DNA of 64,000 nucleotides from Bacteroidota bacterium (GTDB lineage Bacteria; Bacteroidota; Bacteroidia; Chitinophagales; Chitinophagaceae): positions 1-64,000 of the forward strand of contig JAGWRO010000078.1 in NCBI GenBank assembly GCA_028876495.1. The letters are read 5' to 3'. Below the pieces are notes generated by a model. The model was not told where the DNA came from. It did no database searches and saw only the letters and a list, made by a program, of their open reading frames with translations. Positions 1-64,000 of this stretch are shown in pieces. Within the stretch, counting starts at the first letter, position 1; each line of letters starts with the position of its first letter. Made by a program: the position numbers and the translations under genes.

Positions 1-96
1 TTTATCTGGCTGCAGGATGTTTTGCGCCGGATCAGTAATCATCCTATCAATAAAATTGAAGAACTGCTGCCGCCAAACTGGAAACCTCTTGCATAG
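1..96 (+). mobile_element. IS66-family transposase, C-terminal tail (partial)
   Basis: The first 96 bases are an open frame of 31 codons ending in TAG, with the coding start lying outside the window. The peptide contains WLQDVLRRISNHP and ends ELLPPNWKPLA. This matches the C-terminal end of IS66-family TnpC transposases, where a W-L-x-D-V-L-x-R-I-x-x-H-P segment precedes a final LLPxxW. The element catalyses cut-and-paste DNA movement. A possible right terminal inverted repeat lies at 122-141, where the inward strand starts with GTATCC, but this cannot be confirmed without the left end. Whether the element is intact upstream is unknown. Confidence 0.8.
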
Positions 97-144
97 CAAT
101 TTATTTTGAATTAATTTGAATGTAGTTGGCCGTGAGGATACAAA

Positions 145-180
145 ACAAAATAAAAATCTTCAATATTTATGTGTTTACTG
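145..180 (-). repeat. Intergenic CAGTAAAC element at the end of the DUF5522 gene
   Basis: On the minus strand, CAGTAAACACATAAATATTG is followed by AAGATTTTTATTTTG. The TAA of the CAG-TAA-AC is the gene's stop codon. Confidence 0.55.
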
Positions 181-375
181 GTTGGGTAAATTTTTCTTTT
201 TTGGTGATAATTCTTTTCTTGCTTTTTTGCCTGCATTTTCATAATCAAAAGGACAATGCCTGCATCCTTTGCCACAACAAAATCCTCTTTCCAAAAGATA
301 CTTTTCAGTCATCACCATTAAGCCTGATTCATCAAAATAAAAATGAATTTTTTCTATAAATTCTTCATTCGCCAT
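175..375 (-). CDS. DUF5522-type small cysteine-rich protein
   Basis: A 66-residue soluble protein with a compact cysteine motif, GFCCGKGCRHCPFDY, at residues 31-45 (Cys33, 34, 38, 41). It is preceded by a conserved-looking stretch (FDESGLMVMTEKYLLERG). This is the signature of the DUF5522 family, common in Bacteroidota and of unknown function; the cysteines suggest metal binding, which is inference. The start codon lies inside the end of trmB (11-nt overlap), so the two are probably translationally coupled. The tail is lysine-rich. The stop codon TAA is embedded in a copy of the CAGTAAAC intergenic element. Confidence 0.8.
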   Translation of the reverse strand: MANEEFIEKIHFYFDESGLMVMTEKYLLERGFCCGKGCRHCPFDYENAGKKARKELSPKKKNLPNQ

Positions 376-1066
376 TTTCTTCTTTTAAAATAGATTTGAG
401 CTCATCATCATTACCAGATAAATTTTCCGGCAATGAAAAACAGAGGTAAAAAATACAATTGCTTTTGGCGATATCCAGTTTTTCGTAATGAGTTTTTATA
501 GCCAATTCTTCCGTTACAGATTCCATTTCATAAACATCACTGATGTCTGCAATGAGCTGCAGATTATATAATTTAATAACCAGTTTTGTAAATTGATACA
601 GATCGGGAGAATCGGTTTTCAAATGAATTTTTGCACCCGGCTTTAGTATTTGCTGATAAAATCGCAAAAACTTCGGATGCGTCAATCTTTTTTTTGCTTT
701 TGAAATCCGGAGCTGCGGATCAGGAAAAGTGATCCAGATTTCTTCTACTTCGTCTTGCGAAAAGTAGTTGGTAATCTTATCGATCTGTGTTCTTAAAAAA
801 GCCACATTTTTCAATTGATTTTTCTGCGCAAATTTTGCGCCTACCCAAAGGCGGTTTCCTTTAATGTCAACACCTATAAAATTTTTTTGCGGATATAATT
901 GCGCAAGACCGGTTGTGTATTCTCCTTTGCCACAGGCGAGTTCAAGTACCAATTCATTTTTGTTATTAAAAAAATCTTTCCACTTTCCTTTCATATTTTC
1001 AGGATATTCCAACACGTTTGAAAATGTTTTTATCTCTCCAAACCTTTTTAATTTTTTTTGCGCCAT
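365..1066 (-). CDS. trmB: tRNA (guanine-N7-)-methyltransferase
   Basis: A class I SAM-dependent methyltransferase that makes 7-methylguanosine at position 46 of tRNA. The SAM-binding motif ELACGKGEYT lies near residues 40-50, followed by GVDIKGNRLW. The TrmB-specific segment TFPDPQLR...KKRLTHPKFL follows in the middle, and the length of 233 residues is normal. The start at 1066 (MAQKKLKRF) is preferred over an upstream in-frame ATG at 1129. Family proteins begin near here, and a TAnnTTTG promoter element (minus strand, 1073-1080) sits six bases before this ATG, which would put the upstream ATG outside the transcript. The gene overlaps the DUF5522 gene downstream. Confidence 0.93.
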   Translation of the reverse strand: MAQKKLKRFGEIKTFSNVLEYPENMKGKWKDFFNNKNELVLELACGKGEYTTGLAQLYPQKNFIGVDIKGNRLWVGAKFAQKNQLKNVAFLRTQIDKITNYFSQDEVEEIWITFPDPQLRISKAKKRLTHPKFLRFYQQILKPGAKIHLKTDSPDLYQFTKLVIKLYNLQLIADISDVYEMESVTEELAIKTHYEKLDIAKSNCIFYLCFSLPENLSGNDDELKSILKEENGE

Positions 1067-1072
1067 AGTTTG

Positions 1073-1080
1073 CAAATGTA
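1073..1080 (-). promoter_or_regulatory. Candidate -7 promoter element for trmB
   Basis: TACATTTG on the minus strand matches the Bacteroidota housekeeping -7 consensus TAnnTTTG. It ends six bases before the trmB ATG, which predicts a leaderless or near-leaderless transcript. No clear -33 TTTG is seen. Confidence 0.45.
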
Positions 1081-1114
1081 GCTTTGGTAAATTAAAAATG
1101 AATAAATGAATGTT

Positions 1115-1140
1115 GCAGTAAACAAACAAATAACCTGGAA
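1115..1140 (+). repeat. Intergenic CAGTAAAC element
   Basis: The core CAGTAAACAAACAAATAA lies in the divergent spacer between trmB and the DsbA-like gene. A 20-base stretch starting one base upstream of the core recurs exactly at 50853. The downstream GATTC block is poorly preserved here. Confidence 0.5.
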
Positions 1141-1208
1141 AATAAATTTATCACAGTTACAGAATTGTTTGCGAATTTCGGCAGGTTTATTGTCATAAAT
1201 TTATTCTC

Positions 1209-1856
1209 ATGAAAAATTTAATATATTGTTACGATGCTTATTGCGGATGGTGTTATGGATTTAGTGAAGTAATGAAAAAGATCTATTCGAAATATAAAAG
1301 TACTTTCGATTTTGAAGTGTTATCGGGTGGAATGATCTTGCCTGAAGAACCTGTGTCAATTAGCGCAACAGCAAAGTATATTGAAGGTGCATACAAGCGT
1401 GTTGAAGAAATTACAGGAATAAAATTTGGCGAAGATTACTTATGGCATATCAAGCATCCGGATGTAAGTGACTGGTTTCCCAATTCTGAAAAACCAGCAA
1501 TCGCATTGTGTGTGTTTAAAGATTATTATCCCGATAAGCAGGTGAGTTTTGCTTCCGATCTTCAGTATGCACTTCACTTTGAAGGGCGCGATCTTACAGA
1601 CGATGAAGCGTACCGTTTGTTATTGGATAAATATAATATTCCTGCTGACGAATTTTATGAAAAGCTGGAGGATGAAGAATACAAAGAGCGCGCGCATTAT
1701 GAATTCGCTTTATGCAAACAATTAAATGTTACAGGATTTCCGGCTGTTTTTATTCAATTAACGGATACTAAATTTTACCTGATCGCTGAAGGTTTTACTG
1801 ATTTTGAAACCCTGAGTCTACGGATTGAGAACGTTTTAAAAGAAAACGACAGTTAA
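1209..1856 (+). CDS. DsbA-family thioredoxin-fold protein
   Basis: A 215-residue protein with an N-terminal beta strand followed by CGWC at residues 12-15 (YCGWCYGF), the redox dithiol position of DsbA/FrnE-like thioredoxin folds. The segment GFPAVFIQL near residue 178 is the cis-proline loop (T/F-P-A) expected opposite the active site. No signal peptide is present, so it is probably cytoplasmic, like FrnE-type disulfide isomerases, and not a periplasmic DsbA. The gene stands alone and is divergent from trmB. The exact substrate is unknown; it could be a dithiol oxidoreductase or an isomerase-type relative. Confidence 0.78.
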   Translation: MKNLIYCYDAYCGWCYGFSEVMKKIYSKYKSTFDFEVLSGGMILPEEPVSISATAKYIEGAYKRVEEITGIKFGEDYLWHIKHPDVSDWFPNSEKPAIALCVFKDYYPDKQVSFASDLQYALHFEGRDLTDDEAYRLLLDKYNIPADEFYEKLEDEEYKERAHYEFALCKQLNVTGFPAVFIQLTDTKFYLIAEGFTDFETLSLRIENVLKENDS

Positions 1857-1896
1857 TCTACCGTGTAACGAATAGACGCAATTTACAGGAGCAATA

Positions 1897-4800
1897 TTAA
1901 TGTACTTCCTCAGCCACTGTATTAGCAAGCATCTGTTGTAAAAACCTGAAAAGTTCTTTCATCGTTTTTATTTCTCTTACAATCAATATTCCATTTCTTC
2001 CAACCTGTTTAAGTTTGGCTTTATTGGTTTTTGTTTGAATAAAATCAAGAATTTTTTCAAAAGTCTTGCTGGTGAAGAAGGGTGAATCAGGGTTGGCCAC
2101 AAAGAAACATTTGACAGTTTCATTTTTCAGGATTAGCTTTTCAAATCCCAGTTCTACAGCTAATTTACGACACCGAACTGTTGTAAAAAGGTCCTCTACT
2201 TCCGGGGGAATAGCGCCAAAGCGATCAATCATTTCTTTATGCAGTGCATCTAATTCTTTTTCATTTTCGCAGTTATCAAGCCGGGAGTAAAGGCTTAGTC
2301 TTTCGGTAATACTTTCAACATAGCTATCAGGAATTAAAATTTCAAGATCTGTATCAATGGTACAATCTGATACAAAATCATCTTGTTTTTGAATCTCTTC
2401 TCTGAACAATTCTTTAAACTCATTGCGCTTTAATTCGCGGATGGCTTCATCTAAAATCTTCTGGTACATGTCAAAACCTATTTCTGCAATAAAACCACTT
2501 TGTTCGCCACCCAGCATATTTCCTGCACCACGAATATCAAGATCGCGCATGGCAATCTGGAAGCCGCTTCCAAGGTCGCTGTATTGTTCTAAAGTGGTAA
2601 GCCGTTTACGACTATCCGTAGTTAAAGTGCTCATTGGCGGAGCAAGCAGATAACAAAAAGCTTTTTTATTGCTTCTTCCTACTCTTCCGCGAAGCTGGTG
2701 AAGATCGCTTAATCCAAAATGATGTGCATTGTTTACAATAATCGTATTTACATTCGGAATGTCAACACCGCTTTCTACAATGTTGGTACAGATTAATACA
2801 TCATACTTTCGATCCATAAAATCAAGAATCGTTTCTTCCAATTGCCCACCTTCCAATTGCCCATGCGCATGAGCAATGCTAAGATCAGGGCATAATCCCT
2901 GTATAAGGGTTTTCATTTCCTGTAAGCCATGAACCCGGTTATGAATAAAGAATACCTGCCCGCCTCTTTCAACTTCATAATAAATAGCATCTCTTATAAA
3001 ATCCTGGTCGAAAACATGAACTTCTGTTTGGATCGGCTGACGGTTCGGCGGTGGTGTATTGATGATGCTGAGATCTCGTGCGCCCATCAAACTAAATTGC
3101 AAAGTTCTTGGGATAGGCGTAGCTGTTAGTGTGAGAGAATCGACTGTAGTTCTGATCTGCTTTAATTTTTCTTTTGCAGCCACACCAAATTTTTGTTCTT
3201 CATCAATCACCATTAAACCTAGATCTTTGAACTTTACATCTTTGCCTAATAAAGCATGTGTTCCAATGATGATATCAATTTTCCCATCTGCTAATTTTTG
3301 TAAGGTTTCCTTTTTTTCTTTTGAAGATTTGAAACGGTTGATATAATCAACAGTAACAGGAAAATCACTCAATCTTTCACTGAAAGTTTTATAATGCTGG
3401 TAAGCCAGGATAGTAGTAGGAACGAGTACAGCCGCTTGTTTGCCGTCCAGGTTGGTTTTAAAAGCTGCTCTTATTGCTACTTCAGTTTTGCCAAATCCTA
3501 CATCGCCGCAAACCAAACGGTCCATCGGCGATTCCTTTTCCATATCTGCTTTTACGTCAGTAACCGCTTTGCTTTGATCAGGCGTATCTTCATAAAGAAA
3601 CGAAGCTTCAAGTTCTGTTTGCAGATAATTATCCGGTGCATGTGCAAAGCCTTTATGGCTCTTTCTTTCTGCATATAATTTTATAAGATCGGTGGCGATA
3701 TCTTTTACCTGTTTCTTTGTTTTATCTTTTAATTTATTCCAAACATCGCTTCCCAATTTATTCATCTTAGGAACTGTTCCTTCTTTGCCGCTATACTTGC
3801 TGATCTTATGCAGTGAGGAAATATTTACATACAGCAGATCTTTATCTTTGTAAACAATTCTTACCGCTTCCTGCATTACACCGTTCGCTTCAATCTTCTG
3901 TAAACCACTAAAAACGCCCACTCCATGATCTATATGCGTTACATAATCACCGGGCTGCAACTCGCGAAGCATCTTTAGCGTGAGCGCTTTATTCTTGCTG
4001 AAAGCCTGTTTTACCTTGTATTTATGATAGCGTTGAAAAATTTCATGATCTGTATAACATACCAGTTTCAGATCGTTATCAACGAAACCTTCGTGGATGG
4101 AAACCGGAATAGGAATAAAATTGATTTCCGTATTTTGATCTTTGAAAATAGAATGCAATCTTTCTAATTGCTTTGGGTTTTCAGCAAAAATGAAAATATT
4201 GTATTTTTTTGTTTCAAATGATTTCAGGTTTTCGATTAATAAATTGAATTGCCTGTTGAATGCAGGCTGTTGTTGAATCGAAAAATTAATTTCATTATTC
4301 TTTGAAAAGAAACTTTTTTTCCCAAACTCAATAATATGCCGTTCTTCAATTTGCTTTTCTAAAACGGATGCATGAACAAAATCTTTTTCTGAAATTTCCT
4401 TTATTTCATTCAATTCAATTTCTTCATTCACATTTGCTTTTGGCGGATTACTGATTGCTGATTTCAAATCTTCTTCCTGCTGTTCAATTATTTGTTTTAT
4501 AAATGCCCAATCTTCCGTCCAAACCACTGTATTTTCCGGCAAAAAATTTAATAAGGACACTTTTTCTCCACTTGAAAATTGTGTTTCTACATTTGGAATA
4601 ATATTTACTTGAGAAAGTTTGCGTTCACTAAGTTGCGTTTCAGGATCAAACAAACGGATGCTGTCAATTTCGTTACCAAACAATTCTATCCTGTAAGGCT
4701 TTTCATTTCCATAAGAGTAAATATCAAGAATGCCACCACGAACCGCAAATTGGCCCGGTTCATAAACAAAATCAGCGCGACTGAAACCATGATCTACAAA

Positions 4801-5289
4801 ACGGGAAAGCAATTCATCAACTTTTATATTTTCTCCTGTTTTAAAAGAAATAATGTTTTCAGAAAGTGATTTTGATAAAACGACTTTTTCAAAAAGCGCT
4901 TCGGGATAGGTAACCATCACTTTTTTGTTTCCTCCGGCGCTTAATTTTGTCAAGGCTTCTGTTCGCAGCATTACATGGCTACTGTTTAACTGGTGAAAGT
5001 TCTTTTTATTTTTAAACGAAGAGGGAAAATAAAAAACATCAAGCGCATTGGTTAAATTTTCCAGGGTATTATGAAAATAAGCTGATTCTTCAGCGTCTCT
5101 TAAAATTACCAGGTGATTTACTTTAGAAGAAACCGGGTGGTTAAAAACTGCAGAAAAAATAAATTGTGAAGCGCTTCCCAAAAGGCCTGAAAGGTGTATA
5201 TGCTGAGGTTCAAACAATAGAATCTTATCCGCAATTTTAAAAATACGGGCATCATTTGAATAAGTATCCATCAACACATCAAGATTCAT
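1897..5289 (-). CDS. mfd: Transcription-repair coupling factor Mfd
   Basis: A 1130-residue SF2 translocase that removes RNA polymerase stalled at lesions and recruits UvrA. Length is close to the usual ~1150. The N-terminal UvrB-like module contains YEPGQFAVRGGILDIYS. The RNA-polymerase-interacting CarD-like domain is seen near residue 450 (PGDYVTHIDHGVGVF). The helicase motifs are intact: Walker A GDVGFGKTE near 596, DEEQ near 695, TATPIPRTL, and LRGRVGRS. The C-terminal TRCF domain follows (DLDIRGAGNMLGGEQSGFI and onward). The gene is single and convergent with the DsbA-like gene, 40 nt away. No defect was seen. Confidence 0.97.
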   Translation of the reverse strand: MNLDVLMDTYSNDARIFKIADKILLFEPQHIHLSGLLGSASQFIFSAVFNHPVSSKVNHLVILRDAEESAYFHNTLENLTNALDVFYFPSSFKNKKNFHQLNSSHVMLRTEALTKLSAGGNKKVMVTYPEALFEKVVLSKSLSENIISFKTGENIKVDELLSRFVDHGFSRADFVYEPGQFAVRGGILDIYSYGNEKPYRIELFGNEIDSIRLFDPETQLSERKLSQVNIIPNVETQFSSGEKVSLLNFLPENTVVWTEDWAFIKQIIEQQEEDLKSAISNPPKANVNEEIELNEIKEISEKDFVHASVLEKQIEERHIIEFGKKSFFSKNNEINFSIQQQPAFNRQFNLLIENLKSFETKKYNIFIFAENPKQLERLHSIFKDQNTEINFIPIPVSIHEGFVDNDLKLVCYTDHEIFQRYHKYKVKQAFSKNKALTLKMLRELQPGDYVTHIDHGVGVFSGLQKIEANGVMQEAVRIVYKDKDLLYVNISSLHKISKYSGKEGTVPKMNKLGSDVWNKLKDKTKKQVKDIATDLIKLYAERKSHKGFAHAPDNYLQTELEASFLYEDTPDQSKAVTDVKADMEKESPMDRLVCGDVGFGKTEVAIRAAFKTNLDGKQAAVLVPTTILAYQHYKTFSERLSDFPVTVDYINRFKSSKEKKETLQKLADGKIDIIIGTHALLGKDVKFKDLGLMVIDEEQKFGVAAKEKLKQIRTTVDSLTLTATPIPRTLQFSLMGARDLSIINTPPPNRQPIQTEVHVFDQDFIRDAIYYEVERGGQVFFIHNRVHGLQEMKTLIQGLCPDLSIAHAHGQLEGGQLEETILDFMDRKYDVLICTNIVESGVDIPNVNTIIVNNAHHFGLSDLHQLRGRVGRSNKKAFCYLLAPPMSTLTTDSRKRLTTLEQYSDLGSGFQIAMRDLDIRGAGNMLGGEQSGFIAEIGFDMYQKILDEAIRELKRNEFKELFREEIQKQDDFVSDCTIDTDLEILIPDSYVESITERLSLYSRLDNCENEKELDALHKEMIDRFGAIPPEVEDLFTTVRCRKLAVELGFEKLILKNETVKCFFVANPDSPFFTSKTFEKILDFIQTKTNKAKLKQVGRNGILIVREIKTMKELFRFLQQMLANTVAEEVH

Positions 5290-5601
5290 TCCTCGGCTTT
5301 TTCTGAACGTTGCAAAAATAACCTTTGATTTTTAAATTTGGGGTCACTGTTTGATTTCATCTTTATTTATAACAACTTTTTAGATCGGCAGTAAACAAGC
5401 AAATTTTTAATAATTTTATTCTATTATTCCTCAAATTCGAGTGTTTATTTCTAAGAAACTTAATATATTATTTTAAAGTGTAATTTTAAAACCATTTTTA
5501 CGCTAATAAATTAGTTTAAAAGAACAACAGATTAATTAGTATATAATCGGTATTATTATTGTGGATCAGATAAATGTTTTATGTATCCCTTAAAACTAAC
5601 T
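5290..5601. other. Divergent AT-rich spacer between mfd and a lipoprotein gene
   Basis: About 310 bases without a convincing gene. It is very AT-rich and must hold the promoters for both flanking genes, but no clear TAnnTTTG with a -33 partner was found. It contains one copy of the CAGTAAAC intergenic element with its core at 5389-5396. Confidence 0.5.
5388..5412 (+). repeat. Intergenic CAGTAAAC element
   Basis: The core CAGTAAACAAGCAAAT lies 100 bases upstream of the mfd start. The AT-rich 3' half is degenerate. It is one of about 16 copies in this window. Confidence 0.45.
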
Positions 5602-6165
5602 ATGAACAAAATATTTAGCCTTTTACTGTTTTTTGTTACGCTTCTTTTTTTCAGTTGTTCAACTGATCAAACTACTGTTCAAATAATACGTACGCCGCTT
5701 TTGCAGTTTGATTTCACCCCTTCCAATTCCTGGAAAGCTGATAATTATTCTATCTCAAATACTTCTAAAGTGGTGGTATATCCGCAGGACACCACTCTTC
5801 CTGCACAATTATATGATCGTTATACTTTGCAAGGCTCAGGTAAAGACCAATCAGGTCATACCTATCAGTTGGTGATTACCTTTGATGTTTCAGATAATAG
5901 CCAACTGGTGGGCATTTACAAAACAGGGTACACCTCCCAAAGAGGATTAGCGCAGGTTCAGTTGTTTGATCTCACTAATAAAAATGATTTATCAGTTTAC
6001 AATCTTTGTGCAGAAGATATATCTAATGATGTTTTGCAGATTCAGAAAGAAAAAGCTGATGAAAAAATTATTACAGGCGCTTTTCAAATGTCAGTTTGTA
6101 ATTCAAGGGATACGTCCCAAAAGTTGACCATAATGAACGGAACTATTAAAGATCTTAAATATTAA
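5602..6165 (+). CDS. Putative lipoprotein, unknown function
   Basis: A 187-residue protein with a signal peptide (MNKIFSLLLFFVTLLFFSC) whose lipobox-like end LFFSC places the lipidated cysteine near residue 19. The start at 5602 is chosen over an in-frame ATG at 5581 because it gives a normal lipoprotein signal. The mature part is polar and rich in S, T and D, with beta-strand-like segments and no recognised motif. It is followed after 10 nt by a second exported protein, so the two are probably co-transcribed. The function is not recognised. Confidence 0.7.
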   Translation: MNKIFSLLLFFVTLLFFSCSTDQTTVQIIRTPLLQFDFTPSNSWKADNYSISNTSKVVVYPQDTTLPAQLYDRYTLQGSGKDQSGHTYQLVITFDVSDNSQLVGIYKTGYTSQRGLAQVQLFDLTNKNDLSVYNLCAEDISNDVLQIQKEKADEKIITGAFQMSVCNSRDTSQKLTIMNGTIKDLKY

Positions 6166-6175
6166 ATTCTAAAAA

Positions 6176-7111
6176 ATGAAAGTTTTTTTACCCTCAAAAT
6201 ATAAATTCCTGTTTTTTGTTTTTCTGCTGTTAATGTCTTTTTCTATAAATATGGCTTATGGTCAAATTGATTCATCAAGAGTGCAAATCCCTCACCCGAT
6301 TCAACAGAATGCCGGCTTTGATGTAATTGTAAAACTAAACGGTGACCTTGTATACGGATTGGTAAAAGAAGTAGGCCCTTATTACATTTCGTACCAAAGA
6401 ACAGATATTCCTGATGGCCCTATTTATACCATTCCACGAAATGAAGTATATGTGATCAGTTATCGCAACCAGGTGAAAGATTATATTAATGGAAGAACTA
6501 TCGGGCCTTCGATACAGGATTCGATACCAACAGTTAAAACTGAAAATATTAGCAAGAATAATGGAGGCATTAATTTTGAAAACGGCAACCTTCATTTGGC
6601 ACTTGGCTTTTTAAGAAGTTTTTCAAAACTGAAAAATGTAAATAATTATTCTACTTCGGCTACTTTTCCGGTGGTTTCTGTAGCTTATGAAGTTAACTAT
6701 AAAAGTAATCTTCAATTGGGCCTGATGCTTGGCTTTGGTTCTCACAAGTTTTCTGATCAGAATTACAGCACTTACGACAGTACCAACAACAATATCAATA
6801 TAACCGAAAATATTTTTGGGTTATATGTTTATGGCAGGTATTATTTTTTGAATGGTTCATCAAGATTGCAACCTTACATTTTAGCCGGGCCGGGAATCAC
6901 CAGTTCAAATATTCATTCTGAAAATAAAATAAGTTTTACCAATGATAACTCACAAATCATTTTGGTAAAATCAGGCACACGTACAACAGGAGTTAGCCTA
7001 ATGGCGAGAGCTGGTGCCCAATATTTTGTAACTGATCAGTTCCGGGTTTCTTTGGATGCCGGCGTGGGTTTATCGGTAATAAAACTGGGTATATCATTCG
7101 CCTTGAAGTAG
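6176..7111 (+). CDS. Outer-membrane beta-barrel-like protein
   Basis: A 311-residue protein with a hydrophobic N-terminal signal ending around NMAYGQ. A short N-terminal domain at residues 50-100 contains KLNGDLVYGLVKEV and IPRNEVYVISYRN, typical of small Bacteroidota proteins that precede a barrel. The second half (from about residue 135) alternates hydrophobic and polar residues in strand-sized blocks with glycine-rich turns (LGLMLGFGSHKF, LYVYGRYYFL). It ends in LGISFALK, resembling a closing beta strand. The substrate or role is unknown. A different frame stays open past this stop to 7224 (see findings). Confidence 0.65.
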   Translation: MKVFLPSKYKFLFFVFLLLMSFSINMAYGQIDSSRVQIPHPIQQNAGFDVIVKLNGDLVYGLVKEVGPYYISYQRTDIPDGPIYTIPRNEVYVISYRNQVKDYINGRTIGPSIQDSIPTVKTENISKNNGGINFENGNLHLALGFLRSFSKLKNVNNYSTSATFPVVSVAYEVNYKSNLQLGLMLGFGSHKFSDQNYSTYDSTNNNINITENIFGLYVYGRYYFLNGSSRLQPYILAGPGITSSNIHSENKISFTNDNSQIILVKSGTRTTGVSLMARAGAQYFVTDQFRVSLDAGVGLSVIKLGISFALK

Positions 7112-7234
7112 GAGCATTCAAATTTATTTATTATGAAATGGAGCATAAAAATTTTCGAGCAACTTATACCAACCGCGATGAAAATTTTTATGCGGAATTC
7201 CATGTGGTAAATAAAAAACAATAAAAATATACAC

Positions 7235-7873
7235 ATGAAAAAGAGCATCATATTTTTAATAGTTTTTCACTTTTCCATTTTTACGGTAAAAGCTCAAAAC
7301 GATTTTAGAAACAACAACCAGGATAAACCCAATACAAAAAATAGTGGCATCGTTATCTCGTTGGGAGCTGCTGCCAATTATTACTATGGACCCGGCGACA
7401 GAAATTTTGATAAATATGAAAATGATCGTCTAAACTGGCAGATAAATGGCATGTTGGGCTTAACTATTGCAAGAAGCCAAAGCGACCACAGGACAATGCT
7501 TGCGGGTTTTGGCAGTTTTGGGATGAATAATGCAAAAACCGTAAGCCACATTTTTGACGACCAGGGCTATGTAACAACAGCAACTAACCAGAATTCGAAC
7601 AACAATGTTTACCAGTTGGAAGGGGGATTATTAATAGGCGAAGTTTTTCGCATCAGCACCGGTGTAGGGCAACAAATTTTTAATAAGCAAACGATCACAT
7701 CCACTGATGGACTTATAACACAGGCAACTTCCTTAAAATATAATTCTACGACTCTAGGCTTTAATTTTAATGTTTCTGCAGTTGCTATCATCATTAACTG
7801 CAATTTTGACTATGGCCAGGATTATACCAAAACGGTTATCATACCTTCTGCAGGTTTAATGTTACGGTTTTAA
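7235..7873 (+). CDS. Exported protein of unknown function, likely envelope-located
   Basis: A 212-residue protein with a signal peptide (MKKSIIFLIVFHFSIFTVKAQ) cleaved near residue 21. The mature protein has a glycine-rich YYYGPGDRNFDKYEND segment followed by amphipathic strand-like blocks, and ends in PSAGLMLRF, a typical final beta strand with terminal phenylalanine. It is likely a small outer-membrane barrel. It is the third consecutive exported protein on this strand, 123 nt after the previous one. No family was recognised. Confidence 0.6.
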   Translation: MKKSIIFLIVFHFSIFTVKAQNDFRNNNQDKPNTKNSGIVISLGAAANYYYGPGDRNFDKYENDRLNWQINGMLGLTIARSQSDHRTMLAGFGSFGMNNAKTVSHIFDDQGYVTTATNQNSNNNVYQLEGGLLIGEVFRISTGVGQQIFNKQTITSTDGLITQATSLKYNSTTLGFNFNVSAVAIIINCNFDYGQDYTKTVIIPSAGLMLRF

Positions 7874-7973
7874 AAAAATCATTTTGCATTTTAAAAACTG
7901 ATTGAGGTTCGATTGCGTAAAAATAATTTTCCATTTAAAATATCAGTTGTATTTTCCGCAAAATTTTTTTTGC

Positions 7974-8723
7974 ATGGCATCAGCACCCTGGCACACCGGA
8001 ACTGTTATTCGTATTGAGGACGCAACGTATAATACCAAACGATTTTTTATCGAAGTAAAAGATTTGGAATCTTTTGATTTTAAAGCGGGCCAGTTTGTAA
8101 CGCTTGATCTGCCGATTCATGAAAAAGTAAATAAAAGATGGCGCAGCTATTCGATTGCAAGCTGGCCTGATGGCTCTAATGTTTTTGAATTACTGATCGT
8201 GCTTTTAGAAGGCGGAGCAGGAAGTACTTATTTATTTAATGAAGTTAAAGTTGGCTCTGAGATTAGTTTTCGTGGGCCGCAGGGCATGTTCACCTTGCCG
8301 GAAAATATTGATAAAGACCTCTTTTTTATTTGTACCGGAACGGGGATTGCTCCATTCAGAAGTATGTTGAATTATATTAACCTTCATAAAGTTCCTCATC
8401 AAAATTTGTATTTAATTTTTGGATGCAGAACTAAAAAAGATTTATTGTATTATGATGAAATGAAAGCGTTGGAAAAGGAATTAGATAACTTTCATTATAT
8501 GCCGTCGTTGAGCCGCGAAGAATGGGAAGGCCATAAAGGTTATGTGCACGATTTGTACGAATCCATTTGCAAAAAAAATAATGAGGCGTGTGAAAATCTT
8601 GAAAACTTAAAACCGGCTTCTTTTTACTTATGCGGATGGAAATTTATGGTGGATGATGCCCGCAAAAATATAGCTGCTTTAGGTTACGATAGAAAATCAG
8701 TTCATCTTGAGCTTTATGGTTAA
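7974..8723 (+). CDS. FAD-binding oxidoreductase, ferredoxin-NADP+ reductase type
   Basis: A 249-residue two-domain flavoprotein. The N-terminal FAD-binding barrel carries RWRSYSIAS (the R-x-Y-S FAD motif), followed by a phosphate-binding segment (EGGAGSTYLF). The NAD(P)-binding half has FICTGTGIAPFRSML and the terminal CGWKFMVDDARK. It lacks an iron-sulfur domain, so it should pass electrons between NAD(P)H and a separate carrier. The start at 7974 (MASAPWHTG) is preferred over an upstream in-frame ATG at 7902 that would add a non-conserved hydrophobic stretch. The gene is solitary; the physiological partner is unknown. Confidence 0.85.
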   Translation: MASAPWHTGTVIRIEDATYNTKRFFIEVKDLESFDFKAGQFVTLDLPIHEKVNKRWRSYSIASWPDGSNVFELLIVLLEGGAGSTYLFNEVKVGSEISFRGPQGMFTLPENIDKDLFFICTGTGIAPFRSMLNYINLHKVPHQNLYLIFGCRTKKDLLYYDEMKALEKELDNFHYMPSLSREEWEGHKGYVHDLYESICKKNNEACENLENLKPASFYLCGWKFMVDDARKNIAALGYDRKSVHLELYG

Positions 8724-8737
8724 AGATGTTTTGAATG

Positions 8738-8771
8738 ACAATAAAAATCCTTACAATTTCTTTGTTTACTG
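8738..8771 (-). repeat. Intergenic CAGTAAAC element after glyS
   Basis: Read on the glyS strand, CAGTAAACAAAGAAATTG follows the glyS TAA with no intervening base and leads into GGATTTTTATTG. This is a well preserved two-part copy of the repeated intergenic element. Confidence 0.6.
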
Positions 8772-10235
8772 TTAATTGCTAATTTTTTCATTAATTAATT
8801 TTCTTACATCATTTAATGCAATTCTTTCCTGTGTCATAGTATCGCGGTAGCGAATTGTGACGGTATTATCTTCTTTCGTCTGGTGATCGATGGTTACACA
8901 AAAAGGTGTTCCAATCGCGTCCATTCTGCGATAACGCTTTCCAATACTATCTTTTTCTTCGTAAAAAGTATGAAAGCTTTGCTTGCATTCGTTCATGAGG
9001 CCTTTGGCAATTTCCGGCAAACCATCTTTTTTTACCAAAGGAAGAATAGCTAATTTGTAAGGAGCAATTTTCGGCGGAATCCGCAAAACTACCCGGCTGT
9101 CTTCACTTCCATCTTCTTTCGTCCATTTTTCTTCAGCATAAGCGGTGCTTATAACGGTGAGGAACAAACGATCTAATCCTACAGATGTTTCTACTACATA
9201 CGGAATGTAATTACCATAAGGTTTTCCATCTTCGTTAAGTTCATTATCGAAATATTGCAATTTCTTTTTGCTCAGTTCCTGGTGTTGCTTAAGGTCAAAA
9301 TCGGTTCGCGAATGAATACCTTCCAGTTCTTTAAAACCAAAAGGAAATTCAAATTCAATATCTACAGCGGCATTGGCATAATGTGCGAGTTTTACGTGAT
9401 CATGATAACGCAATCTTTCCGCAGGAAGTCCGAGACTTTCGTGCCATTTTAATCTCTCTGCTTTCCAGTAATTGTACCATTCCATTTCGGTGCCGGGGCG
9501 AACAAAAAACTGCATTTCCATTTGCTCAAATTCGCGCATACGAAAAATAAACTGCCGTGCTACAATTTCATTTCTGAAAGCTTTTCCTGTTTGTGCAATC
9601 CCAAAAGGAATTTTCATTCTTCCCGTTTTTTGCACGTTTAGAAAATTTACAAAAATTCCCTGGGCAGTTTCAGGCCGCAAATAAATCGTGTCAGTTTCTC
9701 CGCTGATGCTTCCCAGTTTGGTTTCGAACATTAAATTGAACTGCCGAATATCAGTCCAGTTACAGGTTCCGCTGATGGAACATTTTATATTATTTTCTTC
9801 GATCAAACTTTTTAACCCAACGAAATCATCTTTGGAGAGAAATTTTTCCATTTTTGTGATGATCTCTTTTGCAAATTCACTCTTGCCAGTTGCAGCCTGT
9901 TCATCCGCAAAAGTTTCAATCAAATGATCAACCCGGTAACGCTTTTGGCTGTCTTTATTATCAATCATCGGGTCACTGAAATTATCGACGTGGCCACTTG
10001 CTTTCCATGTAAGCGGGTGCATAAAAATAGCGGCATCGATACCCACAATATTTTCATGCAACTGCGTCATACTCCTCCACCAGTAATCGCGGATATTCTT
10101 TTTTAATTGCGCACCGTTTTGCCCGTAATCATAAACTGCGCTCAATCCATCATATATTTCACTGGATGGAAAAATGTAACCGTATTCTTTGCAGTGCGCT
10201 ATAATTTCACTGAAATTGTTTAATTCGTTTGCCAT
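8772..10235 (-). CDS. glyS: Glycyl-tRNA synthetase (class II, single-chain)
   Basis: A 487-residue class II synthetase that charges tRNA-Gly. It is the single-chain alpha2 type used by Bacteroidota, not the alpha/beta GlyQ/GlyS form. Motif-like segments include IYLRPETAQGIFVNF, FRNEIVARQFIFRMREFEQMEMQFF and VVETSVGLDRLFL. The C-terminal anticodon-binding domain ends with RYRDTMTQER. The N-terminus (residues 1-80) contains the expected YDYGQNGAQLKKNIRDYWW. A candidate -7 element lies seven bases before the ATG. No abnormality was seen. Confidence 0.97.
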   Translation of the reverse strand: MANELNNFSEIIAHCKEYGYIFPSSEIYDGLSAVYDYGQNGAQLKKNIRDYWWRSMTQLHENIVGIDAAIFMHPLTWKASGHVDNFSDPMIDNKDSQKRYRVDHLIETFADEQAATGKSEFAKEIITKMEKFLSKDDFVGLKSLIEENNIKCSISGTCNWTDIRQFNLMFETKLGSISGETDTIYLRPETAQGIFVNFLNVQKTGRMKIPFGIAQTGKAFRNEIVARQFIFRMREFEQMEMQFFVRPGTEMEWYNYWKAERLKWHESLGLPAERLRYHDHVKLAHYANAAVDIEFEFPFGFKELEGIHSRTDFDLKQHQELSKKKLQYFDNELNEDGKPYGNYIPYVVETSVGLDRLFLTVISTAYAEEKWTKEDGSEDSRVVLRIPPKIAPYKLAILPLVKKDGLPEIAKGLMNECKQSFHTFYEEKDSIGKRYRRMDAIGTPFCVTIDHQTKEDNTVTIRYRDTMTQERIALNDVRKLINEKISN

Positions 10236-10242
10236 AAGGCGG

Positions 10243-10250
10243 CAAAGATA
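10243..10250 (-). promoter_or_regulatory. Candidate -7 promoter element for glyS
   Basis: TATCTTTG on the minus strand fits TAnnTTTG and ends seven bases before the glyS ATG, predicting a very short or absent 5' leader. A -33 element is not obvious. Confidence 0.4.
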
Positions 10251-10337
10251 ATGAGAGTATGTTTTGTTATCTTTATTAACTTCATTTTATTTATCGGCCT
10301 TTCAACATTCCTGAAAAAGCGTGTGCTTAAAACTTCT

Positions 10338-10345
10338 TAACTTTG
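10338..10345 (+). promoter_or_regulatory. Candidate -7 promoter element for the toxin-antitoxin operon
   Basis: TAACTTTG fits TAnnTTTG and ends four bases before the antitoxin ATG, so transcription would start at or next to the start codon. No -33 match was seen. Confidence 0.4.
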
Positions 10346-10349
10346 AAAG

Positions 10350-10568
10350 ATGAAAATAGGCCTTCAATATGTTAACGATGCCAATGGCAATACACAGGCT
10401 GTTCAGCTTTCATTGGTTGAATGGAAGAAAGTGCTTAACAAGCTTAAAAAATACGAGCAGGCGTTAAAACTAAAATCTGACCTTGAAGAGGCACTTGAAC
10501 AAGTATCTGTACTTAAAAATACAAAAGGGCAAAAGCAAACTCTTAATGAATTCTTAAATGATCTTTAG
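10350..10568 (+). CDS. Antitoxin component of a type II toxin-antitoxin pair
   Basis: A 72-residue protein with a short N-terminal beta-like stretch (MKIGLQYVNDANGNTQAVQLSLVEW) followed by a charged helical tail (residues 27-65) and TLNEFLNDL at the end. The size, the helical C-terminus and its position immediately upstream of a RelE/ParE-like gene identify it as the antitoxin. The two frames overlap by 11 nt, which supports coupled translation. The N-terminus would be the DNA-binding or dimerisation part and the C-terminus the toxin-neutralising helix; this is inference. It has no strong match to a named antitoxin family. Confidence 0.72.
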   Translation: MKIGLQYVNDANGNTQAVQLSLVEWKKVLNKLKKYEQALKLKSDLEEALEQVSVLKNTKGQKQTLNEFLNDL

Positions 10569-10887
10569 TGTTATTCCAAGTGAAAAGTTTAAAAAAGAAG
10601 CAAAACGCCTCTTAAAGAAATTTCCATCTCTTAAGCAAGAACTTGCCGGGCTGGGTAATGTATTATCAAAATTACCCGAGACCGGTACACCTTTAGGTAA
10701 TAACACTTTTAAAATCCGGCTTGCTATAAAAAGTAAGGGGAAAGGAAAAAGCGGCGGTGCAAGAGTAATAACTTACGTTTTTGCATCTAATCGTGAAGTT
10801 TATTTACTGACTATTTACGATAAATCAGAATTTGATATTATTGATGATAAGACTATAAAACAAATTATAGCTACTTTAATTTTTTAG
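10558..10887 (+). CDS. RelE/ParE-superfamily toxin
   Basis: A 109-residue protein with the RelE/ParE fold pattern: an N-terminal strand and two helices (SEKFKKEAKRLLKKFPSLKQEL), a central basic beta sheet (FKIRLAIKSKGKGKSGGARVITYVF), and VYLLTIYDKSEFDII. The central K/R-rich strand and GGARVITY resemble the RelE-type mRNA interferase subfamily in which xxGGxRVIxY is conserved. It would cleave mRNA on the ribosome, or poison gyrase if ParE-like; the sequence cannot decide. Its start lies inside the antitoxin gene. The pair is flanked by glyS and aspS and looks like an accessory insertion between housekeeping genes. Confidence 0.8.
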   Translation: MIFSVIPSEKFKKEAKRLLKKFPSLKQELAGLGNVLSKLPETGTPLGNNTFKIRLAIKSKGKGKSGGARVITYVFASNREVYLLTIYDKSEFDIIDDKTIKQIIATLIF

Positions 10888-10938
10888 CAACAGAGCGAAA
10901 TCCGAAAGAAAAATCATTTATAGCTTTTTAGCCCAACC

Positions 10939-12747
10939 TTATTCCAAATCCAGCTTTATTTGCAATTCATCCAATTGCTTTTGATCAATAGTGGCAGGCG
11001 CATCAATCATCACATCTCTTCCGCTATTATTTTTGGGAAAAGCAATAAAATCCCGGATGGATTCACTTCCTCCCAAAATAGCGCAAAGCCTGTCAAAACC
11101 AAAGGCAAGACCACCATGTGGAGGAGCACCATATTCAAATGCTCCCAATAAAAATCCAAATTTATATTGCGCTTCTTCTTTGCTCATTCCCAAAGCGGCA
11201 AACATTTTTTCCTGCAGATCTCTTTGAAAAATCCTGATAGAACCACCGCCAATTTCATTGCCGTTTAAAACCATATCGTAGGCATTGGCTTTGATTTTAG
11301 AATAAGGATGTTCCAGGTATTTTTCTGCATTTTCAATGAGAGGATTGTTGTTGATCATCACTTCAATATCTTCCGGTTTTGGCGAAGTAAATGGATGATG
11401 ACGTGCAACCCAACGATTTTCTTCTTCATCATATTCAAACAATGGAAAATCCGTAACCCACAATAATTTGAATTCATTGGCTTTTCGAAAGCCTAATTTA
11501 TCGGCCATGTATAAACGCAAATCGCTGATCGCTTTTCTTGTCCGTTCTTCTCTTCCTGCAAGAATCAAAATAAGATCACCGGGATTTGCGTTGCAAAAAT
11601 GTGCCAGTGATTGTAATTGTTCAGCAGTAAAGAATTTATCAAAACTGCTTTTTAAAGTGCCATCGTTATTCACTTTTACAAAGGCAAGTCCACCCATTCC
11701 TATTTGCGGACGCTTCACCCATTCAGTAAGTTCATCAGTCTGTTTTCTTGAATAATCGCTGCAGCCAGGAACCGAAATTGCCAAAACCGTTTCAGCATTT
11801 TTAAAAACAGGAAAATCGGTATCGTTCAAAATTTCGAAATGATCTTTTCCTTCCACTTTCAGGTTGGCTAATTTCATTTTAAAGCGAATGTCAGGCTTAT
11901 CATTTCCATAATTCCACATCGCATCTTCCCAACTCATCCTGGCAACAGGTTCAGCGTATCCAATTCCTTTTACTTCTTTAAAAATGTATTTGATTAATCC
12001 TTCAAACATTTGTAAAATATCTTCCTGTTCCACAAATGACATTTCACAGTCTATCTGCGTAAATTCCGGTTGCCGGTCTGCACGAAGATCTTCATCACGG
12101 AAGCATTTTACAATTTGATAATAACGATCATAACCGCTTACCATCAACAATTGTTTAAATGTTTGCGGCGATTGTGGCAAAGCATAAAACTCTCCTGCAT
12201 TCATGCGGCTTGGAACTACAAAATCTCTTGCGCCTTCGGGAGTCGATTTAATTAAAAACGGAGTCTCAATATCTATAAAGCCTTGCTGATGCAAATAATT
12301 TCTTGTTGCGCGATTAACGGCATATCTCAATTCAAGATTTTTCTTAACCGTATTTCTTCTTAAATCTAAAAAGCGGTATTTCATGCGGAGGTCATCGCCG
12401 CCGTCTGTATCATCCTGAATGGTAAATGGAGGAACTGCCGATTTATTCAACACTTTAAATTCAGATACCAAAATTTCTATATCGCCCGTAGGAATGTTTT
12501 TATTTTTATTGCTTCTTTCAGAAACAGTTCCTTTTACCTGCAAAACAAATTCTCTTCCCAAAGGATTTTTGTCGAGTTGTTCAGTAAGTTTTTCATTAAA
12601 AAGCAATTGTGTAATTCCATACCTGTCGCGCAGATCAACAAAAGTGATGCTGCCAAATTTCCTGATGGTTTGCACCCAGCCGGCAAGAGTTACTTCTTTA
12701 TTAACGTCTGATATTCTTAGATCGCCACATGTGTTCGTTCTGTACAT
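10939..12747 (-). CDS. aspS: Aspartyl-tRNA synthetase (bacterial type)
   Basis: A 602-residue class II synthetase. Domains in order: N-terminal OB-fold anticodon binding (residues 1-110, [20 protein letters not shown]), catalytic core with motif 2 ([18 protein letters not shown]), a GAD insertion domain (roughly 280-410), and motif 3 ([15 protein letters not shown]). Length is normal for bacterial AspRS of about 590 residues. Whether it is discriminating for tRNA-Asp or also charges tRNA-Asn cannot be told from sequence alone. A -7-like element lies 35 nt before the start. It is oriented like yebC, 136 nt away. Confidence 0.97.
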
Positions 12748-12782
12748 CCGTGTGTAATTATTTGATTAAAATTATTGGATTG

Positions 12783-12790
12783 CAAATATA
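12783..12790 (-). promoter_or_regulatory. Candidate -7 promoter element for aspS
   Basis: TATATTTG on the minus strand fits TAnnTTTG and lies 35 bases before the aspS ATG. Confidence 0.4.
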
Positions 12791-12840
12791 AGCCTGTTAC
12801 GGAAAGTAAAGCCCCGCCAAAAGACAGGGAGTTAGAAATA

Positions 12841-12876
12841 TCAGTAAATCAACAAATTTTACAGATTCTTATTTTG
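12841..12876 (+). repeat. Intergenic CAGTAAAY element
   Basis: CAGTAAATCAACAAATTTT is followed by ACAGATTCTTATTTTG, a well preserved two-part copy between aspS and yebC. It reads against both flanking genes, which are on the minus strand. Confidence 0.55.
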
Positions 12877-12882
12877 GTATAT

Positions 12883-13593
12883 TTATTTCAAATTGTGATA
12901 CACTTTTTGCACGTCATCATCCTGCTCCAGATGATCTACCAATTTTAAAACTTCTTCCGCATCTTCTTCTGAAAGTTCTACGGTTGTTGTCGGAATTCTT
13001 GTAAGTTCTGCAGTAATTACTTCTATCTTTTTTTCTTCCAAAGCCTTGCTCATATTACCAAATTCAACGAAAGGTGTACGGATGATAATATTTCCTTCGC
13101 TGTCTTCACCAATTTCTTCCAGGCCGTAATCGATCAACTCCAGCTCAAGTTCTTCAATATCCAGCTTTTCATTTTTGATTTTAAATTCTCCCATATGATT
13201 GAACATGAAAGCAACGCTTCCGCTCGTGCCAAGAGATCCGCTATTCTTATTAAAATGCATGCGCACATTGGCAACGGTTCTTGTAGGATTATCAGTTGCT
13301 GTTTCAACTAAAATAGCTACGCCGTGTGGTGCATATCCTTCATAAACTTCTTCATGATAATCTGATTTATCCTTTCCCATTGCACGTTTGATCGCAGCTT
13401 CCACACGATCTTTTGGCATGTTCACTGCCTTGGCATTTATAATGCAGCGGCGCAGGGCGGCGTTATTATCCGGATCAGGACCGCCTTGTTTCACGGCAAT
13501 ATCTATTTCTTTGCCAATGCGCGTAAATTGTTTGGCCATTTTATCCCATCGTGCAAACATGGTTGATTTTCTTACTTCAAATATTCTTCCCAT
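12883..13593 (-). CDS. yebC: YebC/PmpR family DNA-binding/translation-associated protein
   Basis: A 236-residue protein with the family's N-terminal basic region ([23 protein letters not shown]) and the conserved [31 protein letters not shown] block, followed by [14 protein letters not shown] and [11 protein letters not shown]. Members were annotated as transcriptional regulators; newer work links relatives to relief of ribosome stalling. The C-terminal half is acidic, as usual. It is a single gene with no fused domain. Confidence 0.93.
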
Positions 13594-13875
13594 TTCCGTT
13601 TATTTATTTTAATTCATTTGTTGGATTATTTATTCAAATACCTTCAGGTGACTTCCTTCTGCCCAACGGGCAAAACTAAAATGTAAATATTAAAATCAAA
13701 AATTAAAAACTCAGGTAGCTATTTTTTGAAAAAAATGAAGAAATACAGGCCTTTTTAATTTATATCTATAATAAATCCCTTGTAGCTATTCTTTTTGGAA
13801 AGTTTTTTCACATCAAATAATTTTGCTCGCCTTTTATTAATAATTTAAAAAAAATCCTGCAAAGGTTTTACGGCT

Positions 13876-15192
13876 ATGAAAGTAATGAAGTTCGGTGGTA
13901 CAAGTGTTGGAAAACCAGAAAGAATGGCTGAGATCAGGAAACTGATCACCAAAGATGATGAAACAAAAATAATTGTTCTGAGTGCTTTAAGCGGCACCAC
14001 CAATGCGCTTACAGAAATAAGTGATTCATTAGCAAAAGGTGATCGCGAAATTGCTAAACAGCGTATCAATGCACTGGAAAATCATTACCAGAATTTTATA
14101 GTTGATCTTTTAAAAAGCGAAGCTTATTTTCAAAAGGCAAAGGGAATACTTGCAGAGCATTTTGAGTTTTTGAATATTATTTTAAAGATATCTTACAGCG
14201 AAGCATTGAATAAAGATATTTTGGCACAAGGCGAATTGCTGAGTACCAAACTTTTTAGCATTTATTTAAATGAGCAGGAGATCGCTCATGTATGGCTTCC
14301 GGCGCTTGACTTTATGACCATTGATCAAAACAATGAACCCCAGGTGGCGGCGATAAGAGAAAAACTAACAAAATTGCTGGAGGCGAATAAAGGAACCAAA
14401 CTTTTTGTGACGCAGGGATACATTTGCCGTAATGCAAAAGGAGAAATTGATAATTTGAAACGTGGTGGCAGCGATTACAGTGCTTCGTTGATTGCGGCTG
14501 CCGTTGACGCTTCTGTTTGTGAAATATGGACCGACATAAGCGGTATGCACAATAATGATCCGCGAATTGTTAAGAACACAAAACCTATCAAACATTTATG
14601 TTTTGAAGAGGCAGCAGAACTTGCTTATTTCGGCGCCAAAATTTTGCATCCTGCCAGCATCTGGCCTGCGCAATATTTTAATTTTCCGGTTAAGTTGCTG
14701 AATACAATGGAACCTGAAGCGCCAGGTACTTTAATAGAAAGAGATTCGGATTCGGAAGGTGTAAAAGCGATCGCTGCAAAAGATTCTATCACAGCGATAA
14801 AAATAAAAAGCAGCCGTATGTTGCTGGCTTATGGATTTTTAAGAAAGATTTTTGAGGTGTTTGAAAAATATGAAACTTCCATCGACATGGTCACTACTTC
14901 TGAAGTGGCTGTGTCTCTCACTATTGATAATGATTCCAATTTGCAACAAATCATTAAAGAATTGGAGATGTTTGGAAATATAGAAATCGATAAAGACCAG
15001 ACTATTGTTTCCATCGTTGGATACCATATTTCCAAAACAGAACATCTGCTTGCAAAAGTTTTCAACAGCTTAACAGAAATTCCGGTGCGAATGGTAAGTT
15101 TTGGCGGAAGCCAGCATAATATTTCAATTCTCGTTTCGCATGAGCACAAAGAAAAAACGCTTCAGCTTTTGAACAAAGGTTTGTTTGAATAG
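13876..15192 (+). CDS. lysC: Aspartokinase (monofunctional)
   Basis: A 438-residue enzyme that phosphorylates aspartate at the entry to lysine, threonine and methionine synthesis. The N-terminal kinase domain starts with MKVMKFGGTSVGKPERM. Further hallmarks are FVTQGYICRNAKGEIDNLKRGGSDYSASL (substrate and ATP site) and WTDISGMHNNDPRIV. The C-terminal regulatory part (from about residue 300) holds two ACT-like units, including KIFEVFEKYETSIDMVTTSEV. No homoserine dehydrogenase fusion is present. The gene is preceded by about 280 nt of AT-rich spacer. Feedback specificity is unknown. Confidence 0.93.
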   Translation: MKVMKFGGTSVGKPERMAEIRKLITKDDETKIIVLSALSGTTNALTEISDSLAKGDREIAKQRINALENHYQNFIVDLLKSEAYFQKAKGILAEHFEFLNIILKISYSEALNKDILAQGELLSTKLFSIYLNEQEIAHVWLPALDFMTIDQNNEPQVAAIREKLTKLLEANKGTKLFVTQGYICRNAKGEIDNLKRGGSDYSASLIAAAVDASVCEIWTDISGMHNNDPRIVKNTKPIKHLCFEEAAELAYFGAKILHPASIWPAQYFNFPVKLLNTMEPEAPGTLIERDSDSEGVKAIAAKDSITAIKIKSSRMLLAYGFLRKIFEVFEKYETSIDMVTTSEVAVSLTIDNDSNLQQIIKELEMFGNIEIDKDQTIVSIVGYHISKTEHLLAKVFNSLTEIPVRMVSFGGSQHNISILVSHEHKEKTLQLLNKGLFE

Positions 15193-15233
15193 TTGGGTTT
15201 AGATTGTTTAGAAGTTTAGCTGTATTTAGATAC

Positions 15234-15266
15234 CAGTAAATCCAACAAATTTCCGGGATTTTTAAT
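15234..15266 (+). repeat. Intergenic CAGTAAAY element
   Basis: CAGTAAATCCAACAAATTT is followed by CCGGGATTTTTAATTT, located after the aspartokinase stop and reading in its sense direction. This is one of the clearest two-part copies. It is preceded by several GTTTAG units (15197-15230). Confidence 0.6.
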
Positions 15267-15983
15267 TTAAGATTTTGAAGTTTTAGAAGGCCGAACTTCA
15301 ATCTTACTCGGCAATGTTCTTGCCGGCATATTTAAAAGATCTGCTACTATTTGTCCTATATCTTCCGGCTGTATTTTCCAGGCATCTGCTTCATTGGGTG
15401 TGTGATCGTTAAAATAAGTAGCCACAGAACCCGGCATAATGGTGGTAACTTTTACATCATATTTCCTCAGATCGAGCATGATCGCTTGTGTAAAACCAAC
15501 CAGGCCAAATTTACTGGCATTATAAGCGGAGCCATTTTCAAAAAAATTAGTTCCTGCAAGGCTTGCTATTGTAATTATATACCCTTTTGATTTTTTTAAT
15601 TCTTCTACAGTTGCTTTTACGCTGTTAAAAACGCCGGTAAGATTGGTATCGATCGTATTTTTCCAGAGTTCTTCACTTAAACTGTCTATTGGTGCAAAAT
15701 GCCCAACGCCGGCATTAGCGATCAAAACATCCAAATGGCCAAACTGGTCAATAACTTTTTGAACGGCATCTTTTTCATTTGCCATCGAACTTACATTTGA
15801 TTGTAAGGCGAGCACTTTTGAAGGGTCATCGCTCAATGAAGAAGCGGCCTTTTTTGCTGCTGATAAATCACGGCTGCTAATAGCCACTTTCATTCCAAAG
15901 TCTAATAATGTTTTTGCAATTCCGAATCCGATTCCTTTGCTTCCGCCAGTGATATAGGCTACTTTATTTTCGAGTGAACTCAT
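15267..15983 (-). CDS. Short-chain dehydrogenase/reductase
   Basis: A 238-residue classical SDR. The cofactor motif TGGSKGIGFGIA is at residues 10-21, NAGVG follows near residue 90, the catalytic serine lies in ITIASLAG and the catalytic Tyr/Lys in YNASK near residues 153-157. An acidic or basic cofactor selector after the second strand is not decisive; SSRD suggests NADP(H). The substrate is unknown. It is downstream of a small coiled-coil gene and fabH on the same strand, with 50-140 nt gaps, so co-transcription is possible but not required. Confidence 0.9.
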   Translation of the reverse strand: MSSLENKVAYITGGSKGIGFGIAKTLLDFGMKVAISSRDLSAAKKAASSLSDDPSKVLALQSNVSSMANEKDAVQKVIDQFGHLDVLIANAGVGHFAPIDSLSEELWKNTIDTNLTGVFNSVKATVEELKKSKGYIITIASLAGTNFFENGSAYNASKFGLVGFTQAIMLDLRKYDVKVTTIMPGSVATYFNDHTPNEADAWKIQPEDIGQIVADLLNMPARTLPSKIEVRPSKTSKS

Positions 15984-16028
15984 TTTTCAATAAAATTTGT
16001 ATAAGATAAAATTTGTGATAATTTATTC

Positions 16029-16037
16029 GTTTACTAT
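16029..16037 (-). repeat. Intergenic AGTAAAC element at the end of the coiled-coil gene
   Basis: On the minus strand, TAG (the stop) is the start of TAGTAAACGAATAAATTAT, a degenerate copy. The gene's stop codon thus falls inside the element, as also seen at 173-180. Confidence 0.4.
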
Positions 16038-16309
16038 GCTACAGGAGGCTCTTCATCCAGTTTATTGTCTTTAATAAACTTGTTTTTTACCCCGGTAAAT
16101 TCTTCCACAAGCTGGGAAGCTGTATTCAAAGTTTCATCGGCATTTGAATGTATACCAGGTAATTTTTGATCAAGTAAATAATTGCCAAGATTGATATTTT
16201 CAGCTTCTAATTGAGCCACCTTTTTCAATAATGAAGCCTGGCTGTTGACAATATCATTCAACTCGCGGATCATTTTTTCCATCGAGTTGAGTTTTTCTCT
16301 TTTATCCAT
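16034..16309 (-). CDS. Small coiled-coil protein, unknown function
   Basis: A 91-residue soluble protein starting MDKREKLNSMEKMIREL; an in-frame ATG 33 nt upstream is possible but adds a less likely extension. Residues 5-50 form a probable coiled coil with heptad leucines (MEKMIRELNDIVNSQASLLKKVAQLEAEN). The rest is polar and acidic, ending EEPPVA. No family was recognised. It lies between fabH and the SDR on the same strand. Its stop codon abuts a copy of the intergenic AGTAAAC element. Confidence 0.6.
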   Translation of the reverse strand: MDKREKLNSMEKMIRELNDIVNSQASLLKKVAQLEAENINLGNYLLDQKLPGIHSNADETLNTASQLVEEFTGVKNKFIKDNKLDEEPPVA

Positions 16310-16451
16310 TAGGAATTTTTTTGTTTCAACAATTTGAATCAAATATTGTTCCTAATTTAGGTTTAGAAGCGTTTAGACGTTCAGTGTGTTTAGGATTTTT
16401 ACGTAAACCAACTGTCTTTTTACGAACTCATTACCCGTTATTGACCTTTCT

Positions 16452-17453
16452 CTATTCACTATCATACGCCCACTTCACCAAAGTAGCGCCCCAGGTAAAA
16501 CCGCCGCCAAATGCGGCAAGAACGATAAGGTCATCTTTCTTTAATTGTTTTTCCCATTCCCACAAACACAATGGAATGGTGGCAGAAGTGGTATTTCCAT
16601 ATCGTTGGATATTGAGCATTACCTTATCCATGCTCAGGCCCATGCGACTCGCCGTAGCATCAATAATTCTTTTATTGGCCTGGTGTGGAACGAGCCATGC
16701 AATATCGTTCCCTGTTAATTTATTTCTTTCCAGTAATTCGTAAGAAACGTCTGCCATTCCTTTTACGGCAAACTTAAAAACCTGTGGCCCTTCCTGAAAA
16801 ATATAATGTTCTTTTGCCATTACGGTTTCTACTGAAGCTGGTTTTGCAGAACCACCGGCTACCATTTTTAAATATTCTTTTCCAACGCCGTCAGTCTTTA
16901 ATAAACTATCCTGAATTCCATAACCTTCTTCATTGGGTTCCAGCAAAATAGCGCCTGCTGCATCACCAAAAAGAACACATGTTTTCCTGTCACTGTAATC
17001 CACAATGCCACTCATTTTATCGGTTCCAACGACGACGACTTTTTTATAGCGGCCGCTTTCGATCAATGAAGCGCCGGTAGTTACGCCAAATAGAAATCCG
17101 GAGCAAGCGGCGGAAAGATCAAACCCAAAAGCATTGGTAGCGCCAATCTCGTAAGTGATAATATTAGCGGTTGCAGGAAATGTCATATCGGGAGTAACCG
17201 TGCAGCAAATGAGGCAATCAATCTCAATCGGATCAATTCCTCTTTTTTTGCAAAGTTCTAAAACAGCAGGCACGGCCATTTTAGAAACACCCATATTTTC
17301 TCCTTTTAAAATTCTTCTTTCTTCTACGCCTGTACGGGTTTTTATCCATTCGTCGGAAGTTTCAACCATAGTTTCAAGTTCGGCATTTGTAAGCTTGTAA
17401 TCGGGTACGTAAGCGCCTACAGCGGTAATAGCTGCGGAAATTTTATTACTCAT
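16452..17453 (-). CDS. fabH: 3-oxoacyl-ACP synthase III (FabH-type ketosynthase)
   Basis: A 333-residue thiolase-fold enzyme that condenses acetyl-CoA or another acyl-CoA with malonyl-ACP to start fatty acid synthesis. Catalytic Cys117 sits in DLSAACSGFLFG, the histidine in LVPHQANKRIID and the asparagine in RYGNTTSATIP, so the Cys-His-Asn triad is complete. DEWIKTRTGVEERR near residue 35 is typical. The start at 17453 (MSNKISAAITAVG) is preferred over an upstream in-frame ATG at 17522, which adds 23 non-conserved residues. It is not in a fatty-acid operon here, so it may be one of several paralogues. Confidence 0.93.
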   Translation of the reverse strand: MSNKISAAITAVGAYVPDYKLTNAELETMVETSDEWIKTRTGVEERRILKGENMGVSKMAVPAVLELCKKRGIDPIEIDCLICCTVTPDMTFPATANIITYEIGATNAFGFDLSAACSGFLFGVTTGASLIESGRYKKVVVVGTDKMSGIVDYSDRKTCVLFGDAAGAILLEPNEEGYGIQDSLLKTDGVGKEYLKMVAGGSAKPASVETVMAKEHYIFQEGPQVFKFAVKGMADVSYELLERNKLTGNDIAWLVPHQANKRIIDATASRMGLSMDKVMLNIQRYGNTTSATIPLCLWEWEKQLKKDDLIVLAAFGGGFTWGATLVKWAYDSE

Positions 17454-17565
17454 TTTGTATAAAAAATATTTTAATTGAGGCGATAAAAATACAACATCCG
17501 CGCTATTCATTATCGAAACCATAATTTTTAATTGATAATATGGGATGTCATTAAGCTGAATTACT

Positions 17566-17573
17566 TATTTTTG
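17566..17573 (+). promoter_or_regulatory. Candidate -7 promoter element for ruvA-sprA
   Basis: TATTTTTG fits TAnnTTTG and lies 17 bases before the ruvA ATG. A -33 TTTG is not evident. Confidence 0.4.
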
Positions 17574-17590
17574 GCGCTCTTTAAAAAGTT

Positions 17591-18175
17591 ATGATCGCAT
17601 ATCTGTCCGGAAAATTTTCTTACAAAAATCCTGCTGTGGTTTATGTTGATGTCAATGGCATTGGCTATGAAGTAAATATCAGCCTTAACACCTACGCACA
17701 TATACAGCATTTGGAGGAAGGGAAACTGTTTACATATCTGCAGATAAAGGAAGATGCTCATACCTTGTATGGATTTTTTGATTCACTGGAAAAAGAAATG
17801 TTTATCTTGTTGATAAGTGTTTCGGGCGTGGGTGCAGCAACAGCCAGGATGATGTTGTCCAGTATGAAGCCGGACGAGATCAGCAATGCAATTTTAATGA
17901 AGCAGACGTCTATATTAGAAAGTGTGAAAGGCATTGGAAGAAAGACGGCTGAACGATTGGTGCTTGAATTGAAAGATAAAGTTTCAAAAATATCACAAAC
18001 TTCAACAGGAAATATATCAGGTGGCAATACTTTCGACACGGATGCGTTAAATGCACTAATAGCTTTAGGAATTTCAAGACCTATGGCTGAGCAGGCTATC
18101 AAAAAAATCAAAATGACTGAACCTTCAATTAATTCCCTGGAAAATTTAATAAAAAAAGCCCTAAAAGCCATTTGA
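17591..18175 (+). CDS. ruvA: Holliday junction branch migration protein RuvA
   Basis: A 194-residue protein of normal length. The N-terminal OB fold begins MIAYLSGKFSYKNPAVVYVDVNGIGYEV. Two helix-hairpin-helix DNA-binding motifs are seen (LLISVSGVGAATARMMLSSM and LESVKGIGRKTAERLVLEL), and the C-terminal RuvB-contacting helix bundle follows a flexible linker. RuvA tetramers hold four-way junctions for RuvB. It is followed after 28 nt by sprA in the same direction, an arrangement I recall from other Bacteroidota, so the two are probably co-transcribed. Confidence 0.96.
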   Translation: MIAYLSGKFSYKNPAVVYVDVNGIGYEVNISLNTYAHIQHLEEGKLFTYLQIKEDAHTLYGFFDSLEKEMFILLISVSGVGAATARMMLSSMKPDEISNAILMKQTSILESVKGIGRKTAERLVLELKDKVSKISQTSTGNISGGNTFDTDALNALIALGISRPMAEQAIKKIKMTEPSINSLENLIKKALKAI

Positions 18176-18203
18176 GAGAAATCTACCTAAAATAATTTGC
18201 CGG

Positions 18204-21200
18204 ATGGTTATTAAGCGAGAAGCGCCAAATTATATCAGGTTGGTATTATGTTGGATGTTTTCAGTAGTGTTTGCTATTGTGGTGCCTTCTCATGCCTTAG
18301 CCCAGGATTCTTCGGCAGTTCAGAACAACGACAGTCTTCCTTTTCCGATACACGATACAAGAGGAGATTTTCTTTCTGCCAGGCCCAATGTGTATGATTT
18401 CCAAAATCCGCCAAATATTAACGACTCAGTAGCTTATGATCCTATTACAAAAACCTATACGGTTTACGAAAAAGTAGGAAGTCACTATTACAGAACACCC
18501 GCTACCTATACCGCGGAACAATTCAGGGCTATGGAAGCAAAAAAAGCAGAGATAAGCTATTTTCAAAAAAGAGCTAACACACTTAGCATTCTTAATCGTG
18601 GGCAAATTAAACCTAAATTGAATGTTTATGATAACCTGTTTAACCGGTTATTTGGAAACGGGAAAGTAGATATTCAACCACAAGGAAATGTTGATATAAC
18701 GGCCGGCTACCAGGGACAGAATGTGAAAAATCCAACACTTCCGGAAAGAGCGAGGCGGAACGGTGGTTTTGATTTTAATATGGCTGCCCAGCTAAATGTT
18801 CTTGCCAATATCGGAGATAAAATGAAATTCCCGATTAGTTATAACACACTTGCCAATTTTGATTTTACCAACCAATTGAAATTGGATTATACCGGCACAG
18901 AAGATGAAATTTTAAAACGTTTTGAGGCTGGAAATGTATCCTTTCCTTTAAGGAGTAACCTGATACCCGGCGCTCAATCATTATTTGGTGTAAAAACCCA
19001 GTTGCAGTTTGGAAAATTGTTTATTACTAGTGTTTTGGCCAATCAAAAATCACAGCGCCAATCCATGAATTTGCAGGGCGGAAATGCGGCAACTCAATTT
19101 ACAATTAAAGCCGACGAGTATGAAGAAAACCGGCACTTTTTATTAGCTCAATACTTCCGTAAGAATTATGATAAGGTGATGAGTAATGCCCCTGCAGTTA
19201 TTACGCCGGTTCAAATATTGAGGCTGGAAGTATGGGTAACTAATAAAAACGGATCTACTACTGACGCCCGCGAAGTAGTTGGTTTGATGGATCTTGGAGA
19301 AGCTAATCCATATCATAATTTTACCGTAACCGGAACTTTGCCTGATAACAATACTAACAGCGAATATTCTTCTATTATTAATAAGCCTGGAAGCCGCAAT
19401 TCTACGCTTATCAACAGCCAGTTGCTTGGAATGGGCCTAAACCCTGTGCAGGATTTCGAAAAAACGTTTGCACGAAAATTAGATTCAACCCAATACATTT
19501 ATAATAAACGGGCAGGATTTTTATCATTGAGCCAACCATTGCAGGCAGATGAAGTGTTGGCTGTCGCTTTCCAGTATTCCTATAATGGGAAAATTTACCA
19601 GGTGGGTGAATTTTCGCAGGATGTACCACCGGATTCTTCATCAAGCAATCAAAAGATTTTGTTTTTAAAGTTGTTGAAGGCAACCTCACAAAGGCCTCAA
19701 CTTCCCATCTGGCAACTGATGATGAAAAATGTTTACAGCATTGGTTATGGTTCACTGGACAGGCAGGATTTTAAGTTAAATGTATTGTATCAACAGCCGG
19801 GCCTCGGCGCAAAAAGATATTTGCCTTTTGGGGATTTAAACCAGGGAACCCCGATTTTAACTCTGGATAATTTAGATAGATTGAACAGCCAAAACGATCC
19901 GCAGCCGGATGGCGTGTTCGATTATATTGAAGGGTATACCGTTTTGTCACAATACAGCAGGATCATTTTCCCGGTGTTGGAACCTTTCGGGAGGTCTCTT
20001 GCTCCAAAAGTTTTCAGTAATCCGGCAATAGGGGCAGACAGTTTGTACTACCCTTTATATGATTCTATAAAAACGATTGCACAGCAGCAATTTCCCAACC
20101 TCGACCGGTTTGTACTGGAAGGAACGGCGAAGACAACCTCCACATCAGACATCAGTATAGGATATAATATTCCGCCGGGATCAGTTACTGTGACGGCAGG
20201 GGGGAGGCAATTAACAGAAAACATAGATTACACGATCAATTACGACCTTGGAACTATCAAAGTAATTAACCAGGCAATTATAAATTCAGGGATTCCGGTG
20301 CAGGTCAATTATGAAAACAATGCCTCTTTTGGTTTGCAGCAAAAAAGCTACATGGGTTTAAGGCTTGATTACCAACTAAAAAATACAGCTAAAGAACAAT
20401 TGTCTTTGGGAGGAACCATGGTACGATTGAGTGAAAGGCCGTTTTTTACAAAGGTGGATTACGGCGAAGATCCCATCAGGAATACCATGTACGGCTTAGA
20501 TGGTAGTTACCGGAGAGATATGCCAAGGCTCACCAAAATTTTAAATAAACTTCCGTTCTACAATTCCATAGCGCCATCATCTGTCAATGCTTACGGTGAA
20601 GCTGCTTTTTTGAAACCGGGCCATGCTCCCCAGATTGGAAAAGGGAATAACGGAGTTGTTTATATTGACGATTTTGAAGGAAGTAAAAGTGATATTGATT
20701 TACGGTTTCCTCCCATAAGCTGGGCGCTTGCCTCTACTCCTCATGGCGCTACTGATAAAAACGGCAATCTTCTTTTTCCGGAGGCTGACTCAACAAACAG
20801 CCTTGTTTACGGAATGAACCGCGCAAGGATAGCCTGGTACCAAATTGAACCAACCTTACAAGATCCCAAAAATATAAATAATCCACTGAGAGATAATAAA
20901 AAATTACTCTCTGACCCAAGGGTTCGGGCAGTTTCACAATCAGAAATTTTTCCGCAAAAGACTAACGATTTTGGGCAAAACCAACTGATTACTTTCGATC
21001 TGTCTTATTATCCATCTGATCGTGGCCCTTATAATTATGATGCTTCAAGATCAGACATCAATGCAAACGGGAAGTTTCTTAATCCAAAAACAAAGTGGGG
21101 AGGATTAATGCGGAGCCTTGACCAGACAGATTTTGAAACCGCTAATATACAATACATTGAATGTTGGGTACAGGATCCGTTTATTAATGATCCGGCGAGT

Positions 21201-24200
21201 ACAGGAGGACAATTTTATATAGACCTGGGAAATGTTTCAGAAGATGTTTTGAAAGATTCAAGGAGGTTTTATGAAAACGGTTTGCCAACTCCTAATTTGC
21301 CAGCGCAGGTTGATACCTCTGTTTGGGGAATAGTACCTAGAAATCCCATCCAGGTAACGAATGCGTTTAGTACCGACCCTGCTGACAGGCCTTACCAGGA
21401 TGTGGGTTTTGATGGTTTGACGGATAGCGCAGAAAGATCTTTTAGAAGAAGTGATTACCTGGATATTCTGGCTGCCAATTTTGGCACAAATTCTAAAGTA
21501 TACCAGGATGCATTAGCTGATCCTTCTTCAGATGACTATCAATATTATCGAGGTGCCAAACTGGATGCAGAAGGAGCAGATATCCTGGCCCGTTATAAGT
21601 ATTTTAATAACCCACAGGGAAACTCTCCGATAGCGGATAATAAATCTCAATATTCTTCTGCGGCAACTTTATATCCTGACCAGGAAGATCTTAACCGTGA
21701 CAATACGCTTAATGAAACAGAAGAATACTTTCAATATATTGTTGATCTTAAGCCGCCTACTGATCCTGAAATGAATGTTGGCAGCAATTATATTATTGAT
21801 AAGAAGGTAATAAACACAGGGAAGCTTCCGGATGGAACCAACAGAAATGAAACGTGGTACCAGTTGAGAATACCGATTGATTCTTACAATAAAAAGGTTG
21901 GGAATATTCCTGATTTTAAATCCATCCGTTTTATGAGAATGTTCTTAACCGGTTTTCAGGATAGTGTTACCGTCCGTTTTGGAACCTTGAGCCTGGTAAG
22001 AAATACCTGGAGAAAGTTTCAATATAAGCTCGATTCATCAGGAAATTATTCTCCAACCTCTGAAAATGATTTTAATGTAGGTGCTGTAAATATTGAGGAA
22101 AATGATAAGAGAAGCCCTTTACCCTATCGTACGCCAAGCGCTATTCAACGTGTTCAGACTTTAAGCAATAACGGGGTAAATCTTTTGCAAAACGAGCAAT
22201 CACTTACTTTGCAGTTTTGCAATCTTGCCAAAAATGACGGTAAAGCGGTCTTCCAGACTTTTGTTAATAAAGACCTTCGGCAGTTTAGGAAATTACAGAT
22301 GTATATTCATGCAGAAAGAAATCAATCTACCACGCTCAATAACGGCGATCTTACTGCGGTTATACGTATAGGAAGTGATTTTGTAAACAATTATTATGAA
22401 GTAAGAATTCCTTTAAAACTCACTCCACTCAATACAGGACTTTCTCCTGATACACAGGCTTACAATGATACGTTGTGGATACAAAGTAACAACCTGGATC
22501 TTGACCTTTCTGCTCTTACTGATATAAAGACAAAACGAAACTTATCCAATTCGCCAATTAATGTTTTGTACTCACAAGCAGAATCCAACGGACAAACGTA
22601 TTCGATCATGGGAAATCCAAATCTTGCACAAGTGGGTGGAATTTTGATGGGTGTTGAAAATACCAATGCAGTTTCTGCCTGTGGCGAATTGTGGTTTAAT
22701 GAATTGCGCTTATCATCAATGGATGAAAAAGGTGGATGGGCTTCTTTGGGCCGTGTTGATGCGAATCTTTCAGATCTCGGAACTATTTCGGTTTCTGCCA
22801 ACACCCACAGCGCCGGCTTCGGTACACTTGACCAGGGTATCAGTGAAAGATTCAAAGATAATTTTGCTCAGTTTGACGCGGCTGCCAATCTTGAATTAGG
22901 AAAGCTTTTACCTAAAAGCGCAGCCTTATCCATTCCTTTGTATGCCAGCATCACTAATACAACCAGTACTCCTCAATACGATCCATTTGATATGGATATC
23001 ACTTTAAAACAAAAAATAAAGAATGCGCCCACGAAGGCCGTCAAAGATTCAATCAGAAATAATGCTATCGATTTTGCTTCTATCAAAACGATCAGCTTTA
23101 CTAATGTGCATAAAAACCGAACGAGCAATAAGAAGCCGCAATTGTGGGATATTGAAAACGTGGACGTAAGTTATACTTATACGAAAACAGAAGCACACAA
23201 TCCGCTTATAGAATACAACAATGTAACCAAGCAACAGGGAAGCCTGGGATATAATTTTATGCCCCAGCCAAAGTTCATCTCTCCCTTTAAAAAAATGTTC
23301 AACAAAACAAAAACGCATTGGTTTGACCTGATAAAGGAGTTCAATATTAACCCGGTACCGTCTCAGCTTACTTTTAAGGCCGATGTGTTCAGGCAGTTTG
23401 CTGTTTTAAAACCACGGAGTATTGGCGATGATAAATTTGTAACTCCCGAAACCTTTGATAAGTATTTTACGTTCAACAGGAATTATATTTTAAGGTGGGA
23501 ACTGACTCATTCGCTCACGCTTGATTATTCTGCCTTGAATAATGCGGTAATTGATGAACCGAACGGAAGACTTGATACAAAAGCAAAAAGAGATACCGTA
23601 AAACAAAACTTTTTCTCCGGTGGAAGAAACACGGTGTTCAACCAGGTAGTTAATTTTTCTTACAATGTACCCTTGTCGAAATTTCCTCTTACCGACTGGA
23701 TTAATATGCACCTTGATTATACGGCCACCTATAACTGGATAGGCGCTTCGCGGCTGGCAGTAAACCTTGGTAATTTCTTAGAAAACGGGCAACAGGAAAA
23801 TGCTACGGTACAACTTGATTTCTTAAGATTATACAGTAAATCAAAATGGTTGCGCGCTTTGGATCAGCCATTGCAGCCAAAGCAGCCAACTGATACTTCA
23901 GCAAGAAAAAAGCCCAACGTAGCAACCTCCAAAGTTGCTCCAACGCAACTTCCACAGGTAACCGGTGTTTTGCGTGTACTTGGCAAATTACTGACAAGTG
24001 TAAAATCAGTCAATGCATCAGTTTCTCAAATAAGTAATACAAGATTGCCGGGCTATACAGATAGCACCAAAATCCTCGGGCAGGATTTTAAAAGTATGGC
24101 GCCCGGATTTGATTTTATTCTTGGTAAACAACCAGACAGTAACTGGCTTAACGATGCGGCCAGGAGAGGTTTGATAACCAGGGATTCTAATTTCAATGAT

Positions 24201-25409
24201 TTGTTTGTTCAAAATTTTGATCAGAAAATTACAGTTGCCGCCCAACTTGAACCTGTAAGAGATTTAACGATTGATCTAAACCTTAATAAAACTTTTACAA
24301 AAAATTATTCGGAAACATTCAAAGACACTACCGGAACAGGTAATAATTTTTCCCATCTAAGTCCTTATATAAATGGCGGCTTTAGTGTAAGTTATATCGC
24401 TTTAAATACTTTATTTGGCAAGTATGATCCAAACCGTATTTCTCAAACTTTTTTAAAATTCCAGGATTATCGTAAGATATTATCTGATAGGTTGGGAGCA
24501 CTAAACACGTACAATAAACTGCAGGGAAACCCGACAGGCGCTGACGGTTATGCATTGGGATATGGAAGATATTCTGTTGATGTTTTGGTGCCGGCATTTA
24601 TTGCTGCTTATACCGGACAGGATCCTACAAAGGTGGCCCTTATTAAACAGCAAAACCAGAATATCAAGTCCAATCCATTTAGTGGTATTTTACCAAAACC
24701 CAACTGGAGCATTTCGTACAACGGACTGAGCCGCGTTCCTGGGTTGGATAAAATTTTCAGTAATTTTTCATTGACGCATGCTTATAATGCCAGCCTCGGA
24801 ATGAATAATTTTACATCCGCTTTATATTATAGAGATGTATCTCGATATGGTTATCCATCTTTTATTGATACTACCGGCGGCAGCAATAACTATATTCCTT
24901 TTTTCCTGGTTCCTAATATTACCATTCAGGAACAGTTTGCGCCTTTAATTGGGGTTGACATGACTTTTACCAACCAACTTAGCCTTAAGTTTAATTATAT
25001 GAAGCAGCGGCAGCTAAGTCTTAGCCTAATAGATTATCAACTGAGTGAAGTACGCTCTACTGAAATTACTTTTGGTGGCGGATTTCGCAAACGTGGAATG
25101 AAACTGCCGTTTAAAGTCCCTTTTTCAAAAAAGGATACAAAAAAATTGGATAACGAAATTAATTTCAACCTGTCTTTCAGCATCAGGAATAATGTAAGTT
25201 CTAATAGTATACTCGATCAAAACAGTGCTTTTGCCACCAACGGAAGTAAAGAGATTACCATAAGCCCAACATTGGATTATTACATCAGCAATCGCATCAA
25301 AGTGAAATTGTATTTTGACCAGAGAAGAGTAAACCCGTATGTTTCATCTTCTGCACCCACCATTGATACAAGGGCGGGGGTTCAGGTGAGAATTTCGTTA
25401 TCGCCCTAG
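18204..25409 (+). CDS. sprA: SprA/Sov outer-membrane translocon of type IX secretion
   Basis: A 2401-residue protein, close to the length of Flavobacterium SprA. A signal peptide ends around residue 34 (PSHALAQ). The remainder is dominated by beta-strand-rich repeats and family hallmarks such as GFDFNMAAQLNVLANIGDKMKFPISYN, VYIDDFEGSKSDIDLR, WYQIEPT and LRIPIDSYNKKVGNIPDFKSIRFMRM. SprA forms the very large 36-strand barrel through which type IX cargo leaves the cell, and it is needed for gliding in motile members. It ends in GVQVRISLSP. The frame is intact across 7.2 kb, which argues that the frameshifts further downstream are not general sequencing error. Confidence 0.96.
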   Translation: MVIKREAPNYIRLVLCWMFSVVFAIVVPSHALAQDSSAVQNNDSLPFPIHDTRGDFLSARPNVYDFQNPPNINDSVAYDPITKTYTVYEKVGSHYYRTPATYTAEQFRAMEAKKAEISYFQKRANTLSILNRGQIKPKLNVYDNLFNRLFGNGKVDIQPQGNVDITAGYQGQNVKNPTLPERARRNGGFDFNMAAQLNVLANIGDKMKFPISYNTLANFDFTNQLKLDYTGTEDEILKRFEAGNVSFPLRSNLIPGAQSLFGVKTQLQFGKLFITSVLANQKSQRQSMNLQGGNAATQFTIKADEYEENRHFLLAQYFRKNYDKVMSNAPAVITPVQILRLEVWVTNKNGSTTDAREVVGLMDLGEANPYHNFTVTGTLPDNNTNSEYSSIINKPGSRNSTLINSQLLGMGLNPVQDFEKTFARKLDSTQYIYNKRAGFLSLSQPLQADEVLAVAFQYSYNGKIYQVGEFSQDVPPDSSSSNQKILFLKLLKATSQRPQLPIWQLMMKNVYSIGYGSLDRQDFKLNVLYQQPGLGAKRYLPFGDLNQGTPILTLDNLDRLNSQNDPQPDGVFDYIEGYTVLSQYSRIIFPVLEPFGRSLAPKVFSNPAIGADSLYYPLYDSIKTIAQQQFPNLDRFVLEGTAKTTSTSDISIGYNIPPGSVTVTAGGRQLTENIDYTINYDLGTIKVINQAIINSGIPVQVNYENNASFGLQQKSYMGLRLDYQLKNTAKEQLSLGGTMVRLSERPFFTKVDYGEDPIRNTMYGLDGSYRRDMPRLTKILNKLPFYNSIAPSSVNAYGEAAFLKPGHAPQIGKGNNGVVYIDDFEGSKSDIDLRFPPISWALASTPHGATDKNGNLLFPEADSTNSLVYGMNRARIAWYQIEPTLQDPKNINNPLRDNKKLLSDPRVRAVSQSEIFPQKTNDFGQNQLITFDLSYYPSDRGPYNYDASRSDINANGKFLNPKTKWGGLMRSLDQTDFETANIQYIECWVQDPFINDPASTGGQFYIDLGNVSEDVLKDSRRFYENGLPTPNLPAQVDTSVWGIVPRNPIQVTNAFSTDPADRPYQDVGFDGLTDSAERSFRRSDYLDILAANFGTNSKVYQDALADPSSDDYQYYRGAKLDAEGADILARYKYFNNPQGNSPIADNKSQYSSAATLYPDQEDLNRDNTLNETEEYFQYIVDLKPPTDPEMNVGSNYIIDKKVINTGKLPDGTNRNETWYQLRIPIDSYNKKVGNIPDFKSIRFMRMFLTGFQDSVTVRFGTLSLVRNTWRKFQYKLDSSGNYSPTSENDFNVGAVNIEENDKRSPLPYRTPSAIQRVQTLSNNGVNLLQNEQSLTLQFCNLAKNDGKAVFQTFVNKDLRQFRKLQMYIHAERNQSTTLNNGDLTAVIRIGSDFVNNYYEVRIPLKLTPLNTGLSPDTQAYNDTLWIQSNNLDLDLSALTDIKTKRNLSNSPINVLYSQAESNGQTYSIMGNPNLAQVGGILMGVENTNAVSACGELWFNELRLSSMDEKGGWASLGRVDANLSDLGTISVSANTHSAGFGTLDQGISERFKDNFAQFDAAANLELGKLLPKSAALSIPLYASITNTTSTPQYDPFDMDITLKQKIKNAPTKAVKDSIRNNAIDFASIKTISFTNVHKNRTSNKKPQLWDIENVDVSYTYTKTEAHNPLIEYNNVTKQQGSLGYNFMPQPKFISPFKKMFNKTKTHWFDLIKEFNINPVPSQLTFKADVFRQFAVLKPRSIGDDKFVTPETFDKYFTFNRNYILRWELTHSLTLDYSALNNAVIDEPNGRLDTKAKRDTVKQNFFSGGRNTVFNQVVNFSYNVPLSKFPLTDWINMHLDYTATYNWIGASRLAVNLGNFLENGQQENATVQLDFLRLYSKSKWLRALDQPLQPKQPTDTSARKKPNVATSKVAPTQLPQVTGVLRVLGKLLTSVKSVNASVSQISNTRLPGYTDSTKILGQDFKSMAPGFDFILGKQPDSNWLNDAARRGLITRDSNFNDLFVQNFDQKITVAAQLEPVRDLTIDLNLNKTFTKNYSETFKDTTGTGNNFSHLSPYINGGFSVSYIALNTLFGKYDPNRISQTFLKFQDYRKILSDRLGALNTYNKLQGNPTGADGYALGYGRYSVDVLVPAFIAAYTGQDPTKVALIKQQNQNIKSNPFSGILPKPNWSISYNGLSRVPGLDKIFSNFSLTHAYNASLGMNNFTSALYYRDVSRYGYPSFIDTTGGSNNYIPFFLVPNITIQEQFAPLIGVDMTFTNQLSLKFNYMKQRQLSLSLIDYQLSEVRSTEITFGGGFRKRGMKLPFKVPFSKKDTKKLDNEINFNLSFSIRNNVSSNSILDQNSAFATNGSKEITISPTLDYYISNRIKVKLYFDQRRVNPYVSSSAPTIDTRAGVQVRISLSP

Positions 25410-25723
25410 TGTCGTCTCCTCTTGATTGCATATTGAAATAAAAAATCAGGCTTTTGATTGGTTTACTTTATAAATGCTCTGTAAAACGGTCTTTTTTTTG
25501 ATTAATAGAAAGCAGAGACCAGGAATTATAAGTGAAAATGAAAACACAAACATCCGTCTCCTAATTGTAAGCTGAATTCAATATTGAAGAGAGGCAAATA
25601 GTTCAATAATCGTGAAACACCATTCATCCATCGAGTATTTTGTGTTAACAATCGAAAAATTTTTGTGACTTAGTTTAGATTTATAACTTTTGTTAGAGAT
25701 TATCTTACAAAATACCAACTGCA
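25410..25723. other. Spacer downstream of sprA
   Basis: About 314 bases without a supported gene. The first part contains a degenerate copy of the intergenic AGTAAAC element (25441-25470). The last part has TTTTTGTG at about 25660 and TATAACTTTTG at 25682, a weak promoter-like pair about 40 bases before the next ATG. No terminator hairpin was recognised after sprA. Confidence 0.4.
25441..25470 (-). repeat. Intergenic AGTAAAC element (degenerate)
   Basis: Reading the minus strand gives AAAGTAAACCAATCAAAAG followed by CCTGATTTTTTATTT, matching the two-part pattern with one changed base in the CAG. Confidence 0.4.
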
Positions 25724-26288
25724 ATGAGACACATTACCTTTTATTTTTCAATTTTACTTTTTTGTTGTTTTACCTTTTTTTCCTGCCAGAAAATTGCGTT
25801 AAAGCCTTCTGCTGATAATCCCGGCGATTCAATTTCTGTGAAAAATTCTGCAAGATTGATGGCTTTAAGTTCTTACCCTATTGTATCGGCCGATTATATT
25901 CCGCAGGATGGTGATTCGATAGAAAGAGAAACGGTATTAGGTGTTCAGCTAACTAATCCGTACCTTATTCCTAATATGCAACAAGCTTATGCTGATTTGG
26001 GATTGAGTACTGCTTATGCCATAGTAAATAATTTATATGTTCGCTTTCTACCGGCAAATGTTAGATCAGCTTGTAACTTTGGATTCAATTATGGATGCAC
26101 AGGGTTTGGAACTTTTTGATACACCGGTAGACTACCAGGTGTTGTACGAAGGAGACTATTACCAGGATCCGGCTATACCGGATTCAATGATCACCTGGCA
26201 ATATGCCGTAGTTCCGCCTTCGTTCCAGTTTCCGGCAGGCATTCAGCATGAAACCCTGGCAAGCATTCATATTCCCGGTGATAGCTAA
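25724..26288 (+). pseudogene. N-terminal half of a broken peptidase-like lipoprotein gene
   Basis: The first 132 codons encode a lipoprotein start (MRHITFYFSILLFCCFTFFSC, lipidated Cys at 21) and a segment ending NNLYVRFLPAN, after which the frame runs into a stop at 26119. The coherent continuation (LDQLVTLDSIMDAQGLELFDTPVDYQVLYEGDYY) is in the +1 frame, so there is a frameshift between about 26050 and 26080. That second frame is closed by TAA at 26286-26288, but the same frame stays open directly after it and runs into the 496-codon frame below (18 codons, then ATG at 26343). One frameshift plus one nonsense codon therefore separate the secretion signal from the peptidase-like body. Together the pieces would encode a lipoprotein of about 700 residues. 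Confidence 0.75.
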
Positions 26289-26342
26289 ACCGCTGTTGAA
26301 ACTGAGGCGGAAAGATTAGCGTCTATACAGGATAGTATCAAT

Positions 26343-27833
26343 ATGAGTAATAATACAAGTGCCACTACCCCCATAAACACTGCCGTGTCACCATACAGCA
26401 ATATCAAAGGTGGTAAGGTAAAACCGTATGTTCTTCAGTGCGGCCCGGGCTATCAATGGAGTTATACTTTGAATAAATGCGTACCCATATTATGCCCTCC
26501 CGGTTCTCATTTGGAGGGAAGTTTGTGTGTACTTGATAATCCTCCCGTTTTAGATCCTCCGCCTCCTGCGCCGGATGCCCATATACCTGCTGGAAATATC
26601 TATGTGTTCGATACTAATTTACCTTCCATTGGCAACGGCAGCTCTCTTGGTTTAAGAAAAGTTAAAGTAATTGCAAAGAGGTGGTTTAAAATACAAACTA
26701 CTTATACAGATGCAAGTGGACACTTTACTTTTACAAAACATTTTAAAAATAAAGTAAAAATTAAGGAACAATTTATCAACCCGGATGCAACTATATTTGC
26801 TTTGAGAAGATTAAATATTTGGCAAATAGCACATCCGGTAAAAAGGACTTTAGGAATTTACAACAGTTCTGATATGTCTAATATTCAGTTTCCAAACAAT
26901 CAGGAAGGTCCAGTAAATTCTAAAGCAAACCGTTACTGGGCGGCCGCAACTGTAGAGAATGCTGCTGAGGAACATTTGGATTATGCTACTCAATTCGGTT
27001 TTTCAAAGATGCCTTCTAATATGCATATATTTTTGACACCTTGGGCAATTCAGGCAGGTGCAGGGTCAACTCCCATGTTTGGCCACGGGGTGGCTCCGGA
27101 GATATCTGGCGAGGCAGCTTTCGCGGAGTACTATCTAATGTCTCAATTTCGATTTACGCCTGCTCTCACTGCCGCTGTCGCTTCGATTGCATTTCGGCTA
27201 GGCATCGACATGTCAATCGATTATAATCCGCCTTCATGGAGAGATCAATTTTATTCGGATTATTTAAAGGAACTTTCCTACCATGAAATGAGTCATGCAA
27301 GCGATTTTTCGAAAGTGGGACTCGTTTGGTATCAAAACTTTGCATCGGCGGAACTAAGCGAAACTATAATCCATGGTGCTTCGAATGATCCTCTCAATCC
27401 TTATGGAGATGCTAATTCGGTTGACGCGCCTATCATTGCTTTAGGTGAAGCCTGGACTTATCATATGGGACATTTTTTAGCTGACCAGCAGTATGGTTTG
27501 AATGCCTACAACGAGTACGAAGGACAACTTGGATATGGACATACACCAAATGCACACACCAATATTGAGGTTTTGGAAAACTGGGATCCTAACTACACTG
27601 ATGATGTTTTCAACTGGATACCGGTAGGTTTAATGGAAGATTTAATGGATGACACACCTAATGAAATCTTTCCTGTAACTGATAATGTTAGTGGTTTTTC
27701 AGTTTCACAATTATTTGATGCCTTACAACCTGATGTGACATCCGTGCAACAATATCGGGCAAGATTAATTCAGCAAAATCCTAATAATCAAACAGCTAAT
27801 ATTACTAGCCTATTTGCACAATATCACTATTAG
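26343..27833 (+). CDS. HExxH metallopeptidase-like body of the broken lipoprotein gene
   Basis: This 496-codon frame is the same reading frame as the upstream fragment and lacks its own secretion signal, so it is best read as the C-terminal two thirds of a disrupted gene. Order: a cysteine-rich segment at residues 30-60 (CGPGYQWSYTLNKCVPILCPPG), a proline-rich linker, a carboxypeptidase-regulatory-like beta domain around 95-140 (VIAKRWFKIQTTYTDASGHFTF), then a domain with YHEMSHAS (His314, Glu315, His318), a zinc-peptidase HExxH pattern. GEAWTYHMGHFLADQ lies further on and may give the third ligand. It ends SLFAQYHY. I do not recognise a named peptidase family. Activity is unproven. Confidence 0.6.
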   Translation: MSNNTSATTPINTAVSPYSNIKGGKVKPYVLQCGPGYQWSYTLNKCVPILCPPGSHLEGSLCVLDNPPVLDPPPPAPDAHIPAGNIYVFDTNLPSIGNGSSLGLRKVKVIAKRWFKIQTTYTDASGHFTFTKHFKNKVKIKEQFINPDATIFALRRLNIWQIAHPVKRTLGIYNSSDMSNIQFPNNQEGPVNSKANRYWAAATVENAAEEHLDYATQFGFSKMPSNMHIFLTPWAIQAGAGSTPMFGHGVAPEISGEAAFAEYYLMSQFRFTPALTAAVASIAFRLGIDMSIDYNPPSWRDQFYSDYLKELSYHEMSHASDFSKVGLVWYQNFASAELSETIIHGASNDPLNPYGDANSVDAPIIALGEAWTYHMGHFLADQQYGLNAYNEYEGQLGYGHTPNAHTNIEVLENWDPNYTDDVFNWIPVGLMEDLMDDTPNEIFPVTDNVSGFSVSQLFDALQPDVTSVQQYRARLIQQNPNNQTANITSLFAQYHY

Positions 27834-27834
27834 A

Positions 27835-28452
27835 ATGAATGACTTAAAAAATATTATCCTTTTTTTATCCATCTTTATATTTCTTACTTCACTAGGATGT
27901 GGCAAAAATTGCAAGGAGGCTAAATATTCTTTTTTAATGCAGGAAACCTTCTCCCCTGAAAAAGATTCAATAGCGGTAGGCGATACACTTTGGGTTAATT
28001 CTTCTCACTCAACATCCTTTACAGATTTAAATAGCCAGGCGGAAGTAGATTTCAGTAATTCGCAAATAGGGTCTAACATCAGAATTTTAAATTTCCCGGA
28101 TACATCACAAACTGTTATCGGAGCTGTAAATGATTTTGATATAATCAAGATTTATGGAAATGAAACTGGTAATGATAATATACCAACTGAAAACAAGGGA
28201 TTTTATTATCAGGAAATAAACGGAAATTATATTTTTAAACTTGGTTTTATTGCAAAGAAAAAAGGAGTTTATGGTATTTCATTAGGAAATGATTTCGGGA
28301 TAGTACAAAGAAAAGGAGGATGTGAAAAGGCTACTATAGAAATAGATAATGCAAATACAAATACACATCTTTATTATTACGAAAATTTTTTTCCAGGTGA
28401 CCCAGTTAGTCAATATACAATAAGACATGCTTATTTTTTTAAGGTATATTAA
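27835..28452 (+). CDS. Small lipoprotein A of the tandem cassette array
   Basis: A 205-residue lipoprotein with signal MNDLKNIILFLSIFIFLTSLGC and lipidated Cys22. The start at 27835 is two bases after the peptidase-like frame; an ATG at 27814 would overlap it. The mature protein is rich in beta-strand patterns and has PEKDSIAVGDTLWV, VDFSN, AVNDFDI, GNYIFKLGFIAKKKGVYGI and a C-terminal AYFFKVY. The same blocks recur in two downstream copies, so this is the intact founder or survivor of a three-member tandem family. A lipid-anchored beta-sandwich is likely; the role is unknown. Its fixed position after a peptidase tail suggests a partner or inhibitor, which is inference. Confidence 0.7.
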   Translation: MNDLKNIILFLSIFIFLTSLGCGKNCKEAKYSFLMQETFSPEKDSIAVGDTLWVNSSHSTSFTDLNSQAEVDFSNSQIGSNIRILNFPDTSQTVIGAVNDFDIIKIYGNETGNDNIPTENKGFYYQEINGNYIFKLGFIAKKKGVYGISLGNDFGIVQRKGGCEKATIEIDNANTNTHLYYYENFFPGDPVSQYTIRHAYFFKVY

Positions 28453-28466
28453 AAGTCAAAGTATAA

Positions 28467-28634
28467 TTAACGGAAATAGATGATCAGGTTTCTGGTTATA
28501 CTAATCAACAATTTTTTAATGCATTTTCATCAAGTATTTATACACTTGAAGATTACAAAACAAATTTGTTGCTGCAAAATGGTAACAATCAATCTGTAGG
28601 AGTAAATAGTTTATTTTCTCAATATGGCTACTAA
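28467..28634 (+). pseudogene. Displaced C-terminal fragment of a peptidase-like gene (copy 2)
   Basis: A 55-codon open stretch with no start codon, encoding TEIDDQVSGYTNQQFFNAF and ending in SLFSQYGY and a stop. It corresponds to the last residues of the upstream peptidase-like protein (DNVSGFSVSQLFDAL ... SLFAQYHY). It sits directly before lipoprotein copy B, whose ATG overlaps the terminal codons of this fragment (28624-28634). Confidence 0.75.
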
Positions 28635-29252
28635 AAAAATTTATACCATATCCGTATTGTTAGTTATAGGATTCACGACAATTTTTAGTACTTGTAAGAA
28701 GGGCGGGTTTGGGTGCGCTAATACGGTTTATAATTTTCAAATTCCGGAAACGCTATTTCCTGATAAAGACAGCATACGAGTAGGCGACACATTGTATCTA
28801 AAAGTTGATGCATCGTCAATGGTCACGGATTTGCAACGGGTAACTTGATAGATTATAGTAATACCTCAAACCTTGGAAATGTTATTACAATTTTAAAATT
28901 TTCTGGTAACGAAACGCCAGGCGCTATTAATGATTTTAACCTCAACATCCTAAACGGTTCCAAGGTAGGTGCAATAGATCAGGTAAGCGAAGAAGAAGTT
29001 TTGTTTTCAGAACAGGATAACAGTTATATGTTTTTAATTTCCGCTATTCCAAAAGATACAGGTAGATATGTAATAACAATAGGTGATGCAGCAAATGTTT
29101 ATAGAAAAAATGATCAATGCACCAAAGCCAATTTTGCTATTAATTTTTCCCAAACTGACCAACATTTTTATTTATTAAATAAATGGCGACCTGATTTAAC
29201 ACTTGATAATAACGGTAGAAGGCATGTGTATTTTTTAAAGTCTATTGAGTAA
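28624..29252 (+). pseudogene. Small lipoprotein B of the cassette array, frameshifted
   Basis: Homologous to lipoprotein A. The first frame gives MATKKIYTISVLLVIGFTTIFSTC and PDKDSIRVGDTLYLK but stops at 28848; the second frame (28845-29252) continues with IDYSNTSNLGN, AINDFNL, YMFLISAIPKDTGRY and ends HVYFLKSIE. Adding one A in the GCAACGGG at 28833-28840 restores a single frame reading TDLQTGNLIDYSN, matching the related copies, so the lesion is a one-base deletion near 28835. Restored length is about 209 residues. It could be a real mutation or a base-calling error. Confidence 0.7.
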
Positions 29253-29254
29253 TC

Positions 29255-29491
29255 GTAAACTTACCATCAGGTTTGTTTTATGACATGATGGACACCAGGA
29301 ACGATATTACAGCTATACCAATATATGCAAATATAGATGACCAGGTATCTGGTTATACTAATGCAGAATTTTTTAATGCTTTTTCATCAAGCATTTATAC
29401 ACTGGCAGATTACAAAACAAATTTGTTGCTGCAAAATGGTAACAATCAATCTGTAGGAGTAAACAGCTTATTTACACAATATGGCTACTAA
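29255..29491 (+). pseudogene. Displaced C-terminal fragment of a peptidase-like gene (copy 3)
   Basis: A 78-codon open stretch with no credible start of its own, reading VNLPSGLFYDMMDTRND, then IDDQVSGYTNAEFFNAF and ending SLFTQYGY. It matches the peptidase-like C-terminus from NWIPVGLMEDLMDD onward. Its last 161 bases differ from fragment copy 2 at only about 14 positions by hand count, with a run of about 56 identical bases. The distance between the two is exactly 857 bases at both ends. Confidence 0.75.
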
Positions 29492-30099
29492 AATTAAGAT
29501 AATCATAATAGGTGTATTGATTTATAGTACCACCACTTTTAATACTTGTAAAAAAAAACGGTTTAGGATGTGGTGAAAGCAGTATTTTTTTCAATGTAGA
29601 TGCTAAAGTCTATCCTGATAAAGATTCAATAAATATTGGAGATACGATTTATGCCGAAATTAATATTCCAACGACCTTGAAAGACCAAAATAACAACATG
29701 GTTGATTACAGCAATGCTGATAATTTAGGAAGTGACTTAGGGTTTGTAAAATTGGTTAATGAGTCGCCAGTGTAAGTTGAGAGTGCTGTTAAAGACTTTG
29801 ATTTTAAATTAATATCAGGTACAGAGGTGATGTCGGCAAATCCCCTTTTACTTAAAGAATATATGTTCGAGGAAATTGGTGGAGAATATATTTTTAAGCT
29901 TGCCATTATTCCAAAACAAAGTGGAACATTCAGCTTTAATTTCGGCAATGCCGCAAATGTGACTCGTAATGGAAATTCATGCCCTAAAGCAGCATTTAGT
30001 TTCATTTTAAAAAATACAACCGATCAACATTATTACTTATACCCGGGGGGCACCGGGGTTACCCCGGCGGGTGCGGATTATTATTTTTATGTTAGATAA
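29481..30099 (+). pseudogene. Small lipoprotein C of the cassette array, frameshift plus nonsense
   Basis: A third copy of the small lipoprotein. It begins MATKIKIIIIGVLIYSTTTF then TCKK. A run of nine A at 29550-29558 throws it out of frame; removing one A restores CKKNGLGCGESSIFFN and PDKDSINIGDTIYAE. In that frame a TAA at 29773-29775 interrupts the protein before VESAVKDFDFKL. The rest (GGEYIFKLAIIPKQSGTFSF, CPKAAFSF, YYFYVR) is open to 30099. It is thus doubly disrupted and likely nonfunctional, unless the A run slips. Confidence 0.7.
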
Positions 30100-30125
30100 A
30101 AATAAAATTCTCCAAAATTTCTTCG

Positions 30126-30152
30126 CCTGCCTGCCGGTAGGTAGGTTTACTG
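30126..30152 (-). repeat. GC-rich near-palindrome joined to an intergenic CAGTAAAC core
   Basis: CCTGCCTGCCGGTAGGTAGG is a near-perfect inverted repeat, unusually GC-rich for this DNA. It is followed directly by GTTTACTGTAAAC (30145-30157), which contains the intergenic element core. AAAATTTC, resembling the other half of that element, lies on the far side, so the palindrome may have inserted into it. Confidence 0.45.
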
Positions 30153-30158
30153 TAAACA

Positions 30159-30190
30159 AAAAAAGCAGCCATTTTCGTGACTGCTTTTTT
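30159..30190. terminator. Bidirectional hairpin terminator
   Basis: AAAAAAGCAG and CTGCTTTTTT form a ten-base-pair stem around a 12-base loop, giving a U-run in either direction. It lies between the lipoprotein array and the convergent azurin-like gene and can end transcription from both. Confidence 0.75.
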
Positions 30191-30207
30191 ATATGATTTT
30201 GATTTAT

Positions 30208-30756
30208 TTATTTTTCTGCTACTATTTTTCCGTGCATAGTACCAAAATGGCCCGGGAATGAGCAAATGAAATCATACACACCGGGGTCAGGAAGTGTAAA
30301 AGTAATTTTATCGCTTTCGCCTGGTCCTAATAATTTAGTATGTGCAATTACATCATCTGTCATTGATGGAGGAATGTGACCGGTTGCGGCTGCAGGAACC
30401 GCTGCTTCTCCAAATTTCTGTACATCAGTGCCCTGTTGTAATATAACTACATTGTGAGACATAGCTGCTGCAGGTAGTTTACCTACATTTTTAAAATCTA
30501 AAGTTACTTGTTGTCCGGCTTTTACTTTAAAAAGCGTTTTGTCAAATTTCATATCATCGCTTCCGGTAAGGGTAATATTATCTGTAACTGAAACAGAATC
30601 AATTCCCGGAATGTCAGCTCCCGGTGCTTCGGTAACGGCTGGGGCAGTGGTGGTGTCTTCTGTAGGGGTTGTGCTTTCATCATTTGAGCTATTTCCGCCG
30701 CAAGAGGCAAGGAATAACATAGCTGCTGCTGCAGGCACAAAAAATAATTTTTTCAT
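30208..30756 (-). CDS. Azurin-like type I copper lipoprotein
   Basis: A 182-residue lipoprotein: signal MKKLFFVPAAAAMLFLASC with lipidated Cys19, a low-complexity Ser/Thr/Glu/Pro linker (20-55), then a cupredoxin domain. Copper ligands are visible: His101 in SHNVV, Cys165 in FICSFPGH, His170 and Met174 in HFGTMHGK, the azurin His-Cys-His-Met set with azurin spacing. It should carry electrons at the outer face of a membrane, for respiration or peroxide reduction. A -7 element lies at 30790-30797 and a bidirectional hairpin is downstream. It is divergent from rpoB. Confidence 0.92.
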   Translation of the reverse strand: MKKLFFVPAAAAMLFLASCGGNSSNDESTTPTEDTTTAPAVTEAPGADIPGIDSVSVTDNITLTGSDDMKFDKTLFKVKAGQQVTLDFKNVGKLPAAAMSHNVVILQQGTDVQKFGEAAVPAAATGHIPPSMTDDVIAHTKLLGPGESDKITFTLPDPGVYDFICSFPGHFGTMHGKIVAEK

Positions 30757-30789
30757 TTTTTTATTTTTAAATGGTTATTTAAGTGTGCG

Positions 30790-30797
30790 CAAAATTA
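30790..30797 (-). promoter_or_regulatory. Candidate -7 promoter element for the azurin-like gene
   Basis: TAATTTTG on the minus strand fits TAnnTTTG, 33 bases before the ATG. Confidence 0.4.
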
Positions 30798-30967
30798 AGA
30801 CATAATAGCTCATTATAAAATTTACAAATTACTTTTCACTTAACTATTGCAATTGGTAGCAGTTTTGCCTCAAATAAAACTTTTTATTTCGGCTAAAAAC
30901 AATTTTTGAAATGTTAAAAAGAATGGGTAAGGTTTAATAAAGTTTTATTCAATTTCAAAAAAATGTT

Positions 30968-30975
30968 TACTTTTG
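30968..30975 (+). promoter_or_regulatory. Candidate -7 promoter element for rpoBC
   Basis: TACTTTTG fits TAnnTTTG. It lies 86 bases before the rpoB ATG and implies a leader long enough for regulation. No strong -33 TTTG is seen at the expected distance. Confidence 0.45.
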
Positions 30976-31061
30976 CAATCCTTTAAATTTCGGTACGTGT
31001 ACAATGTAATATAAAAAACCGGTTTAAAGGCTCTCTCATTTTAAAATATTTTAATTAAAAT

Positions 31062-34000
31062 ATGCCTTCAACTAAAGTAGCTCCAGCACAAAGAATCAGT
31101 TTTGGAAAAATTGAACATTTGGCGGAAACACCAGACCTATTAGGAATCCAAATCCAGTCTTTTAAAGACTTTTTCCAGTTAGAAACCACACCCGATAAAC
31201 GTAATGTGGAAGGGTTATTTCGTGTATTTAAGGAAAATTTTCCTATTAATGATACACGTAATATTTTCATGCTGGAATTCCTGGATTATTTCGTTGATCC
31301 TCCACGGTATACCATTGAAGAATGTATCGAGAGAGGATTGACTTATGCAGTTCCTTTAAAGGCAAAACTTCGTCTTAGTTGTAATGATGAAGAACACGTG
31401 GATTTCCAGACAATTGTTCAGGATGTTTTTTTAGGAAACATTCCCTACATGACTCCACGCGGTACTTTTGTAATTAATGGTGCAGAACGTGTGGTTGTTT
31501 CCCAGCTTCATCGTTCTCCTGGAGTATTCTTCGGTCAGAGCACTCACCCGAACGGAACTAAAATTTATTCTGCAAGGGTTATTCCTTTTAAAGGTGCCTG
31601 GATGGAATTTGCTACAGACATTAATAATGTAATGTATGCATATATCGACCGTAAGAAAAAATTCCCGGTTACTACTTTACTACGTTCAATCGGATACGAA
31701 ACTGATAAAGACATTCTGGAACTTTTTGGAATGGCTGTAGAGGTAAAAGCTGATAAAAAAACTTTACATTCTAATTTGGGAAAACGTTTGGCAGCAAGGG
31801 TATTGCGCAGTTGGGTGGAAGATTTTGTAGATGAAGATACCGGTGAAGTAGTGAGCCTTGAAAGGAATGAAATCGTTCTTGAAAGAGATACCATACTTGA
31901 TGAAGATAACATCGCTATGATCCTTGAACTGGATGTAAAAAGCGTATTTATCCAGCGTGAAGAAGTGAGTGGAGATTATGCAATCATTTATAATACATTA
32001 AATAAAGATACCTCTAACAGTGAGATCGAGGCAGTGCAGCATATTTACCGCCAGTTGCGCGGTGCTGATGCGCCTGATGATGAAACCGCGAGAGGTATTA
32101 TTGATAAATTATTCTTTAGTGACAAGCGTTACGATCTTGGAGAAGTGGGTCGTTATAAAATCAACAAGAAGCTTGGTTTGGATTACCCGATCACTAAAAA
32201 GGTTTTAACCAAAGAAGATATTATCTCTATCATTAAGTATTTGGTGTTATTAACCAATGCAAAAAGTGAAATTGATGATATCGATCATTTGAGCAATCGT
32301 CGCGTGCGTACAGTAGGTGAACAATTGTATGCTCAGTTTGGTGTTGGTTTGGCGCGTATGGCTCGTACCATACGTGAAAGAATGAATGTGAGGGATAATG
32401 AAGTATTTACCCCGGTAGATCTGATCAATGCAAGAACGCTTTCTTCTGTGATCAATTCATTTTTTGGGACTTCTCAGTTGTCACAGTTTTTGGATCAGAC
32501 AAATCCGTTAAGTGAAATAACTCATAAACGTCGTATTTCAGCGCTCGGGCCCGGTGGTTTAAGCAGGGAGCGTGCAGGATTTGAAGTACGTGACGTTCAC
32601 TACTCACATTACGGTCGCCTTTGTACAATTGAAACGCCTGAAGGTCCGAACATTGGTTTGATCTCCACACTTTGTGTTCATGCAAAGATCAACGAAATGG
32701 GTTTCATAGAAACACCGTATCGTAAAGTGCATGACGGGCATGTAGATATGAAAAAGGTGTTTTTCCTGAGTGCTGAAGAAGAGGATACTGCAAAAATTGC
32801 GCAGGCTAATGCTCCGTTGGACGAGCATTCTAATTTCGTTTATGATAAAGTAAAATCCCGCGAAACAGGTGATTTTCCTATTTTGGATAAAGGTGAAGTG
32901 GAATATATGGATGTGGCACCCAACCAGATTGTTGGATTAAGTGCCTCATTAATTCCTTTCCTTGAACATGATGATGCCAACCGTGCGCTGATGGGTTCAA
33001 ACATGCAACGGCAGGCAGTTCCATTAATTCTTCCACAGGCACCTATTGTTGGTACAGGCTTGGAAGGGAAAGCTGCAAGAGATGCAAGAATTCAGATTCA
33101 TGCTGATGGGGATGGTGTGGTTGAATATGTTGACGCAAACGAAATTCATGTTCGTTATAACAGAAGTCATTCTCAAAAGATCGTAAGTTTTGAAAACGAC
33201 CTGATCGTTTATAGACTTACCAAGTTTATAAAAACCAACCAAAGCACCTGTATCAATCTTCGCCCTGCAGTTAAAAAGGGCCAGGTGGTTAAAGCCGGCG
33301 ATTTCTTAACTGAAGGATATGCTACAAAAGATGGTGAATTGGCATTGGGCCGTAACCTGAAAGTGGCTTTCATGCCGTGGAAAGGTTACAACTTTGAAGA
33401 TGCGATCGTGATCAGCGAAAAAGTGGTTAAAGAAGATTTGTTTACTTCAATTCACATTGATGAATTTGAATTGGAAGTTCGTGATACTAAATTAGGTGAA
33501 GAAGAATTGACACCAGATATTCCTAATATTAGTGAGGAAGCTACAAAAGATCTTGATCAGAACGGTGTAATAAGAGTGGGCGCTCATGTAAAAGAAGGTG
33601 ATATTATTATTGGAAAAATAACTCCAAAAGGTGAAAGTGACCCAACTCCGGAAGAGAAATTATTGCGTGCCATTTTTGGTGATAAAGCTGGTGATGCTAA
33701 AGACGCTTCTTTAAAAGCGCCAAGCGGAACTGAAGGTGTGGTAATTGACAAAAAATTATTCCAACGCGCCAAGAAAGATAAAAATGGTAAAGTAAGAGAA
33801 AAAACTATTTTAGAAAAAATAGACAAGACTCATGAGAAAAATGACGCAGATCTTTTGGAACTTCTGATCAGTAAACTATTGGTTTTATTAAAGGATAAAA
33901 CCTCTGCAGGTGTGGGCAACAATTTTGGCGAAATGCTGATTGGTAAAGGTGCTAAATTTACTCAAAAAAACCTGGGTAATATCGACTATCAAAACGTAAA

Positions 34001-34871
34001 TCCGTTAGGATGGACAGGCGATGCCAAAACAGATGAGCACATCAATGTGTTGTTGCACAATTACAATATCAAGTACAACGAAGAATTAGGAAGATACAAG
34101 CGTGAGAAGTTCAATATTTCTATTGGAGATGAATTGCCCGCAGGTGTATTAAAACTTGCAAAAGTGTATCTCGGTGTAAAGCGTAAATTGAAAGTGGGAG
34201 ATAAGATGGCAGGCCGTCACGGAAATAAAGGTATCGTTGCAAAAATTGTAAGGCAGGAAGATATGCCTTTCCTTGAAGATGGAACTCCGGTTGATATCGT
34301 ACTGAATCCACTGGGTGTACCAAGTCGTATGAACCTAGGCCAGATATATGAAACGGTTCTTGGCTGGGCTGGCGAAAAGTTGGGTAAAACTTATGGCACT
34401 CCTATTTTCGACGGTGCTTCTGTAGATGAGATTGCAAAAGAAATCGAAAAAGCAAATCTTCCAACATTTGGCCACACTTACTTATATGATGGTGAAACCG
34501 GCGAGCGCTTTGACCAAAAAGCTACCGTGGGAATTATATACATCATTAAGTTGCACCACATGGTTGATGACAAAATGCATGCACGTTCTATCGGGCCATA
34601 CAGTTTGATTACCCAACAACCTTTGGGTGGTAAAGCTCAATTTGGTGGACAAAGATTTGGTGAAATGGAAGTTTGGGCATTGGAAGCTTATGGCGCATCA
34701 AACATTCTCCAGGAATTACTCACCTTAAAATCTGATGATATCATCGGAAGAGCAAAAACCTATGAGGCAATTGTAAAAGGAGATAACATTCCAAGGCCTG
34801 GTGTTCCGGAATCATTCAATGTATTGGTTCATGAATTGAGAGGTTTGGGATTAGACCTTCAGTTTGAATAA
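31062..34871 (+). CDS. rpoB: DNA-directed RNA polymerase subunit beta
   Basis: A 1269-residue protein, the normal length for Bacteroidota RpoB. Conserved blocks run through the whole frame: [19 protein letters not shown], the rifampicin region ([34 protein letters not shown]), [60 protein letters not shown] and the C-terminal [24 protein letters not shown]. The rifampicin pocket looks wild type by eye. It is followed by rpoC after 96 nt. Confidence 0.98.
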
Positions 34872-34895
34872 TTGGTTGCTGCAGCTTTTATTTTG

Positions 34896-34918
34896 CCAGT
34901 AAATCAACAAATAATTAA
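34896..34918 (+). repeat. Intergenic CAGTAAAY element between rpoB and rpoC
   Basis: CAGTAAATCAACAAATAATT lies 25 bases after the rpoB stop in the sense direction. Its GATT block is degraded to AAATTTCG. Confidence 0.45.
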
Positions 34919-34924
34919 AATTTC

Positions 34925-34950
34925 GCTTTTAGTCCGTTAAAACTAAAAGC
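34925..34950 (+). other. Hairpin in the rpoB-rpoC spacer
   Basis: GCTTTTAG and CTAAAAGC form a perfect eight-base-pair stem with a ten-base loop. It is not followed by a T-run, so it is more likely an RNA processing, stability or partial attenuation structure than a full terminator. Confidence 0.45.
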
Positions 34951-34967
34951 TCAAAGCTTAAAAATAT

Positions 34968-37900
34968 ATGCAAAGAAAGGAAAATCGTCCACGTCCAACG
35001 TTTTCTCAAATTACCATCGGTCTTACTTCTCCGGATTCTATTCTTGAAAGAAGCTACGGTGAAGTTTTAAAGCCTGAAACAATCAACTACCGTACTTACA
35101 AGCCGGAAAGAGATGGTTTGTTTTGCGAGCGTATTTTCGGCCCTGTTAAAGATTATGAATGTGCCTGCGGTAAATACAAGCGTATCCGTTATAAAGGGAT
35201 CGTGTGTGATCGCTGTGGTGTGGAAGTTACAGAAAAGAAAGTACGACGTGAAAGAATGGGACACATCAAACTGGTGGTTCCTGTTGTTCATATCTGGTAC
35301 TTCAAATCATTGCCTAATAAAATTGGTTACCTGCTTGGAATGAGCTCTAAAAAATTAGAGACCATTGTGTATTATGAAAGATACGTGGTAATCCAGGCTG
35401 GTATAAGAGCTGACAAAGGCCAGAATTATAGTGATCTTTTGACAGAAGAAGAATACCTTGATATTTTGGATACACTTCCAAAGGACAACCAGATGTTGCC
35501 TGATGAAGATCCGGATAAGTTCATTGCAAAAATGGGTGCCGAAGCGGTTCATGATATGTTGCAGAGAATTGATCTTGATCAGTTATCGTTCGATCTTCGT
35601 AACTCAGCAGCCAATGAAACCTCACAACAGCGTAAAGCAGACGCTTTAAAGCGCCTGAGTGTAGTGGAAGGTTTTCGTGATGCCAATACAAGAATTAACA
35701 ACCGTCCTGAGTGGATGGTAATGCAATATATCCCGGTAATACCACCGGAACTTCGTCCGTTAGTTCCATTGGATGGCGGCCGTTTTGCGTCTTCTGATCT
35801 GAATGATCTTTACCGTCGTGTTATTATCCGTAATAACCGTTTGAAAAGATTGTTGGAAATTAAAGCCCCTGAAGTGATCCTCAGAAATGAGAAACGTATG
35901 TTGCAGGAAGCAATAGATTCCTTATTCGATAATTCACGTAAGTCAAATGCAGTAAAAGCAGAAGGCGGACGTGCATTAAAATCTTTGAGTGATGTTCTGA
36001 AAGGTAAACAAGGACGTTTCCGTCAAAACCTTTTGGGTAAACGTGTTGATTACTCAGGCCGTTCTGTAATCGTAGTAGGTCCTGAATTAAAAATGCACGA
36101 ATGCGGTTTGCCGAAAGATATGGCTGCTGAATTGTTTAAGCCATTTATCATTCGCAAACTCATTGAAAGAGGAATAGTAAAAACCGTAAAGAGTGCAAGA
36201 AAATTAGTTGATAAAAAAGAAGCCATCATCTGGGATATTTTGGAAAATATTTTGAAAGGGCATCCAATTATGTTGAATCGTGCCCCGACATTGCACAGGC
36301 TGTCTATACAGGCATTTCAACCTAAATTAATTGAAGGTAAGGCAATACAGCTTCATCCATTGGTGACAACTGCTTTTAACGCGGATTTCGATGGTGACCA
36401 GATGGCGGTTCACGTTCCTTTGAGCAGTGCTGCAATTTTGGAAGCTCAAATGCTGATGCTTTCTTCACACAATATTCTGAACCCGCAAAACGGTACACCT
36501 ATCACCCTTCCTTCTCAGGACATGGTATTGGGATTGTACTATATTACCAAGGGTAAAAAATCAACTCCGGAAGCTCCTGTAAAAGGTGAAGGAAAAACTT
36601 TTTATTCTCCTGAAGAGGTGATTATTGCTTATAATGAGCTTAAGATTGATCTTCATGCGGGCATCAAAGTAAAAGTGAACATCCGGAATAATGATGGCAC
36701 TCTTACCAATAAACTAATTGAAACTACTGTTGGCCGTGTAATTTTTAACCAGCATGTTCCAAAAAGCGCCGGTTTTATCAATGCATTACTTACCAAGAAA
36801 TCTTTGCGTGAAATTATTGGTGAAATTATCAAATGGACCAACATTCCTACTACAGCTAAATTCCTCGATGATATCAAACAACTTGGTTTCCGTATGGCAT
36901 TTAAAGGAGGTTTATCCTTCAATATAAATGATCTCATCATTCCTGATACAAAAGAATCCATGATCGAAAATGCATCAGGAGAAGTTGATGAAGTATGGGA
37001 TAACTACAATGCAGGTTTAATTACCAATAATGAAAGATACAATGGTATCATCGATATCTGGAGCCGTGTAGATACACGCCTTACAGAAACTTTGATCCAG
37101 GAACTGGCAGCAGATAAACAAGGATTTAATTCAGTGTATATGATGCTTGATTCCGGTGCCCGTGGATCTAAGCAACAGATTAAACAGTTGGCAGGAATCA
37201 GGGGGTTGATGGCAAAACCACGTAAATCAGGAAGTACAGGAAGTGAGATTATTGAAAATCCAATCCTTTCCAACTTTAAAGATGGACTAAATGTATTGGA
37301 ATACTTCATTTCTACCCATGGTGCGCGTAAAGGACTTGCGGATACGGCATTGAAAACTGCTGATGCCGGTTACCTTACAAGAAGGCTTGTGGATGTGGCA
37401 CAGGACGTAGTGATTAATGAAGAAGATTGTGGTACCTTAAGAGGCATTACTGTTTCTGCATTAAAAGATAACGAAGATATTATTGAACCATTATACGACA
37501 GGATCCTTGGAAGGACATCATTGCACAATGTGTATGATCCTTTAACGGATGAAATTTTGGTAGAGGCTGGTGCTAACATAACAGAAGATGTGGCAACTGC
37601 CATTACAGAAGCAGGAGTTGAAAGTATGGAAATCCGTTCTGTTCTTACCTGCGAAAGTCGTCGTGGTGTTTGTGTAAGATGTTATGGTAAAAATCTTGCT
37701 TCAGGATACACTGCTCAAAGAGGTGATGCAGTAGGTATTATTGCTGCACAATCTATTGGTGAACCGGGAACACAGCTTACACTTCGTACTTTTCACGTGG
37801 GTGGTGTGGCAGGTTCTGCTTCTGTAGAATCTACTTTGAATGCCCGTTTTGACGGAACCATTCAATTTGACGGATTACGTACAGTGGATGCGGTTAATAA

Positions 37901-39260
37901 TGCAGGTGATAAAATTAAAGTGGTTATTGGACGTACTGGTGAAGTAAGAATTATGGATGTCAAAAATGATCGCTTACTCATCAATAATAATGTTCCTTAT
38001 GGTTCTACATTGAATGTAAAAGACGGACAAAAGGTGAGCAAAGGAGACGTGATCTGTACATGGGATCCATTCAATAATGTAATTGTTTCTGAAATTGATG
38101 GGGTTCTTAAGTTTGAAAATATTGTAGAAGGTGTTACTTATCGCGAAGAAGCTGATGAACAAACTGGTCACAGGGAAAAAGTGGTTATCGAAACAAAAGA
38201 TAAAACACGTATTCCTTCTATGATTATTGAAGGTAAAAAAGATTCAAAAGGATATAACCTTCCTGCCGGGTCTCATATTACTATGGAAGAAGGAGAAATG
38301 GTGAAAGCAGGACAGGTAGTGGTGAAAATACCTCGTGTATTAGGTAAATTAAGAGATATCACCGGTGGTTTGCCACGCGTAACAGAATTGTTCGAAGCAA
38401 GAAATCCGGGTAACCCTGCAGTCGTTTCTGAAATTGATGGTGTAGTTTCTTTCGGAAATATCAAGCGTGGTAACCGTGAGATTATAGTGGAAGCAAGAGA
38501 TGGTGTTATTAAGAAATACCTGGTTCCTCTAACAAGGCAGATTCTTGCACAAGAAGGCGATTTCATTAAGGCTGGTGTCGCTCTATCAGATGGACAAATT
38601 GCTCCTGCTGATATACTTTCAATTAAAGGTCCGTTTGCAGTTCAGGAATATGTAGTGAATGAAATACAGGAAGTTTATAGGTTGCAAGGTGTAAAAATCA
38701 ATGACAAACATATTGAAGTGATTGTTCGCCAGATGATGCGTAAAGTGACTATTGAAGATGCCGGAGATACTAAATTCCTTGAAGGAGATACTGAAGACAG
38801 GTACGACTTTAATGTTGAGAATGACTGGATTTTTGATAAAAAAGTGGTTACCGATTCCGGCGAAAGTACAAAAATGCGTCCGGGTAAGATCGTTACTTTA
38901 AGAGAAGTAAGAGAAGAAAATTCAATTCTTCGCCGTGCGGATAAGAAAACTGTTGAGTTCCGTGATGCACGCCCCGCAACTTCTTCGCCGTTGTTGCTCG
39001 GTATTACCAAAGCTTCATTAGGAACACAAAGCTGGATATCCGCTGCATCCTTCCAGGAAACAACCAAAGTGTTGTCTTCTGCCGCTATACAGGGTAAAAC
39101 AGATACCATGCTTGGCCTGAAAGAAAATGTAATTACCGGTCATCCGATACCTGCAGGTACAGGATTAAGGGAATTTGAAAACATGATCGTAGGTAGTAAA
39201 GAAGAATATGAATTGCTGATGACTACCAAAGAAGCGATGGCTTTTGACGAAGAAGAATAA
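34968..39260 (+). CDS. rpoC: DNA-directed RNA polymerase subunit beta'
   Basis: A 1430-residue subunit. The N-terminal zinc ribbon is intact ([25 protein letters not shown], near residue 65), followed by the clamp segment [18 protein letters not shown]. The catalytic magnesium loop [12 protein letters not shown] is near residue 470. The second zinc site is visible near residue 890 ([13 protein letters not shown]), followed by [21 protein letters not shown], and the C-terminal [27 protein letters not shown] region is complete. Co-transcribed with rpoB. Ends with the acidic tail AFDEEE and a strong terminator. Confidence 0.98.
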
Positions 39261-39286
39261 TAATTAACTTTATTTCAAAAAAAATT

Positions 39287-39317
39287 AAAGGAGTAAGAGA
39301 GAATCTTGCTCCTTTTT
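39287..39317 (+). terminator. Intrinsic terminator of rpoBC
   Basis: AAAGGAGTAAGA and TCTTGCTCCTTT pair over 12 positions (one G-T) around a five-base loop, followed by five T. It lies 27 bases after the rpoC stop. Confidence 0.85.
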
Positions 39318-39332
39318 ATGTTAAGCATAAAA

Positions 39333-39362
39333 TAAAAATCTTTCAAAAAAGTTTGTTTACTG
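39333..39362 (-). repeat. Intergenic CAGTAAAC element
   Basis: Read on the minus strand, CAGTAAACAAACTTTTTTG leads into AAAGATTTTTATTTT. It lies six bases after the DUF4249 gene stop in its sense direction. Confidence 0.55.
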
Positions 39363-39368
39363 CATTTG

Positions 39369-40160
39369 TTAATGTATTTCTACGGTTTTGGAGCTTACTG
39401 TATTTGCACTGAAATAGCCTAATGCACCACCGCTGATGTTACTGTCAGGGTTAGCCGGGGCAGGGCTTGAAAAACCGCCATCTCCCGATATCTGCGAAAG
39501 TTCATTTAAATAATTAAAAACTGCTTTATCAATACAGTTCATTTGAACTTTTAAGGTAATTCCCGGTTTTACATCATCACTGTCATCATATAAGGTTCTT
39601 TTGATGTACCTGCCATCCGATAAACGATCGTCAAATACCGAATTCCCTCTGCCATTATTGAATTTTTTTCCGTCGGCAAATTCAATAAACTGGTAATAAT
39701 TATCTACACCTTCCGGATCCTGGAAATTGGCAATCGGGTAAATATCATTGTCTCTGCCCAATGTAAAAGTTAATGAATCCAGTTTTACCGGCTCAGGCAT
39801 TACAGAGGTAGCAGCATAATTTTTTCCGTTAACAGAAACCAATAATGAGTATCGCTCGCCGGGTTTGCCTTCCAGTTGGTGCGTAAAGTAATTTCCAGCT
39901 TCTTTTTCTTCCAAAGTATCTGTAATTCCATTGCCTGTAATAGTTACAAAAGCTCCTGAGACCGGTGGAAAATTGTTTACTGAAGTAAAGTCTACTGATT
40001 TTGAAACAGTGACTTTATAAGGGCCGGGGAGGTTGTTCACTTCGCCGGTGATTACCAATTGTACATCAGCGTTTTTAAGACTTACATTAATTACTTTCTT
40101 GCAACCCAGCAATGAGAAGAATATTAAAAAAATCAGATTATATGTTATCTTAATTTTCAT
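39369..40160 (-). CDS. DUF4249 domain lipoprotein, TonB-receptor partner
   Basis: A 263-residue lipoprotein with signal ending FSLLGC (Cys20). The domain pattern (LVITGEVNNLPGPYKVTVSKS, VSGAFVTITGNG, GNYFTHQLEGKPGERYSLLVSVNGKNYAATSVMPEPVKLDSL) is that of DUF4249, a family almost always encoded beside a TonB-dependent receptor, as here with five bases between them. It is probably a surface-exposed or outer-membrane accessory of the receptor, comparable in place to SusD but unrelated in sequence. The ligand is unknown. Confidence 0.88.
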   Translation of the reverse strand: MKIKITYNLIFLIFFSLLGCKKVINVSLKNADVQLVITGEVNNLPGPYKVTVSKSVDFTSVNNFPPVSGAFVTITGNGITDTLEEKEAGNYFTHQLEGKPGERYSLLVSVNGKNYAATSVMPEPVKLDSLTFTLGRDNDIYPIANFQDPEGVDNYYQFIEFADGKKFNNGRGNSVFDDRLSDGRYIKRTLYDDSDDVKPGITLKVQMNCIDKAVFNYLNELSQISGDGGFSSPAPANPDSNISGGALGYFSANTVSSKTVEIH

Positions 40161-40165
40161 CGGGC

Positions 40166-42481
40166 TTAAAATTTAAAATTATAAGTAACCGATGGAACCC
40201 ACCTAAACAATGAATATTGCACGGCCTGTGTTTTTTGTGGATCGGTCGGGTCATCCCGGAACTGAACAAAATAAGGATTTTCCCTGCCGTACACATTGTA
40301 TAGTGCAAAAGTCCAGCTTCCTTCAAACTTCTTTGTTTTTTTACCTTCTAAAGTGGCGCTCACATCAAGGCGGTTATTGGCCGGCATTCTGTACCCGTTT
40401 CTTTCTGCATAATAAAATACGGTTCTGCCATTTACCTCATATTTACCCGAAGGCCATGTTACCGCATTGCCTGTATTGAAAACAAAATCGGATGAAAATG
40501 TCCATTTTTTATTAAGCTGGTAAATAGCAACAATTGCAAGATTATGCGTTTGATCCTGCGTTGCCGGATACCAGTTGTTTTGGTTGACACTCTCTATCTT
40601 TCTTTCGGTTCGGGAAAGGGTATAACTTATCCAGCCATTCAATTTTCCAACCTTCTTTCTTGCGTATAATTCCAAACCATAGGCCCTGCCTTTACCAAAT
40701 ACCAATTGTGATTCTACCAATTGGTTCGCTACCAAAATTGCACCGTTTTTATAATCAATTTGATTTTGCAAATTTTTGTAATAGACTTCCCCAGAAAATT
40801 CATACTTGTTATTACCAAAATTGCGATAATATCCTGCCGAAAACTGGTCGGCAATTTCCGGCTTTACATTGTTACTGCTGGGTATCCAAAGATCAGTAGG
40901 ATTGCTTCCGGTTGAATTGGAGAGCAAATGAAGATTTTGTACGTTCCTGGAATAGGAGGCTTTTACTGAACTGAAATCATTTAGCTGGTAAGTAGCTGCA
41001 AATCGGGGCTCAGCCCTTAAGTACGATTTTACAATTTTTCCGGAAGCATAAGTTTCTGTTGTTTTTATACTACCGCTACTGTCGTACGTATAAAAATCGC
41101 CCGGGCCTACCATTGCAAACATTGAAATACGTAAGCCGGAATTGAATTTGAGCCTGTCATTTAAAGCCCATTCATCCGAAACATAGGCAGCTCCGTCGAA
41201 AGCGTATTTATCAGGAAGTATTAAAGAATTAAAAGATGAACTGGCTGAAGTTTTAATATTGCCGGGTGTAAAAATGTGTCGCGTGATATTAAAACCGAAA
41301 TTGACTTTATTTGAACTACCGGCAAAATATTGCAAATCTTCTTTCACGCTCAAATCTTTTATTCTTGAAAGAATAAAAAGTTTATTGTTTGTTTGGTTGA
41401 TGCTGATGTTATAATTGTAGTTACTGTAAATAAAAGAGGTATTCGAAAATAATTTATTGTTGAAAATGTGATTCCACCTGATAGTGCCGGTACTATTGCC
41501 CCATTGGATACCAAACTGGTTGCTGTAACCCAAAACATCCTTTCCGAAATAGCCCGACAAATACACCCTGTTATTAGGATTAAATTGGTAATTCGCCTTT
41601 GCATTCAGGTCGTAAAAATAAATAATGCTCTGATTCACAGAGCTATCATGTGAAAGTTTTAGAAATAAGTCTGCATAGGTTCTTCGGGCGCTTATCATAA
41701 AAGAACCTTTGTTTTTTACGATGGGCCCTTCTACATTTAACCGTGAAGAAATAAGACCGATACCACCGGTTACTTTATATTTTTTATCATCACCATCTTT
41801 CATTTTTATATCCAGTAATGAAGACAAACGGCCACCATATTGCGCCGGCATATCACCCTTGTAAATGGTAACATCTTTAATGGCGTCAGAATTAAATGTT
41901 GAAAAAAATCCCAGCAAATGCGAGGCATTATAAACCGTAGCTTCATCTAATAAAATGAGGTTTTGGTCGGCAGCACCGCCTCTTACAAAAAAACCTGAAG
42001 AGCCTTCGCCGGCCGATTTAATTCCCGGCAATAGCTGTATCGTTTTTAAAATATCCTTTTCGCCAAATAATACCGGTACGTTTTTTATTTCAGTCATGGA
42101 AATCTTTTGCATTCCCGGCAGGGTTTGGGTAATATCGTTTTTCCTTGAGCTGATAACTACTTCCTGCAGTTGAGTTGGGCGTGGTTTTAAATCAAGGTTT
42201 AATGTTCTGTCTTTCGAAAGAGAAACCTTTAAAGTATCGTTTTCATATCCTGAAAAAGTGGCGAGAAGGACATAATCATTTTTTGGAGCAGTAATAGAAT
42301 AAAATCCGTAAGCATTGCTCAGCACACTGTAAGTATTATTTCCAACCAAAACAATGGTAGCGCCGATGAGCGTTTCGCCAGTCTTCTGATCCCTGATCGT
42401 TCCGTTGATGGTGTACTTTTGCTGGGCAAAAGAAAGTAAAACTGTAAATAAGGCAACGGTTAAAAAAAATCCTTTCTTCAC
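40166..42481 (-). CDS. TonB-dependent receptor with carboxypeptidase-like N-terminal domain
   Basis: A 771-residue outer-membrane receptor. A signal peptide ends at FAQQ (about residue 20), then a carboxypeptidase-regulatory-like domain (residues 24-105, INGTIRDQKTGETLIGATIVL), the plug (about 115-225, LPGIKSAGEGSSGFFVRGGAADQNLILLDEATVYNASH) and a 22-strand barrel ending in VPSVTYNFKF. No extended SusC-specific features or an upstream anti-sigma system are visible. It is first gene of a two-gene operon with DUF4249. It likely imports an unidentified scarce ligand using TonB energy. Confidence 0.93.
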   Translation of the reverse strand: MKKGFFLTVALFTVLLSFAQQKYTINGTIRDQKTGETLIGATIVLVGNNTYSVLSNAYGFYSITAPKNDYVLLATFSGYENDTLKVSLSKDRTLNLDLKPRPTQLQEVVISSRKNDITQTLPGMQKISMTEIKNVPVLFGEKDILKTIQLLPGIKSAGEGSSGFFVRGGAADQNLILLDEATVYNASHLLGFFSTFNSDAIKDVTIYKGDMPAQYGGRLSSLLDIKMKDGDDKKYKVTGGIGLISSRLNVEGPIVKNKGSFMISARRTYADLFLKLSHDSSVNQSIIYFYDLNAKANYQFNPNNRVYLSGYFGKDVLGYSNQFGIQWGNSTGTIRWNHIFNNKLFSNTSFIYSNYNYNISINQTNNKLFILSRIKDLSVKEDLQYFAGSSNKVNFGFNITRHIFTPGNIKTSASSSFNSLILPDKYAFDGAAYVSDEWALNDRLKFNSGLRISMFAMVGPGDFYTYDSSGSIKTTETYASGKIVKSYLRAEPRFAATYQLNDFSSVKASYSRNVQNLHLLSNSTGSNPTDLWIPSSNNVKPEIADQFSAGYYRNFGNNKYEFSGEVYYKNLQNQIDYKNGAILVANQLVESQLVFGKGRAYGLELYARKKVGKLNGWISYTLSRTERKIESVNQNNWYPATQDQTHNLAIVAIYQLNKKWTFSSDFVFNTGNAVTWPSGKYEVNGRTVFYYAERNGYRMPANNRLDVSATLEGKKTKKFEGSWTFALYNVYGRENPYFVQFRDDPTDPQKTQAVQYSLFRWVPSVTYNFKF

Positions 42482-42541
42482 AAAATGAATTTAAAATAAG
42501 AAAGTAGTAATTGCAAATTTACCGCTTCCTGCCAGAAAACA

Positions 42542-42570
42542 GGAATCATTAAAATTTGTGGGTTTACCGG
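42542..42570 (-). repeat. Intergenic GGTAAAC element (variant)
   Basis: On the minus strand, CCGGTAAACCCACAAATTTT is followed by AATGATTCCTGTTTT, preserving the A/C-rich block and the GATTCCTG block with changes in the first three bases. An adjoining TTCCTG/CAGGAA hairpin lies at 42526-42545. Confidence 0.45.
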
Positions 42571-42604
42571 TTTTTACCAAAAATATTTTGCTGTTAAACG
42601 ACCG

Positions 42605-43114
42605 TCAGGCGCTTAAACGTTGAAGGTCTTTTAGCGTGGCAGCTTCTCTAAAGAGATTAATTCTTTTTGCCCAATAGGTTGCTCGTTTTGAAAGCAGCAT
42701 CATCATATAAATATCATCATTCATTTCATTGTAAAAGGGGAGAATAACCTCATCTTTTTCTTTTTGTTTAAAAATGCATTGTAAAAAGATGTGGTTAATA
42801 TGGCCGGAGGTTTTATTTCTTTGTTTAATTAGACAGCAATCTGCAAGTTCTTTCAATTGTATCACAATAATTTTTTTGGTGTTATTATTCAAAAAAACCA
42901 CTGAATAATTTAGCCGGTCTATGCCAATTATGTTTTTATTAAACCTCTGTTTACTATCAATGGTAAGGTGGTTATTTATCACAAAATCATTGAACTTTTG
43001 TAGTTGTTTTTTCTTTTCTTTTTTCTGTTTGTAACTAGCAAACCATGAAATGCCTACGGCAGTAATAACAATAAAAGAAATAAAACCAATAGCGATAAAA
43101 ACTGAATGCCCCAT
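42605..43114 (-). CDS. Single-pass membrane protein, unknown function
   Basis: A 169-residue protein with one N-terminal membrane segment (residues 5-27, VFIAIGFISFIVITAVGISWF) followed by a very basic stretch (KQKKEKKKQL), which predicts a cytoplasmic C-terminal domain. That domain has a beta-rich start (FVINNHLTIDSKQRF, YSVVFLNNNTKKIIVIQLKEL) and ends in a helical LLSKRATYWAKRINLFRE. No family was recognised. It stands alone between the TonB receptor operon and a divergent envelope protein. Confidence 0.65.
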   Translation of the reverse strand: MGHSVFIAIGFISFIVITAVGISWFASYKQKKEKKKQLQKFNDFVINNHLTIDSKQRFNKNIIGIDRLNYSVVFLNNNTKKIIVIQLKELADCCLIKQRNKTSGHINHIFLQCIFKQKEKDEVILPFYNEMNDDIYMMMLLSKRATYWAKRINLFREAATLKDLQRLSA

Positions 43115-43401
43115 ACTATAAAAATTTAGAAGTTCTTTTAATTACAGCTTAGAATTGCTGGTAAATAATTAATAAACCGCAGATTTTAAAAGTACAAAAT
43201 AAATAGCAACAGGCAAAAACCGGGAAATGAAGCGTTCTAGATTTTCTAAATAAATTTGTTTGCCTTGCAAAAAATAACGGGTTATTGCCAACCGAAATTG
43301 AAGATTTTAACTACTAATTATATTAACGAATCATTAGAGAAACGTTGCCTTATATTCGTTTGATGATTTTTTTTTCGTTCTGAAAATTAAAATAGATTGT
43401 T

Positions 43402-44022
43402 ATGAAGAAAGTGATTGTCCTTTTGTTGCTTCCATTGTGTTTCCATGCAAATGCGCAGGAAAGCGAAGGGGCACAATTTAAACCAAAGACAGGTTTTCAA
43501 AAACAAAAATTATTTACCGGCGGAAGTGCCAACATTGGTTTTTCAAGCGGAAGCACTATGTTGGGAATTACGCCTCAACTCGGCTATAGTCTTACCAACT
43601 GGTTGGATGCCGGCATCACCTTTAACCTTAATTATTTATCACAAAAAGATTATTATTCAGGTGACAAATTGAGACAAACTACTTATGGCCCTGGAGCATT
43701 TGTAAGATTGTTTCCTGTAAATTTTCTTTTTGCTTCTGCTCAATATGAATACAATTCAATGCACCTGAAATACATTCCAAATGTGGCCGGAAGTCCTTCA
43801 CAAATCAACACCCAAAATGCCAACAGCTTTTTAGTAGGTGCTGGTTATGCAGGAGGAAGAATGAGAGGCGGAAATACTTATTATTATTTGTCTATCATGT
43901 GGGATATTTCGGGCGATCCTAATTCGCCATACCATGACCAGTATGGGCGCACAAGTCCTGTTATACGTGCCGGATATAACATTGGTTTATTTCAAAACAG
44001 GAACAAAAGAGACTATCGATAA
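43402..44022 (+). CDS. Small outer-membrane beta-barrel protein
   Basis: A 206-residue protein with signal MKKVIVLLLLPLCFHANAQ. The mature part contains repeated amphipathic strands (FTGGSANIGFSSGSTMLGITPQLGYSL, WLDAGITFNLNYLSQ, FVRLFPVNFLFASAQYEYNSM, SFLVGAGYAGG), compatible with an eight-strand OmpX/OmpW-like barrel. It ends with VIRAGYNIGLFQNRNKRDYR. About 290 bases of AT-rich spacer precede it, with no recognised promoter. The role is unknown. Confidence 0.68.
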   Translation: MKKVIVLLLLPLCFHANAQESEGAQFKPKTGFQKQKLFTGGSANIGFSSGSTMLGITPQLGYSLTNWLDAGITFNLNYLSQKDYYSGDKLRQTTYGPGAFVRLFPVNFLFASAQYEYNSMHLKYIPNVAGSPSQINTQNANSFLVGAGYAGGRMRGGNTYYYLSIMWDISGDPNSPYHDQYGRTSPVIRAGYNIGLFQNRNKRDYR

Positions 44023-44040
44023 AGGTTATTCCCGAAACAG

Positions 44041-44067
44041 GAATCTTTCTTAAAAGTTTATTTACTG
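44041..44067 (-). repeat. Intergenic CAGTAAAT element
   Basis: On the minus strand, CAGTAAATAAACTTTTAAG is followed by AAAGATTCCTGTTTC. It is a well preserved copy between the small barrel gene and the hybrid kinase gene. Confidence 0.5.
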
Positions 44068-44258
44068 TGCTTCATTATCCTTGCAGCGTCGTTTATTGTT
44101 GATAGCCTTGTTACTTAAAAGGAATAAATTTTTTTGCCTCAAATTTTATATATTTACTGATCCTTTTTGATTTTACTGAGATCTTATCCTGTGAAAAATT
44201 ATTGCTGTGCCAATTGAAAATACATGCGTTGTATTTTGTAACCGTTCAATAAAAATTT

Positions 44259-47200
44259 ATGAACAGGCACTTCTTTTTTCAGATAAAGGATTACTTCCTT
44301 ACAGTAGCTTTCCTTATTTTTTCTTTTTTGCTGGTAAAAGTTTCATTTGCACAACCGGGCCATGAAAAAGGATTGCCATTTATTACCAACTACAGCGCCG
44401 GAGAGTCTGGCAGCCGTGGTACCTGGAGTGTAATCCAGGGAAATGACGGCAGAATGTATTTTGGTAGTTCAACCAACAAGGGAAATATTGTTGAGTATGA
44501 TGGAGTAAACTGGAATAAAATTGCAGCTCCTTATTCTTCCGCTGTTGCACGGTGCTTTGCAAAAGATAATAACGGCAGAATTTATTTTGGTGGCTCCGGC
44601 GATTTCGGATACCTCGATAAAGATGAGCTCGGCGAAACTGTTGAACATTCCCTTTTGCAGTTTGTTCCAAAAGATAAACGAGAATTTTTTGATGTCTGGT
44701 CAGTTAATACTGCGGGCAATGAGGTCTTTTTTTTATCAAGAGAAAGAATATTCCGGCTTACCAAAACGGGAGAAGGTAAAAATGAAACATGGAAAGTGAA
44801 AACGTGGGAGCCGCAAACCCATTTCATGTACAGTTTTTATGGGGATAATAATTTGTATGTGCACGAACAAAATGTTGGCCTTCTCAAAATGGAAAGCGAT
44901 TCGCTTGTTTTAATTCCCGGAAGTGAATTCCTTGGAAATGACAGGATGCAGGTAATGTTGCCTTACGACGGAAGCGAAAATTCAACGAACAACAAAAAAT
45001 ATCTCCTTGCTACTTTTACTCATGGTCTTTATCTCTTTGACGGTAAAAATTTTACTCCATTCAAAACATCGGACGACAAGATTTTTACCGGCAACATGGT
45101 TTACAAAGGTCTTTTTGTAAATGGAAAATATTTGTTTTCTGTTTTGGGAACGGGATTGGTTATTATGGATCATTCCGGCAAAGTTGAACAAATTATCAAC
45201 CGCGATGCAGGCTTGAAAAGCAATATTATTTATGCGCCATATATTGATTCAAGAGGGCAGTTGTGGTTAGGACTGGATGTAGGAATATCACGCCTCGATT
45301 ATAATTCGCCATTTAGCCTTTACAATTCTCAAAATGGTGTTGGGGCTTCTTTACTGTCTATGATGCGTGCACCTGATGGCAATTTATATGCCGGTACCCA
45401 AAATGGCTTGCTGCATTATAACGTTTCAGTTAATCGTTTTGAACAGGTAAATGAAATTCCCAAAAACCAGGTTTTTGCTTTGTTGGTGGATGGGAAAAAT
45501 CTGCTTGTAGGAGCAGGAGGTTTATTCTTAATAAAAGATGGTAAGATAATTACCGTTCAACCTTCGGTAACTAATAATCTCAATGTTTCAAGTTTAGCTC
45601 TTTCTATGAAATATCCCAATTTGTTGTATACCGGAACTTCTTTTGGAATTGCAATTTTTCAACGCAATCCCGGAAGCGAAAGAGGATGGGATTACTTAGG
45701 TTATTTGACCGGGATAAAAGGTGGAGAATTTCACAACATGGTAGAAGATAGCGAAGGAAATCTTTGGGCTATTTCGCGCAATAATATCTTATACAAAATC
45801 ACTCCTTCATTTAACGCTGCAGGACATCCGGATATATCTAAATTTAATATTGTTGATATTTCAACCTCCACGAATGGCTATGATTCTACAATCAACTCTT
45901 TATTCGCATTGAATCAACGTATATACTTTTCTTCAGATTCTTCTACTTATACTTTTAACTCCAAAAACAACCGGTTTGAAAAAACGCTTTTTGAAGGATT
46001 TAAACATTATGTGGCTACCCAGGATACAACAACCGGTAAAATCTGGCTCAGAGAAATAGCTGCCGACAGTTCAAAATCAATAATTGCAACTCCGAAACCC
46101 GGTGGCGGTTATCAAATAGATTCCACCAGTTTGTTACCCATTTCTTCAGAAACTTCTGGTGCAGTTTATCCCGATATTGATCAAACTGCATGGTTTAATT
46201 CTACCGACGGAATTATTCATTTTGATGAAAAACAAAAGGTAAATTACGATGCGCCTTATAAAACAATCATCAGCAAGATCAGTTCGGATACCTTTCGTTT
46301 AAACCCAACTGCTTCCTCTGCAACACCTGCCGAAATAAAATTTAATCGTAGTTCACTCAGGTTTGAATATGCTTCTCCCTTTTATGAACAGGAGAATAAA
46401 ACCCAATATCAAACCTGGATGGAAGGATTTGAAAAAACATGGAGTAAGTGGGGGCCAAATACTTATAAAGAATACACCAATCTTCCAGCCGGGAAATATG
46501 TTTTTCATGTCAGGGCAAAAAATGTATACGATAAAATAAGTAATGAAGCTACTTATTCGTTTACTATTCTACCTCCATGGTATAGTACCTGGTGGGCTTA
46601 TTTGTTGTACGCACTTGTCTTTTTGTTAGTCGGTTTTTTAATATTGAAATGGCGTACCCGGAAGCTGGAAGAAAAACATCGGGAACTGGAGAAAACGATC
46701 AAAGAAAGAACGGCTGAATTAAGTAATAAAGTAGAAGAACTGGCAGTTATTAATAGTGTTCAGCAAGGTTTGGTAGCTCAGTTAGATATCAATAAGATAT
46801 ATGAACTGGTAGGTGAAAAAATTCGTGAAATATTTAATGCTCAAACAATTGTAATTGCTACATATGATCTTAAATCTAATAATATAATTGAGAAATATTG
46901 CTATGAAAAAGGAGACCGGACCTTAATGGAACCCTACCAAGCTATTGGTTTTGGCAAGCATGTTATTGAAAACAGACAACCGATATTACTAAATAAGAAT
47001 GTAGTTGAAGAAGGGAAAAAATACGGAAGTGTAACAATGGGAGGGGAGCCTGCAAAATCGTTGGTTTTTGTACCCATGATTGAAAATGACCAGGCAACCG
47101 GACTTATCACTTTGCAGAATATGGACCAGGAAAATGCGTTTTCCGAATCTGATGTCAATTTATTGAAAACGCTTGCCAATAGTATGTCAGTCGCATTAAA

Positions 47201-50200
47201 AAGTGCTCTTCTTTTTGATGAAACCATCCGACTTCTTAAAGAAACAGAACAAAGGAATGCTGAATTGGCCGTTATTAACAGTGTTCAGGAAGGCTTGGTG
47301 GCACAGATGACTATGGAGGATATTTATACGTTGGTTGGAAATAAAATACGTGATTTATTTGATGCGCAAACGGTAGTAATAAGAAGTTACAATTATGAAA
47401 CTGAAGAAGAAGTTTACAACTACACTATTGAAAAGGGAGAAAGGCAAAGCATCGTTGAAAGGCCATTTGATGATTTTACTCGGCATATTCTCGAAACCAA
47501 AAAGCCGGTTATTGTAAACGAAAATTTTCTTGATTTTATTTCAAAATTTTCTGATGAAGCGCACCTTGTAGGTGAAGTGCCTAAATCAGCAGTATTCGTT
47601 CCAATGATTCACGGTGGAGTAGTTACCGGCAATGTAAGCCTTCAAAATATGGATCATGAAAATGCCTTTTCTGAATCTGATGTAAACCTTCTTAGCACCC
47701 TCGGCAACAGTATGAGTATCGCTTTAAAAAGTGCCCATCTATTTGACGAGACCACAAGGCTTTTAAAAGAGACTGAACAAAGAACGGCAGAGCTTTCAGT
47801 AATTAACAGCGTGCAGGAAGGTCTTGCTAAAGAACTGCATATGCAGGGAATTTACGAATTGGTAGGTGATAAACTGAGCGAGGTATTGCATACACTCGAT
47901 ATTGACATTCGCTTGTTTTCGCCGGAAATTAACGAAGTATCTTATCCTTATGTTCGTGATCATGGGAAACGGATCAATGTTCCACCCAGCAAGTTCTTAG
48001 GAATGTCGAAAAAGGTTTATGAGACAAGGCAACACATTATTATTAATGAAGATTTGCCTGGAAAAATGAAAGAATTTGGTTCGGTCTTGCTCCCCGGCAC
48101 CCAAATGGAAAAATCATTTATGGCGGTGCCGATAATGGTTTCTAACAACCCCATCGGAATGGTGAGCATGAGCAATTATGAAAAGGAAAATGCATTCAGC
48201 GATTCTGATTTACGTCTTCTTCAAACAGTTGTTTCTGCAATGAGCGTTGCATTGGAAAATGCCCGCCTATTTGATGAAACTACCCGACTACTAAAAGAAA
48301 CTGAACAGCGTACGGCCGAATTGGGCGTAATTAACAGCGTACAGGAAGGGCTTGTGAAAGAAATGAATATAGAGGCTATATATGAACTGGTTGGAAAACG
48401 CTTGTGTGATTTATTTCCTGATAGCCAAACCCTGGTTATAAGGACTTTTGATCATTCTAAAGGATTAGAGAATTGGCAGTATGCTATAGAAAAAGGAGTT
48501 CGCCTTCACAGCGAACCGAGGCCTGTAAACTGGATCAATAAAGAATTGATCGTTTCCAAAAAACCAATCCTGATTAATGAAAACTTCCTGGAAACAGCAA
48601 AGAATAAAGGAGGTATAAACGTTACCATCGGTGAGGCACCAAAATCAGTAATATTTGTTCCAATGGTAGTTGGTGATGTGGTAAAGGGATCAGTGAGCCT
48701 GCAAAATGTGGATACGGAAAATGCATTTACCGAATCAGATCTACGTTTACTAACAACGCTTACCAACAGTATGAGTGTAGCACTGGAAAATGCTCGCTTA
48801 TTTGATGAAACCAACCATCTTTTGGCCCAGGCAAAACAGCGGGCTTCAGAATTATCTACCGTTAATAATATCAGCAAAGCGCTGGCGTCCAAATTAAATC
48901 CCAGCGATCTGATTCAACAGGTGGGTGATCAGTTGCGCGATTTATTCAATGCAAATATTGTATATCTCGCCTTGCTAAATAAGAAAACGAACATCATCCA
49001 TTTCCCTTATCAGTATGGAGATAATATGCCTTCTATGAAATTAGGCGAGGGGCTTACTTCAAACATTATTTTAAAAGGCGACCCATTGCTTTTTAATAAA
49101 GATGTGGATGAAAAAACAGACCAGTTGGGGTTAAACAGGGTAGGAATTCCTGCCGCTTCATATTTGGGCGTTCCCATTCCTGTAGCTGATGAAATCATTG
49201 GTGTTCTGAGTGTTCAAAGTACCGAACAGGAAAATCGTTTTGACGAAAATGATCTGAGGTTGCTTTCAACTATTGCTTCTTCTGTTGGTGTTGCCTTGAG
49301 AAACGCTCAGCTATTTGAAGAGGTGGAACAGGCAAAAATGGAAGCTGAAAAAGCTACCAAAATTGCAGAAAAAGCCAATGAAGCGAAAAGCGCTTTTCTT
49401 TCTACCGTGAGCCACGAATTAAGAACGCCGCTTACTTCGGTTTTGGGTTTTGCCAAAATTATCAGCAAAAGGCTTCACGATAAAATCTTTCCAATAGTAG
49501 ATCAATCTGATCCTAAAACCGAAAAAACAGTAAACCAGATCAATGAAAATCTGAATGTGGTAATTTCTGAAGGAGAAAGGTTAACCCACCTGATAAATGA
49601 CGTTCTGGATCTGGCCAAGATCGAAGCCGGAAGAATGGAATGGAACCAGGAAAATGTTTCACTTGGCGAGGTTGTAGAAAGAGCTATATCTGCTACCACC
49701 TCACTTTTTGAGCAGAAAAACATTAAACTGGTTAAAAAAATTGATGAGAACGTTCCTGACATTATCGGTGATACCGACAAATTGATCCAGGTTGTAATCA
49801 ACCTGTTCTCTAATGCCGTGAAATTTACAGAGAAGGGAGATGTAACCTGCAAGGTTTACCAAAAAGGTAACGAAGTTATTGTGAGTGTAAAAGATACCGG
49901 CATTGGTATAGCATCCGAAGATTATGGAGCCGTATTCGAGCAGTTTAAGCAGGTTGGTGGTGATACACTTACTGATAAACCAAAAGGGACAGGCCTTGGG
50001 TTACCTATTTGTAAAGAAATCGTTGAGCATCACGGTGGCCGCATCTGGGTGGACAGCCAGGTTGGTAAAGGGAGCACTTTTTCTTTTGCCATCCCCTTTG
50101 TCCCTTCCGAAAATAATAGCCATCAAAAACCGATTCATTTAAATGACCTGGTAAGGCAACTTAAAGAACAAATGGTTTTTCCTGAATTAAAGCCAAATGG

Positions 50201-50807
50201 CGGCAATTCAACCATTCTTGTTGTAGATGACGATGATTCTATCCGTTCGTTACTGGAACAGGAATTAAGTGAAGCTGGATATTTAATAGAGCAGGCGACT
50301 AATGGCAAACAGGCACTTGAATGCATAAGGAAAAACCGCCCTGACCTGATTATTCTTGATGTGATGATGCCCGAAATGAACGGCTTTGATGTTGCCGCAA
50401 TTTTAAAAAATGATCCTCAAACCATGGATATTCCCATCATTATTTTATCCATTGTGCAGGATAAGGCGAGAGGTTTCCGAATTGGGGTAGACAGGTATTT
50501 AACCAAACCAATTGATACCGCCCAGCTTTTTACCGAAGTGGGAAATTTATTGGAACAAGGTAAATCAAAGAAAAAAGTGATGGTGGTGGATGAAGATGCC
50601 GCAGCCGTTCGTTCACTTACAGAAGTGTTGCAGGCGAAGGGATACCAGGTGGTGGAGTCTGATGGAAAAGAGCTGGCGGAACAAGCTATCGCAACCAAAC
50701 CTGATATCATCATTTTAAATTCTGTTTATTCAGGGAAGCAGGAAATAGTGAAAACATTACGATTTGAAAAAGGCCTTGAAAATGTTTTGTTTTTCATTTA
50801 CCAGTAA
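44259..50807 (+). CDS. Giant hybrid histidine kinase: periplasmic propeller, five GAF domains, two receivers
   Basis: A 2182-residue sensor. A signal peptide (to about residue 32, VSFAQ) precedes a periplasmic two-component-regulator propeller (about 45-680) with DGRMYFGSSTNKG-type repeats, then a Y_Y_Y domain (about 690-768) and a membrane segment (about 775-797, WAYLLYALVFLLVGFLIL). The cytoplasmic part has five tandem GAF domains (about 820-1687) joined by LLKETEQR-AEL-VINSVQ linkers, a HisKA domain with His1719 in SHELRTPLTSVLGFAK, an ATPase (NLFSNAVKFT, DTGIGI, GTGLGLPICKEI), a receiver with Asp2034 (LIILDVMMP), and a shorter second receiver whose phospho-site is Asn2154. It lacks the AraC output of classical hybrid two-component systems. 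A single-domain regulator and a cyclase gene follow downstream on the same strand. Confidence 0.9.
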   Translation: MNRHFFFQIKDYFLTVAFLIFSFLLVKVSFAQPGHEKGLPFITNYSAGESGSRGTWSVIQGNDGRMYFGSSTNKGNIVEYDGVNWNKIAAPYSSAVARCFAKDNNGRIYFGGSGDFGYLDKDELGETVEHSLLQFVPKDKREFFDVWSVNTAGNEVFFLSRERIFRLTKTGEGKNETWKVKTWEPQTHFMYSFYGDNNLYVHEQNVGLLKMESDSLVLIPGSEFLGNDRMQVMLPYDGSENSTNNKKYLLATFTHGLYLFDGKNFTPFKTSDDKIFTGNMVYKGLFVNGKYLFSVLGTGLVIMDHSGKVEQIINRDAGLKSNIIYAPYIDSRGQLWLGLDVGISRLDYNSPFSLYNSQNGVGASLLSMMRAPDGNLYAGTQNGLLHYNVSVNRFEQVNEIPKNQVFALLVDGKNLLVGAGGLFLIKDGKIITVQPSVTNNLNVSSLALSMKYPNLLYTGTSFGIAIFQRNPGSERGWDYLGYLTGIKGGEFHNMVEDSEGNLWAISRNNILYKITPSFNAAGHPDISKFNIVDISTSTNGYDSTINSLFALNQRIYFSSDSSTYTFNSKNNRFEKTLFEGFKHYVATQDTTTGKIWLREIAADSSKSIIATPKPGGGYQIDSTSLLPISSETSGAVYPDIDQTAWFNSTDGIIHFDEKQKVNYDAPYKTIISKISSDTFRLNPTASSATPAEIKFNRSSLRFEYASPFYEQENKTQYQTWMEGFEKTWSKWGPNTYKEYTNLPAGKYVFHVRAKNVYDKISNEATYSFTILPPWYSTWWAYLLYALVFLLVGFLILKWRTRKLEEKHRELEKTIKERTAELSNKVEELAVINSVQQGLVAQLDINKIYELVGEKIREIFNAQTIVIATYDLKSNNIIEKYCYEKGDRTLMEPYQAIGFGKHVIENRQPILLNKNVVEEGKKYGSVTMGGEPAKSLVFVPMIENDQATGLITLQNMDQENAFSESDVNLLKTLANSMSVALKSALLFDETIRLLKETEQRNAELAVINSVQEGLVAQMTMEDIYTLVGNKIRDLFDAQTVVIRSYNYETEEEVYNYTIEKGERQSIVERPFDDFTRHILETKKPVIVNENFLDFISKFSDEAHLVGEVPKSAVFVPMIHGGVVTGNVSLQNMDHENAFSESDVNLLSTLGNSMSIALKSAHLFDETTRLLKETEQRTAELSVINSVQEGLAKELHMQGIYELVGDKLSEVLHTLDIDIRLFSPEINEVSYPYVRDHGKRINVPPSKFLGMSKKVYETRQHIIINEDLPGKMKEFGSVLLPGTQMEKSFMAVPIMVSNNPIGMVSMSNYEKENAFSDSDLRLLQTVVSAMSVALENARLFDETTRLLKETEQRTAELGVINSVQEGLVKEMNIEAIYELVGKRLCDLFPDSQTLVIRTFDHSKGLENWQYAIEKGVRLHSEPRPVNWINKELIVSKKPILINENFLETAKNKGGINVTIGEAPKSVIFVPMVVGDVVKGSVSLQNVDTENAFTESDLRLLTTLTNSMSVALENARLFDETNHLLAQAKQRASELSTVNNISKALASKLNPSDLIQQVGDQLRDLFNANIVYLALLNKKTNIIHFPYQYGDNMPSMKLGEGLTSNIILKGDPLLFNKDVDEKTDQLGLNRVGIPAASYLGVPIPVADEIIGVLSVQSTEQENRFDENDLRLLSTIASSVGVALRNAQLFEEVEQAKMEAEKATKIAEKANEAKSAFLSTVSHELRTPLTSVLGFAKIISKRLHDKIFPIVDQSDPKTEKTVNQINENLNVVISEGERLTHLINDVLDLAKIEAGRMEWNQENVSLGEVVERAISATTSLFEQKNIKLVKKIDENVPDIIGDTDKLIQVVINLFSNAVKFTEKGDVTCKVYQKGNEVIVSVKDTGIGIASEDYGAVFEQFKQVGGDTLTDKPKGTGLGLPICKEIVEHHGGRIWVDSQVGKGSTFSFAIPFVPSENNSHQKPIHLNDLVRQLKEQMVFPELKPNGGNSTILVVDDDDSIRSLLEQELSEAGYLIEQATNGKQALECIRKNRPDLIILDVMMPEMNGFDVAAILKNDPQTMDIPIIILSIVQDKARGFRIGVDRYLTKPIDTAQLFTEVGNLLEQGKSKKKVMVVDEDAAAVRSLTEVLQAKGYQVVESDGKELAEQAIATKPDIIILNSVYSGKQEIVKTLRFEKGLENVLFFIYQ
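46720..49330 (+). repeat. Five tandem GAF-domain coding units
   Basis: Five consecutive GAF-encoding units of about 510-530 bases each. The first four begin with a near-identical linker (AEL-VINSVQ-GL) and end with LRLLTTLxNSMSVAL-like and LFDET blocks; the fifth is more divergent (STVNNISKALASK). The pattern indicates intragenic duplication. Confidence 0.75.
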
Positions 50808-50852
50808 CTAATTAGCTGATGTGGTAATATGCCAATTAGCTAATTTGAAAAT

Positions 50853-50889
50853 GCAGTAAACAAACAAATAATAGGGATTCTTTTTTTAC
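50853..50889 (+). repeat. Intergenic CAGTAAAC element
   Basis: CAGTAAACAAACAAATAATA is followed by GGGATTCTTTTTTT, a complete two-part copy in the sense direction after the kinase gene. The T-run resembles the tail of a terminator. A loose AATTAGCT/AGCTAATT inverted repeat precedes it (50810-50845). Confidence 0.6.
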
Positions 50890-50945
50890 TTGGAAATAAA
50901 AGATAGACACTATCGATAGATATAAACTAAAATTAAAAATCAGAA

Positions 50946-51323
50946 ATGGAACAAAAACTTTTAATTGTAGATGATGAAGCACACATCCGGATGTTACTTG
51001 AGCAAACGCTTGAAGATCTGGAAGATGAAGGAGTTGAATTTTTTTCAGCGCAAAATGGCGAAGAAGCATTAGAAATTATCCAGGCCGAGAACCCTCAACT
51101 GGTTTTTTTGGATGTGATGATGCCCAAAATGAATGGAATGGAAGTTTGCCGTCGCGTAAAAAAAGAATTGAAACTCGATAAAGTATTTATCGTACTTCTT
51201 ACAGCCAAAGGCCAGGAATTAGACCGCCAAAAAGGCCAGGAAGTAGGTGCCGATCTATACATGACAAAACCTTTTGATCCTGAAATGATTTTAAATAAAG
51301 CTAAAGAAGTTCTTGGGCTTTAG
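50946..51323 (+). CDS. Single-domain response regulator (CheY-like)
   Basis: A 125-residue receiver with no output domain. The acidic pocket (Asp9, Asp10 in LIVDDEAH), phospho-acceptor Asp56 (LVFLDVMMPKMNG), switch Thr in LLTAKG and the Lys in MTKPFD near residue 109 are all present, so it should be phosphorylatable. It sits 138 nt after the hybrid kinase and 24 nt before a cyclase gene. The simplest reading is that it relays phosphate between the kinase and a downstream effector, possibly the cyclase; this is inference from position. Confidence 0.93.
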   Translation: MEQKLLIVDDEAHIRMLLEQTLEDLEDEGVEFFSAQNGEEALEIIQAENPQLVFLDVMMPKMNGMEVCRRVKKELKLDKVFIVLLTAKGQELDRQKGQEVGADLYMTKPFDPEMILNKAKEVLGL

Positions 51324-51347
51324 CCCAATATTTATAAGCGAAAAATT

Positions 51348-53030
51348 ATGGCTAAAGCAACTCTTAAAAATATTTTTTCGAAGAAAAATAACACCGCAGA
51401 ATTGGTGAAAGATATGGTTGCACACCTTGATGCAAATATCCGTATTGAAGATGAAAACGGTAAAGTGTTATTTAGCTTTGGCGAGGCGGTTTATGGCTAC
51501 GAATTTCCGGTTGTTTTAGAAGATGAAATAATAGGAACCGTAAAAGATAATAAAAACGAAGGTGGGTTTATTGTTGAGTTTTTAGTGGTTTTGTTACAGA
51601 AAGAACAGGAACGAAAAAAATTGGGAAGTGAAGTATTGAATCTTTATCAGGAAATCAACCTGATCTTTAATTTTTCTGATAAATTGGCACAAACAATTGA
51701 TGCCACTGCAATTGCAGAAATTGCCTTGGAAGAAGCCATTCACGTAATTGAATCTGATTATGGTGTAGTTGCCCTTTGGGATGAAGAAAACAGGGTGATG
51801 AAAGTAGAAGCTTCACGGGGAGATCTTTTTTTTGATCAGCAAAAAATTAATGAAGAACTGACATTATTGCGAAAAATTGTTTTGAGTGGACAGTCAGAAA
51901 TTATTAGCGACATTTCATTGTTAAAAGAAACAGGAATTATTTTACCTGAAGTTCAATCTGTTATTTTTTCGGCCTTAAGGGTAAAGCATAGAATTATGGG
52001 TGCTATCATTTTGGCAAGTAACCAGGTTGATAAATATACCGCCGGTTCCTTAAAACTGCTAACCACACTTGCTTTGCAATCATCTTCAGCCATTGAAAGT
52101 TCTTTGCTTTATGAAAGAAATATCAGGGAAGCACGTGAGAGAGAAGAAGCCATGCGCAGAATTTTTGAAGCAACTGAAAAATTTGTACCTCACCAGTTTT
52201 TAAAATCATTGGGCCATGAGGTAATAACAGAAGTGAAACTGGGCGACCAGGTAGAGAAGATTGTAACGGTGCTGTTTACAGATATTCGAAATTATACCAG
52301 TTTATCTGAACAAATGACACCTGAAGAAACCTTTGCTTTTATCTGTTTGTTTAATGAAAGAATGGGGCCGATAATTCGCGAGAATCATGGATTCATCAAT
52401 CAATACCTTGGCGATTCTATTATGGCCATCTTCCCAGTTAACGCAAGCGATGCATTGCAAGCTGCAGTGGCAATGCAAGGAGAAGTGGGTGAACTGAATA
52501 AGGTGCTCGAAGAGAATAATAAAGCAGCCATTCAAATAGGAATTGGTATGCATACCGGTCCTCTTATAATGGGCATTACCGGTGATTTTGATCGTATGGA
52601 TGCCTGTACAATATCAGATACCGTGAATACGGCTTCGAGGGTAGAAAGCCTGACCAAACATTACAAAGCGAGTATTTTATTGAGTGAGGCAAGCCTTAAT
52701 CAAATTGAAAATAAAGCTGATTTTCATTTGCGTAATCTTGGTCTTGTTCAGCTAAAAGGGAAGCACCATTCTATCAATGTACATGAATGTTTTAGTTGCG
52801 ACGGACAAGAACAATTGAACAATAAATTAAACACGCTTTCTATTTTTAATGAAGGGGTTACTCATTACCTTGGTAATGCATTTGAAAAGGCAAATGAGGC
52901 ATTTAAAAAAGTAACAGAGATTGATCCGGATGATCGGACAGCAAGATTTTTCTATAATTTTTCGCAGCAGATTTTAGATTCCGGCGCCCATGAAAACAAA
53001 GTTGGAATTGTAGAAATGAATGAAAAATAG
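51348..53030 (+). CDS. GAF-linked class III adenylate/guanylate cyclase
   Basis: A 560-residue soluble protein. A short N-terminal region (1-90, with FSFGEAVYGYEFPV) precedes a GAF domain (about 105-255), a coiled segment (REAREREEAMRRIFEATEKFVP), then a class III cyclase domain (about 300-470) and a C-terminal helical tail with TPR-like character (NAFEKANEAFKKVTEIDPDD). Metal-binding Asp312 (LFTDIRNYTSL) and Asp356 (LGDSIMAIF) and the transition-state N...R (DTVNTASRVES) are present. The base-selecting positions read Gln352 and Cys420, neither the usual adenylate (Lys/Asp or Thr) nor guanylate (Glu/Cys) set, so the product is uncertain. Probably co-transcribed with the preceding response regulator. 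Confidence 0.88.
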   Translation: MAKATLKNIFSKKNNTAELVKDMVAHLDANIRIEDENGKVLFSFGEAVYGYEFPVVLEDEIIGTVKDNKNEGGFIVEFLVVLLQKEQERKKLGSEVLNLYQEINLIFNFSDKLAQTIDATAIAEIALEEAIHVIESDYGVVALWDEENRVMKVEASRGDLFFDQQKINEELTLLRKIVLSGQSEIISDISLLKETGIILPEVQSVIFSALRVKHRIMGAIILASNQVDKYTAGSLKLLTTLALQSSSAIESSLLYERNIREAREREEAMRRIFEATEKFVPHQFLKSLGHEVITEVKLGDQVEKIVTVLFTDIRNYTSLSEQMTPEETFAFICLFNERMGPIIRENHGFINQYLGDSIMAIFPVNASDALQAAVAMQGEVGELNKVLEENNKAAIQIGIGMHTGPLIMGITGDFDRMDACTISDTVNTASRVESLTKHYKASILLSEASLNQIENKADFHLRNLGLVQLKGKHHSINVHECFSCDGQEQLNNKLNTLSIFNEGVTHYLGNAFEKANEAFKKVTEIDPDDRTARFFYNFSQQILDSGAHENKVGIVEMNEK

Positions 53031-53049
53031 TCTTGTTTAAGCAAATAGG

Positions 53050-53076
53050 AATCTTTAGAAAAAGTAGGTTTACTAT
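53050..53076 (-). repeat. Intergenic AGTAAAC element
   Basis: On the minus strand, TAGTAAACCTACTTTTTC is followed by TAAAGATTCCTATTT. It lies between convergent genes, next to a CCCGGA/TCCGGG hairpin. Confidence 0.5.
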
Positions 53077-53079
53077 AAA

Positions 53080-53095
53080 CCCGGAATAATCCGGG
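53080..53095. terminator. Short GC hairpin between convergent genes
   Basis: CCCGGA and TCCGGG form a perfect six-base-pair stem with a four-base loop, standing out from AT-rich surroundings. There is no T-run, so it may be a weak or factor-assisted terminator for the cyclase operon and the adhesin gene. Confidence 0.45.
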
Positions 53096-53098
53096 CGC

Positions 53099-55687
53099 TT
53101 ATCTTATCAAGGTAACACTGCCTTTTCTGAAAACCGTTTTTCCCAAATAATCTACTGCTTCAGCAATCCAAACGAAAACACCCGGATCCTGTGGCTGGCC
53201 TTTAAAAGTGCCGTCCCATCCTGCTTTTTGTAAAGTAGTTGAATACACCAATTGGCCGAGCCGATTGTAAACTTTAAAATAATTCAGTTTTTTTATACCT
53301 ATGGGTATCGGTCTAAACACATCGTTAATCCCATCGCCGTTTGGCGTGAAGGCATCTGGAACATACAGATCGGGAAGTACTTTGTAAACATTTACATGTA
53401 TCGTGTCTTCTGCGGTACAACCTGCCAGGGTTTTAACCTGTAAAGTATATTTTTGACTTTCGGTTAAAATGGCGACAGGGTTTGAGATATCCGGATTATT
53501 TAAACCGGTTGAAGGGGTCCAAAGATAAAACTGTGCCCCGGTTCCATTTAATTGCAACGGCTGGTTTACAACTATCGCTGTATCAGCCGGACCGGCATCT
53601 GCCACAGGTTTTTCAACAGTGATATTAATAACAGCGTAAGAAGGTTTAGGGCAACCCAACACATCATTTACCTGCAAAAGATAACTCACGGATTGTAGTG
53701 GCTTTGAAACAGGATCTGCAATTTGAGAATTGTTTAAAAAAATTGGAGGGGACCAATTGTAAATGCTTCCCCCGCTTCCGTGTAATTGAACTGTAGCCGG
53801 AAAACAAACCGTGGTATCATTGCCCGCATTAGCCTGGGGATAAGGAACCGGTTTTACGCTGATGTTAGCTGCAGCATTACATTTGCCAATGCTGGAAACC
53901 ACATGGTAAGTTGTATTTTGTAAAGGAACTACCAGTGCGTATTTTGCCGTATCATTTAAAATAGTATTTGACGGAGTCCATACATAATGCAAGCCATCAC
54001 TTATTGGATTTAGCCGTACAGTATCTGTAAGGCAAACGGTTGTATCAGGAGTTAAACTCAAACTAACGTTATTTACCACGTTCACAAAAACTGAATCTGT
54101 ACCTATGCATCCGCGACTTTCATTTAAGGTTGCATAATAGGTTGTAGGAACTTTTGGGCTTACCAAAGGGGTAAAGCTGTTTTGATTATTGATGTTATAG
54201 GCCGGTGTCCAGGAAATGCTTCCATTTCCAATTGCCGTTAATTGTAAGGTGTCAATGCTGCATATGAGTGTATCATTGTTTACTGAAAAATCAGGTTGTG
54301 TTTTGATAGGAACTGTTTTGGTAAAACTTTTTGAGCAACCTTTGCTGTTGCCTACTGTTAATTGAACATCATAATTTCCAGGCTGCAAATAAATGTAGGA
54401 TGGATTTTTTGCTTTTGAGGTATCACTAAAAACGGTAGGATCCCCAAAATTCCATGACCAGCTATTTACCGAACCGTAATTGGTGGTGGTTTTATCAGTA
54501 AAAAGTATGGAAGAATTAATGCATTGGCCATCTACATTAAATGCAGGATAGAAACCGGGATATAATTTTAAAGTTTGGGTAGTTGAATCCGAGCAATCCT
54601 CCCCGCGGTTTATGATAAGTTTGTAAATAAAAACACCTGTATCTGTGAAAACATGAGTAGGAGTTTGTAAAGTTGACGTGTTGTTGGTGCCTGATTTAGG
54701 ATCGCCAAAATCCCAGTAAAAAGTATGATTTAAGCTTGATGTATTGCTGTTTTGAAATGCCACATTAAAACTATCACACAGAACAGGTTTCGGATCTAAT
54801 TGGGCTCCGGAGAAATCGCAATTGGAAACATTGATGATAAAATCTTTCAGATGTTCATTGAGAAGAACTCCATTTCTGTACGAGGAAACTTTCACCCCTA
54901 AAACATACTTTCCAACAGGTGGGGCAATACCGCTGACGATGCCCGTTTTAGAATTAATACTCGCTTTTGGGCCCAGAGGCAGAAGCGAGCTATAACTATT
55001 GATGTAGATTACTGAGTTGTATGGCGGCGCTTCAGGTGGGATGAGTGAGTCACCCCTTATTGATCCGCCATCATAAGCATTTGTAAAGCTATAAACCAAT
55101 GAATCATTATCTTTGTCTGTAGCCGAATAATCTAATTCAAAGGGCTTGTTGGCACAAACAACATCTACTTTTGTAACAAACTCAGGAGAATTATCCTTGT
55201 ATTGCGCGGGGGGAATCTCTGTAGTAAATGTGGATCCGGTTTCATTTCCTCCAAAATTTTGCACGTTTGCTAAATTATCAACCCTGCAACACGTTTGGTA
55301 ACCGGCTGTATAACCCTTTTGATTATCGGGTAAATCTACAGTAAGCTCGAAAATCCCTACATGATAATTTAAATTGGGAGCATTTTGAATGCACGGAGGA
55401 AGCGATCCCACCGGAACTGCTAACTCACTTTTTTTAGAAATTACATTAAAAATTGCCGGTCCGCCATCTTTATTAAATATTCCGATGTAAACCTGTAAAG
55501 GCATAGGCGCAGCATTAATAGCATTTTGGTCACGAAAAATTTTTAAGGTAATTAAGTATCTGCTGGTATTTGATGCAGAACCTTTGCCAAGGTATTGATA
55601 AGTCATTTCACCACCAATAACATGATGTGCCTGGCAATTGAATACGGCCAGCAGTATTGCAGCTATTATTAGTAATGTCTTTTTCAT
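53099..55687 (-). CDS. PKD-domain surface protein with type B (gliding-type) C-terminal sorting domain
   Basis: An 862-residue secreted protein. Signal peptide ends around NCQAHH, and the N-terminal region HHVIGGEMTYQYLG is a conserved start in large Bacteroidota adhesins. Two PKD-like domains are visible (FYWDFGDPKSGTNNTSTLQTPTHVFTDTG and WSWNFGDPTVF...PSYIYLQPGNYDVQLTV), then several Ig-like or SprB-like repeats with YTWTPSTGLNN-type motifs. The C-terminus (about the last 85 residues) is VPDAFTPNGDGINDVFRP ... WDGTFKGQPQDPGVFVW, the type B sorting domain used for export through type IX secretion. It is thus likely cargo of the SprA system. Role probably adhesion. Confidence 0.92.
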   Translation of the reverse strand: MKKTLLIIAAILLAVFNCQAHHVIGGEMTYQYLGKGSASNTSRYLITLKIFRDQNAINAAPMPLQVYIGIFNKDGGPAIFNVISKKSELAVPVGSLPPCIQNAPNLNYHVGIFELTVDLPDNQKGYTAGYQTCCRVDNLANVQNFGGNETGSTFTTEIPPAQYKDNSPEFVTKVDVVCANKPFELDYSATDKDNDSLVYSFTNAYDGGSIRGDSLIPPEAPPYNSVIYINSYSSLLPLGPKASINSKTGIVSGIAPPVGKYVLGVKVSSYRNGVLLNEHLKDFIINVSNCDFSGAQLDPKPVLCDSFNVAFQNSNTSSLNHTFYWDFGDPKSGTNNTSTLQTPTHVFTDTGVFIYKLIINRGEDCSDSTTQTLKLYPGFYPAFNVDGQCINSSILFTDKTTTNYGSVNSWSWNFGDPTVFSDTSKAKNPSYIYLQPGNYDVQLTVGNSKGCSKSFTKTVPIKTQPDFSVNNDTLICSIDTLQLTAIGNGSISWTPAYNINNQNSFTPLVSPKVPTTYYATLNESRGCIGTDSVFVNVVNNVSLSLTPDTTVCLTDTVRLNPISDGLHYVWTPSNTILNDTAKYALVVPLQNTTYHVVSSIGKCNAAANISVKPVPYPQANAGNDTTVCFPATVQLHGSGGSIYNWSPPIFLNNSQIADPVSKPLQSVSYLLQVNDVLGCPKPSYAVINITVEKPVADAGPADTAIVVNQPLQLNGTGAQFYLWTPSTGLNNPDISNPVAILTESQKYTLQVKTLAGCTAEDTIHVNVYKVLPDLYVPDAFTPNGDGINDVFRPIPIGIKKLNYFKVYNRLGQLVYSTTLQKAGWDGTFKGQPQDPGVFVWIAEAVDYLGKTVFRKGSVTLIR

Positions 55688-55772
55688 TAAAGAAATATGT
55701 ATGCAAATTACTTTTTCTCAAGGTGAATTGGCAATAGAAATGACAAAAGGAAATTTTAAAGTTTTGAAATTT

Positions 55773-56588
55773 CTAATGTAATGCGCTGAGGAATTCGTTC
55801 AAAAATGAATTTGATAAGGTCACTTCTTCCCACATACCCATGTGCCCGGAATGCCGGAGAATATGGACCATTGAAATTGAGGGCATACTGAATTGCTCAA
55901 GCGAAACCTGCAGAGGAACGGCCGTATCAAATTTCCCTGCTATAAAAAGAACAGGTTTTGTAAAGGTTTTTAAAACAGAAGTTCTATCGGGTCGTGCAAT
56001 CATTGCCTCATAATATTGTATCAACGCGCCAGGTGAAATAGTTTTAGCGATATTCAATAATTGGGTTATCAATTCCGGCTTTTCTTTTTTTGTTTCTTCA
56101 GAAAAAAGATTGGGAACTGAGGTTTTTAAAAAAGCTTCCGTTCCATTCTTACTTATAAAATCAATTGCTTTTTTCCTGGTTACTACTTTTTCTTCACTGT
56201 CAGCATAAGCGGAAGAGTGGAAAAGTCCGAAAGAGTTTAAAAGTTCCGGGTATTTTTCCGCAAAAGCAAGCGTAATATAACCGCCCATGCTGTGGCCTAT
56301 AAGAGAAAATCCGGAATTGTTTTGTTCACTTTTTTTTGCGATAATTTCATCAGCCAGTACTTTTATAAATTCTGCATAATCTTCTATTGAAGCTTTCCCA
56401 TCAAGCATTTCTGATGAGCCGCTGCCGGGAAGATCGGGAATAACTAAAAGATAATTTTCTTTAAGAGAATCAATTTGTTCATTCCAAACATTTCCGTCTT
56501 CAGCAAAACCATGAATTAGCACAACCGGTTTACCTTTTCCTTCAAGTCGGTAAAACATTTTTTTGTTTTTGAATTCGATATAGGGCAT
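55773..56588 (-). CDS. Alpha/beta hydrolase
   Basis: A 271-residue alpha/beta-hydrolase. The oxyanion segment LIHGFAEDGNVW is at residues 24-35, the nucleophile elbow GHSMGG has Ser100, the acid is in FIAGKFDTAVP near residue 220, and the catalytic His is in LRHSGHMGMWE near residue 250. No signal peptide is present. It belongs to the broad esterase/hydrolase family and the substrate cannot be assigned. It lies three bases after the DUF4105/Lnb-type gene, so the two are probably co-transcribed, which might hint at lipid or ester chemistry. Confidence 0.87.
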   Translation of the reverse strand: MPYIEFKNKKMFYRLEGKGKPVVLIHGFAEDGNVWNEQIDSLKENYLLVIPDLPGSGSSEMLDGKASIEDYAEFIKVLADEIIAKKSEQNNSGFSLIGHSMGGYITLAFAEKYPELLNSFGLFHSSAYADSEEKVVTRKKAIDFISKNGTEAFLKTSVPNLFSEETKKEKPELITQLLNIAKTISPGALIQYYEAMIARPDRTSVLKTFTKPVLFIAGKFDTAVPLQVSLEQFSMPSISMVHILRHSGHMGMWEEVTLSNSFLNEFLSALH

Positions 56589-56591
56589 TCG

Positions 56592-57761
56592 TCACTTTTT
56601 TCTGAAGATAAAAATTAAACTTCTGAAAATCAAAATAGCAATGATGGGTATAAGTGAAATGTTTAAATCCTGGGGAACTTTTTTCCAGAAAACGATCAGA
56701 AGGATATTAAAGATGGAATAGAAAAGAAAGTATTTTTTTGCCCAGCTTTTCTTGGAATGAATATAAAAAGCTGCAACAACATTGGTAGGCCAGGCCCATA
56801 ATAAATTGTAATTATCGCGGCACATGATGTGGTCGGTACCTAACCACATAAAAAGAACCAGTATACCTAACAAGCCGGTGAGAAAAAATAAAAATCCGTC
56901 AAAAGAAGAAAGAATTTTTTGGATGGATTTGCTTTTAGAAAAACTCAGGAAAGCTATTATCACAAACAGGCAACTGAAAAGAAAAAGCGGGTGAGTTAAG
57001 TTATTTTTTGTTTGTTGGCCATAGGTTGGCCTTATTAAAGTATGTTTCTCAGAAACTAATGGCATTGAGCCGATTGAAGAACTATCAAACGTTTTCATCA
57101 GGTAATCCGGTAAAAACATTACCTGGTAAGGATTTGCCACTGCATCCGTTCTGCTGCCCAATAAAATATCAATGCCTAATTTACTCCATTGCTTATCGTT
57201 GTAATTCAGGTATACATGAATCAAATTACGAAATGAGGTCTTTGATTGTAACACTTTCCCGAAATGGACGGTTGAATCTGAGGCTTTTTCCACCAAATCA
57301 CGAAGCCGTGTCGTGCAATTATCAAATAAAAAATCATATTTGTAAAACCTGTTTTGTGCCATCATATTTGTCTCGAGAAGCATGATGATATTTTGTTTTT
57401 CCTCACAGGTAAGATTCAAAATCTGTTCGGTAATGCCACGTTGTTCCTCACGGGTTTCAGCTAAGAAAGATTGGTAATCATCGGAAGATAAATAGTACAA
57501 GAGTTTACCCCTGACGAATTTGGTGTAAAAATCAGGATCGTCAAAATTAAAAGTGCCGTAATTATAAACAATATCCTGGTTGGTAACGGTATCGTGTATA
57601 CGTATAGCGCTATGACCGAAAGTTGAGTAAAGTTCTTCGCCTGGTGTTACGGTTAAAAGGCTTACCTGCAGATTGCACGAGTCTTGTTGCGCAAGAGTTT
57701 TTGCAGGAGAAAAAAATAAGGCAGCAAAAAAAATAAAAACGATTTTGCTTATATCATTCAT
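56592..57761 (-). CDS. lnb: DUF4105/Lnb-type membrane protein, probable lipoprotein N-acyltransferase
   Basis: A 389-residue protein. After a signal (MNDISKIVFIFFAALFFSPAKTLAQ) comes a periplasmic DUF4105 domain with TPGEELYSTFGHSAIRIHD (likely catalytic His) and FLFDNCTTRLRDL (likely catalytic Cys), followed by a C-terminal half with about five membrane segments. This domain layout is that of Lnb, a Bacteroidota enzyme proposed to add the third acyl chain to lipoproteins in place of Lnt. The start at 57761 is preferred over an upstream in-frame ATG at 57845 because it gives a clean signal peptide. The assignment as Lnb rests on recalled family features; not all DUF4105 proteins need be acyltransferases. 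Confidence 0.75.
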   Translation of the reverse strand: MNDISKIVFIFFAALFFSPAKTLAQQDSCNLQVSLLTVTPGEELYSTFGHSAIRIHDTVTNQDIVYNYGTFNFDDPDFYTKFVRGKLLYYLSSDDYQSFLAETREEQRGITEQILNLTCEEKQNIIMLLETNMMAQNRFYKYDFLFDNCTTRLRDLVEKASDSTVHFGKVLQSKTSFRNLIHVYLNYNDKQWSKLGIDILLGSRTDAVANPYQVMFLPDYLMKTFDSSSIGSMPLVSEKHTLIRPTYGQQTKNNLTHPLFLFSCLFVIIAFLSFSKSKSIQKILSSFDGFLFFLTGLLGILVLFMWLGTDHIMCRDNYNLLWAWPTNVVAAFYIHSKKSWAKKYFLFYSIFNILLIVFWKKVPQDLNISLIPIIAILIFRSLIFIFRKK

Positions 57762-57943
57762 TATTTTAGATCGGAAATATCGCAATTTGATTTGAAAATT
57801 TATCATTGATAAAAAAGAAGTTGTGAAGCGGGTAAAATTATCCAATAAAAGTTGGATTTTTTTATGAAGATAAAGTAAGAATGCAAGTCAAAATAAAAAA
57901 AGCCGTTAAATGTTTATCTGCTATGTAAGAATCTTATAGAGAT

Positions 57944-57951
57944 TATTTTTG
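57944..57951 (+). promoter_or_regulatory. Candidate -7 promoter element for the sialidase gene
   Basis: TATTTTTG fits TAnnTTTG and lies 47 bases before the ATG. Confidence 0.35.
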
Positions 57952-57998
57952 GAACTATTTCTGCACACGGTACATTTTTATAATCATAATTTTCAACT

Positions 57999-59135
57999 AT
58001 GGTAAATAAGCTTCTTTTCATGTTTTTGATGCTGTTTTTTTTAGTAAAAACAGATGCCCAATCCAATCCGGTGTTCGTTTCCGGCACCGAAGGTTATAAA
58101 TCATTCCGTATCCCTGCCATTATCAAGGCAAAGAATGGTGACTTGCTGGCGTTCTGTGAAGGAAGGGTAAATGGCAGCGGGGATTTTGGGAACATAAAAA
58201 TTGTTTTAAAAAGGAGTACAGATGGAGGAAAAACATGGGGTTCTTTGCAAATTGTTGTAAGCAATGCCAGTTTGCAGGCCGGTAATCCTGCACCTGTGGA
58301 AGATTGTACTGATGGCCGGTTTCCGCAGGGCAGGATATTCCTTTTTTATAATACAGGTGATGGACAGGAGATGGAACTAAGAAAGGGCAAAGGGCATCGC
58401 GATGTTTTTTACAAAACAAGTATTGACAATGGAAAAACATGGAGTGATCCAACCGATATTACTTTACAGGTAAACCGGATTGATCAACCCGCAACGAATC
58501 CGCTTTGGAACTTTAAAGAAGATTGGCGGTCTTATGCAAATACACCTGGCCATGCCCTTCAATTCAATGAAGGAAAATATAAAGGAAGGATTTATATTGC
58601 GGCCAATCATTCCTCAGGGCCACCCAAACTGCAATTAAGAGATTACCATGCACATGGATTTTATTCAGATGATCATGGCGCCACTTTTCATTTGAGTGAA
58701 ACAGTTCCATTTGAGGGTTCCAATGAAAGTACGGCAGCAGAATTAACGCATAATTCATTGATCATGAACAGCCGGAATCAAACGGGTACGTATCGAATTA
58801 TTTCTTTAAGTAGTAATGGTGGTGAAACATGGGATACCACGTTCGTTGATTATAATTTACCAGATCCTGTTTGCGAAGGAAGCTTGTTAAACATCGGAAC
58901 AAAAAAAGAAAAATCCATTTTAGCTTTTTGTAATAACGATGATAAAAAAAAGCGCGACAGCCTCACCTTACGCATTAGTTTTGACGAAGGAAAAAGCTGG
59001 AAAAAAAATATTTTAATTGAACCAAAGAATACAGGCTATTCAGACATTGTTAAGTTGTCAAAGAAAAAAATTGGTGTATTGTATGAAACTGACGGCTACA
59101 AAGAAATAAAATTTGTAATTGTCAAGTGGAAGTAA
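57999..59135 (+). CDS. Exo-alpha-sialidase (BNR-repeat glycoside hydrolase)
   Basis: A 378-residue secreted enzyme. Signal peptide ends at KTDAQ. The FRIP motif holds the catalytic arginine Arg37, followed by a typical CEGR motif. Five Asp-boxes are visible (STDGGKTW, SIDNGKTW, SDDHGATF, SSNGGETW, SFDEGKSW), giving the six-blade propeller of GH33-type sialidases. It would release terminal sialic acid from glycoconjugates in the periplasm or at the surface. No sialic-acid transport or catabolic genes are next to it, so the physiological use is open. It has no type IX sorting domain. Confidence 0.9.
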   Translation: MVNKLLFMFLMLFFLVKTDAQSNPVFVSGTEGYKSFRIPAIIKAKNGDLLAFCEGRVNGSGDFGNIKIVLKRSTDGGKTWGSLQIVVSNASLQAGNPAPVEDCTDGRFPQGRIFLFYNTGDGQEMELRKGKGHRDVFYKTSIDNGKTWSDPTDITLQVNRIDQPATNPLWNFKEDWRSYANTPGHALQFNEGKYKGRIYIAANHSSGPPKLQLRDYHAHGFYSDDHGATFHLSETVPFEGSNESTAAELTHNSLIMNSRNQTGTYRIISLSSNGGETWDTTFVDYNLPDPVCEGSLLNIGTKKEKSILAFCNNDDKKKRDSLTLRISFDEGKSWKKNILIEPKNTGYSDIVKLSKKKIGVLYETDGYKEIKFVIVKWK

Positions 59136-59198
59136 ACTTAATGATTGCCAGGCCAAAGCACTTTTTTACCTCAATCAATTTTTGAAGTCTTATAATTT

Positions 59199-60680
59199 CT
59201 ACCTACTATAGTTTGGTGCTTCTTTTGTGATTTCCACATCATGCGCATGACTTTCACGCATTCCCGCATTGGTGATTTTGATAAAAGTTGCCTGTTGTAA
59301 AGCACGGATATCCTTTGCACCGCAATAACCCATTCCTGCCCGCAGACCGCCTGTAAACTGGTGTGCTACTTCTGACAAGAATCCTTTGTAAGCAATCCGT
59401 CCCTCAATTCCTTCCGGAACGAATTTTTTTACTTCCTTATCCTGAAAATAGCGATCGCTGCTTCCTTGTGCCATTGCGCCTAAAGAACCCATACCGCGAT
59501 ATTGCTTAAATTTTCTTCCTTCATAAATAATGGTTTCTCCCGGGCTTTCTTCTGTTCCGGCAAACACGCCACCCATCATTACACAATCGGCGCCGGCAGC
59601 AATAGCTTTTACCATATCGCCCGTGTACCTGATTCCGCCATCTGCTATGATGCCGATATTTTTATTGCTGATAGCTTTCGAAACTTCCAACAAAGCCGTT
59701 ATTTGAGGAACTCCTGCGCCGGCTACAATTCGGGTAGTGCAGATAGATCCAGGCCCTATACCTACTTTTATCGCATCTGCGCCTGCCGCTGCCAATGCTT
59801 TCGCGCCTGCCCCTGTAGCTATATTGCCGGCAATCACTTCCAGGTTTTTGAAATCTTTTTTAATTTTTTTAAGTGCATCAATTACACCTTTTGTATGGCC
59901 GTGGGCACTGTCAAGTGCAATGGCGTCTACACCTACCTGTTGTAGTGCATAAACGCGGTCGCTGATGTCATTGGTAATACCCACTCCGGCACCAACAAGC
60001 AATCTTCCAAATTGATCTTTCGCCGCAAGTGGATGATTGTGCACCTGCAGAATATCACGATAGGTGATCAATCCTTTTAAAATACCTTTTTTATTTACAA
60101 CAGGTAATTTTTCAATTTTATATTTTCTTAAAATAGATTGAGCCTTTTTTAAATCGGTTCCTTCGGGCGCGGTGATCAACCCTTCTTTCGTCATTAATTC
60201 ACTTACAGGCCGCTTCATGTTGTCTTCAAACCTAAGATCCCTGTTGGTTAATATTCCAACCAATATTCCATCAGCATCAACAATTGGAATACCACCGATC
60301 TTGTTTTCTTTCATAAGAAGTAAAGCATCGCCAATAGTAGCATCCAGCTTTAACGTGATCGGATCTAAAATCAATCCGCTTTCACTTCTTTTTACTTTAC
60401 GAACCTGGGCTGCCTGTTGTTCAATACTCATGTTTTTATGCAGAAATCCAAGCCCACCTTCTCTTGCCAACGCAATCGCAAGGTTTGCTTCTGTAACCGT
60501 ATCCATTGCCGCGCTGAGCATCGGAATATTGAGCGTAATGTTTTTTGTAAGCCGGGTTGAGGTATTTACATCGCGTGGTAAAACCTCGCTATAAGCCGGA
60601 AGCAAGAGCACGTCATCGAAGGTTAATCCTTCACCAAAAATTTTTTTTACGGGGGAATTAGGTTTGTTTAGCGTAGCCAT
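59199..60680 (-). CDS. guaB: Inosine-5'-monophosphate dehydrogenase
   Basis: A 493-residue TIM-barrel enzyme that converts IMP to XMP, the first committed step to guanine nucleotides. It has [21 protein letters not shown] at the start, a Bateman module of two CBS domains (about 95-215) inserted in the barrel, the catalytic cysteine in [18 protein letters not shown], and the mobile flap [10 protein letters not shown]. The start is the ATG at 60680 (MATLNK). A TTG two codons earlier overlaps the -7 promoter element and is unlikely. A TTTG 18 bases upstream of TACCTTTG completes a good promoter. No defect was seen. Confidence 0.97.
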
Positions 60681-60683
60681 GCG

Positions 60684-60713
60684 CAAAGGTAATAAAACTC
60701 GTAATCCTTCAAA
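60684..60713 (-). promoter_or_regulatory. guaB promoter, both Bacteroidota elements
   Basis: On the minus strand, TTTTG is followed after 18 bases by TACCTTTG, matching the -33 TTTG and -7 TAnnTTTG consensus. The -7 element ends three bases before the guaB ATG, predicting a leaderless mRNA. Confidence 0.55.
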
Positions 60714-60762
60714 AGCCTATTTTCTGATTTTTAAAAATCATTCACAAAACCCAAAATTAAAA

Positions 60763-60793
60763 ACAGGAAGCTTCATTTTTTGTTGGTTTACTG
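60763..60793 (-). repeat. Intergenic CAGTAAAC element after dprA
   Basis: On the minus strand, CAGTAAACCAACAAAAAATG leads into AAGCTTCCTGTTTTT. It begins 16 bases after the dprA stop in the sense direction. Confidence 0.55.
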
Positions 60794-60808
60794 CCATTCC
60801 TTTAAGAG

Positions 60809-61909
60809 TTAACTCATCTTATAAATTTTTCCAGGCAAAGAAGAAACAACACCCTGCATTTCCAACATAAGCAATGCTTGTGCAACTTCGCTGCTGCTGA
60901 GTTTGCTTTTAAAATACAATTCATCTATTTGCACTTGTTCCTGGCTTTGCAAAATATCGACTATCACTTTTTCATCGGAAGTAAGTTCGATAAATAACTC
61001 TCTTTGTTTTTTTGGAGACGCTTTTTGGAGTTTTTTCCAACCCATATTTTCCAAAAGATCGTTGGCACAAGTAATCAATGCGGCTTTATTATTTTTAATG
61101 AGGTAATTACACCCTTCACTTTTAGTATCACCTGCTCTGCCGGGAAAAGCAAAAACATCTTTGTTATATCCGTTTGCCAATTCAGCAGTTATCAACGAGC
61201 CCCCTTTAATTCCTGATTCAATCACAATGGTTGCGTCACTAATTCCTGCAACAATCCGGTTTCTTCCCGGAAAATTTTGCTTATCAGGAATTGTATTGCT
61301 TTTAAATTCGGTAAGTAATCCGCCATATGAAACCATCTGCTTTGCCAGAGATGCATTTTGAGAAGGATAAACTCTGTCTAAACCATGAGCCAAAACTCCT
61401 ACCGTTTTTATATTATTTTTAATGGCGCTTTTATGTGCAATCGTGTCAATTCCAAACGCAAGGCCACTCACAACCAATACATCTTCATTAACCAACCCTT
61501 CAATTAATTTTTCACAAATGTTTTTTCCATATTCATTATGATTTCTTGTTCCTACAATTGCAACTATTTTTGAACAATTTAATTCTGCATTTCCTTTGTA
61601 ATATAGTAGTGGCGGGCTATCATAGCAATTTAATAATCTTTGAGGATAATTTTTATCGGTTAAAAAAAGTGGAGCGATCTTATATTTCTTTATAAAATCT
61701 ATCTCCTCTTCAGCCCTGCTAAAATCTTTGAATTTTAAAATAGAATCGACGGCTTTTGAACCTATACCTCCTACAGATTCAAACGCTTTTTTGGGCGCGT
61801 GAAAAACAGCTGCTGCATCTCCAAAATGTTGGATCAATGCTTTCGCTCTTACATCACCAATATTTGGGACTAGCGTTAGTGCAATTTGGTAAAGCAGTTC
61901 TTTTTGCAT
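60809..61909 (-). CDS. dprA: DNA-processing protein DprA
   Basis: A 366-residue protein that binds incoming single-stranded DNA and loads RecA during natural transformation. The N-terminal helix-hairpin-helix part (LVPNIGDVRAKALIQHF, VGGIGSKAVDSIL) precedes the Rossmann-like core with IVAIVGTRNHNEYG, VVSGLAFGIDTIAHKSA, FPGRNRIVAG and EFAFPGR-type segments (VFAFPGRAGDTKSEGCNYLI). A C-terminal winged-helix-like domain ends the protein. Length is normal for the long form. Its presence suggests some DNA uptake capacity but does not prove competence. Confidence 0.95.
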   Translation of the reverse strand: MQKELLYQIALTLVPNIGDVRAKALIQHFGDAAAVFHAPKKAFESVGGIGSKAVDSILKFKDFSRAEEEIDFIKKYKIAPLFLTDKNYPQRLLNCYDSPPLLYYKGNAELNCSKIVAIVGTRNHNEYGKNICEKLIEGLVNEDVLVVSGLAFGIDTIAHKSAIKNNIKTVGVLAHGLDRVYPSQNASLAKQMVSYGGLLTEFKSNTIPDKQNFPGRNRIVAGISDATIVIESGIKGGSLITAELANGYNKDVFAFPGRAGDTKSEGCNYLIKNNKAALITCANDLLENMGWKKLQKASPKKQRELFIELTSDEKVIVDILQSQEQVQIDELYFKSKLSSSEVAQALLMLEMQGVVSSLPGKIYKMS

Positions 61910-61964
61910 TTTGAAATTTAGGATTGAAAATAATTAAAATCAGCTATAAAAAGATAACTGAATG

Positions 61965-61989
61965 TTTATTTGCTAATTAAGCAAATAAA
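61965..61989. terminator. AT-rich palindrome between dprA and the OmpA-family gene
   Basis: TTTATTTGCT and AGCAAATAAA form a perfect ten-base-pair stem around a five-base AATTA loop. It lies three bases after the OmpA-family gene stop on the minus strand. The stem is AT-rich, so it could be a weak terminator or a protein-binding palindrome. Confidence 0.5.
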
Positions 61990-61991
61990 AT

Positions 61992-63905
61992 TTAATTACT
62001 TACCACTCTCATTTCAGTTCGGCGGTTTATCGCTCTGCCTTCTTCTGTATCGTTGGTGGCAACAGGATTGGTTTCGCCAAAACCCTTATAAGATAAACGG
62101 TCTTTTTTCACCCCCTTTGCTACCAGGTAGTTTACAACCGAAAGGGCGCGGCCATTAGAAAGTTTTAAATTATCAGCAGGAGTTCCTACGTTATCTGTGT
62201 AGCCACTGATCAATATTTTCATGTTTGGATTTTCATTCATCAATCTCACTACATTATCCAGTTCGCTGATGGATTCCGGCTTCAGCTCTGTTTTCTTTGT
62301 ATCGAAAAAAACATTTTTTAAAATCACTTTTGCATTCACCTCTATTGGCTCCAAAGGAATATCAATATTATAAACCGAGTCGGAAGAAACGGAACTCATA
62401 TCAAAATTTTGTGAGTAAAACAGGTAGCCTTTCCGGTGAACATTAAACGCATAATTTTTTCCTACCGGAAGTGTGATAAGGTAATTTCCATCTTCATCAG
62501 TTTGCAACCTGCTTACGGTTTGTTGTGAGTTTACGTCAGTAAGAAGAAGTGTTGAAGGTAAGCCGGCACCGGTTTTTTTATCATATACTTTTCCTTTTGC
62601 CCATAAGGTTTTTAAAGGCCTCAGGTCTTTCCGGAGTTCGAAAGTATAAATATCAAGGCCGCCTTTTGAATCAATTTTATCGCTGGAATAATAGGCCGTT
62701 TTTCCATCGGCATCAACGATCATCGAACCTTCATCGCCAATGGTATTTATAGGATAACCCAGATTTTCCGGCTTGCTCCATTTCCCGTCCGGCTGTTTCC
62801 TGGTAACAAAAAGATCAGGTTTTTCGCTGTAACCGGGAAGGCCTGAGGAATTAAAATATAAAGTTTGGTTATCGGCATGAATGAACGGTGTGCTTTCATC
62901 ACCGGCCGTGTTAATTTCCGGGCCCAGATTTTCGGGTTTGCTCCAGCCTTTTTCGGTACGATGTGCTACCCATATATCTCTTCCTCCATATCCGCCCGGC
63001 CTGTCGCTGCTGAAATAAAGATCTCTTTTATCGGGAGAAAGAGAAGGTGTCGATTCCCAAAATTCTGTGTTAACATCCCAACCCAGGTTTTGTGGCTCGC
63101 TCCACCCATTTTTGGTAAGATAGGATATGTAGAGATCGCAGCTTCCGTTTCCCTGCGGGAAATTACATCCGGTAAAAACGAGCCATTGGCCATCCTGCGA
63201 AATATTTTGAGCGCCCACATTAAATTGATCAGAATTTATTTTTCCGTTTAAAGGAAATGCTTTTCCCCAGGTTCCATTAACACGGTCACTTTCGTAGAAG
63301 CTCTCTTTATTTTTTATCCTTTTTGTAAATATTAATTTTTTACCATCGATGGTAAGAGAAGGGAAATATTCCAGATCGGTTGTATTAATACTGTCGCCTA
63401 AATTTTTTGGGGCAAAAACATAATTTTTTTCAGGATGAGATTGTGCATAATCAATGGCAAACTGGTAAGTTTTTTTTCTGAATTCGCCGGCTTTAATGCT
63501 TCGGTCATTGAGTTTGGGCGCAGATAAAAAAATATTTACCGCATTTAAAGCATCCTGGAAGCGCCCACATCCTGCCAAAGAAATAGAGTAGGGAAGATAA
63601 TAATCCTTTGCAAAAGCAGAATCAATTGCAAAAGCTTTTTCAAAATTGGAAACTGAATTTTGGTAGTCATTCATATCCGCGTAAATGCCTGCGAGCGACA
63701 AATAAGCATCAAGGTAATTGGGTTCTATTTTTAAAGATTGATTGATCATTTTTATCGCAGAGGGATAATCACCATTTCTTGCTTTATTGATGGCGAGCAT
63801 GTAGATATCAATAGCTTTGTGATTTACCTTTTGAGGATCATAACCTTGCGATCTCGATTGTAAAAAGAATGACGAGAATAAAAATAAAAGAAGTAATTTT
63901 TTCAT
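61992..63905 (-). CDS. OmpA-family protein with TPR, propeller and carboxypeptidase-like domains (PorE-like)
   Basis: A 637-residue exported protein (signal to FLQSRSQ). Domains in order: TPR repeats (about 30-110), a beta-propeller of PD40 repeats (about 180-430; YFPSLTIDGKKLIF, PSLSPDKRDLYFSSDRPGGYGGRDIW, DADGKTAYYSSDKIDSKGGLDIY), a carboxypeptidase-regulatory-like domain (about 440-510) and a C-terminal OmpA peptidoglycan-binding domain (NVFFDTKKTELKPES ... TDNVGTPADNLKLSNGRALSV ... NRRTEMRV). This exact order is that of PorE, which anchors the type IX secretion machinery to peptidoglycan. Several paralogues of this layout usually exist, so PorE identity is probable, not certain. No PorP-like gene is visible in this window. 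Confidence 0.85.
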   Translation of the reverse strand: MKKLLLLFLFSSFFLQSRSQGYDPQKVNHKAIDIYMLAINKARNGDYPSAIKMINQSLKIEPNYLDAYLSLAGIYADMNDYQNSVSNFEKAFAIDSAFAKDYYLPYSISLAGCGRFQDALNAVNIFLSAPKLNDRSIKAGEFRKKTYQFAIDYAQSHPEKNYVFAPKNLGDSINTTDLEYFPSLTIDGKKLIFTKRIKNKESFYESDRVNGTWGKAFPLNGKINSDQFNVGAQNISQDGQWLVFTGCNFPQGNGSCDLYISYLTKNGWSEPQNLGWDVNTEFWESTPSLSPDKRDLYFSSDRPGGYGGRDIWVAHRTEKGWSKPENLGPEINTAGDESTPFIHADNQTLYFNSSGLPGYSEKPDLFVTRKQPDGKWSKPENLGYPINTIGDEGSMIVDADGKTAYYSSDKIDSKGGLDIYTFELRKDLRPLKTLWAKGKVYDKKTGAGLPSTLLLTDVNSQQTVSRLQTDEDGNYLITLPVGKNYAFNVHRKGYLFYSQNFDMSSVSSDSVYNIDIPLEPIEVNAKVILKNVFFDTKKTELKPESISELDNVVRLMNENPNMKILISGYTDNVGTPADNLKLSNGRALSVVNYLVAKGVKKDRLSYKGFGETNPVATNDTEEGRAINRRTEMRVVSN

Positions 63906-64000
63906 CGGGGATTTTTAGATAAACGAATTTAACCCTCAATTATTTAACAGGTTGTTATTCTTTTTCTAAGGAACGTTAATATATTTATGTATTTGTAAGG

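Follow-up and report, generated by a model that had tools for sequence, protein, structure and literature searches.

A non-palindromic 34-bp element at gene ends in one Chitinophagaceae clade, a candidate binding site for a clade-specific chromosomal protein

Short motifs scattered over genomes have opened the way to entire systems, as illustrated by Chi, DUS/ComP, MatP and REP/RAYT, and REP/BIME elements are often found near gene ends. Sites of the IHF/HU, MatP and gyrase types resemble the element described here in being asymmetric and mainly intergenic, with AT tracts and a similar footprint size, and intrinsic (Rho-independent) terminators likewise lie behind stop codons and carry a T-rich tail. 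The DUS of Neisseria and the USS of Pasteurellaceae are described as clade-specific motifs present in hundreds to thousands of copies, in both orientations and with tail-to-tail enrichment, the extended USS motifs showing a core and then AT-rich stretches (PMC1852404, PMC3630211, PMC2346458), and REPs as palindromes tagged with GTAG or CGTC (PMC3733652). The titles and abstract openings returned by our literature searches describe no gene-end system of the present kind in Bacteroidota.

In a 64,000-nt stretch of a Chitinophagaceae genome (the window), a sequence-only reading had pointed to a recurring two-part intergenic element, whose existence is confirmed here at a frequency well beyond chance expectation. 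Indeed, a matrix built only from sites outside the window found 17 window sites at ≥15 bits and 16 at ≥20 bits, while 60 dinucleotide shuffles of the window, scanned with the same matrix at ≥15 bits, gave a mean of 0.12 sites (maximum 1). A weight-matrix scan of 464 kb of the own genome, of the kind that this reading had proposed as a check, returned 111 copies at ≥20 bits, and none at that threshold in Markov/shuffled and reversed controls. Note that these 464 kb (the window, C24 and C80) are not a random sample of the genome, that the matrix was trained on the same 464 kb later counted (the matrix trained without the window being the independent test), and that the bit thresholds of 15, 18 and 20 were chosen by the analyst. 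As this sample represents 9.9% of the genome but contains 13 of its 85 strict copies, the data suggest a whole-genome copy number of ~700–1,100. A brief look at replication polarity counted 30 plus and 41 minus copies in C24.

The element is non-palindromic, with the 34-bp consensus CAGTAAACnAACAAATWWnnnnGATTYYTRTTTT, and its halves stand at a constant distance of 22 nt. Among 89 strong first halves, the second half was found exactly 22 nt on in 56, at +1 in one and at +7 in another, and was weak in 31, for a spacing background of 1/89; the spacer of 6–10 bases initially described is therefore fixed rather than variable, and the T-run, first taken as a mere usual ending, belongs to the element. 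Informative positions group around 3.5, 14 and 24, i.e., one helical turn apart. Mutual information over the 111 sites was strong solely between neighbouring positions 12–14, where an AAA/TTT switch keeps the AT tract, and slightly exceeded the largest of 50 shuffles at 8–11 and 20–21. No covarying stem emerged from these 111 sites, the earlier remark having been that the copies share no stem-loop, and Rfam 15 gave no match in the window at gathering cut-offs and 11 matches in 60 kb at E ≤ 5, none of them at an element, so that an RNA structure was rejected.

Copies are concentrated behind genes. Their density reached 3.55 per kb at 0–60 nt behind stop codons and fell to 0.64 at 61–150 nt, with 0.81 up to 120 nt from a start, 0.34 in deep intergenic sequence and 0.049 in coding sequence, which bears out the enrichment between genes that the sequence-only reading had proposed to measure; the genes come from our own crude hexamer caller (82–92% coding in the own genome), so that the gap classes and the ‘deep intergenic’ category are rough ones. 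In addition, 63% of the 89 intergenic sites lie ≤35 nt from a stop, versus 14% of 4000 random intergenic places, the density is highest in convergent gaps, and a gap seldom holds two copies (6 of 274 gaps of ≥30 nt). Because convergent-gap copies are sense and antisense at once, only co-directional gaps were used to assess orientation; with 26 sense and 27 antisense copies there, it varies, as had been noticed, and shows no preference. Some elements contain a gene end, whichever way they are oriented (e.g., at −7 for 7 antisense copies and at −6 for 3 sense copies). The view that no copy sits inside a coding region is nearly true for the window and fails over the 464 kb, where 19 of the 111 sites (17%) are centred in predicted genes, and a sense copy of 34.6 bits lies inside a long ORF. 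The 8-mer CAGTAAAC was enriched by 19.1 standard units at 306 own gene ends, and no 8-mer exceeded 4.7 standard units in two relatives without bulk copies (118 ends in G016 and 110 in G001, both under-called at 74% coding), so that a different gene-end motif in these relatives was rejected.

Within the window, 14 of the 16 cores originally listed score at ≥20 bits. The two others are a copy with a 1-nt insertion, which explains its 15.4 bits (15234..15268, +, behind the amino acid kinase/ACT gene 13876..15192, +), and an element at 30099..30152 (−) that a 20-bp imperfect palindrome (30126–30145) appears to interrupt, with the CAGTAAA start at 30146–30152 (−) and the remainder at 30099–30125 (site 30099–30132, 18.2 bits). 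Two intergenic copies had been missed, at 6196..6229 (−, 26.3 bits; behind 5581..6165, +) and 57890..57923 (−, 24.7 bits; divergent gap), as well as a weak match inside a gene at 46533..46566 (−, 19.0 bits). The start of the gene after the first of these is uncertain (6176 in the ORF list, 6233 for our caller). Two further copies occupy divergent gaps, at 1116..1149 (+, 27.6 bits, second half weak) and 5389..5422 (+, 29.4 bits), and another lies at 147..180 (−, 36.3 bits). Most others follow genes closely: 8738..8771 (−, 33.0 bits) adjoins the stop codon of a class II tRNA synthetase gene (8772..10235, −), 16003..16036 (−, 26.8 bits) overlaps that of the ORF 16034..16309 (−), and antisense copies lie 7 nt past the yebC-type gene 12883..13593 (−) at 12842..12875 (+, 37.1 bits), 25 nt past 18204..25409 (+) at 25435..25468 (−, 22.2 bits) and 11 nt past 43402..44022 (+) at 44034..44067 (−, 29.9 bits). 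The copy at 42536..42569 (−, 28.8 bits) is ~35 nt past the stop of the ORF 42605..43114 (−), and that at 53042..53075 (−, 23.5 bits), in a convergent gap, has a GC hairpin beside its core end; both, like 44034..44067, are kept in the sister species G018. A sense copy at 34897..34930 (+, 30.6 bits) lies in the 96 nt that separate rpoB (31062..34871) from rpoC (34968..39260), and the convergent gap between rpoC and 39369..40160 (−) holds another at 39329..39362 (−, 33.5 bits). Finally, the copy behind 44259..50807 (+) lies at 50854..50887 (+, 39.1 bits), and a sense copy at 60760..60793 (−, 32.9 bits) lies 15 nt past the stop of dprA (60809..61909, −), a gene widespread among bacteria.

Bulk carriage is restricted to five species of one Chitinophagaceae genus (the own genome, G005, G011, G014 and G018), which form one clade in a ten-genome tree drawn from the 20 genomes of the genus. 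Strict copies number 0–4 in each of the remaining 15 members, and among 394 family and 395 class genomes, sampled without G005, G011, G014 and G018, the own genome alone had more than 4; counts in the family model scan saturate, as at most 22 candidates were scored per genome. Likewise, 200 kb of each control relative gave 0 (G016) and 2 (G001) sites. For the rpoB-rpoC spacer, no site of ≥12 bits was found in G001, G016, G003 and G013 or at the broken loci of G014 and G009, and G018, G005 and G011 yielded no rpoB/rpoC matches.

Comparison with G018 indicates that the element is maintained. In 17 pairs, substitutions affected 18 of 288 informative positions (6%), against 155 of 998 flanking positions (15.5%) and 19 of 97 uninformative positions within the element (Fisher P 2e-5 and 5e-4; gapped columns, 58 of them within elements, were set aside), and judged by this alignment the informative positions are kept by purifying selection. 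The fetched G018 stretches offered alignable flanks for 18 of the 111 own sites, the others being dropped from this comparison, and 17 of these 18 copies were present; the one lacking is a weak in-gene match, so that no empty/filled pair was obtained. At the gene end of 44259..50807, sense copies also occur in G005, G011 and G014, and that of dprA carries sense copies in G018, G005 (19 bits) and G014 and none in G011. Instead of the copy at 57890..57923, G018 has one behind guaB (59199..60686), and for the gene 57999..59135 the G018 stretches gave no match extending to its end. Overall, marked own gene ends were also marked at 4 of 7 in G005, 6 of 9 in G011 and 3 of 6 in G014 (1.7, 4.1 and 2.2 expected from the margins), with the orientation flipped at 4 of 13 shared ends. 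Copy turnover is thus substantial at about 75% identity, meaning that in the long run the genomes can do without many individual copies.

Of the three options raised by the sequence-only reading, a protein-binding site appears best supported, given the fixed geometry, the use of both orientations, the positional selection, with constraint tracking information content, and the lack of a covarying stem. We consider it probable, on sequence evidence, that the element is a DNA-level binding site of a putative clade-specific protein whose role is most likely chromosomal and not termination. Such a sequence-specific protein would recognise double-stranded DNA in either orientation, probably reading the core CAGTAAACnAAC and the two AT tracts (positions 12–17 and 23–33); since the informative positions are one helical turn apart, the protein would contact a single face of the helix, possibly with the AT tracts bent. 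Behind stop codons, where most copies fall within 60 nt, the bound protein would disturb neither coding nor promoters and could serve to shape the chromosome, to insulate neighbouring genes or to handle supercoils between them. An architectural role taken alone is possible, with the odds somewhat against it; the attraction to stop codons is tighter than a mere intergenic preference and finds no direct explanation there, and the 31 of 89 strong first halves with a weak second half, like the substantial copy turnover, speak against the binding-site reading more generally. The copy number exceeds that of MatP-like systems, and to our knowledge the consensus matches no site of a known chromosome-organising protein. 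An extra HU/IHF copy was rejected as the binder, PF00216 counts being no different between the clade and other genomes.

Next in standing, although unlikely, is a self-DNA tag, in which a surface or periplasmic receptor would favour tagged DNA, and biased uptake with recombination would spread and maintain the copies. The element indeed is, like DUS and USS, a high-copy, over-represented and clade-restricted motif found in either orientation and enriched in tail-to-tail gaps, and, like the extended USS motifs, it has a core followed by AT-rich stretches. In contrast, it measures 34 bp and not about 9–12, its in-gene share is 17% versus 34% (635 of 1874) for the DUS of N. meningitidis, and the rarity of two copies per gap leaves no common terminator-forming pairs, unlike DUS. 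Copies are also few at 61–150 nt from stops and in deep intergenic sequence, both of which would be expected to tolerate a driven tag. Moreover, the type IV pilus/type II secretion ATPase (PF00437), expected from DUS hosts, exceeded the cut-off in 0 of 20 genus genomes (18 with weaker matches; the other four clade genomes are just 72–87% complete), while the search responded in 14 of 14 positive-control genomes, 13 of them over the cut-off; the known receptor machinery thus seems absent, and uptake through type IV pili was rejected.

A 3′-end signal (terminator, roadblock or RNA processing site) ending transcripts would account for the position behind stop codons, the dense convergent gaps, the T-rich second half and the hairpins seen by eye beside the CAGTAAAC end in several copies, and the proposal of a lineage-specific 3′-end signal was right as to lineage and location. 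Termination itself is nevertheless improbable. The element contains neither a GC-rich nor a covarying stem and, unlike intrinsic terminators, favours no orientation relative to the ended gene. Hairpin+T terminators coexist with it and are not replaced, since they occur at 25% of 36 own convergent ends with the element and 14% of 44 without, the corresponding figures for co-directional ends being 31% of 42 and 10% of 111; in relatives without bulk copies (genes under-called, 66–67% coding), they occur at 19% of 32 and 21% of 24 convergent ends and, among co-directional ends, at 16% of 44 and 5% of 57. Together with the sense copies between rpoB and rpoC and within the long ORF, and the stop-codon overlaps in either orientation, these coexisting hairpins show that the element is not a terminator in general.

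Equally improbable is that the copies descend from a past expansion of a short mobile repeat preferring gene ends for insertion, despite the clade-specific abundance, the gene ends at fixed registers, which would fit insertion into 3′ coding ends, and the copies that other genomes carry within the ~200-bp repeats of cassette-like arrays. Against this third proposal of the sequence-only reading, and against a MITE, no conserved flanks surround 13 strict copies, the 18 comparable sites in G018 revealed no presence/absence polymorphism, more distant pairs differ by point changes, small indels or unalignable stretches, and the informative positions are constrained. REP/BIME elements with RAYT are likewise short, mainly extragenic and high in copy number, but the element is non-palindromic without a covarying stem, and RAYT/REP is disfavoured as the clade shows no excess of REP-type Y1 transposases (PF01797), which all 20 genus genomes have and which matched twice in the own genome, once with stops. 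A promoter was dismissed, the copies lying behind stops in either orientation.

Returning to the putative binding site, we tentatively suggest, at rather less than even confidence, that it represents an orientation-free 34-bp ‘gene-end mark’ for a new chromosomal protein, acting as an insulator or as a pilus-free self-DNA tag. One clade of related bacteria, most of them uncultured, maintains hundreds of 34-bp sites under selection behind its genes, and with such a location chromosome insulation or self-DNA recognition can be put to a concrete test in Bacteroidota.

The sequence-only reading had proposed a matrix scan as a check on the repeat, and a matrix trained without the window recovered 17 window sites at 15 bits or more against 0.12 per shuffle. 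In our genome (4.70 Mb in 99 contigs, including the window), strict matches to the 16-mer of the element, with a 0-6 nt gap, amounted to 85 copies, with 0 in the reversed control. An iterated matrix, run on 464 kb (the window, C24:1-320000 and 80 kb of C80, both contigs of this assembly), gave 111 sites when the threshold was ≥20 bits and 121 when it was ≥17 bits; a Markov resample and the reversed sequence gave none at either threshold.

The consensus of the element is CAGTAAACnAACAAATWWnnnnGATTYYTRTTTT, and the flanks of 13 strict copies that we compared had nothing in common. Among 89 strong first halves, 56 were paired with a good second half at a distance of exactly 22 nt from the first base, one had it at +1, one at +7 and 31 had only a weak one (background 1/89). 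Strong dependence between positions was confined to a local AAA/TTT switch at positions 12-14, while position pairs 8-11 and 20-21 just exceeded the largest of 50 shuffles. Informative positions group about one helical turn apart, a spacing which may reflect the turn of the DNA helix. The TTT variant at positions 12-14 makes up 11-20% of copies in our genome, G018 and G011 and 0-4% in G005 and G014 (23-119 copies per genome), possibly a dialect within the clade. Note that a 20-bp imperfect palindrome, CCTGCCTGCCGGTAGGTAGG (window 30126-30145), seems to split one element and is the sole such copy within 4 mismatches in the 464 kb.

Enrichment between genes, another check proposed from sequence alone, was also found, with 0.049 elements per kb in coding sequence against 3.55 no more than 60 nt from a stop codon, in approximate classes from a crude gene caller; density was 0.64 at 61-150 nt from the stop, 0.81 up to 120 nt from a start and 0.34 in deep intergenic sequence. 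The 111 sites fell in co-directional (53), convergent (25) and divergent (13) gaps, with 19 centred in predicted genes and 1 at an edge. For gaps of 34-79 nt, 8 of 18 convergent and 4 of 53 co-directional ones carried an element. Orientation, assessed in co-directional gaps only, was 26 sense and 27 antisense. In addition, some genes end inside the element at fixed registers, seven in the antisense orientation at -7 through its TAA and three in the sense orientation at -6 (CAG TAA). The divergent window copy at 57890 may once have marked a gene end, because the guaB end carries a copy in the sister species (G018) and, for gene 57999-59135, the fetched G018 stretches gave no match that extends to the end of the gene. 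A dprA gene with a winged-helix domain (window 60809-61909, minus strand) adjoins guaB, and the window also holds two very long ORFs, at 44259-50807 and 53099-55687, the latter a PKD/CHU_C type IX secretion protein.

Among 58 relatives, strict copies were abundant in G005 (63), G011 (77), G014 (43) and G018 (90), with 0-4 in the remaining 15 genus members, 0-2 in 39 further family or order genomes and 0 or 1 per genome in the reversed control. A ten-genome tree built on seven proteins, with sparse coverage of G014, unites these four with our genome in one clade (ultrafast bootstrap 100). In wider samples drawn without these four relatives, 22 of 394 family genomes had any strict copy, our own with 82 and the next, G001, with 4, and 13 of 395 class genomes had any, one each except our own. 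Named records with the motif in the species collection mostly belonged to Chitinophagaceae or were metagenome assemblies of unplaced Bacteroidota; one was labelled Desulfotignum, with a match of just 16.8 bits. Good copies are few in G001, where 200 kb contained 2 and scores in model-picked loci reached 38.5 bits, and its counterparts of our sites 57456 and 73532 read as a truncated and a 1-nt-shifted version. On contig C13 of another relative, G013, copies occur in stretches also holding segments 69-89% identical to our contig C24, the copies themselves lying outside the aligned segments; their arrival by transfer is possible. Seven copies in G317, G013, G017, G221 and G016 occupy the central part of ~200-bp imperfect inverted repeats between ORFs (loci L159, L166, L167, L155 and L171), with ends like CTAAC.../...GTTAGC, which on our reading are putative integron attC-like cassette arrays common to different Chitinophagaceae genera.

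Comparison with G018, in stretches mostly 83-95% identical, showed 17 of 18 copies with alignable flanks kept in the same orientation, the one lost being a weak in-gene match, and 17/17 kept in the reverse comparison. Excluding gapped columns (58 of them inside elements), informative positions were substituted in 18/288 cases, compared with 19/97 for uninformative positions inside the element and 155/998 for flanks. At ~75% identity there is turnover of marked gene ends: our marked ends were also marked in 4/7 (G005), 6/9 (G011) and 3/6 (G014) cases, and our unmarked ends were marked in 3/22, 5/15 and 5/16, respectively. Since the margins predict 1.7, 4.1 and 2.2 shared ends, sharing is above chance, not strongly so; orientation was flipped in 4 of 13 ends marked in both. 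Between G005 and G014 (86%), some elements are kept and others have decayed through substitutions and short indels; a number of places are unalignable.

Our results suggest that the element is probably a DNA site bound by a putative protein. As a separate and more tentative step, the role of that protein at gene ends would most plausibly be chromosomal. An uptake-like self tag is an unlikely alternative explanation, for which the gap-class bias and architecture resemble those of DUS/USS (PMC1852404, PMC3630211, PMC2346458); however, the known machinery of those systems seems to be missing, and a type IV pilus ATPase exceeded the cut-off in 0/20 genus genomes. Searches of open-licence papers on uptake signals, intergenic repeats, REP/RAYT, nucleoid proteins and terminators in Bacteroidetes or Chitinophagaceae gave no title or abstract opening with a description of the element.

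A terminator is disfavoured: a hairpin plus T was present at 25% of 36 convergent ends with the element vs 14% of 44 without, and at 31% of 42 co-directional ends vs 10% of 111, with similar frequencies at gene ends of relatives lacking bulk copies. The window copy at 34897 sits in the rpoB-rpoC spacer and is absent from G001, G016, G003, G013 and the broken G014 and G009 loci. Copies in either orientation adjoin stop codons or extend across them, where a roadblock would presumably shorten the message. REP elements, defined as GTAG- or CGTC-tagged palindromes (PMC3733652), do not fit a non-palindromic repeat, with Y1 transposases showing no clade excess, and HU/IHF gave 1-4 matches per genome without setting the clade apart. 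No gene-end word of comparable strength was found in the smaller samples of G016 and G001.

An RNA motif was likewise dismissed, as we saw no covarying stem among element positions and no Rfam match at any element in the sequences scanned; a class A RNase P RNA lies at 5586-5963 (plus strand) of locus L018 (249.7 bits). Flavo-1, an RNA motif, is described in a Flavobacterium transcriptome study as occurring in either orientation and frequently outside transcripts (PMC9723704), and no match to it was reported in our Rfam scans. Its case is a reminder that DNA elements of Bacteroidota can pass for RNA.
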